Virus record (IMG/VR): IMGVR_UViG_3300048028_000141 | Span: 1-27,706 of that record | DNA from: a virus | Direction: 5' to 3' (one strand) | Length of the DNA stretch: 27,706 nucleotides | In this document: one piece after another, positions 1-27,706 of the stretch | Position numbering within the stretch: position 1 is the stretch's first letter | How the letters are laid out: each line of letters starts with the position of its first letter | Program-made: the position numbers and the translations under genes | Notes under the pieces: model-generated | The model's input: the letters and a program-made list of their open reading frames with translations, nothing else | Databases searched by the model: none | What the model was told of the DNA's origin: nothing

Positions 1-547
1 CTACGAAAGCAGTCTCATCAATATACAAGAACGAAATCGATTTACCACGAATCGCACTTGATGAAGTTGAGCCAGCAATAATTTTACATCCATTCTCAAA
101 TTCAACAGAACCTTTGTTCCATTCCATAACACCCTGCTGTAACCACTTTGGCAATGCTTCGTATGCAATCTTGATTCGATCAAGTATTTCACGAGCCGCA
201 TCACCTTTGTTTGCGAGTAACGCAACGGTCTTATGTTCGTTGAAGATAATATAATGTAGAATCACAGCAACAGCAGTTGTTGTTTTACCTGCCTGTCTTG
301 ATGTTACAACTGTTACTCTACGATTGTTTGTTATCTTATCAACAATCTCTTTCTGATAATCGTACAATGCGATAGGTATTAATCCTCTATCTACATGAAC
401 GATTTGAATATACTTTTCTGCGAAGTATGTTGGATTCTGAGCGCATTTAACGAACTCTCCAACCATATCTTGTGTGAACTCAACAGATACGCCCTTTCTT
501 TTCAGATTGACATTTCCGTTGTAGCCCTTTTCTATCGCATTAACCAT
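1..547 (-). CDS. gp17: Terminase large subunit gp17, N-terminal part (open at left edge)
   Basis: This is the ATPase/nuclease motor subunit that drives DNA into the prohead in T4-like phages. I translated it from the ATG at 547-545; 182 codons are present and the frame is open at base 1. An adenine-binding Q-motif-like segment (ALYDYQKEIVD, about residues 60-70) precedes the Walker A loop SRQAGKTT (83-90). Walker B is SFLYIDE (172-178), with the expected catalytic glutamate E178. All this matches the ATPase domain of T4 gp17, which is about 610 aa in T4; the C-terminal nuclease lies outside the window. The start lies inside the end of gp16 (8-nt overlap) and has no strong Shine-Dalgarno, which suggests translational coupling. 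Identification rests on motifs and on the position after gp16. Confidence 0.95.
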   Translation of the reverse strand, partial: MVNAIEKGYNGNVNLKRKGVSVEFTQDMVGEFVKCAQNPTYFAEKYIQIVHVDRGLIPIALYDYQKEIVDKITNNRRVTVVTSRQAGKTTTAVAVILHYIIFNEHKTVALLANKGDAAREILDRIKIAYEALPKWLQQGVMEWNKGSVEFENGCKIIAGSTSSSAIRGKSISFLYIDETAFV

Positions 548-953
548 CGCTATTTTTCATGTCCTTAATCAACTGCTGTAGTTCATTTGTAGAACCAACA
601 AACAAGTTGTTATTCGTTGTGGGGTTTTGCGAAGAGTCTGTACTAGACTCTCCTTCTACCTTTAACTTATCTGTAGACATCTTAACTAAATCTTTGTTAG
701 CATCTACGAGAGTCTTCATGATGGTCGAAACGACTTCATATGCTCTCGGATGCTCTGATGCTTTTGCTACATCGAGCATTTGCTCTAACGCCTCTGTTCC
801 AGATTCGATTACATTATAGAAGTTACTTCTAGCATACTCATAATCTTTATCTATCTTGTCGTCAGTGGGAACTTCTGTTCTTTGAACTATTTTCCCTTCG
901 ACTACATCATTCAGAGGCTCAAGTCCTAGACTTTTACCTATTTCATCATTCAT
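540..953 (-). CDS. gp16: Terminase small subunit gp16
   Basis: A 137-aa protein, somewhat shorter than T4 gp16 (164 aa). In this family the small subunit forms a ring that recognises DNA and regulates the gp17 motor. The central helical region (about residues 35-92) contains the signature SEHPRAYEV followed by a long helix with KTLVDANKDLVKM, typical of T4-like gp16. The C-terminal 45 residues are Ser/Asn/Thr-rich and probably flexible, ending in a short helix (ELQQLIKDMK). The start is supported by an AAAGG sequence about 7 nt upstream of the ATG. It begins 11 nt after the gp15 stop and overlaps gp17 by 8 nt, so it belongs to the same operon. Confidence 0.93.
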   Translation of the reverse strand: MNDEIGKSLGLEPLNDVVEGKIVQRTEVPTDDKIDKDYEYARSNFYNVIESGTEALEQMLDVAKASEHPRAYEVVSTIMKTLVDANKDLVKMSTDKLKVEGESSTDSSQNPTTNNNLFVGSTNELQQLIKDMKNSDG

Positions 954-964
954 ATTATAACCTT

Positions 965-2182
965 TTACTCGTGTTCTTTAGCAACACCCGATGTTGTTGC
1001 TCCATCTCCATCACCATCTGATATTACTACCATTGCTTTCCAGTCATCATCTATACCAATGCTTTGTGTGAATGCGTCTCTTGCCGTATCGTCTGCTATT
1101 AAACCAGTGACCAACTTAGTCACCAGTGCGCCAGATGGTCTATTTGCATTTGGTGTTGGTATTGTGATTACATCACCAACTTTATATGTTTGTCCACTAG
1201 TACTCAAGAATGTATTCCAAGAAGCCTGATTGACATCTGCTGTCTGATCACCAAGTTTATATATTCGAACACTTGTATTAGATGGTATAGATGCCATATC
1301 TACAGGAACAGCAGGCTGTACTGTAATCTGTGAGCCAGATGCTCTTGTTGTTGGAGTTGCTGTACCACCAGTACCAGTATTTACATAACTTGACAATTGA
1401 CTGTTTACAGTAAATGTTTCGCCAACAGCAGGGTCAGAATCTGCACCAATCGCATTCCAGTTCCTGTTAGAACCAAGATTACTTATTTTATATGTCTCAC
1501 CAACAACCAAGTCACTAAATGCTATACCTGTTTGAAGATTAGTTGTTGGGTAAATGTCAGCATCAACAAAAGTAATCTGCTTCTTGCTAGACACCGGTCC
1601 GAAGAAGTAACCTTTCATTGTGAAGTTCAATGTCCAAATCAACGCTCTTCTTGATTCAAAGTCGCCCTCGTATGTGTCTTCTTGTGACACACTGTTTAGT
1701 ATGATTGGTATATCGAAGTATGTGTTTAGTTCATCAATCAACTTAACACTCACTGTACAATCTGGTTTGAAGAATGGTAGTATCTGCTCAACAATCTTTG
1801 TACCATCTTCGTTATATTTTGTCATAATGTTCAACTGAAACTCAATATCGTATGGAGCAGGTGAAAACATTGTAGTCATTGTTCCATCAGCCGCACTTGC
1901 TCTAACCAGTTTTGTCACACTTGTTAACTTTCTATCTGGCGCATATGTCATTCCAGTCATTTCAAAAGACATTCTTGGTAATGTGATTGCGGGTGCATTG
2001 TTCTGTAGATTCTGATCAAGTCTAGCAAGTATCTTTTGCATTGGTGCGTAGTTGATCGGCACCTTCATTCTTTGAGTGGTTGTGTTTCCAGTCTTTCTGC
2101 TTATTTCGATGTCGTTAAACATCGTGCCGAATACAGCAACATATCGTCTAGTCGTCTCGTTGTAAAAGTGATTACCGTACAT
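965..2182 (-). CDS. gp15: Tail sheath stabilizer/terminator gp15 with extended modular C-terminus
   Basis: T4 gp15 (272 aa) caps the contractile sheath and tail tube and joins the tail to the neck. Residues 1 to about 205 carry the family core: MYGNHFYNETTRRYVAVFGT at the start, KVPINYAP, SFEMTGMTY, and WTLNFTMKGYFFGPV near 190-205. The protein is 405 aa, about 130 aa longer than in T4. The extra C-terminal part holds two copies of a short module (Y-x-I-x-x-LG, a Trp-Asn, then VG-x-x-F/I): GETYKISNLGSNRNWNAIGA near residue 226 and a divergent one near 303 (RIYKLGD with SWNTF and YKVGDVI). The end is Asp/Gly-rich. Its ATG shares one base with the gp14 stop (TAATG), suggesting coupled translation. 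Confidence 0.9.
   Translation of the reverse strand: MYGNHFYNETTRRYVAVFGTMFNDIEISRKTGNTTTQRMKVPINYAPMQKILARLDQNLQNNAPAITLPRMSFEMTGMTYAPDRKLTSVTKLVRASAADGTMTTMFSPAPYDIEFQLNIMTKYNEDGTKIVEQILPFFKPDCTVSVKLIDELNTYFDIPIILNSVSQEDTYEGDFESRRALIWTLNFTMKGYFFGPVSSKKQITFVDADIYPTTNLQTGIAFSDLVVGETYKISNLGSNRNWNAIGADSDPAVGETFTVNSQLSSYVNTGTGGTATPTTRASGSQITVQPAVPVDMASIPSNTSVRIYKLGDQTADVNQASWNTFLSTSGQTYKVGDVITIPTPNANRPSGALVTKLVTGLIADDTARDAFTQSIGIDDDWKAMVVISDGDGDGATTSGVAKEHE
1159..1506 (-). repeat. Two copies of the 'Y-x-I-x-x-LG ... W-N ... VG-x-x-F' module in gp15
   Basis: Copy 1 (1506-1347) encodes GETYKISNLGSNRNWNAIGA, then AVGETFTV and a GTGGTATPT tail. Copy 2 (1272-1159) encodes RIYKLGD, SWNTFLSTSGQTYKVGDVIT. 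The family recurs in the 716-aa, 1357-aa, 1607-aa and beta-helix genes. The copies are diverged in sequence but keep the order of Tyr, Leu-Gly, Trp and Val-Gly. Confidence 0.65.
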
Positions 2183-2967
2183 TAGAAAATATCATCTCCA
2201 AATGGGTTGCCTTGACTGAAGTCAATAATGTTATCTGCTTGAATACCAGTATTAACCATGTCTTCAAACGCAGTGTTTTGACCACCTGTATTAGCATCAA
2301 ATGTTGCATCATCAACAGGAGTACCATCAGCCTGAACAGTCTTGTGATTAGAAAATACTGCTGTAATTAAATCTGCTTGTGCTTGCGTTAATACGCCAGA
2401 AACTTCAGGTATTGTAAATCTTTCTTGACTATATTCGAACAACTCACACTTCAGATCAAATGTTTGTAGTGAACCCATTTGATAGAACACTGCTTCATGC
2501 TCAACAAATGTGATTTCGAATATCTTCTTGTTTAGTGGGAAGTATAAAAGATCGCCTTCAAGAGGTCTTCTTTCAGTAGCAGTAACACCACTTGTTCCTC
2601 TATCCACATCATCATTAGTACCATCACTATCACTGTCAGTAGTGTCTATAATATTAGAGACTGAATCTCTATATCTCTTTTGAGCGATAGTGAATGTGAT
2701 TGAGTCACGAACTTCAAGACCAAACTTAGATAAGAAGTCGCCTTCTCCCTCAAAGCCCTCAACATTCTTAATATACATTTCAACTGGATACGCAGAAAGA
2801 TACTGGGCCAAGTCATCTTCTTGAAAGATGTTGTCCCTAGAAGCAGGGTTTCTTGGAATATAGAAACAGTCAAGACCAAACATCTTGATAGACTCAATAA
2901 CCAAGTCTTCTATGAGTGACTGCTCTTGAGTATACCCATAGTTGTTGAAATAAGAATTTGTAGCCAC
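2182..2967 (-). CDS. gp14: Neck protein gp14
   Basis: gp14 joins gp13 in the T4 head-completion/neck structure that receives the tail. The 261-aa length matches T4 (256 aa). Family segments are SYFNNYGYTQEQSLIEDLV at the N-terminus, YPVEMYIKNVEGFEGEGDFL (60-79), KFGLEVRDSITFTIAQKRY (81-99), and the later PLEGDLLYFPLNKKIFEI. The start is GTG at 2967-2965 (reads GTG GCT ACA AAT), supported by AGGA 7 nt upstream; there is no ATG in a better position. An aspartate-rich stretch DSDSDGTNDDVD (111-122) resembles a thrombospondin type-3 calcium loop and sits in a variable region. Four bases separate it from the gp13 stop. Confidence 0.93.
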   Translation of the reverse strand: MATNSYFNNYGYTQEQSLIEDLVIESIKMFGLDCFYIPRNPASRDNIFQEDDLAQYLSAYPVEMYIKNVEGFEGEGDFLSKFGLEVRDSITFTIAQKRYRDSVSNIIDTTDSDSDGTNDDVDRGTSGVTATERRPLEGDLLYFPLNKKIFEITFVEHEAVFYQMGSLQTFDLKCELFEYSQERFTIPEVSGVLTQAQADLITAVFSNHKTVQADGTPVDDATFDANTGGQNTAFEDMVNTGIQADNIIDFSQGNPFGDDIF

Positions 2968-2971
2968 TCTA

Positions 2972-4231
2972 TTATCCTATCATATCGGTTGCGGGCAAAG
3001 AATAGCTTGAAGCCATTTCTTCTTCAAGTCTTTGAATCTCTTCTCTCGCATCACTTAAAATTTGTTCTCCATTGAACTGAACGCCACCGGGCAATGTCAT
3101 GCCATTGAACTTGGTGAGATTTGAACCCCACTGATACTTGATCTTAGCCGATGCATAGTTTTGTAGGAAACGGTCTTTCCAAACATCAGAACCATTTGAC
3201 GTATCTACAGTTTTATATGCTTCAACAACAATATAGTTACCCAGTGAAAGTTGATCCCAATCTGTATCAATCTGAATCTTGTTTGTGTGTCTATTGAATC
3301 TTAGTTGCTGTTTACCAACCAACATCTCATCTAAAAGAGATAGATGAGCCATTGACATATAGTAATGAGTTATGTTATAATTAACTATGTCGTGTAAGTT
3401 ATGAAGAATAAACTGATACTTTGCGTTAAACATACCAGTACCAGTAGATACTTCTGATTCCATTGGGAATAGATTAGAAACACCAATGTATGGGTCTTCA
3501 ATAGTCTCGAAAGTAAGACCAGTTGTTGAGCCAGCAACAGTTGTTTCGCCAGAACCATCTGTATTCTTTAACTGAAAAGTTCCACCACCAACTGAAGATG
3601 TAGATACTCTGTAGTCACCAGTTGCTAGTGTTGCTCCACCAGTTAACACACCAGATACTCTAATCAATTGACCAACTTCTGGAACATTTCCAGTTGTAGT
3701 GAACGAAGCAACTGTGTCAGACACTGCTATTGTGCCAGTCATCTTCGTCTTAACACTTAGATCAATGTAGCGAGTTTCGTACAACCCTCTGTATAAATCT
3801 GTTATTTGTCGTGCATCATTAGCCCCATGCACACTTGCGAAAGTATCACTTGTAGCGAACTTACCTATAGTAAACTCACTTAGAGATGGTCTTTTAAAGA
3901 AAACTCTGTTGTTATCTACATCGACTGCAACTACAGTTGCTTTTGCTGTGGCTTCTTCAGCACCACCACTAGATGAAGATACTTCTTTGATGACATCACC
4001 TACTTTGAAGTCACCCTCTGAAAGTGTGCTAAATTCGATATAAGAGTTCAGTACTCTGGCTTTATAATATACTTTTTCTACACCATCGAAGTGATAATCA
4101 TGATAATACGCTAACGCCTCATCAACTCTATCTGTCACTTGATCATCAGAAACATTGATATCGATTACTGGTTTACCCAGTTTTCTGAGACAATATTCTT
4201 TAAATTCGGCTTTAGTTGTTGGCTCTGCCAT
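2972..4231 (-). CDS. gp13: Neck protein gp13, enlarged by inserted modules
   Basis: T4 gp13 (309 aa) is a head-completion protein of the neck. Here the protein is 419 aa. The N-terminal core is residues 1 to about 57 (TKAEFKEYCLRKLGKP, DRVDEALAYYHDYHFDG). It resumes at about 245 with YIGVSNLFPM, FNAKYQFILHNLHDIVNYNI, YYMSMAHLSLLDEML and KIKYQWGSNL. Between these lie two short beta-type modules: about 70-130 (FKVGDVIKEVSSSSGG... VDNNRVFF) and about 163-243 (SFTTTGNVPEVGQLIRVSG ... GTFQLKNTDGSGETT). The second is shared with the 3' end of the plus-strand gene ending at 9755. Start ATG at 4231, with AGGA about 8 nt upstream and late promoter box TATAAATA about 34 nt upstream. It is the first gene of the gp13-gp17 transcription unit. 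Confidence 0.92.
   Translation of the reverse strand: MAEPTTKAEFKEYCLRKLGKPVIDINVSDDQVTDRVDEALAYYHDYHFDGVEKVYYKARVLNSYIEFSTLSEGDFKVGDVIKEVSSSSGGAEEATAKATVVAVDVDNNRVFFKRPSLSEFTIGKFATSDTFASVHGANDARQITDLYRGLYETRYIDLSVKTKMTGTIAVSDTVASFTTTGNVPEVGQLIRVSGVLTGGATLATGDYRVSTSSVGGGTFQLKNTDGSGETTVAGSTTGLTFETIEDPYIGVSNLFPMESEVSTGTGMFNAKYQFILHNLHDIVNYNITHYYMSMAHLSLLDEMLVGKQQLRFNRHTNKIQIDTDWDQLSLGNYIVVEAYKTVDTSNGSDVWKDRFLQNYASAKIKYQWGSNLTKFNGMTLPGGVQFNGEQILSDAREEIQRLEEEMASSYSLPATDMIG
3497..3745 (-). repeat. Module in gp13 shared with the plus-strand 1143-aa gene
   Basis: This segment encodes about residues 163-243 of gp13. It matches the product of 9456-9720 on the plus strand: TTGNVPEVG against TTGNLPELG, TFQLKNTDGS against TFQLKNQDGS, and TTGLTF in both. 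Similarity is visible at DNA level around the CAG-TTA/CTA-AAGAAT-x-x-AGATGGT core, suggesting fairly recent exchange. Confidence 0.7.
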
Positions 4232-4264
4232 GTTCGATTCCTAAATTATGTTGGTATAATATAC

Positions 4265-4272
4265 TATTTATA
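4265..4272 (-). promoter_or_regulatory. T4-type late promoter box for gp13-gp17
   Basis: The minus strand reads TATAAATA here, an exact match to the T4 late-promoter -10 box recognised by sigma gp55. It lies 34 nt upstream of the gp13 start codon, a spacing that allows a short leader with the visible AGGA ribosome site. No competing gene lies between. Confidence 0.75.
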
Positions 4273-4308
4273 AGCAATAAATTTGTGCTTTTCATCAGAT
4301 ACAATGAG

Positions 4309-4326
4309 TATAAATATTTATAAATA
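4309..4326 (+). promoter_or_regulatory. Tandem and divergent late promoter boxes (palindromic)
   Basis: The plus strand contains TATAAATA twice, at 4309-4316 and 4319-4326. The 14-bp stretch 4309-4322 (TATAAATATTTATA) is a perfect palindrome, so a TATAAATA box is also present on the minus strand at 4322-4315. The plus boxes lie 51-68 nt upstream of the ATG at 4378 and could drive the plus-strand island. The minus box could act as a second gp13 promoter. Promoter function is inferred from the T4 consensus. Confidence 0.7.
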
Positions 4327-4377
4327 AGTGATAACAGACTTCACTTAATTTCTATTGAAAAGGATAAAGGATTAAAA

Positions 4378-4710
4378 ATGGCAATTCCAAACATAGCAAC
4401 AATACCTTCAGGTTCTGGTAGCGGCAACTATCCGGGCGATACTGGTTTTGAGTATAGAGGCGGTAAAACAACCTTTGGTTTTTATGGAACATTTTCAGGC
4501 AGTGATACAAACAATAACATAAAAATTCAAGCCGCATTTGATGACGGTTCCACTAACGCTAACTGGGTAGACTTAACTGATGCTCAAGGTAGCGCAGTTG
4601 TGGTTCAAGGAAACGATATTGTTTCAGTTGACATTGGAAAGTGCAGATTAAGATTCAATCTTGTTGTCGGAACAGGAACTACAGGCCCAATCAATATTTC
4701 TGCATCATAG
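4378..4710 (+). CDS. Small beta-rich hypothetical (probable virion) protein
   Basis: A 110-aa protein not recognised with certainty. It begins MAIPNIATIPSGSGSGNY, has a glycine-rich linker, and then a run of predicted beta strands: GKTTFGFYGTFSG, NNIKIQAAFDDGS, WVDLTDAQGSAVVV, CRLRFNLVVGT. This pattern (aromatic strand, FDDGS-x-x-x-WVDL, final strand ending in a small polar tail) resembles small all-beta virion accessory proteins of tailed phages, but no catalytic motif is present. The ATG follows AAGGAT about 12 nt upstream and tandem late promoter boxes. The next gene starts 11 nt after its stop, so the two are probably co-transcribed and structural. Confidence 0.6.
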   Translation: MAIPNIATIPSGSGSGNYPGDTGFEYRGGKTTFGFYGTFSGSDTNNNIKIQAAFDDGSTNANWVDLTDAQGSAVVVQGNDIVSVDIGKCRLRFNLVVGTGTTGPINISAS

Positions 4711-4721
4711 AGGTAGAATAA

Positions 4722-5933
4722 ATGTCTACTTCTACTATAAAAAGAGGCCTTATCACTAGAGGTGTTGCAACAAAGGGTCTTATATTTGAATCAGAATTCG
4801 CAGTCACAGGTGAACTAACTTCAGTTATTACATCTGCTGGGTCACTTAGTGTCAATGAAAATATTGATGCGGATACTGCTGTATATACAGCTACCGCAAG
4901 AGATCCGAATGGTGTGACTTCTGGCTTCTCATTTGCCATATCTACTGGTAATTCTTCTGACTTCACGATAAACTCTAGCACTGGTGTTGTGACAATAGAT
5001 GCTTCTCCTAATTTTGAAGCACAGCCATCATATTCATTTACAGTCACAGCAACAAAGAGTGGGCAACCAACAGCAACAAAAAATGTAACTATTGGTGTCA
5101 ATAATCTTGATGATACTGCACCAACTATTACTTCTGGTGCTACAGCGACAGCAATCGCAGAAAATTCTGGTGCAGGTCAGGTTATTTACACTGTAACTGC
5201 TGATGATTCTAGCGATATTTCTGGTGGAGTTACATTCTCGAAGAGTGGTACAGATCAGAGTCACATCAGCATAGACTCAACAACAGGCGCAGTCACATTA
5301 ACTGCTAACCCTGATTTCGAAACTAAGTCATCTTATAGCTTTAATGTAATTGCTACAGATGCGGCAGGCAATAATTCTACTCAAGCAGTGACACTAGCAA
5401 TTACTGATGACACTTCTGACAATGGTATTCAACACACAATCACTCATCTCAGTCAGTGTATTCAAGGTAGTTCCACACCATATACGGAAGCAAATGGCTT
5501 CTGTTTATATGGGGCACACTGGACAGGTAATTCTAATACCGGAAGCTATAGAGGCGGTTCGAGTGTTAGCCCTGATCATAACTCAATTTGGGGATCGAAG
5601 GGTGCAAATAATGCTAATATGATTCAAGACCTTTGTTTTACTACCAGTAACTATGGTGGATATAGTTCAAGCCAACCATCTCGTCATAGGTTTACCGTCC
5701 ATGTTGCAGGAAATCACTCTAACAACCCGACCAACTGGTCAGTTACCCCTAACCCAGGAGTATCAGAAACATTCAATAAAGCTGACCTTGATATAAATAC
5801 ATATCAAAGTAATGGAGCGCATTTCTATGAATGGTATCTGGGCGCAACTGTGCCTGCGTCAGGAACAGCATGGCACGCCGCTAAAAACTTTACAAATGGC
5901 AACACTTGGACAACAACATTCACTGTACTATAG
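4722..5933 (+). CDS. Cadherin-repeat adhesin-like virion protein
   Basis: A 403-aa protein with three parts. Residues 1-38 form a short basic N-terminus (IKRGLITRGVATKGLIFES), like N-termini of other small phage structural proteins. Residues about 40-130 and 138-230 are two tandem cadherin-type repeats: each has an acidic NEN/AEN start, an S-x-TG-x-V-T strand, (S/N)P-(N/D)FE followed by SYSF-x-V-x-AT, and an Asp-rich linker (NNLDDTAP after repeat 1, ITDD after repeat 2). In cadherins these acidic positions bind calcium between domains. Residues 236-403 form a Trp/Gly/Ser-rich globular domain that I do not recognise, ending HAAKNFTNGNTWTTTFTVL. No signal peptide or membrane segment is seen, which fits a virion component rather than a secreted host protein. 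AGAGG lies upstream of the ATG. Host-binding fibre or decoration is inferred. Confidence 0.7.
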   Translation: MSTSTIKRGLITRGVATKGLIFESEFAVTGELTSVITSAGSLSVNENIDADTAVYTATARDPNGVTSGFSFAISTGNSSDFTINSSTGVVTIDASPNFEAQPSYSFTVTATKSGQPTATKNVTIGVNNLDDTAPTITSGATATAIAENSGAGQVIYTVTADDSSDISGGVTFSKSGTDQSHISIDSTTGAVTLTANPDFETKSSYSFNVIATDAAGNNSTQAVTLAITDDTSDNGIQHTITHLSQCIQGSSTPYTEANGFCLYGAHWTGNSNTGSYRGGSSVSPDHNSIWGSKGANNANMIQDLCFTTSNYGGYSSSQPSRHRFTVHVAGNHSNNPTNWSVTPNPGVSETFNKADLDINTYQSNGAHFYEWYLGATVPASGTAWHAAKNFTNGNTWTTTFTVL

Positions 5934-5942
5934 GAATTTATA

Positions 5943-6272
5943 ATGATATCTTGGAAAATAAACAAAATAGAAACTTCATCACACGAATCCATGTCAAATG
6001 TGCTTATGTGGTGCGAATGGGAGTGTACATACAAAACAGAATCTGTGTATCGAAGAAGCTATGGAAGGTTAAGGCTTTGTCACGAAAACATAGCACCTGA
6101 ATCGTTTATTGAATATGATCAACTTCAAGAAAGTGCAGTTATTGAATGGGTTAAACAGCATCTTGGACAATATCGAGTTGATGAAATTATAGATGCAAAT
6201 ACAAATACTGGTATGGAATCTGTTGAAGAAGATTGGAAAGACAATACGATTGTATGGCCTGCTAACTGGTAG
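5943..6272 (+). CDS. Conserved-type hypothetical phage protein, 109 aa
   Basis: The ATG is preceded by AGGA overlapping the cadherin-gene stop (TAGGA), 7 nt upstream, which argues for this start and for coupling to the preceding gene. The protein begins MISWKINKIE and has alternating strands (LMWCEWECTY, YRRSYGRLRL). It ends with an acidic segment containing FIEYDQLQESAVIEWVKQHL, likely a helix in which a length of chain is presented before a tryptophan. Small proteins of this shape occur beside tail-fibre genes in other marine phages, but I cannot assign a function. A fibre chaperone or minor structural role is only a guess from position. A 64-aa reading frame overlapping its start in another frame is not favoured. 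Confidence 0.6.
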   Translation: MISWKINKIETSSHESMSNVLMWCEWECTYKTESVYRRSYGRLRLCHENIAPESFIEYDQLQESAVIEWVKQHLGQYRVDEIIDANTNTGMESVEEDWKDNTIVWPANW

Positions 6273-6284
6273 TCATTCATCGTA

Positions 6285-6292
6285 CATAAATA
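6285..6292 (+). promoter_or_regulatory. Late-promoter-like box CATAAATA
   Basis: CATAAATA is one base from the T4 late consensus TATAAATA. It lies in the 51-nt gap between the 109-aa gene and the 1143-aa gene, 31 nt upstream of the latter's ATG. This is the same spacing as the gp13 promoter box, so it may give the long gene its own late transcript. Confidence 0.55.
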
Positions 6293-6323
6293 GTATGATA
6301 ACACATGAACCTAAGAGAATCGC

Positions 6324-9300
6324 ATGGCTGGCAATAGAAAATATCTAAAATTCGGGCTTAGAGCAGACAGAAATCTGGCTGATCTTACTGATGCAACATC
6401 GGCTATAAACAACCTGATAAACGATTTATCTGTGCAGGTAGATGTGTTTGGTAACGCCACCGGATTTACCACATTAGATATTGCTCCACTGAGTCAGATA
6501 TCTAGTACAGATATAGCTTCTACATTGCCATCAATTTCTGGGCAAATACCAATAGCCTTTCAATGGTTAGATAGTAGTCCAGAGTTTATTGATGTAACTA
6601 CAGGCACAGCGCCCAATCAGGTAACTACTAATGTTCTGGTTCAGCCTCAAGTAACACTACAAGACCTTATTAACAGACAAAAAGCAGTTCTGGGTGATCC
6701 ACCATTCGAAGCAGGTGGTGACGGTCCAAATGCAACTCTCATACCATCCACACGACTAAATGGTGATTACGAATCTTCCTTTGGAGAAAATAATAAGTTC
6801 AATCTTTCTAATATACGAAAAGGTGATAGATATAGATTTGAAGCTATTGGTAGTGAGACAAACCCTGCCTTCTTTGATTCTATAGCAGTTACCAATAAAG
6901 GAAGTGCATATGTAGTTGGAGATATTTTTGTAGCATCTACAAGTGGCTCGCATTTTTTCAGTTTAGATGATTTAGACGATACAGCAGAAACTATAACTTT
7001 TGCGAGTGAACATGGTCTAACAAATGGAATGGAAGTTCAGTATCTAGAAGATGGTAACACACCTATATCTGGTCTGACTAATACTGATACTTATTTCATA
7101 GTTAGTGCCACATCAAACAGTATAAAATTATCTGCTTCTAGTGGTGGTGATCCTGTAAACTTTACAAAACCTGATTTTGGGGTTGGTACATCATACAGAC
7201 TAGTTCTTATAGGCACCACTAGTACATTCGTTAGAAATGTAACAATGCCTAGCGGAAACTATGCTACAGCGGCACAAGACCTTGACGCAAATAAACTCAA
7301 TGCAGGAACTGTTTACACCAGAAAAGACTCACTAACTCTTGCATCATTAAAATTTGATGGAAGCTACTGGAACGATACTGGTGATTTTGAGATAGAAGCT
7401 AATATCGATAATGGATTTCCAGACAAACTTGGTGGTATACAATTCGAGGGTTTTCAGGGCGGTGGATTTGAGCCTAGTATACAAACTAATGGTTTAGTTA
7501 CAATTGAGCAAGATATAGTAGAAGATGGTTCAGATGATAACTGGCAACTTCTCAGAGGAACAAACACCAATTTTGTAAGACCATTTCACAATATAACATA
7601 TAGTACTGTAAATGGTAAAACTAGAGTTGTCTTCAGCAATGCAGAAGATGGTAAAAGAGTTGCCGTCGGCATGAAAGTAGAACTTAAATTAGACTTAGAA
7701 CAGGCGACAGATAGAGATGCCATTACTGGAGACCCGCCAGCTAATACTGGATTTGCTGAAGGTAGAGTGCAAGAAGTAGTATACAATTCATCTACAGACT
7801 CATACTATGCTATTTTGATGGCTCTTCCACCTGTTCCAAATTACCAAAATTCGCCTGTTCAATTCATACAATACCCTACATCAGGAACAGTTGCTGAAAG
7901 ATTTCAGCAAGGGGTTTATGTAGATGCTGTAGACACTGTTGGTACAACAGATGCTGAATTTAGCTATACTTTAGGTGGTAGTGAGGTTATAACCTATAGT
8001 AATTTTAACTTTAGAAGACCAGTTGGAACAGGTAATAGACGAAGAATTAGATTTACTGTTTGGTGGCCTAAGGGTAAAGATATAGAAGAAAGAGTAGAAT
8101 CAAAATTGTTTCAAGATATAGCATCTAACAATAGCTTTGGATTTACTAGTTTTTACAAAACACAAAACACTCAAGACTTTAATAGTAGACGATATAGCTT
8201 TCCGTTTTTTAAAGATAACAGAGCAAGTGTATTACAGCAAAAAACAAATAACGAACTTAAAGTACAAAATCTACTAAGAAACAGCTATACGCCGAAAAAG
8301 AAAAGTTCTGAGACTCTTCTTAGTTATAATAGCAATAATACAATAGCACAAAAAACTATTAGTGTTGATGCTAAAGGTTTAGCCACATATGGAACTGGCA
8401 ATGGATCGTCTCCACCTGCTGAACTTGGTGATTTTGTTGTCATAGAAACTTCTGGTGGCGAATACTTTGCATTTCAGATAAAAGAAGTCTCTACAAATGC
8501 CGATACTTTTTTACTAGATTCGACCTTTTTGTCGAAAACTAACTATTCGGCAGGCACGGATTTATATGTCACATATGTTAAAAACAAGGGCTTGATAGGC
8601 ATATACAAATATGACTACAATAGCAGTAATCATAGACTCAGACCTTTAGGTGCTGATTCAAATAATCCATTGGGAGCAGTATCAACTCCTGTTTCAGAAA
8701 TCGCTTCTGGAGATTTAGCTTATAAAATAGACTACGAGTATGGGGCGGGCACTCATGCAACACACGAGTATGGATTTAAGATCGATACAATAAATCATGC
8801 TGATGACGACACCGCAACTGAAGCAAACATAACAGTAGAGGCTCCATTTTACGATTCTTCTGCAACACTTACTCAAACAGATGGTATAGTTCTAATCTAT
8901 GCACCAAGAGGATTACAAGATAGATCAGCTATAACAGAGTGTACTGGTGTAATCGGTCATGAAGTGGGAGCAGAAGCATCTAATAACCAAAACACAATAG
9001 TCTTAAAAAGTGTTGAAGGGTTAACTGCAAGAGATGCAGGAAACTCCGTTATTGGTGACTTTGTTTTTGTTTCTGGTAGTGTGCCATTTGAAGGCACAGA
9101 CTCATCATCGGCAAATTATTTAACTCAAGTGGGTAGCATAAACACTAGTACGAAAACTATAACGCTTGTAAATAACTCTGGTAATGCAGTGCTTGTATCA
9201 AAAATAATGCCAGCCGGTACAACCATAGTATTTGTCCCTTCAACAGCAGGCCCTAATTCCGATGGTTGGGGTAAACAAAATAAAGAATACTGTATTGCTC

Positions 9301-9755
9301 CACTAAACACAGCACCACCATGGGCCGCAACAGACGATGGTCTAGCATCTCCATCATCTGCTCCAAACATCGTAGCAAAGGAATTAAGATTTACCAAGTT
9401 ATCTTTTAATAATGTTCCTACTGTGTGTGTAACTCCCTATGAAAGCGGAATGACTGGAACTATATTGGTTACTGGAAGCGCCGGTCAAATGTCAACTACT
9501 GGAAATCTTCCAGAACTTGGAACATTAATTGAAATTTCTGGTACGAACACCGGCGGTAGCACTGTGCCACTAGGTACATATAAGGTGGATGTTCGTGATG
9601 ATACAGTAACTCCAAAAACATTTCAGCTAAAGAATCAAGATGGTAGCTTAATAACAACTGCTGTAGGTGGTAGTGGTGGAGCAACAACTGGTCTTACATT
9701 CCTTGTAACACACACCACTTCGTTTTTGAATATAAAATACTCTGCACCAGGTTAA
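6324..9755 (+). CDS. Large multi-module fibre/structural protein, 1143 aa
   Basis: A long beta-rich protein with no enzyme motif. The N-terminus MAGNRKYLKFGLRADRNLAD, followed by TDATSAINNL, resembles N-termini of marine T4-like structural proteins and the 'A-x-x-NLG' attachment segments of phage fibres. Short modules can be seen. Residues about 168-210 are a divergent copy of the Y-x-x-x-x-IG/VGD-x-F module. About 221-280 is a HGLTNGMEVQYLEDG ... YFIVSATSNSIKLS unit. About 1045-1132 is a unit shared with gp13 (STTGNLPELGTLIEISGT ... KTFQLKNQDGSL). The middle (about 565-650) is rich in Arg/Phe/Asn (GNRRRIRFTVWWPKGKD). AAGAGAA precedes the ATG. The stop overlaps the stop of the converging minus-strand gene by 4 nt. 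A role as tail fibre or baseplate-attached protein is inferred. Confidence 0.75.
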   Translation: MAGNRKYLKFGLRADRNLADLTDATSAINNLINDLSVQVDVFGNATGFTTLDIAPLSQISSTDIASTLPSISGQIPIAFQWLDSSPEFIDVTTGTAPNQVTTNVLVQPQVTLQDLINRQKAVLGDPPFEAGGDGPNATLIPSTRLNGDYESSFGENNKFNLSNIRKGDRYRFEAIGSETNPAFFDSIAVTNKGSAYVVGDIFVASTSGSHFFSLDDLDDTAETITFASEHGLTNGMEVQYLEDGNTPISGLTNTDTYFIVSATSNSIKLSASSGGDPVNFTKPDFGVGTSYRLVLIGTTSTFVRNVTMPSGNYATAAQDLDANKLNAGTVYTRKDSLTLASLKFDGSYWNDTGDFEIEANIDNGFPDKLGGIQFEGFQGGGFEPSIQTNGLVTIEQDIVEDGSDDNWQLLRGTNTNFVRPFHNITYSTVNGKTRVVFSNAEDGKRVAVGMKVELKLDLEQATDRDAITGDPPANTGFAEGRVQEVVYNSSTDSYYAILMALPPVPNYQNSPVQFIQYPTSGTVAERFQQGVYVDAVDTVGTTDAEFSYTLGGSEVITYSNFNFRRPVGTGNRRRIRFTVWWPKGKDIEERVESKLFQDIASNNSFGFTSFYKTQNTQDFNSRRYSFPFFKDNRASVLQQKTNNELKVQNLLRNSYTPKKKSSETLLSYNSNNTIAQKTISVDAKGLATYGTGNGSSPPAELGDFVVIETSGGEYFAFQIKEVSTNADTFLLDSTFLSKTNYSAGTDLYVTYVKNKGLIGIYKYDYNSSNHRLRPLGADSNNPLGAVSTPVSEIASGDLAYKIDYEYGAGTHATHEYGFKIDTINHADDDTATEANITVEAPFYDSSATLTQTDGIVLIYAPRGLQDRSAITECTGVIGHEVGAEASNNQNTIVLKSVEGLTARDAGNSVIGDFVFVSGSVPFEGTDSSSANYLTQVGSINTSTKTITLVNNSGNAVLVSKIMPAGTTIVFVPSTAGPNSDGWGKQNKEYCIAPLNTAPPWAATDDGLASPSSAPNIVAKELRFTKLSFNNVPTVCVTPYESGMTGTILVTGSAGQMSTTGNLPELGTLIEISGTNTGGSTVPLGTYKVDVRDDTVTPKTFQLKNQDGSLITTAVGGSGGATTGLTFLVTHTTSFLNIKYSAPG
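9456..9720 (+). repeat. Partner copy of the gp13 module at the end of the 1143-aa gene
   Basis: Encodes about residues 1045-1132 of the plus-strand protein (TTGNLPELGTLIEISG ... TFQLKNQDGSL ... TTGLTFLV). It is the counterpart of the module inserted into gp13. The two genes are on opposite strands and unrelated outside this unit. Confidence 0.7.
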
Positions 9756-11902
9756 GAAACTAGTACTTTATAGTCTCCTGCGGCTAAATCAGAAGAATCT
9801 AATTTCGCCATTAGAAAATATGTTTCTCCATTGACCACTATTGGAACTTTATGTGTGTAGTCAGTTATTTGTGTAGCAGTTCTAGTTCCTAGACCGCTTC
9901 CCTCATATGCATCTTGATCTGCATCGGTGAATATTAATTTAGGAGTTCCTCTTGCCTTTCCACCAGTTCCGCCGTCAGACGATCCACTTGCTGTCGCACT
10001 AAACGAGTCGCCTTCTGAGGGACTAGGCCCAGCACCATTTTGATTAGCAACCCAACCAACTGTAGTCCAATCTCTTCCTGATCCAACTTCAGTTATTATA
10101 TATTTTTCGTTAGGAGTGAAGCTACCATAACTGTCTTGGTCAGCCCTATCGAAATTAAAGTCTTGTGCCTGTGCTACTGCCGATTCAGTTTTTAGCGCAT
10201 TTATAGTAAGCGTTCCTGGGTTCTTAGCTATTTGAATTGCATTTCCTAATGTAGAATTATGCTCAGTCCACGGATTACTTGGATCAGTAAACGCTCTTGT
10301 TGCAGTACCAGTCTGCGTATTAAGAATATATAAACCCGGTGGATTCACTGCTTTAGCTTTAGAACTTGAAACTGTAATTTGACCTTTAGATGTTGCTTTG
10401 AATATAACAGGATTTACAACAGAGTTTCCTATAGTTGCTCCATCTGTATTCGCAGTAAAGTAACTACCAACTGCATATGTAACAGCAGTAGTATTAGCGA
10501 TAGCGTTCCATCTCAACTGAGGGTCTACAGTTAAAGTATAGTCGCTTCCACCTTCACCAAGAATCCCTATTTGAATGACATCACTTCCACCAGGAGTTGC
10601 TTTTAACTTAATGAAGTTACCACTAACATCTTGAATATAGTACACCCCATCAGCAGTATCTGATATTGGAGTTAGATTAGATATTGCTGTACCAGTACCC
10701 TGCCTATACACCACTTTATCTCCCACGACCAATCCACTTGATGGGCCTACATTAATCGTATGGGTTGTTCCGTTAACAGCAGTGTTTGAGAAAACAAATA
10801 CTCCATTAGTCCCTATATTGGCATTACCTAAAGATTTTATTTTATATACTGTGTTCTGAACAAAGTTTCCAGATGTCACATCTGGTACAGTGGGAAGAAG
10901 TTCACTTGCACCGACTTGATTCCAATTCCCAGTACCAAGATCAGTGACTTCATAATCATAACCAACGGCAAAAGAGCCATAAACAGTAGGGTTTCCGATA
11001 ATAACACGCAGATTATCAGAATTTTTTAAATTTTTAATTCTATTAACACCATCAAACCTTAACCCACCAGAAGTAATAACATTGTCATTAACATATGAAA
11101 GCAAGACATTATTTTTCTTGAAGTTTATTGTACCCAATCTAGTATTGATTGTTTCTTCTCTAAGAAATGGATTGGATATTCTTTCCTCAATCGGTATTAT
11201 AGACTCTTCGGAAGAACTTTTGGTCTGAGCGTGTTCAATATAGATATTTTTAAAGTTTTCTGGGGTAATCTGATCACTTCTAGTAAAGCTAATGTTGTCT
11301 ATACTGTATGATGTGCTACTTATGTTGAAATTTCCACCGGTGACAGCTAGTGGAGTATTACTTGTATCGCCAGCTAGTGCTATCTGGAATGAATTTATTC
11401 CGTCACTATTGATTGCTTTAATTGGAAATGTTGCCCCCTTATCTACCGACAATAAAGTTCCATCTGTATAAGCCACCTTACCTTGACCTAAGATAATTTT
11501 TATAGTCCAACCGTCATTGGGGTCGTTTTCAACAGTGAAGTCTGTTCTTCCAACAACTTCTCTTACGATTCCGCCCTCTCCGGTATAACCTGATCCAGAA
11601 TATGCAGTTGCTGTGAATACAAGATTGGATTCGGCACTAGTTACGCCATATAAAGTCCAATCTCTATTCCCCAACTCGATTATCTTATATGTCTTACCAT
11701 CTTCAATTTGTTGATAACCAGTTTCCACAAGAGATAACGCATTAGGGTCATTCAGTATAACTGACTTAAATTTAGTGTTTCCATCGAAAAGTCTAAGGTC
11801 TTTAGTTATACCAGAACCACCAAGATTATCTAATATTTGAGTATCAGATACTTGGGTAGAACTTTCTAATAAGTTTAAATTTCTTACAAAACCTTGTGCC
11901 AT
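9752..11902 (-). CDS. Modular beta-rich structural protein, 716 aa
   Basis: The N-terminus (FVRNLNLLESSTQVSDTQIL, then DNLGGSGITKDLRLFDG) resembles fibre attachment segments. The protein contains at least three clear copies of the Y-x-I-x-x-LG-x-x-x-W module: GKTYKIIELGNRDWTLYG (about 68), YDYEVTDLGTGNWNQVGA (about 315) and KYIITEVGSGRDWTTVGW (about 599). A fourth copy looks split by a different module (about 345-465). Much of residues 150-300 is unrecognised beta-rich sequence. The start is backed by AGGAAAGGAAA directly upstream. It lies 9 nt after the stop of the leucine-rich-repeat gene and ends in a 4-nt convergent overlap with the plus-strand gene. A virion fibre/baseplate part is inferred from context; no function is proven. 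Confidence 0.72.
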   Translation of the reverse strand: MAQGFVRNLNLLESSTQVSDTQILDNLGGSGITKDLRLFDGNTKFKSVILNDPNALSLVETGYQQIEDGKTYKIIELGNRDWTLYGVTSAESNLVFTATAYSGSGYTGEGGIVREVVGRTDFTVENDPNDGWTIKIILGQGKVAYTDGTLLSVDKGATFPIKAINSDGINSFQIALAGDTSNTPLAVTGGNFNISSTSYSIDNISFTRSDQITPENFKNIYIEHAQTKSSSEESIIPIEERISNPFLREETINTRLGTINFKKNNVLLSYVNDNVITSGGLRFDGVNRIKNLKNSDNLRVIIGNPTVYGSFAVGYDYEVTDLGTGNWNQVGASELLPTVPDVTSGNFVQNTVYKIKSLGNANIGTNGVFVFSNTAVNGTTHTINVGPSSGLVVGDKVVYRQGTGTAISNLTPISDTADGVYYIQDVSGNFIKLKATPGGSDVIQIGILGEGGSDYTLTVDPQLRWNAIANTTAVTYAVGSYFTANTDGATIGNSVVNPVIFKATSKGQITVSSSKAKAVNPPGLYILNTQTGTATRAFTDPSNPWTEHNSTLGNAIQIAKNPGTLTINALKTESAVAQAQDFNFDRADQDSYGSFTPNEKYIITEVGSGRDWTTVGWVANQNGAGPSPSEGDSFSATASGSSDGGTGGKARGTPKLIFTDADQDAYEGSGLGTRTATQITDYTHKVPIVVNGETYFLMAKLDSSDLAAGDYKVLVS
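9941..10111 (-). repeat. Module copy in the 716-aa gene (third clear copy)
   Basis: Encodes KYIITEVGSGRDWTTVGW, a spacer, then EGDSFSATASGSSDGGTGGK. It is the most complete example of the dispersed module, with the terminal glycine-rich GTGG tail also seen in gp15. Other copies in this gene are at about 10870-10964 and 11555-11701. Confidence 0.65.
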
Positions 11903-11911
11903 TTTCCTTTC

Positions 11912-14900
11912 CTATGTTGCGTCTATCTGCACTGTCCAGTTTGAACTCAACAGTGTTTGAAGTTTTTCATATGTGGTACCCTCACCTTCACCTAAGGCTT
12001 GTATTGATGCTATCGACAAACCGTTGTTGTTTGTAAGATTCACAGTAGCGTTTCTATTTGTATTTGCGATATAATTGGTATATAAATCATCAATAATCTG
12101 ATAAGCACCAGAAGTTAAAGCATTATTGCTGAAGTTAAAGTTAAGACAAGAAGTACAAGTATCAATACGACTATTATTCGTATACGAATCAAAACGATTG
12201 TATTGCGCTTGAATTTCTAAAAGACCAGTACAAGCACTTAAATCTGGTACTGGGCCGCTAAACTCATTTTGGAAAATTTTAAAATTCTGTAAGTTTGGTG
12301 CATCAACCGCAGGGAAAGCGCCTGACAAAGAATTACTTTGTAAATTCAAAGTCTCCATAGAATCTAGATTATCCATGTTACCCAGAGAGCCAGTAAAACC
12401 TATGCTTTTAACAACTTGATTAGAAGACTCTAGTCTTACAACAGTACCAGTACCATAATTAGCCGCTCCTGATATTCTTTCAAAATAATTACCAAGTATA
12501 GACGAAAAAAGCGCAATTACCAAGGCGCCACCAGAACTGCCGTATCCACTATTACTCACTGTGATTGTATCACCCTCACCCCTTACGGTACTACTACCAG
12601 TCCAATGTGTAATTAAATCATTCCAACCACTTAACCCTTGATATTTTCTTCTAATCTTATATGTACCAGTATTTGACGCAACAACAGAATCTATAACTAT
12701 ATTGACCGAACTACTAGCTTCAAATGTATCCCCTACTGAGTATACTACGTTAGAAGTACCTGCGATTGTATTCCATTGGGCTTGGGTTGTATTACCTAAG
12801 TCAGTAATTCGATAATTCATATCCTGTGTTAATGTGTTTACATCAAGTGGTGTATATTCAAAATAATCTCCGACCGCAGGGTGAGAGCCTCTAGCGAGAG
12901 AATCTCCCCAAGTCACAACATCAGAATTTGTTTCTGAACTGCTCCAACCAATATCTTCAAACTCATGCGGCATTATACCAGATGTTCCCAAACTCTCAAG
13001 TATGGCAGTATTACCGATAGCAACACCGGCATAAAACCCCGAAGTATTTCCAAACGGCGCTTGAGTTATTTCATATATATTCTTTCTTTTCAATGAATCA
13101 AATGGAACCTCTTTATTTGTCTTTTCAAGATTCACTGTATCCAAATCATTCAAACCAGTAAATGTTGGAATAGCACCATAGAAGTGTCCATCACTAATAG
13201 TCAAACTTTTTAAATTTTCCAATTCGACAAAACTGATACCTATAGGAGTAGACCCCTCATCATTAATTAATCTACCACCCATAACAGATGTACCTCGTAT
13301 TTCTATACTCTGCATTGATAGTCTTACGCCAGTAAATAGTTGTCCTGTTCGATTTGCAGTTCCATCAACACCAAAGAAGTCGAAACCCTTATTAGATGCG
13401 GTAGAATTTGGAACAGGTGCTGTTGGGTCATTAGCGTTCATAATAAATTTAAAAGTCTCTAGCTGATTTGGGCTATTAAGACCACCACTACCAAAAGTAT
13501 TATCACTGAGAATAAACTCAAGTCCATTAACATTGTTAAGAGTAATACTTTTTATCGATTCTTTATCTACAAAAATATTACTAATATCTCCTCTTGGTGC
13601 AAAATCTGAGTCGTAGTTACGACCAATATTTGTAAAGTTAAAACTTGTCATTGAAGTAAGACCAACAAACTTATTTGCCGAAATATCTCTAAGTGCGGCT
13701 GTTTCTAGACTTGTTGGAAAATCATGATTTACTATAGACAAAGATGTCAGATTGTTATTACCACTTATATCGGGTATATTACATTCTGCTTGGTCAAGAT
13801 TAAGTTCTTTGAGTAATTTACTATCAAAATATATTGCTGATTGAAATTCACTTTCTGCAATCGTAGCAGAGTTTGTTGAGTCTTTATTTTGATAATCACC
13901 ATTACCAGTAATAACCAATCCACTAACATTAACTTTTTCTAACCTCGTACTATTCAATACTGAGTTTGGTAGTCTGGTATAACCTGCGTTTGTCACAGTA
14001 TAATTCTTGGCGCCTACAGAGGGAGTGGTGTGCTTTTCACCTAGCTTAGAATCTGAAGCATCATAATTCCATTTTACTAGTTCGTGAAAATTACCAGAAC
14101 CAGTACTGCTAATTGAAAATGTGCTGTCTGTATTACCATCTGTGTCGGTGGGGCTTGTTAATCTAACATGATTAGAATCAAGACTTATAACTTTATAGAT
14201 TACATTACCTTGTGTACCAACACTTGTGTCGGAAGCAGACGAAGAAGTCAACCCTCCGGGTGCTACACCTAAATTATTCGAATCGTCTACTCTTGCTATG
14301 TACTGAACAAAATCTCCAGTAGAGAATTGATGAGAACTAATTGCAATCTTGTGTGTACTAGCATTACCAGTTGTTACATTTGAACTAGAAAAACTTGCTC
14401 TGTAGTTGGGGTCAGCCATAGCAGGCGCTGTGCCAGTAGATGTAATACGATCAGTTAGATTACTACTACTAGCATTTCCTATTTTAAATTCTTCTAGATT
14501 TGTTATGTGTGCAAGAGATATCGTTCCAATATTACCACTAAAGCAATCTTGAAGTCGTAAGTCTTCGACAGTAGGTGGTATCCTATTCAGTTGTGCTTGC
14601 GCTACAAGATTTTTTTGCTCTACAGTAGTAGATCCGTCTGGATAGGTAACTCCCAAATCATCCAAAAAGTTTTCGCCAGCAAATAGCGGGTTGTCACTAG
14701 CAAAAAGTCTTCTCAAACTTGGTGCTATTGTTTTAAAATCTGGTAACACCGAAAACTGGTTATTACTAATCTCTACACTAGTCAATGAAGGCAAAACGAT
14801 AAACGGAAACTCATTCATAAACAATGCGTTCAAGTCTAAATAATTTATTCTATCTGGTGGATAAAATATCTGTATATCAGCTTGACGATTTGACTGTGAG

Positions 14901-15985
14901 GGATTGTATTGGGCGGCTTTACCGGTATAAGATTTCTCTAAATTTGTTACCGCATTAGGTGCAGACTCAGTTGGCTGACCAACAAATGCTTGATTTTGTA
15001 TATCAAATCTTTTGAATGCGACAGGAATAGTGCCTTCAGCATCAGAAAGAAATGGTTCATTAACACCAACAAAAATACCTGGCGCACCTGCAGTTATTCT
15101 GAATGTCAAAGGAATACCCTTCATTGCAGGGAATGTTTTGAATTCTCCGTTGATGTTTAGTTGTATATTGTGTGTAGGTTGCTCTGCTCTAAATTCTTGT
15201 GGTATTGGCTCTTGAGTTAGACCAAGATTGGTTGTCGATAAAAACTCACCAGTGCAAGATAATTTTGCTCCATATGTGATGTAAGAATCTGGATCGGCAG
15301 GCGCAACACCAATAGGCGACCAAGAAGAAACTCTAGATGTCGATATATCTGCCTGCTTCACATCCCAATATCTTACCAGACTAAATGTAGCACCTGACAA
15401 ATCACTAAGACTTTCTGTATATGCATTTCCATTCAACTGAACCAACTTAACAGCAGTCGCTGTTGGATCAGGACTACTATGCACTTTATAGTCACCCGAA
15501 GTTAATGAAGATGATCCACCTATTCTTATTACATCACCAACCACTAAAGTCTTTGTCGTATTGGTTTCACTATCTGTAAATGAAGTTGCATTTAAAGTAC
15601 CACTACTTACATTGGACAAACCACTTAACAATGTAACAGTAGGTTCATCGTAGTCGATATATCCATACTTAATTGCACCTGCAACCATTCTATTATTGAT
15701 AGAATAGTTGTATTCTTGATCTACATTAACTTCTTTAAACTGATTAGCTAGAAACTGCGCCCTTACACTACCATTGTCTAGGGCATCAAATATTCTATTT
15801 TGGTCGTCTTTAAGACCAGATAATGTGTGCAACTCAGTTACATCTATACCTGCGTCAGATAGACCACGAATAAGATTAAGATCATTTATTCTAAGACCCA
15901 GATTCGCCAATGCTTCCGATGGGTTATCCACATCGATTAGCGACTTTGCTATATTAAGACCTCTTGGAATTTCTATAACGGCCAT
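11912..15985 (-). CDS. Leucine-rich-repeat tail-fibre/baseplate-type protein, 1357 aa
   Basis: The N-terminus (AKSLIDVDNPSEALANLGLR) is of the phage-fibre attachment type. A virion-type segment follows near 220 (ISTSRVSSWSPIG). From about residue 375 irregular leucine-rich repeats appear: LPSLTSVEISNNQFSVLP, LKELNLDQAECNIPDISGNN, LKSLTISDGHFYGAIPTFTG (about 923), METLNLQSNSLSGAFPAV and LQNFKIFQNEFSGPVPDLSA (about 1208-1255). Several match the plant-type pattern L-x-x-L-x-L-x-x-N-x-(L/F)-(S/T)G-x-(I/V/F)P. The solenoid is interrupted by unrelated short modules near 115-195, 530-630 and 1050-1092. Cys-rich residues (TCTSCLNF) lie near the last repeats. AAGGA precedes the ATG, which overlaps the previous stop by one base (TAATG). 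LRR proteins usually bind proteins or glycans; host-receptor binding is inferred. Confidence 0.82.
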   Translation of the reverse strand: MAVIEIPRGLNIAKSLIDVDNPSEALANLGLRINDLNLIRGLSDAGIDVTELHTLSGLKDDQNRIFDALDNGSVRAQFLANQFKEVNVDQEYNYSINNRMVAGAIKYGYIDYDEPTVTLLSGLSNVSSGTLNATSFTDSETNTTKTLVVGDVIRIGGSSSLTSGDYKVHSSPDPTATAVKLVQLNGNAYTESLSDLSGATFSLVRYWDVKQADISTSRVSSWSPIGVAPADPDSYITYGAKLSCTGEFLSTTNLGLTQEPIPQEFRAEQPTHNIQLNINGEFKTFPAMKGIPLTFRITAGAPGIFVGVNEPFLSDAEGTIPVAFKRFDIQNQAFVGQPTESAPNAVTNLEKSYTGKAAQYNPSQSNRQADIQIFYPPDRINYLDLNALFMNEFPFIVLPSLTSVEISNNQFSVLPDFKTIAPSLRRLFASDNPLFAGENFLDDLGVTYPDGSTTVEQKNLVAQAQLNRIPPTVEDLRLQDCFSGNIGTISLAHITNLEEFKIGNASSSNLTDRITSTGTAPAMADPNYRASFSSSNVTTGNASTHKIAISSHQFSTGDFVQYIARVDDSNNLGVAPGGLTSSSASDTSVGTQGNVIYKVISLDSNHVRLTSPTDTDGNTDSTFSISSTGSGNFHELVKWNYDASDSKLGEKHTTPSVGAKNYTVTNAGYTRLPNSVLNSTRLEKVNVSGLVITGNGDYQNKDSTNSATIAESEFQSAIYFDSKLLKELNLDQAECNIPDISGNNNLTSLSIVNHDFPTSLETAALRDISANKFVGLTSMTSFNFTNIGRNYDSDFAPRGDISNIFVDKESIKSITLNNVNGLEFILSDNTFGSGGLNSPNQLETFKFIMNANDPTAPVPNSTASNKGFDFFGVDGTANRTGQLFTGVRLSMQSIEIRGTSVMGGRLINDEGSTPIGISFVELENLKSLTISDGHFYGAIPTFTGLNDLDTVNLEKTNKEVPFDSLKRKNIYEITQAPFGNTSGFYAGVAIGNTAILESLGTSGIMPHEFEDIGWSSSETNSDVVTWGDSLARGSHPAVGDYFEYTPLDVNTLTQDMNYRITDLGNTTQAQWNTIAGTSNVVYSVGDTFEASSSVNIVIDSVVASNTGTYKIRRKYQGLSGWNDLITHWTGSSTVRGEGDTITVSNSGYGSSGGALVIALFSSILGNYFERISGAANYGTGTVVRLESSNQVVKSIGFTGSLGNMDNLDSMETLNLQSNSLSGAFPAVDAPNLQNFKIFQNEFSGPVPDLSACTGLLEIQAQYNRFDSYTNNSRIDTCTSCLNFNFSNNALTSGAYQIIDDLYTNYIANTNRNATVNLTNNNGLSIASIQALGEGEGTTYEKLQTLLSSNWTVQIDAT
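12705..12832 (-). repeat. Module copy in the leucine-rich-repeat gene
   Basis: Encodes NYRITDLGNTTQAQWNTIAG, then YSVGDTFEASSS. It carries the same Tyr, Leu-Gly, Trp-Asn and Val-Gly-Asp-x-Phe order as the gp15 copies and is located between leucine-rich segments. Confidence 0.65.
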
Positions 15986-18900
15986 TATTGTTCCTTATTA
16001 GTCAACGAAAGTTGTAAATTACCAATTACTCCATCTTCTAGTGCAGTTGCAGTTATGTAGACTGCTCTATTATTTAGCGCACCTCGACTAATACCTTTTC
16101 TATCTCTAGCAAATATATTATCCAACTGAATGGTCGTTGTCTCATTCTCACCAACATAATATGAGTATATTGTATCTCCAGGTCTAAGAGGATTTAAATT
16201 TGATGTATCATACCTACAAGCAGAAGATGAATCTATTTCGTTAAATGCAGAAGGTGGATTGGTCGGAAGCGAATTACCAACATTCAAGACTTGTATTTTA
16301 GGATTCCAAGTTGGGCTTTCCTTAACAAATGTTGGAGTGTGTGTTTTCACTTTACCGTCTTGCGAAATCTCTTCTATTACAATAGAGTTTACTTTGGCAT
16401 AATCACCAAGAGCAAATACTGGATATAATGGCTGAGTGTTAAAACTTACTGCTTTACTTACACTAAACTTTTTATGACTAAATCTTTCTTCGTATCCAGT
16501 AGTGCCTTGCACTAAAGATGTTGCTCTCCAGTCGTCTTTTAGCGTTATAGTTTTTGTTTGTATTACTTTCGGGTTTAAACTATTCAAATCATTATATGCG
16601 CTTGCATCGACAAACACATGAGGTCCTTCGTCAACAGCAGTACTATCTATGAGATTGCTCAAAAATACAAATGGATCACCGTTACCATCAAGAAGCGGTC
16701 CAAAGTTCACACCAACTTCAGATATATTAACTTGTATTTCACTTGCACTAGGTCTCGGGCTTGAAGCGTCTGCGGGGAATATAATTTTTGTTCTTAGGTT
16801 ACCTGATCCATCATCAACATTTTGTACAACACTAGCAAAAGGATAACTATTCACACCAACTTCACCCTGAACAGTAGACACATTTCCTCGACTATTCGCA
16901 ACCCCCTCAACACCATTTCCAAATCTATCCAATCTGGGGTCTACTTCTAGTCTGTTGCCATATGTTTGATCTACTTCTTGTGTTAATGCTCTTAGTTTAT
17001 TATCAAATAGCTGACTATGATGACAATACTCAATGGTTGGAAACTCATTCCTATTATACTCAAGATTCACTGTTCCGCCACCAGAGTCTGTTTGCACAAA
17101 CTTGACCTGTGGGTCTGGATCAGAACTATCAGTTCTATCACCATCGTCAGATGCTAATGGCTTATATGGAGTCACACCAACAGAAAATTCAGCAAAGTGA
17201 TCGTTAAACTGGGCGCCGGTAGCTGTATCTGGATCATACTCTAGCCCAGGGTCTTTCGCACTTGGATTTAAAAAGTGTATTTTGAACTTATTTTCCCTTA
17301 TAGGAGTATTTGATGCAACCACTGTATTATACCCAGATAATGCGCCCTCAAATAAGTCAGTCGAATTTTCTGAGAAAATAGAAACTGGAGAATTTGAGTC
17401 AGAGTTAGCAAATACAGAATCTCTTGCTATACCCTCTACCAGACTATAAGGCGTATTGCTAACCTCTCCTCTGTTCAGTATTATGTCTCCCGACCCTATG
17501 TAAGTACCATACACCCCATTCGCAATAACATGAGAGTTTATTTCTGATGTGTTTATTAAATAATGAAGAGTAGCTGTAGTTGCACTTAATGAAAGCGATG
17601 ATGGGTCTGGTGTGTCTTCTAAAACTAAACCAGTTTTGCCAGTACTACTATAGTTTGGATTACTTACTCCAGATGGTACATCAAACTCTTTAATTCTATA
17701 CTTAGTCTCTGAACTACCAAATGATAGACTATCGCCAATCTGTAGACCTGCAAATGTAGTCGGGTCACCGGCTCCCAATCCGTCAGCATCTATAGTAACA
17801 GCAGAACCACTAACATTCACTTTGTATGTCGGACTCACATCTGCAAATCTAGGGTCTGCATTGGCTACTGCAGGCGACTGTGGTCTAATTATAGTTTTCG
17901 ACTGACCAGAACCTTGAACATACTTAAACTTTAATTTTCTAGTTCTGGGGTTTCTACCAGTCATATGTAATGATGGTGAATAGTTAAAGTGAACCCCTTG
18001 AGGAGACCCCTTAATCTCTTCAAAGTCTAATCGACAATTCTTACTTGATGTTACAGATATTGTAGATGGATATGTTTTCTTAAAGTTTTCTTTAAGTTCT
18101 CCCACAGTATTGGATATAGATTCTTTAGGCAAAATACCCAAAATAGAAGTTCTTTCTGAGAACGCTTTAGTGTCTACTGTTGTTGTTGATAGTCGTATAG
18201 TTCCCTCATCTCCACCATCAATATAACAACTACTACCATATTTGTATAGTCGTAAAGGCTTTCTGATATTTGCAGTGTCGTCTGTATGAATAATATATCT
18301 AAATCTAAAGTCTGGATTTGCTAAGACTGGTTCACCCAATCCATTTTCAATAACAAAGGTGTGTAATAGCACCCATCGTGCTTCACCATTACCAACTGGA
18401 ACATACGCATAAAACTTTGCACCAATAGCACCATACCACGAGAACTCAATCTTATACATGGTAACTTGTTCAAATCCATTAAAAAATGCACCAGAGTCTC
18501 CAGAACCTAAAAGCTGATCTCCATTAAAATCAGTTCTAGAGATAGTAGTTTCGTAAAGTAAATTATCGTTACCTATTCCTTTTGCAGGAACAGGAGTAGA
18601 AGATTGGTGTTGTGCAGTTAACCCTTGACGCACTAAAAGTTCATCAGGCATTTGTATAGTACTTCTTCTAACAATACTGAATCTACTACCCTTTAACTGG
18701 AACATATATTGATCTGTATCGTTAGCACAACCCCACTCTAATGTGGTTTCTGTCGATGTCTCGTTTGTGTCCATTCTTGTTCCGAATGTAAATCCACTTA
18801 CACGACCTGGTTGATACCTAAAAGTTCTTTTACTTTGAAGTATTCCATAATACTCAATATTAGACCTATCACCTGGTCTAACAAATCCATTAGCTACATA

Positions 18901-19884
18901 TATGAGTATTTTTTTATATGAACGAAATGCTAGGTATCCTTGCGTTTGAAGTTCTGCTATACTGGCGCCGCCCAGACCTTGTGACTCAACTGTCAACATC
19001 TCTGCCGGTAATTGTGGAAACAATGCTGTTCTATCACTTATTTGAGTATAGAACGCTGTAAATCTTTCTATCGCATCAAAAGAGTCTTGTATATTATCTT
19101 CTCCATACTTGACATCAAACCATTCGACAGAATTACTAAAGAATGTTTCTTCCCCTGTGGTTTGAGCAGTATCTACATTAAGAATAATAGGCTCTGCTGT
19201 TGGCTCGTTATCACCGACTTTAACGATCTCTGCTTGAGTTCGAGTTAAAAAGTTTCTATCTGCAAAGTTTCTGTCTACGTTTTTGAATACTTCATATAGA
19301 TATCTACCTAATGCGATAAAATTCATATATCGCTTAAAGTTAGATGTCGGTGTACTTTGTCTTAAAGCCTTAGGCCCGAACGGAAAAGAATATTGAGAGG
19401 GAAATGCTTCAAGATATAATGCTTGCTCATCTGTGCCTTCATTGAAGCTGGCGTTAGACCTTCTTCCATGAACTGGGTGTTCTTTTCGATACCATTCGTA
19501 GGGGTTATTTCCATGTCCACTGAATATGTCTGTTGCATCCCAGTTGTCTACATCAAGACCATAAGTTGCAACATCAGAAAAAAGAGACAACTGTTCTTCA
19601 GCACGAGGAACACCCAAAAGAGAACTACTTACTTCAGAAAACTCTTTGAATTGTTCTTCAATAGGAACGGCACCGCCACCAGTATCATCCACCTCATTGT
19701 TGGTGTGAATTGGTAACGAGTTTGATGCAGAAAGTACTGAATCGGTTGCGGTATTCTCTTCAGTTACAAGAGGGTTGCCCGCATCATCAAATAATGGTGT
19801 GCCTTCTATATCTACAAGTTGTGTAAACTGCTTCGTGACCGGGGCCGGATGTATGTCGAACCCGATCTTTATTTGCTTTGCCAT
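15985..19884 (-). CDS. Giant virion structural protein, paralogue 1 (1299 aa)
   Basis: This protein is a paralogue of the next gene upstream (19888-24711). Shared segments are SSLLGVPRAEEQLSLFSDV (about 87-105), KRTFRYQPGRVSGFTFGTR (about 351), MYKIEFSWYGAIGAKFYAYV with PVGNGEARWVLLHTF (about 474-510) and CYIDGGDEGTIRLS (about 550). The N-terminus (IKIGFDIHPAPVTKQFTQLV) differs. The C-terminal 700 residues are mostly private: beta-rich segments, SPSLHMTGRNPRTRKLKFKY, and EYCHHSQLFDNKLRALTQEV. No catalytic motif was seen. Proteins with the FSWYGA/PVGNGEARW block are, as I recall, annotated as virion structural proteins in marine T4-like phages. GGAAGAG lies upstream of the ATG. Three bases separate it from the upstream paralogue, so co-transcription is likely. 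Baseplate or tail-fibre location is inferred. Confidence 0.8.
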   Translation of the reverse strand: MAKQIKIGFDIHPAPVTKQFTQLVDIEGTPLFDDAGNPLVTEENTATDSVLSASNSLPIHTNNEVDDTGGGAVPIEEQFKEFSEVSSSLLGVPRAEEQLSLFSDVATYGLDVDNWDATDIFSGHGNNPYEWYRKEHPVHGRRSNASFNEGTDEQALYLEAFPSQYSFPFGPKALRQSTPTSNFKRYMNFIALGRYLYEVFKNVDRNFADRNFLTRTQAEIVKVGDNEPTAEPIILNVDTAQTTGEETFFSNSVEWFDVKYGEDNIQDSFDAIERFTAFYTQISDRTALFPQLPAEMLTVESQGLGGASIAELQTQGYLAFRSYKKILIYVANGFVRPGDRSNIEYYGILQSKRTFRYQPGRVSGFTFGTRMDTNETSTETTLEWGCANDTDQYMFQLKGSRFSIVRRSTIQMPDELLVRQGLTAQHQSSTPVPAKGIGNDNLLYETTISRTDFNGDQLLGSGDSGAFFNGFEQVTMYKIEFSWYGAIGAKFYAYVPVGNGEARWVLLHTFVIENGLGEPVLANPDFRFRYIIHTDDTANIRKPLRLYKYGSSCYIDGGDEGTIRLSTTTVDTKAFSERTSILGILPKESISNTVGELKENFKKTYPSTISVTSSKNCRLDFEEIKGSPQGVHFNYSPSLHMTGRNPRTRKLKFKYVQGSGQSKTIIRPQSPAVANADPRFADVSPTYKVNVSGSAVTIDADGLGAGDPTTFAGLQIGDSLSFGSSETKYRIKEFDVPSGVSNPNYSSTGKTGLVLEDTPDPSSLSLSATTATLHYLINTSEINSHVIANGVYGTYIGSGDIILNRGEVSNTPYSLVEGIARDSVFANSDSNSPVSIFSENSTDLFEGALSGYNTVVASNTPIRENKFKIHFLNPSAKDPGLEYDPDTATGAQFNDHFAEFSVGVTPYKPLASDDGDRTDSSDPDPQVKFVQTDSGGGTVNLEYNRNEFPTIEYCHHSQLFDNKLRALTQEVDQTYGNRLEVDPRLDRFGNGVEGVANSRGNVSTVQGEVGVNSYPFASVVQNVDDGSGNLRTKIIFPADASSPRPSASEIQVNISEVGVNFGPLLDGNGDPFVFLSNLIDSTAVDEGPHVFVDASAYNDLNSLNPKVIQTKTITLKDDWRATSLVQGTTGYEERFSHKKFSVSKAVSFNTQPLYPVFALGDYAKVNSIVIEEISQDGKVKTHTPTFVKESPTWNPKIQVLNVGNSLPTNPPSAFNEIDSSSACRYDTSNLNPLRPGDTIYSYYVGENETTTIQLDNIFARDRKGISRGALNNRAVYITATALEDGVIGNLQLSLTNKEQ
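18200..18470 (-). repeat. Conserved block shared by the giant paralogues (copy 1)
   Basis: Encodes KIEFSWYGAIGAKFYAYV through YIDGGDEGTIRLS. Nearly identical DNA runs are visible against 21190-21530, for example gcaccataccacgagaa and gcttcaccattaccaac on the plus strand. This marks gene duplication with later divergence, or recombination between the copies. Confidence 0.75.
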
Positions 19885-19887
19885 AGA

Positions 19888-22800
19888 CTACTGCTCTTCC
19901 CATGTTACACCTAGGCTTATCTCGTCAGTATTTGTACTTGCTGTATCAGAGTCAACAGCAAAATATAAAGTATCAGCAACATCTGTCAAGGGGAACGACA
20001 GATATTCTTTATTATAATCAAAATAAGCACTTAAATCAAACTGCTCAGTACCTGATCTTAGGTAAGTAGTTGCCACATTCACTCCAGTGTTTGCAATGGG
20101 TACAACAATGTTAGACGCAATCTCAACAGAACTCAAGCCTTCTTTTTCTTCTAAAACTTTAGAACTTGTATTGGTGTAAGTAACAGTGTTACCATCTGCT
20201 TGGAACTTCTTATCGGCTAAGAATCTACCACCATTAATTAAAGTAACCGAACCCTCAAAACTTTCTAATAATTCGAAATAATAATAATCCGCTTCTTTAT
20301 ATAGTCTACCAAATACAGTTACTCCTGCTGATTCAACTCTACCTCTAAACCATCCATAAGTATCTTGTCCGTTCTGTAAATATCCAGAAGCGGCTGACAC
20401 GACTGGTAGAGACGCATTAGTGTTATCGATTGTATAATCAGCACTCAACCTTAAACCACTGCTACTATCCACAGTCTCGTCTGGAGCAATATTAGTCTGG
20501 AACAAAGGAGTCTTCTTGAAACGAAGTCTTACTGTATCGTTACCAATGTTCGCAGTTGACATCTTGGTTGGGTAAACCTGAACTCTGTTACGAACAACAT
20601 TACCTTCACGAGTTGACTTAATACTCTTCTTAGTTTCTACACCATAAACTGTAGCTGATCTATCTGGAAGCAAAGATACTCCACTAGTAGAGTTCAATGG
20701 AGCAGACAAGAACACATTTGCACCTTGAGCCCAAATGACTTCAACATTTTGATCTAGCGCACTGTCTGTTTTAACTTTAGCACCTATATAGAAAGTCGGG
20801 TCAATAGTTACTATTTTCTGTAAAATCACGCCAGCCATTTGATCGCCTGATGTTGCACTACCTGCGTTAGTCAGCGTAAATGAAGTAGCCCCCGAAGCAG
20901 AGACTGTGTAATCACCTGCAACTAAGGTATTACTACCAGAACCGTCTATGAGTCTAACTGTATCACCATCGTTTATACCATGACCTGCAGTTACATTACT
21001 AACAGCACCATTAGAAATAGCGGCACTGCTATCTAGTGCTATTGTTTTTTCTATATAAACTTCGTTCGGTACGAGACGAGGAGTTGTAGACGGCTCACCA
21101 GTAATTGTGCCAGTTAAAGCAGTTACATTACTAACAGCAAACTGTTTACCTCTAGCAGACACTGTAGATTGATTGTTATGACTGTATAGACGAACAGTAC
21201 CACGGTCACCACCATCAATGTAGTATGAAGCACCATACTTAACAATGTTATGAGACACTGTGCTGTATCCATGCTGTGGTGCCGGATTTGCAGAATCACC
21301 TACTTCTTCACCATCACCCAATGCGTTAACATCACCACCACCGTAAGTTGTGTAAGTAATAGGTAGTGTTGCGTTACCAAGAGATGCAATCTTCAACTGA
21401 TTCGATGCTCTTAGGTGATGTACTCGTACCCATCTTGCTTCACCATTACCAACAGGAATGTATGCCAAGAACAATGCGCCTACCGCACCATACCACGAGA
21501 ATTCAATTTTAAGCATCGTTACTTTAGTGAAGTCGAAGTTGTACAGACTATTTTGCTGTTCTGAAACACCTTCAGATTCGAGATAGTTAGCACCTGGTCT
21601 AGCTGTCTTACCATCAAAGGTTGTTGCTATATCGCTGAATACTCTATTTCTTCTACCTGGAGCAATTCGAGTTTTGAAATTACCTGCGCTTCCTTTAATA
21701 CCATCAAGTGCATCATGACTGAATCGTGAACGAGGCACACGATACTCATAAACACCCCAGTACTCTGGCTTAACATTATTCTTAATCCAGTTTACATATT
21801 CTGGATAGAAGTTTACATTATCGATCTGGGATCTAATAACATCAACACCACCATTAGTGACCGCCCCAACAGTTTTTTGTGGGTCTGTCGCTGTATTAAT
21901 AAAGCCTATGTATTTTTCACCTAGTTCTGTGCTTGTGAGATCATCTTCAGTGGCATACATATATGGGAACATAGCACCTTTAGGTACTCGTTTTGTCTCA
22001 AATGCGGCGGCACGATTACTAAACACTCTTTGACCAGTGCCGGCATTAAGATTATCAGTGCTTGCATTATTAGTAAGAGTAGCTTCTGTGGTATCGATTT
22101 CTGAAGTATAATCAACAACTCCAATTGTTCCATGTGTATCATAATCTTTCGGGAAAATAAATGGAACAACAGTTTCAATATAGAATGTGTCGACTGTAAG
22201 CGGCGGTGTGCCGACTGTACCACCACTAACAACAGTTAATGCAACTGGTGGTTTACCTGCACCACCTTCTTTCAATAACTTAAACTCGTTACCTTTAGGT
22301 CCTATAACACGACTTACTCTTAACACTTCACCCTTTTTGACTTTTTGTGCTGAACCACCAGACTGAATAGGAATTTCAGTAGCATCACCAGTCCAACTAA
22401 GTTTAACGTGCTGACCAAAAGTAACACTACCCTTAACAATTTTAAATACAGAGGCTGTTACTGGAGAGGTTCCCACATCTCCCAAAGTTACAATTGCTTT
22501 AATTTTTTCTGCTTCTTTTAGAAGAGATGGATCATATACAGCACCATGAACATGAATCAATCCATCACGAAGAGCAACTAAGTTACCTGGGAAGCCCTTA
22601 GAGCCAGTTTCGCAAGATTTAGTATTTTCTTGTTCGAAGTTATTGACAATTAATTTTGCTAATGAACCAGAATCGCCTGCAACTTTGTCACGAATTGTAG
22701 CCGCAACATAGCCAGGTAATCCAAATTGATCGATAGCTTCAAACAACTCTATTTTTAATATTTTTCTAAGGTGTTCGTGTCTATCTGGTTCTGATAATCC

Positions 22801-24711
22801 AAGAAGACCATCTACACCAATTTCTCTTTGAGAGTATACTGACATACCAGTTCCTCGTAAAAACATAGAAGCATTGTATGTCGTTTCTGCATCACCACCA
22901 CCAATCGCATCATTCTTGTATCCATCAATAATATAACCAACATCTCTCTGACATTTGTTGGCTATGATTTCTTCAAGAATGTCATCAGCCGCATCATTAT
23001 CGCTTGCTCCTAGATACGTTTGTCCAAGTGGAAGAAGACCAGTACCGAGTGTACTGTCTGAACTAGTTCCTTCAGTTGGTGCTGTATATTCTATTGTCTC
23101 ACATACTGTACCACCAGTCAATGTACCCGCAGTAGCTACAAATGTTTGACCAACAAACGGACTTGATCCTGCACCCAAGCTAGCCAAGTTTCCGCCAGCA
23201 ACCCTGATAGTGTATTTTTTGCCTGCAGTTAGAGCATCATTCGTAGTTATAGTGTCTTTCTTAGCTGTTACATAGTATGACCAGAAGTTTCTCTTAACAT
23301 CAAAGAAAGTTTCTAATGCGTCTCTTGTTCCATATGTGATACCAGATGTTTGTGGTGCAAATGTATCAGTAGCAAAAGCCGCAAGAGTAATATCTGTTAA
23401 GCCAGTGTCTGCATCAGTACCAGAAAGTTTTGCTTTTGCGGCCGCTGAGAATGGTAGCGATAATGTTACAGTGCCAGTACCTGCGCCAGCACCATCATAG
23501 CCAGGAAAAACACCGCCAGCAAAAAATGCATTGTGTATTTCTCGGTGAATTTTTAGTTCAAATTCACTAATCTTAGGAAAAACTCCAACACTTGTGCCAG
23601 TCCATGCATTTGCACCACTAGTGATTAGAGTAAAGTTAGTTGTATTCCATTTGGTGTGTGCGTTACCACCATATTTCATGTCGAGTAGATAGTTATCAAT
23701 CCAGTAATCTAGATCACGCTTACACTTAGCTTCCATCTGTGCGGCAGTAAGCAAAGTAAGACCATCACTTGCCGCAAGATTAAATGCGGCGGCTAAATCT
23801 TCATAAAAATTATGAGCATGACTTCCGGCGCTTCTACTAAGAGTCTTATTAGAAGTTTTAGCACTTTCAACAACAATGTCCGTATCATCAGCGTCAGCCG
23901 TGTAGGCAGCCGTAACTTTGTTCAACACATCATCAATGAATTTGTATCTATTGTCTTGAAGAATTTGTCTATCAGATAAAAGTTCACCAACAAACTCTGC
24001 TTTTTCTGGTGCCCCCAAACCAACTATTCTATAATCATCAATCTGAGTAGCAGGTACATCGGCAGTTGGGTTCTCTCCTCTTAATGGAGTAGAGTCAGCA
24101 GAGTCTACTGCTTTTACACCATATGGGCTTATTGGATTGTATGCTAGAGATTGTGTTCTTCTTACAGCAGTAAAGTTATCATCTACTCCACTATTTCTAG
24201 TTTCCCAGTAATAACCATCGTATTTGTCATAGATGCCGTACTTACGAATAACTGGATTCTCTGCAAAATCGGCTTCTGAAACAGAACTTCTAATACCAAA
24301 TGTAGCCGCAGATACACGACCAGGCTGATATCTGAAGAAACGCTTTGATGTGAGTACAGCAATTTTGTTTCGTGATGCTTCTACAAGGGCGCCGGCTTCT
24401 GTAGGAAGATGCTTAATACCATCTCCACTAACATGATATGCAGGCTTCATTGACCACTCAGATGGGTTAACATCATAAGTGTTTACATCAGCAAAAATAC
24501 CAAGTGCAATCTCTGCTCTAGGAATACCTAGCAAAGAAAGAGCAACTTCTGATTGAACTTTATTCTGTTCAACTACAGGAATAGCAGTTTGATCCGAAGC
24601 CATCACCACTGGAATAGATTTTGCCGCTAATTGTGCGCCAGGTGTTACTGGGGTCGTTCGACCTACATTAACTACGCTTGCATTTTGGTTTACATTTGTA
24701 ATACTTGCCAT
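19888..24711 (-). CDS. Giant virion structural protein, paralogue 2 (1607 aa)
   Basis: The N-terminus contains KSIPVVMASDQTAIPVVEQN, a motif widespread in phage structural proteins, then LSLLGIPRAEIALGIFADV and RFFRYQPGRVSAATFGIRSS (about 123). Two helical units around KC-(K/Q)-RD-(L/V)-x-Y-x-ID (about 325-355 and 583-615) are an internal duplication; each is followed by a YGGN/IGGG turn and a W/Y-rich segment. A GKKYTIRVAGG module copy is at about 494. The block MLKIEFSWYGAVGALFLAYI with PVGNGEARWVRVHHL lies at about 1063-1100 and YYIDGGDRGTVRLY at about 1160, both shared with the downstream paralogue. A GHGINDGDTVRLIDGSG module is at about 1240. The start has AGGGAAAAG close upstream. No enzyme signature is present. 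Tail/baseplate structural role is inferred. Confidence 0.82.
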   Translation of the reverse strand: MASITNVNQNASVVNVGRTTPVTPGAQLAAKSIPVVMASDQTAIPVVEQNKVQSEVALSLLGIPRAEIALGIFADVNTYDVNPSEWSMKPAYHVSGDGIKHLPTEAGALVEASRNKIAVLTSKRFFRYQPGRVSAATFGIRSSVSEADFAENPVIRKYGIYDKYDGYYWETRNSGVDDNFTAVRRTQSLAYNPISPYGVKAVDSADSTPLRGENPTADVPATQIDDYRIVGLGAPEKAEFVGELLSDRQILQDNRYKFIDDVLNKVTAAYTADADDTDIVVESAKTSNKTLSRSAGSHAHNFYEDLAAAFNLAASDGLTLLTAAQMEAKCKRDLDYWIDNYLLDMKYGGNAHTKWNTTNFTLITSGANAWTGTSVGVFPKISEFELKIHREIHNAFFAGGVFPGYDGAGAGTGTVTLSLPFSAAAKAKLSGTDADTGLTDITLAAFATDTFAPQTSGITYGTRDALETFFDVKRNFWSYYVTAKKDTITTNDALTAGKKYTIRVAGGNLASLGAGSSPFVGQTFVATAGTLTGGTVCETIEYTAPTEGTSSDSTLGTGLLPLGQTYLGASDNDAADDILEEIIANKCQRDVGYIIDGYKNDAIGGGDAETTYNASMFLRGTGMSVYSQREIGVDGLLGLSEPDRHEHLRKILKIELFEAIDQFGLPGYVAATIRDKVAGDSGSLAKLIVNNFEQENTKSCETGSKGFPGNLVALRDGLIHVHGAVYDPSLLKEAEKIKAIVTLGDVGTSPVTASVFKIVKGSVTFGQHVKLSWTGDATEIPIQSGGSAQKVKKGEVLRVSRVIGPKGNEFKLLKEGGAGKPPVALTVVSGGTVGTPPLTVDTFYIETVVPFIFPKDYDTHGTIGVVDYTSEIDTTEATLTNNASTDNLNAGTGQRVFSNRAAAFETKRVPKGAMFPYMYATEDDLTSTELGEKYIGFINTATDPQKTVGAVTNGGVDVIRSQIDNVNFYPEYVNWIKNNVKPEYWGVYEYRVPRSRFSHDALDGIKGSAGNFKTRIAPGRRNRVFSDIATTFDGKTARPGANYLESEGVSEQQNSLYNFDFTKVTMLKIEFSWYGAVGALFLAYIPVGNGEARWVRVHHLRASNQLKIASLGNATLPITYTTYGGGDVNALGDGEEVGDSANPAPQHGYSTVSHNIVKYGASYYIDGGDRGTVRLYSHNNQSTVSARGKQFAVSNVTALTGTITGEPSTTPRLVPNEVYIEKTIALDSSAAISNGAVSNVTAGHGINDGDTVRLIDGSGSNTLVAGDYTVSASGATSFTLTNAGSATSGDQMAGVILQKIVTIDPTFYIGAKVKTDSALDQNVEVIWAQGANVFLSAPLNSTSGVSLLPDRSATVYGVETKKSIKSTREGNVVRNRVQVYPTKMSTANIGNDTVRLRFKKTPLFQTNIAPDETVDSSSGLRLSADYTIDNTNASLPVVSAASGYLQNGQDTYGWFRGRVESAGVTVFGRLYKEADYYYFELLESFEGSVTLINGGRFLADKKFQADGNTVTYTNTSSKVLEEKEGLSSVEIASNIVVPIANTGVNVATTYLRSGTEQFDLSAYFDYNKEYLSFPLTDVADTLYFAVDSDTASTNTDEISLGVTWEEQ
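21190..21530 (-). repeat. Conserved block shared by the giant paralogues (copy 2)
   Basis: Encodes KIEFSWYGAVGALFLAYI through YIDGGDRGTVRLY in the 1607-aa protein. It is the partner of the block at 18200-18470. The distance between the two sub-blocks differs slightly because of an Ala/Gly-rich insertion here (about residues 1115-1150). Confidence 0.75.
23100..23232 (-). repeat. Diverged module copy in the 1607-aa gene
   Basis: Encodes GKKYTIRVAGGNLASLGAG, then FVGQTFVATAGTLTGGTVCE. The tryptophan is replaced, but the start, the VGQ-x-F strand and the glycine-threonine tail are retained, so this is a diverged member. Confidence 0.5.
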
Positions 24712-24720
24712 TTCTTTTCC

Positions 24721-27706
24721 CTATTTAATAAGCCCTTGTGCCATCACAAAGTCGTCTATTATATTTAGTGTTCCGCCAGATGCAGAGGCGCCCCCATTTT
24801 TCTGTCCTATAATGTCGTCTGTCGCAGTAGCATCGTATGGTATGAAGTTACTGCTACCACTCAAGCCTGCTTGTGTAGAGTGTGGAGTAACACTCATATT
24901 AGTATATGTTGTTCCGAAGTACTCACCAAAGTATCTAATGATTACCTTTTTAGTTGTTGCTGTATCTGGTTGTATGTCTACAATTATACCGAAATCTTTA
25001 AGAGTTGATCCAGTTTGGAATGTACCATGATTGTCTACAGTAACCGCTCTACCAACTGCAAGATGTTGAAAGTTTTGAACAGTTACTTTGAAGTCTCTAT
25101 AAACTCTATTAGTATTCATAATCGCTGACATATTACCTGAAGCGGCATTTGCGTCAGTACCGTCAGCGTTTTTACCTAAATGATCCAAGCCTGTAGTTGC
25201 GTCAAAATAACCAACAACACCGTTACCAAGACCTGCTTGCTCAGTACCATTAGCAAGAGTATAACCCCAGAATCCCTGATCTGTTATATCACCAACTCTT
25301 ACTGCATTTCTATAACTCGCTGAATAGGCAACACCTACATGATAAGAATTAAATGGATGTATTCTACCAGAAGTACTATCTGTAGCACTTTGCTTAACTC
25401 TACTGTTGTATAAATCTGTTAAATGCCCACGAGTATAATGTAAACTAGTCAAAGCCTGAGCATTTGTATTATCGATCTGATACTGGAACTGCCCGTTTTC
25501 TGGAAGAACTGGTTGACCATCTACTGACCCACCTGAATAATTTGTAATAGAAATCTTTGGCTTAACTCCAATAGTTACACCTTGAGTTGGTATTGCAACA
25601 GTATTTTTATAGCCCACAAACTCATCAGGTGTTACTGTGCCTGTTGTTGGTGTACCACTGCCCGGATGAGCCGATTTTTCAACTAGTGTTGCTCCATTAT
25701 ATGTGAACTGTACGCCAGTCTTGTTAACAGCCGCACCTGCTCTAGTCCAATCTGTTGCGGTAGCGGCATCAGCACCAAGATCAACAATAGTATATTTCTG
25801 ACCAGTTACTAAAGCTACATTACTTGCCGCAGATGAAGTTATAGAAAATGCTTGATCGTTAATATCTTTGGCGCCGGGCCCAATTATATGACCATAGAAC
25901 TCTTCAGCAGTATCGTCAGGCGAATCTGCGGCAGGTCTATATTTTCTTACCATGTTTGCTCTGAATATAATTTCTGGAGTGCCGACTGAACTCTGAGTCA
26001 AGTCAAATATTTCTCCATTTTCTTGATACGCAAACACATCACTATGTACAGGAGTTCCACCTTGTAACTGTTGTGTTATTCTACTTCTTAGAATATTAAT
26101 AGAATCATATTCGCTGTTAAGAACATCTGGAGTAGACAAGAACTCATTAGCAGGTCCCATCATAACATTAGGGCTACTAACTAAGAATGTTGCTCCATAT
26201 ATAAACAAACCAGAACCACAATTCTTGATTACATTATTAGCAATAACAGAACCACCTTTAGTTACAGAGGCGTCTATTGGATCAGTGAAGTTTTTAAATA
26301 TATTACCATTGACCATAGTATTTTCGCCGTCATCAATGACTAGCGGACTTCTACTAGGAAGTCTATCACTTACGCCACTATTCGATACTTCACTATTGAT
26401 CATTTTAAGATCAATTGGGCTACTTGCGTAAACACCATCACCTGCTATGTTTTCAAATATGCAGTTGTCAATCAATACATTAGAAGATGCTACATCAAAA
26501 TTTACAAATGTATTTATTGATAAACCACCACTATCATTCAAAAGATATTGGTTTCTATTATTACCATCAAAAATCAATCCAACCAAAGATACATTCTTAC
26601 AAGCACCTGGGTTAGATGTTCTTAGAATTGGAGTAAACGCACTAGCTTCATTTGGATTTGGATAGGTACTCCAAGGCAACTTCTTAATTTTAGTAACGCC
26701 CGGAACACCAATAAGACCAAAGTCATCTGGTATTGCTATACTGCTTACATTGTAAGTCTTAGCGTTAAATTGTACACGTTTAGTACCAATACCAGTTGCA
26801 GATTTATCAGATATAGCACTTTCAATTAGTGCAGTATTATTATGTGCTATATACGCATTATTCTGTTGTGGGTGACTAATTCCGTTTATGAAAACAGAAT
26901 TACTGCCAAAGACGATATCAAAGTTATCAGTGTTTTCAACAATCTCCGTAATTGTAAGATCAGCCCAGCCTGCATATGTAGTTGTTATAGTTTCATCACC
27001 AACCAGTGTTGCAGGGAAGTGTGTCAGTAATCTTTCTCCAGTCTCTGGATCGGTTTCTATATAAGAATTATCCAACTCATTTTTACCAGACCAAGAAACA
27101 TAATCAAATGTGTAATAATCGATAAAAGTTCCACCACCAGTAGGTAAATCTTTAGGGCCCAAAACACTTATCAGTTTAAATGCTCCTGAAGTCCCAACTC
27201 TGCGATATACTAATATACCATCTGTACTTGCTTTAGTAATCGACAACGAAAGAAAGTTGTTTAAGTTGAATGCATTATAAATGTCATTTTGAGAGGTTTG
27301 TTCTGTAGCATTACTGGTGGTGAATGTAATACTTTGTGTTGCTTCTCTTTGACCAATTTGCCCTGTCGCTAGATTAAATGGTGCTATTTTGTATTGAAAC
27401 TCTAGTGTATTAAAACTACCAACAGTTGTAGTAAAACCAGTTGATGAAATAGCCCCCAAAGCAGTAGCGGCCGCAGATGGGGCTGAAGCATCAGTTGGAT
27501 TACAACCATAGACTCGTAGAACTTGACCATCTCGAAAGTTACTTTTGTGTGTATTAGAAACTCTAATAGACCTTGATGTGGTGCCGCTATCGCCTCCTAT
27601 TGGATTCCAAACACCAAGAACATCTTGAACACTATCTGCTACATCTCCACCATCAAATGAATTACTATATTTATTGAACTCAGTTGGAAATATTGTTTCT
27701 AGTTTG
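24721..27706 (-). CDS. Beta-helix tail-spike/fibre-type structural protein (open at right edge)
   Basis: The frame stays open to base 27706, giving at least 994 codons. The apparent start at 27459 is a TTG leucine inside continuous coding sequence: 82 further codons precede it, containing SVQDVLGVWNPIGG and FRDGQVLRVYG. The true start is outside the window. After an N-terminal beta region, the segment encoded at about 26880-26090 has a right-handed beta-helix pattern with short repeated turns: NVLIDNCIFENIAGDGVYAS, LKMINSEVSNSG, NTMVNGNIFKNF, SVIANNVIKNCGSGLFIYG. Pectate-lyase-like folds of this kind are common in phage spikes. A Y-x-I-x-x-LG module follows (25631-25812), then a C-terminal domain with YHVGVAYSASYRNAVRVGDI. 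No catalytic residues could be assigned. The next gene begins 9 nt downstream. Confidence 0.8.
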   Translation of the reverse strand, partial: KLETIFPTEFNKYSNSFDGGDVADSVQDVLGVWNPIGGDSGTTSRSIRVSNTHKSNFRDGQVLRVYGCNPTDASAPSAAATALGAISSTGFTTTVGSFNTLEFQYKIAPFNLATGQIGQREATQSITFTTSNATEQTSQNDIYNAFNLNNFLSLSITKASTDGILVYRRVGTSGAFKLISVLGPKDLPTGGGTFIDYYTFDYVSWSGKNELDNSYIETDPETGERLLTHFPATLVGDETITTTYAGWADLTITEIVENTDNFDIVFGSNSVFINGISHPQQNNAYIAHNNTALIESAISDKSATGIGTKRVQFNAKTYNVSSIAIPDDFGLIGVPGVTKIKKLPWSTYPNPNEASAFTPILRTSNPGACKNVSLVGLIFDGNNRNQYLLNDSGGLSINTFVNFDVASSNVLIDNCIFENIAGDGVYASSPIDLKMINSEVSNSGVSDRLPSRSPLVIDDGENTMVNGNIFKNFTDPIDASVTKGGSVIANNVIKNCGSGLFIYGATFLVSSPNVMMGPANEFLSTPDVLNSEYDSINILRSRITQQLQGGTPVHSDVFAYQENGEIFDLTQSSVGTPEIIFRANMVRKYRPAADSPDDTAEEFYGHIIGPGAKDINDQAFSITSSAASNVALVTGQKYTIVDLGADAATATDWTRAGAAVNKTGVQFTYNGATLVEKSAHPGSGTPTTGTVTPDEFVGYKNTVAIPTQGVTIGVKPKISITNYSGGSVDGQPVLPENGQFQYQIDNTNAQALTSLHYTRGHLTDLYNSRVKQSATDSTSGRIHPFNSYHVGVAYSASYRNAVRVGDITDQGFWGYTLANGTEQAGLGNGVVGYFDATTGLDHLGKNADGTDANAASGNMSAIMNTNRVYRDFKVTVQNFQHLAVGRAVTVDNHGTFQTGSTLKDFGIIVDIQPDTATTKKVIIRYFGEYFGTTYTNMSVTPHSTQAGLSGSSNFIPYDATATDDIIGQKNGGASASGGTLNIIDDFVMAQGLIK
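25631..25812 (-). repeat. Module copy in the beta-helix gene
   Basis: Encodes GQKYTIVDLGADAATATDWT, then GVQFTYNGATLVE and PGSGTPTTGTVTP. It matches the family order and is placed directly C-terminal to the beta-helix region. Confidence 0.6.

Follow-up and report, generated by a model that had tools for sequence, protein, structure and literature searches.

Ig-like and other small beta domains shuffled among phage virion proteins were reportedly described by Fraser and colleagues in 2006. The short unit described here, which we call module A, resembles Ig-like and other small beta domains in being small and optional, in occurring in unrelated structural genes, in varying between near relatives and in undergoing recombinational exchange. 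However, an Ig domain is larger than module A, and module A also differs in that no Ig-named Pfam model is listed for it, no PDB fold matches it and it is split by other modules. Receptor-binding and neck proteins are already known to show domain mosaicism (Smug et al. 2023, PMC10684548), so the principle behind the spread of module A is not new. In the sense of mosaicism used there, module A is a homologous fragment present in six otherwise unrelated genes of the stretch of DNA analysed here (the window, 27,706 bases), the tail sheath stabiliser and beta-helix genes included, and in remote hosts as well. Carbohydrate-binding modules have been described for 936 lactococcal phages, on their neck passage and tail proteins (PMC6669499), and they share with module A the location on neck and tail proteins of tailed phages, whereas module A matches a carbohydrate-binding module at chance level only and has no conserved polar site. 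Pelagimyophages carry a host recognition cluster between VrlC and the neck gene gp14, and this cluster (PMC7029224) is like the window in placing variable virion genes beside neck genes in marine T4-like phages; what the passages on this cluster describe is the variability of whole genes together with YHYH, concanavalin A, collagen and YadA domains, not module A. The Aurunvirus cyanophages S-TIM5, S-TIM54 and S-TIM61, the nearest isolates that share the gene order, have the gene order, gene size and strand of the window, but a profile search of their 50-kb stretches at E <= 0.1 recovered no copy of module A. We found no prior description in the open-access literature of the module A fold, of its spread over core and fibre proteins or of its nesting.

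The window is the entire IMG/VR record IMGVR_UViG_3300048028_000141 and belongs to a T4-like phage, with the T4-type genes gp17 (partial), gp16, gp15, gp14 and gp13 at its left end. The genes gp16 and gp17 are named by position. The product of gp15 is the tail sheath stabiliser (PF16724, 3.6e-75; phrog_227, 2.1e-80), gp14 matches PF11649 and phrog_460, and gp13 matches phrog_211. To the right of the neck genes lie a cadherin-domain protein, the 1143-aa, 716-aa, 1357-aa (LRR), 1299-aa and 1607-aa genes and a beta-helix protein, all of them long and of virion type. The gene adjoining the neck genes is the 403-aa gene with the cadherin-type domains (window 4722-5933; PF00028, E 4.5e-23). The last six genes of the window agree in position, size and strand with the virion gene block of S-TIM5, S-TIM54 and S-TIM61, and in a comparison with S-TIM5 and S-TIM54 the 1607-aa, 1299-aa and beta-helix genes showed protein similarity, so that for the remaining genes the match to the S-TIM block rests on order. 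The 1299-aa and 1607-aa proteins (window 15985-24711) each match both counterparts in S-TIM5 and S-TIM54, and for that reason look like paralogues.

Module A is present in the window as ten homologous copies of about 45-65 aa in six genes: two in gp15, four in the 716-aa gene and one each in the LRR, 1607-aa, beta-helix and 1143-aa genes (Table 1). Homology was tested with profiles from which the host gene was held out each time, and scores were compared with 1,414 decoys made by local shuffling or reversal of the window proteins. With profiles from 5-7 hand-cut seeds out of five genes, gp15 copy 1 scored 28.3 bits, two copies of the 716-aa gene 15.4 and 14.1, the LRR copy 19.4 and the beta-helix copy 11.9, against a best decoy of 8.8-10.6; with these few-seed profiles, neither gp15 copy 2 (0.5 bits) nor the 1607-aa copy (6.1 bits) scored above the decoys. 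Relatives were gathered with gp15 and the 1607-aa gene, and iteration of the profile over the reading frames of 143 loci and of the window, 144 sources in all, yielded 212 hits from 68 of these sources. Near full length was reached by 176 of the 212 hits, 44 of which were dropped because they were more than 85% alike, and the resulting set has 132 rows. When the profiles were enriched with the relatives' copies and the entire host family was excluded, all ten window copies scored above the best of the 1,414 decoys in their own run (8.3-11.3), a test that is not fully independent because the relatives' copies were first recruited by seeds from all five genes. The thinnest margins belonged to the N-half of the outer split copy (13.8 bits, decoy 11.3) and to the 1143-aa copy (13.3 bits, decoy 9.7), and these two copies are the least certain. 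The 132-row model located module A at 12 positions of the window (E <= 0.01): seven copies are full or nearly so, two are partial (the 1143-aa copy and a C-half of the 716-aa gene), two are N-halves and one is a weak fragment. A weak partial module A was seen before the LRR copy (window 12851-12994; 12.2 bits, E 0.005), and is perhaps a decayed or split second copy.

The first-pass annotation had proposed a single module family in at least five unrelated virion genes, and every copy that it named proved real when held-out profiles were set against the 1,414 decoys. It had counted correctly for gp15 and for the LRR, 1607-aa and beta-helix genes, too low for the 716-aa gene, where at least three copies had been given and four are present, and it had missed the 1143-aa copy. 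It had also located the copies about rightly, with gp15 copy 2 running somewhat further.

Table 1. Module A copies, module B copies and the gp15 host gene in the window (residue numbers of the proteins in brackets)
Feature	Position	Strand	Evidence
Host gene gp15, tail sheath stabiliser; conserved core about 1-215	965..2182	-	PF16724, phrog_227
Module A, gp15 copy 2 (297-350)	1133..1294, end about 1112	-	21.7 bits, gp15 held out
Module A, gp15 copy 1 (219-278, C-terminal extension)	1349..1528	-	62.5 bits, gp15 held out
Module A, 1143-aa gene (160-206)	6801..6941	+	13.3 bits held out; 28.3 with full model; shuffle maximum 8.8 (n=300)
Module B, directly after A, 1143-aa gene (207-296)	6942..7211	+	B profile 66.6 bits; copy is a B seed
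Module A, 716-aa gene site 4 (592-652)	9947..10129	-	35.9 bits held out
Outer split A1, C-half, 716-aa gene (496-516)	10355..10417	-	4.5 bits alone; invariant F, A, T in alignment
Inner split A2, C-half, 716-aa gene (462-493)	10424..10519	-	23.2 bits held out
Module B inside A2, 716-aa gene (362-461)	10520..10819	-	B profile 55.0 bits, E 5.8e-16; copy is a B seed
Inner split A2, N-half, apparently nested in A1, 716-aa gene (347-361)	10820..10864	-	15.9 bits alone
Outer split A1, N-half, 716-aa gene (305-339)	10886..10990	-	13.8 bits held out
Module A, 716-aa gene site 1 (62-118)	11549..11719	-	33.0 bits, family held out
Module A, LRR gene (1050-1105)	12671..12838	-	43.0 bits, LRR family held out
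Module A, 1607-aa gene (492-541)	23089..23238	-	27.6 bits held out
Module A, beta-helix gene (630-693)	25627..25818	-	31.4 bits held out

The core of module A follows the pattern Y-x-I ... G ... W ... VG-x-x-F while its loops vary, and over the 132 copies its conserved letters are Y in 129, I in 126, F in 125, G in 122 and W in 119, with a further G among the strongest positions. At none of the 16 most conserved positions is a charged residue the commonest letter, which is the pattern of a structural core and not of an active site. Fold prediction covered gp15 copy 1 and the nested region of the 716-aa gene. For gp15 copy 1, AlphaFold2 with the 132 rows as alignment predicted a compact fold (pLDDT 89.6, pTM 0.74) with strands at residues 11-16, 37-39 and 55-58, residues 23-26 forming a helical turn, and for the nested region, with an alignment of 10 rows, the model reached a pLDDT of 39.3, too low to be usable. 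Foldseek found no PDB fold match to the gp15 copy 1 model (best E 4.1), none of 23 chains reached Z >= 2 in VIA-align, and BFVD gave no match at E 0.001 (best 0.014); the first eleven BFVD entries had probabilities of at least 0.90, TM-scores of 0.63-0.76 and 23-41% identity, and nine of them were named uncultured Caudovirales phage. At the level of sequence, Pfam families matched at most 2 of the 132 members each (best E 0.0051), families of PHROGs and NCBIfam at most one each (best E 0.0032 in PHROGs, 0.014 in NCBIfam), and PDB sequences gave two chance-level matches (E 2.6 and 3.8). An Ig-type domain was looked for by name among the Pfam matches listed (25 of 27 families), where there was no Ig-named model, and in the PDB fold search with the best E just given; a carbohydrate-binding module, CBM_5_12, appeared in one of 132 members at E 0.08, which is chance level. 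Module A is, as modelled, a small independent fold lacking a counterpart in Pfam, NCBIfam, PHROGs and the PDB at the sensitivity used.

The most elaborate arrangement is in the middle of the 716-aa gene, where module B interrupts the inner copy A2 and A2 in turn appears to interrupt the outer copy A1. This split arrangement is common to ten relatives (L088 being the same as L007 there), and the same spot holds a single module A in eight relatives and nothing in two; seven of the eight single modules are profile hits, and the eighth is nearly identical to one of them. Halves were also scored joined, with a profile that contained no 716-aa copies. The A2 halves of the window scored 15.9 and 27.5 bits alone and 46.8 bits when joined, the joined A2 beat all 100 shuffled tails in ten of ten rows, and module B lay between the A2 halves in all ten. 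The joined A1 beat all 200 control tails in five of ten rows, and in the other five, the window included, it was equalled by 2-24 of the 200 control tails (by 2 in the window); three of the five rows that passed fully or nearly so are close relatives of one another. The splitting of the outer copy A1 is therefore read from these alignments as moderately supported. Site 4 of the same gene measures 113-121 aa in L089, L091 and L005, with a second module A within the first, and 60-66 aa in the other seven relatives listed. Among 20 relatives, site 1 had the module in 16, lacked it in three and was not alignable in one, and site 4 had it in ten, lacked it in nine and was not alignable in one. A search for relatives of the 716-aa gene by peptide patterns confirmed none.

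Module B is a second scattered module of beta type, and its three seeds are the copies in the 716-aa and 1143-aa genes (Table 1) and one in the LRR gene (14114-14380). In the relatives' set its profile, B seeds included, matched 80 times in 48 sources, and no decoy was hit at E < 0.001. There is also a third scattered module, C, with four seeds in the gp13, 1143-aa, LRR and 1607-aa genes (3506-3739, 9453-9704, 15380-15607 and 20836-21033) and 81 profile hits in 58 sources. The B and C profiles share one stretch of the 1607-aa gene, and the two modules may be related. In the 1143-aa gene, where B directly follows A, the distance between the same flanks is 159 aa in the window and 69-84 aa in five relatives; the C-terminal piece after B brought no gain in A score, being equalled by 227 of 300 shuffled pieces.

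Comparison of relatives at each site, as the first-pass annotation had in view, showed that the presence of module A varies, most clearly in the tail of gp15. Copy 1 is missing from gp15 of L003 and L004, where 57 of 60 residues upstream are identical to the window and the shared GSQITV tract follows downstream. It is otherwise found only in L002, which is identical to the window, and in L005, whereas copy 2 is the one common to most relatives with the module here, L009, L014, L016 and L021 having it. Of 54 relatives, 18 carry the module in the gp15 tail (mostly copy 2, some of them copy 2 only), 31 do not, two have other sequence and three are truncated. The identities of the gp15 core to that of the window are 205/215 in L004 and 201/215 in L003, both without copy 1, and 190/215 in L005, which has it. 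The distribution of copy 1 thus departs from that of the gp15 core, which points to repeated loss, repeated gain or sideways passage. A recent gain of copy 1 was considered and dropped, as the core identities leave gain, repeated loss and sideways transfer side by side. Between the window and L005, copy 1 differs about as much as the rest of the gene, with no excess. Outside gp15, copy 1 comes closest to the 716-aa gene, namely to its site 1 in L095 (34/54 identical) and in L016 (28/54), which is a hint of transfer between genes.

The other sites vary between relatives as well, counted wherever a reading frame covers more than 40% of the window protein. At the 1607-aa site, 8 of 55 relatives have the module, 16 have other sequence, 29 have nothing (at most 25 aa) and two are not alignable; at the beta-helix site, the module is present in 31 of 53, other sequence in two, and 20 are not alignable; at the LRR site, the corresponding numbers are 14, 1 and 21 of 36. 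Since the flanks at these sites are mostly 30-60% identical, only the gp15 case compares near relatives. A further host gene of about 1,400-1,770 aa was seen upstream of the beta-helix gene in L116, L129, L082 and others, just beyond the right end of the window in the relatives, with module A in 30 frames (of 31 unassigned frames, one lies elsewhere).

The term "mobile" in the first-pass annotation is too strong for this history. When the 132 copies are arranged in a tree, the site label changes 33 times, against a mean of 96.3 and a minimum of 89 in 200 shuffles, and the genome label changes 120 times, against a mean of 116.1; the nearest copy in the tree is from the same site in 109 of 132 cases and from the same locus in 2 of 132. 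This strong clustering by site, with none by genome, indicates that the copies are mostly old residents that descend vertically in place. Thinning of the set did not hide recent copying within genomes, since none of the 44 dropped near-identical copies had its like in the same locus. An autonomous mobile element, or frequent copying within genomes, was among the candidates and is disfavoured by the genome label and by the two same-locus neighbours. In L115 (16013-16201 and 9235-9444), the nearest tree neighbour of a module A in a gene of the 1299-aa type is the copy in the beta-helix gene of that locus, a possible within-genome transfer; two beta-helix copies of L123 are slightly closer to that 1299-aa-type copy by pairwise score.

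The description "recombination-prone" holds in part. The 1143-aa gene of L020 is identical to that of L021 at 150 of 155 residues upstream and 711 of 740 downstream, but at only 24 of 67 across the module stretch, where it is instead identical to L016 at 74 of 84. In this swap, pN is 0.382 in the module against 0.100 in the flanks and pS is 0.876 against 0.220, which exceeds all 56 other segments of the gene, and it is a clear allelic swap by recombination. The patchy presence of gp15 copy 1 stands beside it. Gain, loss and swap of module A are real, yet rare beside vertical descent. Silent divergence is not generally raised, however. Across 183 overlapping pair-sites, pN was higher in the module in 151 and pS in 83. 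From these, 39 non-overlapping pairs were picked, closest first, using the gene family of each locus once and omitting pairs without protein change; module pN exceeded flank pN in 27 of the 39 (p = 0.024, somewhat too small because two of the 39 pairs are near-duplicates), and pS was higher in 14 of the 39 (p = 0.11). A general recombination hot spot was likewise tried as an explanation and set aside on the silent divergence, one clear swap notwithstanding. In several close pairs, the module is equal to or slower than its flanks, for example in the LRR and beta-helix genes of L086 and L129. The pattern of pN and pS fits a weaker or more varied constraint on the protein sequence of the module and is no demonstration of positive selection. 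Between the window and L082, the beta-helix gene differs at 11 of 210 nucleotides in the module and at 17 of 2763 elsewhere (Fisher p about 1e-6, in a test chosen post hoc that takes bases as independent), and the differences in the module form a tight cluster that shows no bias towards adenines. Another 11 differences from L082 form a second cluster outside the module, at nucleotides 2473-2564 of the same gene (window 24721-27705).

Beyond the relatives, a DNA pattern for module A found at least 120 stretches in viral contigs. Among the 80 loci kept of those listed, 59 had a profile hit, with 79 hits in 62 reading frames, and 21 had none. The hosts were scanned in ten of the 62 frames, chosen by hand among the long and high-scoring ones, and seven of the ten had a PHROG match and three had none. 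The best PHROG per frame was tail protein, tail sheath, virion structural protein, head closure Hc3 (twice), baseplate wedge and central tail fibre J; the tail-protein frame also matched a tail collar domain in Pfam, and in one Hc3 frame an amidase family came close behind. These remote copies in tail-sheath, baseplate and tail-fibre (gpJ-like) proteins bear out the suggestion that the module is spread over neck, baseplate and fibre-type proteins; as the ten frames were chosen by hand, they do not establish that module A is restricted to virion proteins. Ten viral records from the relatives' set were also searched, and eight had whole or partial matches, with 8, 9, 13, 14 and 15 matches in five close relatives (31-51 kb) and 0-4 in the five others. 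Single copies gave no tblastn match to named phages and the consensus gave two weak ones, including one weak and unconfirmed match in S-TIM54 (30 residues, 56.7%, E 0.03), and absence in tblastn means little because low-complexity filtering may hide copies.

The reading towards which we lean is that module A is an insertable, exposed surface unit of virion proteins that is inherited mostly vertically and is sometimes gained, lost, swapped or interrupted. It would face outward on the virion and would probably be a decoration, making weak contact with the host envelope or with glycans or acting as a spacer, and would be neither an enzyme nor essential to the structure. A decoration or spacer that lies exposed and changes readily is favoured by the virion-type hosts, the optional presence, the conservation of mainly the core, the acceptance of loop insertions and the pelagimyophage-like neighbourhood. 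In such a scheme, a compact fold with a conserved core of hydrophobic residues and glycine and with varying loops would be placed in core proteins, at their loops, linkers and C-terminal tails, and, once placed, would remain there mostly through vertical descent, with occasional gain, loss or allele replacement via recombination. The module itself may then be broken into by other modules, as B in A and apparently A in A. Alternatively, the modules may be structural glue that stabilises the contacts of neighbouring virion subunits like cement domains, with no host contact. This would suit their location in neck-, sheath- and baseplate-type proteins and not in fibres alone, the conserved core without a conserved polar site and the long retention of modules at their sites; however, near relatives whose otherwise conserved proteins lack the module are hard to reconcile with an essential contact, and the divergence of the module protein tends to be higher, and we regard such a role as rather improbable.

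It is also conceivable, and we think unlikely, that module A is a tolerated passenger, a compact fold whose insertion into loops is near neutral, that spreads by recombination and has no function at most sites. Nested insertions in different loops and the lack of the module in many relatives are in line with this, and relaxed constraint predicts the quicker protein change without raised silent change that was seen. Nevertheless, the core residues are conserved even in remote phages, which places folding under selection, and copies persist at the same site across wide divergence. The clustered differences between the window and L082 within modules could recall the target of a diversity-generating retroelement, in which a reverse transcriptase rewrites the module, but in this one genome pair no more than 3 of 11 changes and 8 of 26 fall on adenines of the window coding strand, and there are modules that match their flanks in rate or change more slowly, so that this explanation is very improbable. 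Equally far-fetched is a chance resemblance among beta-rich phage sequences: the few-seed profiles did not lift the 1607-aa copy and gp15 copy 2 above the decoys, but every copy stands above the 1,414 decoys with the enriched held-out profiles, and one copy has a confidently predicted fold.

The exposed surface unit that we favour may have a wider meaning. We tentatively consider it possible, while regarding it as somewhat doubtful, that module A is a widespread fold that serves both as a general insertable surface unit and as a landing place for further modules in neck, sheath, baseplate and fibre proteins, giving Russian-doll proteins. If this is true, phages would extend their surface via nested modules while core assembly stays untouched. 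Large marine phages have long virion genes whose function is unassigned, and module A splits parts of them into a core and optional inserts. Recognition of the module makes the idea of exposed decoration testable module by module, and module A provides an unusual natural record of domain insertion and, apparently, of nested insertion too.

Follow-up and report, generated by a model that had tools for sequence, protein, structure and literature searches.

The gene P0001, which occupies positions 11912..15985 on the minus strand of the analyzed window (the whole stretch of 27,706 nucleotides from the IMG/VR virus record IMGVR_UViG_3300048028_000141, probably derived from a marine T4-like phage), encodes a protein of 1357 aa in which a solenoid of leucine-rich repeats (LRR), with about 20 strands broken up by inserted blocks, follows a fiber-type N-terminal anchor. 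P0001 belongs to a widespread and apparently unrecognized family, of which 98 distinct members were collected, and lies in a tail and fiber gene region. We estimate, with a probability of roughly 60%, that it is a tail-fiber-class virion protein with an LRR arm that most likely touches the host surface.

Anatomy of P0001 and its LRR fold

The bounds given in the original prediction coincide with those of a single intact ORF (ATG at 15985, stop at 11912-11914); the strand, absent from that prediction, is minus, and the plus strand of 11912-15985 contains stop codons throughout. All parts of P0001 given here are on the minus strand, and column occupancies refer to an alignment of 61 members. The N-terminal anchor (residues 1-110, 15656..15985; occupancy 0.74-1.0) carries the fiber-type motif LIDVDNPSEALANL at residue 16, identified by a motif test, and is helical, with low confidence, in the model of L027, a short relative with an uninterrupted solenoid (pLDDT <60 for much of L027 residues 1-160). 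Insert A (residues 116-208, 15362..15640), an insertion relative to L027 with an occupancy of 0.08-0.27 over most of its length, precedes a conserved beta domain (residues 209-364, 14894..15361; occupancy mostly 0.6-1.0) that matches the beta strands of residues 101-283 in the L027 model and includes ADISTSRVSSWS, where conservation across the family is highest and invariant columns occur. The solenoid consists of block 1 (residues 365-523, 14417..14893), where the VIA alignment starts at model residue 1-2, block 2 (residues 655-957, 13115..14023), delineated by model strands and the VIA alignment, and block 3 (residues 1197-1290, 12116..12397), detected by phmmer and by matrix scores of 19.8 and 16.8. 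Comparison of inserts across the family assigns insert B (residues 524-654, 14024..14416) to a shared hot site that follows residue 414 of L027 and insert C (residues 958-1196, 12398..13114) to the main hot site, which follows residue 667 of L027; insert C contains a copy of module A (residues 1058-1091, 12713..12814; profile match E 2e-17). The C-terminal cap (residues 1291-1357, 11915..12115; occupancy 0.72-0.98) is a helix-strand cap in both models.

The plant-type repeats that drew attention to this gene, LNLQSNSLSGAFP (residues 1213-1225) and FKIFQNEFSGPVPDLSA (residues 1235-1251), are indeed present, in block 3, at about 12233-12349 of the window. When scored with a hand-made plant-type matrix (PSSM), P0001 yields 3 high-scoring, non-overlapping repeats, against an average of 0.05 and a maximum of 1 in shuffled copies; the same matrix found 0 such repeats in the five other large proteins of the window. 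The plant-like character of the motif is borne out by this comparison and by a phmmer search against PDB sequences, whose hits for P0001 include LRR receptor kinases of plants (AT5G25930, E 2.5e-12; STRUBBELIG-RECEPTOR FAMILY 6, E 5.6e-7). The Pfam LRR profiles stay below threshold for P0001 itself and match 36 of the 40 relatives searched (LRR_4 in 36, LRR_8 in 34; best E 1.6e-24). A search of the record itself with LRR_1 produced no match anywhere, and since the controls were equally blank, this result is uninformative. In short relatives, the plant-type consensus positions are occupied by G at offset 12 in 62% of cases and by P at offset 15 in 52%. The C-terminal repeats of P0001 are spaced by 22-23 residues in the PSSM scan, as opposed to 23-25 for the plant-specific class consensus LxxLxLxxNxLxGxIPxx, and in this respect differ from plant receptors, where the usual spacing is 24 residues.

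All structure models are monomer predictions. AlphaFold modeling of residues 365-1357 (pLDDT 81.7, pTM 0.81) predicts that P0001 forms a curved LRR solenoid whose concave side is lined by a parallel beta sheet, and this model aligns end to end with the plant receptor ectodomain TDR (490 residues, VIA Z 18.9, rmsd 6.1). In the L027 model, most LRR residues have pLDDT >90, and the model matches BRL3 (Foldseek E 8e-13) and a plant receptor ectodomain (VIA Z 24.7). Sequence matches, Pfam hits of relatives and models thus confirm the solenoid, in the range of residues 370-1350 for which it had been forecast.

Gene cassette and spread of the family

Immediately upstream of P0001 is its partner P0002 (15985..19884, minus strand), a virion structural protein (phrog_1645, PHROG E 6.8e-28) with homologs in phages of the S-TIM5 group, followed by the P0002 paralog P0004 (19888..24711, minus strand; PHROG match to phrog_1645) and by P0005 (24721..27705, minus strand), a right-handed beta-helix protein (Pfam Beta_helix, E 9.1e-8) truncated by the window end. 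Directly downstream, the module-rich P0003 (9752..11902, minus strand) contains three copies of module A by profile and matched nothing in the phage collection by tblastn. The adjacent P0006 (6324..9755, plus strand) has, by motif and module comparison, the N-terminal fiber motif as well as modules A and B; module A is found in P0001, P0003, P0006 and gp15-like proteins. Beyond the cassette, the window runs on into T4-type gp14, gp15 and terminase genes, and no tRNAs were found. The phrog_1645 partners, the beta-helix protein and the nearby T4-type genes bear out the proposed location in a structural gene cluster. The fiber-type N-terminus stands as well: the motif LxD[VIL]..ALxNL at residue ~16, which we take to be a mark of fiber proteins, recurs in the P0006 family, encoded on the opposite strand, with no change of position, and the strict pattern is present in 40 of the 98 members of the P0001 family and in 0 shuffled sequences.

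The family was reached via P0002, since scanning viral contigs directly with P0001 was unsuccessful. In 66 of the 69 viral contigs that could be tested, the P0001 homolog comes after the same neighbor gene, within the conserved structural cassette, the gene order of which is kept among relatives. The description of an LRR arm as an uncommon design needs care: within this phage group, the LRR protein is near-universal in the cassette. By tblastn, neither P0001 against 50,697 phage records (chance matches only, with E up to 10) nor L027 against the phage collection had a close homolog, and another short relative, L048, matched only unannotated records labeled Listeria phage, probably due to generic LRR. 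A profile search of phages phiM12, DLP_6, P-TIM40, Melnitz-3, S-CREM1 and S-CBS4 detected no member, which shows that T4-like phages do not generally carry this family. Among 84,980 bacterial and archaeal genomes, only two contigs, both from metagenome-assembled bins, were matched, so the scan points to no particular host.

A homolog from cyanophage S-TIM5, AEZ65694.1 (UniProt H6WFW9), bears the annotation “virion structural protein.” It is homologous by profile (139 bits; E 4.6e-32 genome-wide) and, among viral proteins, gives the best fold match (E 4e-15); the S-TIM54 homolog scores 128 bits by profile and passes the Pfam LRR_4 cut-off. Like P0001, AEZ65694.1 is located between homologous neighbors and has an LRR region and long inserts, although it is too diverged for tblastn and its annotation does not mention LRR. 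Judging by profile homology over the N-terminus and the solenoid, together with the same gene order, the two proteins belong to one family, and the annotation of the S-TIM5 protein suggests a virion location for P0001. S-TIM5 has been reported to lack a T4-like structural module (PMC4928673), whereas the present window extends to neck and terminase genes of T4 type. A literature search that did not extend to the original S-TIM5 paper found no paper linking LRR with cyanophage virions.

Inserts, repeat number and variability

The inserted modules noticed earlier are real: residues 116-208, 524-654 and 958-1196 are missing from most relatives. Inserts of 20 aa or more occur at the insert B site in 21 members, and the inserts of relatives are homologous there; at the insert C site, they occur in 29 members and reach 646 aa. 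Length variation among members comes almost wholly from inserted modules (r = 0.998) at few hot sites. The repeat number, proposed as a point of comparison, shows no variation: 18 of 18 reference strands are present in 91 of 96 members and 17 in the other 5, in a profile-based alignment where small shifts could be hidden. Repeat-number variation as a source of diversity was accordingly rejected, as was hypervariability of the concave face, mean entropy being 2.17 at concave and 2.12 at convex positions. By these two measures, concave excess and repeat number, the family is not of the hypervariable LRR receptor type (lamprey VLR, plant R-protein-like). Concave positions are rich in Tyr (26% overall, 45% at offset 2).

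In close pairs, identity of the LRR part is below that of the N-terminus in 14 of 16 untied pairs, with a gap of at most 14 points; across short members, entropy is 1.92 to 2.15 in the LRR part compared to 1.78 to 1.94 in the N-terminus. Fast change is local, seen at some of the insert sites of some pairs. Variability on the concave face does not exceed that on the convex one, and the LRR part changes only modestly faster than the N-terminus, so rapid evolution of P0001 is at best weakly supported; of the original prediction, the solenoid, plant-like motif, fiber-type N-terminus, gene cluster and inserts hold, and the rapidly evolving arm is unsupported in that form.

Probable role and known systems

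Relatives have the same repeat number and differ in inserted modules, which suggests that P0001 is probably a host-gripping arm, receptor binding being its most likely function. Residues 1-364, the helical and beta part, would dock on the virion, and residues 365-1357, which form a single continuous solenoid (about 20 strands) with the architecture of plant receptor-kinase ectodomains, would project from it as a curved arm. The arm would most likely meet the host surface (glycan or protein) via the Tyr-rich concave face, the composition of which fits a binding surface, and also via modules that form “islands” in a small number of loops. The N-terminal motif shared with P0006 and the lack of a hydrophobic N-terminal segment (maximum 15-aa hydropathy of 0.89 within the first 50 residues) argue for a fiber-class virion protein.

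The concave face lacks the excess variability seen in rapidly selected LRR receptors, which counts against a host-binding arm. Together with the constant repeat number and an LRR part that barely exceeds the N-terminus in variability, this would be compatible with a conserved structural arm whose partner is another protein of the virion. The solenoid could then be a rigid arm or bracket holding other fiber proteins, such as P0003 and P0006, with host contact elsewhere, for example, through the inserted modules alone or P0005. Strict linkage to the same cassette partners and the module A common to P0001, P0003, P0006 and gp15-like proteins are in line with such a scaffold, which we nevertheless consider less likely: a bracket needs less than a 20-strand exposed Tyr-rich face, the fiber-type anchor motif suggests a projecting arm, and close pairs show somewhat greater divergence in the LRR part than in the N-terminus. 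Adhesins, receptors and effectors are common among cellular LRR proteins, and internalins are among the fold matches, so a protein that is absent from the virion and is secreted or acts on or in the infected cell, in adhesion, inhibition of host defense or superinfection exclusion, also comes into consideration. The position in a structural cassette, the anchor motif, the annotation of the S-TIM5 homolog and the N-terminus devoid of a signal-like hydrophobic segment all make this improbable. Least probable is a Leu/Asn-rich low-complexity or beta-helix sequence that imitates the LRR motif in a few places; the sub-threshold Pfam result for P0001 itself would agree with it, but the shuffle control, the curated Pfam matches in most relatives and the high-confidence solenoid models with their end-to-end structural alignment speak strongly against it.

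The receptor-binding proteins characterized in phages are mostly beta structures that form trimers. A conserved LRR-solenoid fiber, if that is what the host-gripping arm is, would represent a distinct host-recognition architecture in a widespread phage group and would provide a likely function for a family left without one by record annotations and PHROGs; S-TIM5 on Synechococcus WH8102 offers a cultured test case. More speculatively, these aquatic phages might use the fixed plant-receptor-like arm of ~20 strands as a display scaffold, with specificity changed by swapping small modules at a few loop sites, as opposed to changes in repeat number or hypervariation of the concave face, the modules being common to fiber and neck proteins and the cassette moving between T4-type and S-TIM5 backbones. 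A constant scaffold with variable inserts is a testable idea of how an LRR arm could shift specificity.

LRR have been reported in other tailed phages. The internalin-like protein of the uncultured phage cr52_1 matches as a fold only (TM-score 0.13); in Vibrio mediterranei phages, the LRR ORF of the tail module is the most diverse protein, its LRR assignment having an HHpred probability of 10% (PMC10945359); and ORF 287 of Vibrio phage pir03 is of the BspA type (PMC7765460). None of the three shows a sequence match to P0001 in the phage collection. Bacterial internalins and Leptospira LRR proteins share the solenoid (InlJ, Z 18.6; InlF, Z 18.2; LIC12759, Z 17.2) but have no phage anchor; they carry signal peptides, are secreted or displayed on the cell surface, and have repeats of other types. 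Plant LRR receptor kinase ectodomains (BRI1/BRL, HAESA, TDR, RGFR1, ERL1) share with P0001 both the LxxLxLxxNxLxGxIP repeats and the solenoid, at about 14-23% identity; P0001 lacks transmembrane and kinase parts and has a phage anchor in place of the N-cap, and the motif likeness is not evidence of plant origin. Some plant receptors, such as BRI1, contain an island domain inserted between repeats, to which the proposed module exchange at loop sites can be likened.

LRR fold of P0001

P0001, the product of a single ORF of 1357 codons (11912-15985, minus strand), was originally predicted to contain a leucine-rich repeat (LRR) solenoid with plant-type repeats, and both sequence and structure comparisons bear this out. 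In a phmmer search against PDB sequences, P0001 matches plant LRR receptor kinases, with an E of 2.5e-12 for the best hit. A plant-type LRR matrix scores it far above its shuffled copies and gives no signal in the window's other large proteins. Profile searches are divided: P0001 itself gives only sub-threshold matches to Pfam LRR families, which would explain the missed annotation, whereas LRR_4 and LRR_8 are detected in 36 and 34 of 40 relatives, respectively (best E 1.6e-24).

AlphaFold models built from two alignments, one for L027, a short relative with an uninterrupted solenoid (828 aa), and one for the window protein, agree with each other. In the L027 model, pLDDT exceeds 90 over most of the LRR region, and both Foldseek (E 8e-13) and VIA (Z 24.7) match the model to plant receptor ectodomains. 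Residues 365-1357 of P0001 (pLDDT 81.7, pTM 0.81) align end to end with the same ectodomains (Z 18.9, 490 residues, rmsd 6.1). The raw Foldseek TM-scores are low for both models, a probable effect of differing curvature and inserts; the case for the LRR fold is therefore built on Z, sequence and the local geometry of the repeats in combination.

LRR proteins of tailed phages have been noted before: the uncultured phage cr52_1 carries an internalin-like protein (a match among predicted viral structures), a tail module of a Vibrio mediterranei phage received a weak LRR assignment (PMC10945359), and Vibrio phage pir03 has a BspA-type ORF (PMC7765460). Searches of openly available papers did not turn up the present family, which we regard as LRR fibre-class proteins that combine a fixed solenoid with modular inserts.

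Putative fibre cassette and its distribution

On the minus strand, P0001 is preceded upstream by two paralogues that match phrog_1645 virion structural proteins, P0002 (15985-19884) and P0004 (19888-24711), and by the beta-helix protein P0005 (24721-27705), cut by the window end; downstream are P0003 (9752-11902) and, on the opposite strand, P0006 (6324-9755). Homologues of P0002 and P0004 (15985-24711) are found as far afield as Cylindrospermopsis phages and Synechococcus phage S-CBS4, in the latter within the tail region. Between the fibre and neck genes, the plus strand encodes a 403-aa protein with two cadherin-like domains (4722-5933; Pfam E 4.5e-23). The other end of the window carries T4-type genes, namely those for a gp13-like neck protein (2972-4231; tblastn matches to neck proteins), for neck protein gp14 and a protein resembling the tail sheath stabiliser gp15 (965-2182), both by Pfam, and for the two terminase subunits, the large one represented by its N-terminal part. 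The large terminase most closely resembles that of Sinorhizobium phage phiM12 and its relatives (60% identity); the source virus is therefore a T4-like myovirus, and its relatives point to a marine origin.

A tblastn search of isolated phages with P0001 produced no match. Among 80 related viral contigs retrieved via P0002, a P0001 homologue is the next gene in 66; eleven stop before the next gene, L047 has a different one, and L077 and L079 contain no homologue, so the two genes are adjacent in 66 of the 69 testable contigs. Rescanning with the family alignment raised the total to 98 distinct members, some of which match PHROG families without assigned function. The order P0005-P0004-P0002-LRR-P0003-P0006, the last on the opposite strand, recurs across the inspected loci. 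Two members (L164 and L165) come from bacterial bins, Cellulomonadaceae TMED98 and Opitutales MAGs; these are likely phage contigs binned with bacteria, and the bins do not name a host.

Among cultured phages, the family profile, and also a whole-genome search, recovers AEZ65694.1 from cyanophage S-TIM5 (139 bits), together with its counterpart in S-TIM54 (128 bits), which passes the Pfam LRR_4 cut-off. The S-TIM5 protein also ranks first when predicted viral structures are compared (E 4e-15). The S-TIM5 gene shares the gene order of P0001 and is annotated as a virion structural protein; LRRs are not mentioned in either record. From annotation, the P0001 family would be located in the virion. 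S-TIM5 is described as devoid of a T4-like structural module (PMC4928673), unlike the T4-like window, but has the LRR cassette; the cassette therefore appears to cross different virion backbones, which suggests transfer of the whole fibre cassette. The fold, the family and the cassette are demonstrated by computation.

Constant solenoid, variable inserts

The inserted modules of the original prediction are apparent when 61 members are mapped onto P0001: occupancy is near 1 at about residues 1-110, 209-370, 371-520, 660-950 and 1197-1357, and low at 116-208, 524-654 and 958-1196. Repeat number is constant among relatives, all 18 reference LRR strands being filled in 91 of the 96 full-length members and 17 in the other five, as counted by alignment to a profile, which could hide small repeat shifts. 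The core of these 96 proteins comprises 784 ± 17 residues and the inserts 17 to 888; total length follows that of the inserts (r = 0.998). The inserts cluster at a few sites, after L027 residues 414 (21 members), 667 (29) and 791 (11).

Rapid evolution, raised originally as a possibility, is at best weakly supported. Of 17 close pairs, which are not independent, 16 gave untied comparisons; in 14 of these, conservation is lower in the LRR part than in the N-terminus, the gap never exceeding 14 percentage points. No excess variability of concave-face over convex positions was found. Inserts diverge faster than the core in some pairs, such as L015/L019 (67 vs 84% identity) and L003/L004 (41 vs 58%), but not in others, such as L011/L013 (92 vs 89%). 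Divergence is thus moderate, short of the hypervariation expected from a fast arms race.

Putative role and shared modules

At about residue 16, P0001 carries the motif LxD[VIL]..ALxNL, found at the same position in the opposite-strand P0006 family; the strict pattern occurs in 40 of the 98 members and never in shuffles. No hydrophobic N-terminal segment was detected in P0001, which argues against a secreted protein. Given these two features, we read P0001 as a fibre, in which an anchor would be followed by a beta domain and a curved LRR arm. The main rival reading is that P0001 is a structural bracket. As a fibre, P0001 would probably bind the host; tyrosine is strongly enriched at concave-face positions, and this face or the inserted modules are candidate contact surfaces.

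The insert at residues 958-1196 contains one copy of a module of about 35 residues (consensus YKITDLGTTTQADWNAIAGTSGSTYAVGDVFTAT) that is also present in P0003 (three copies), the gp15-like protein (two) and P0006 (one), and in all in 77 proteins from 33 loci. Separately, residues 161-242 of the gp13-like protein form an insert of about 80 residues with homology to residues 1040-1127 of P0006, in its C-terminal part (E 4e-17). In tblastn, the gp13-like protein matches other neck proteins in two segments, one on either side of this insert.
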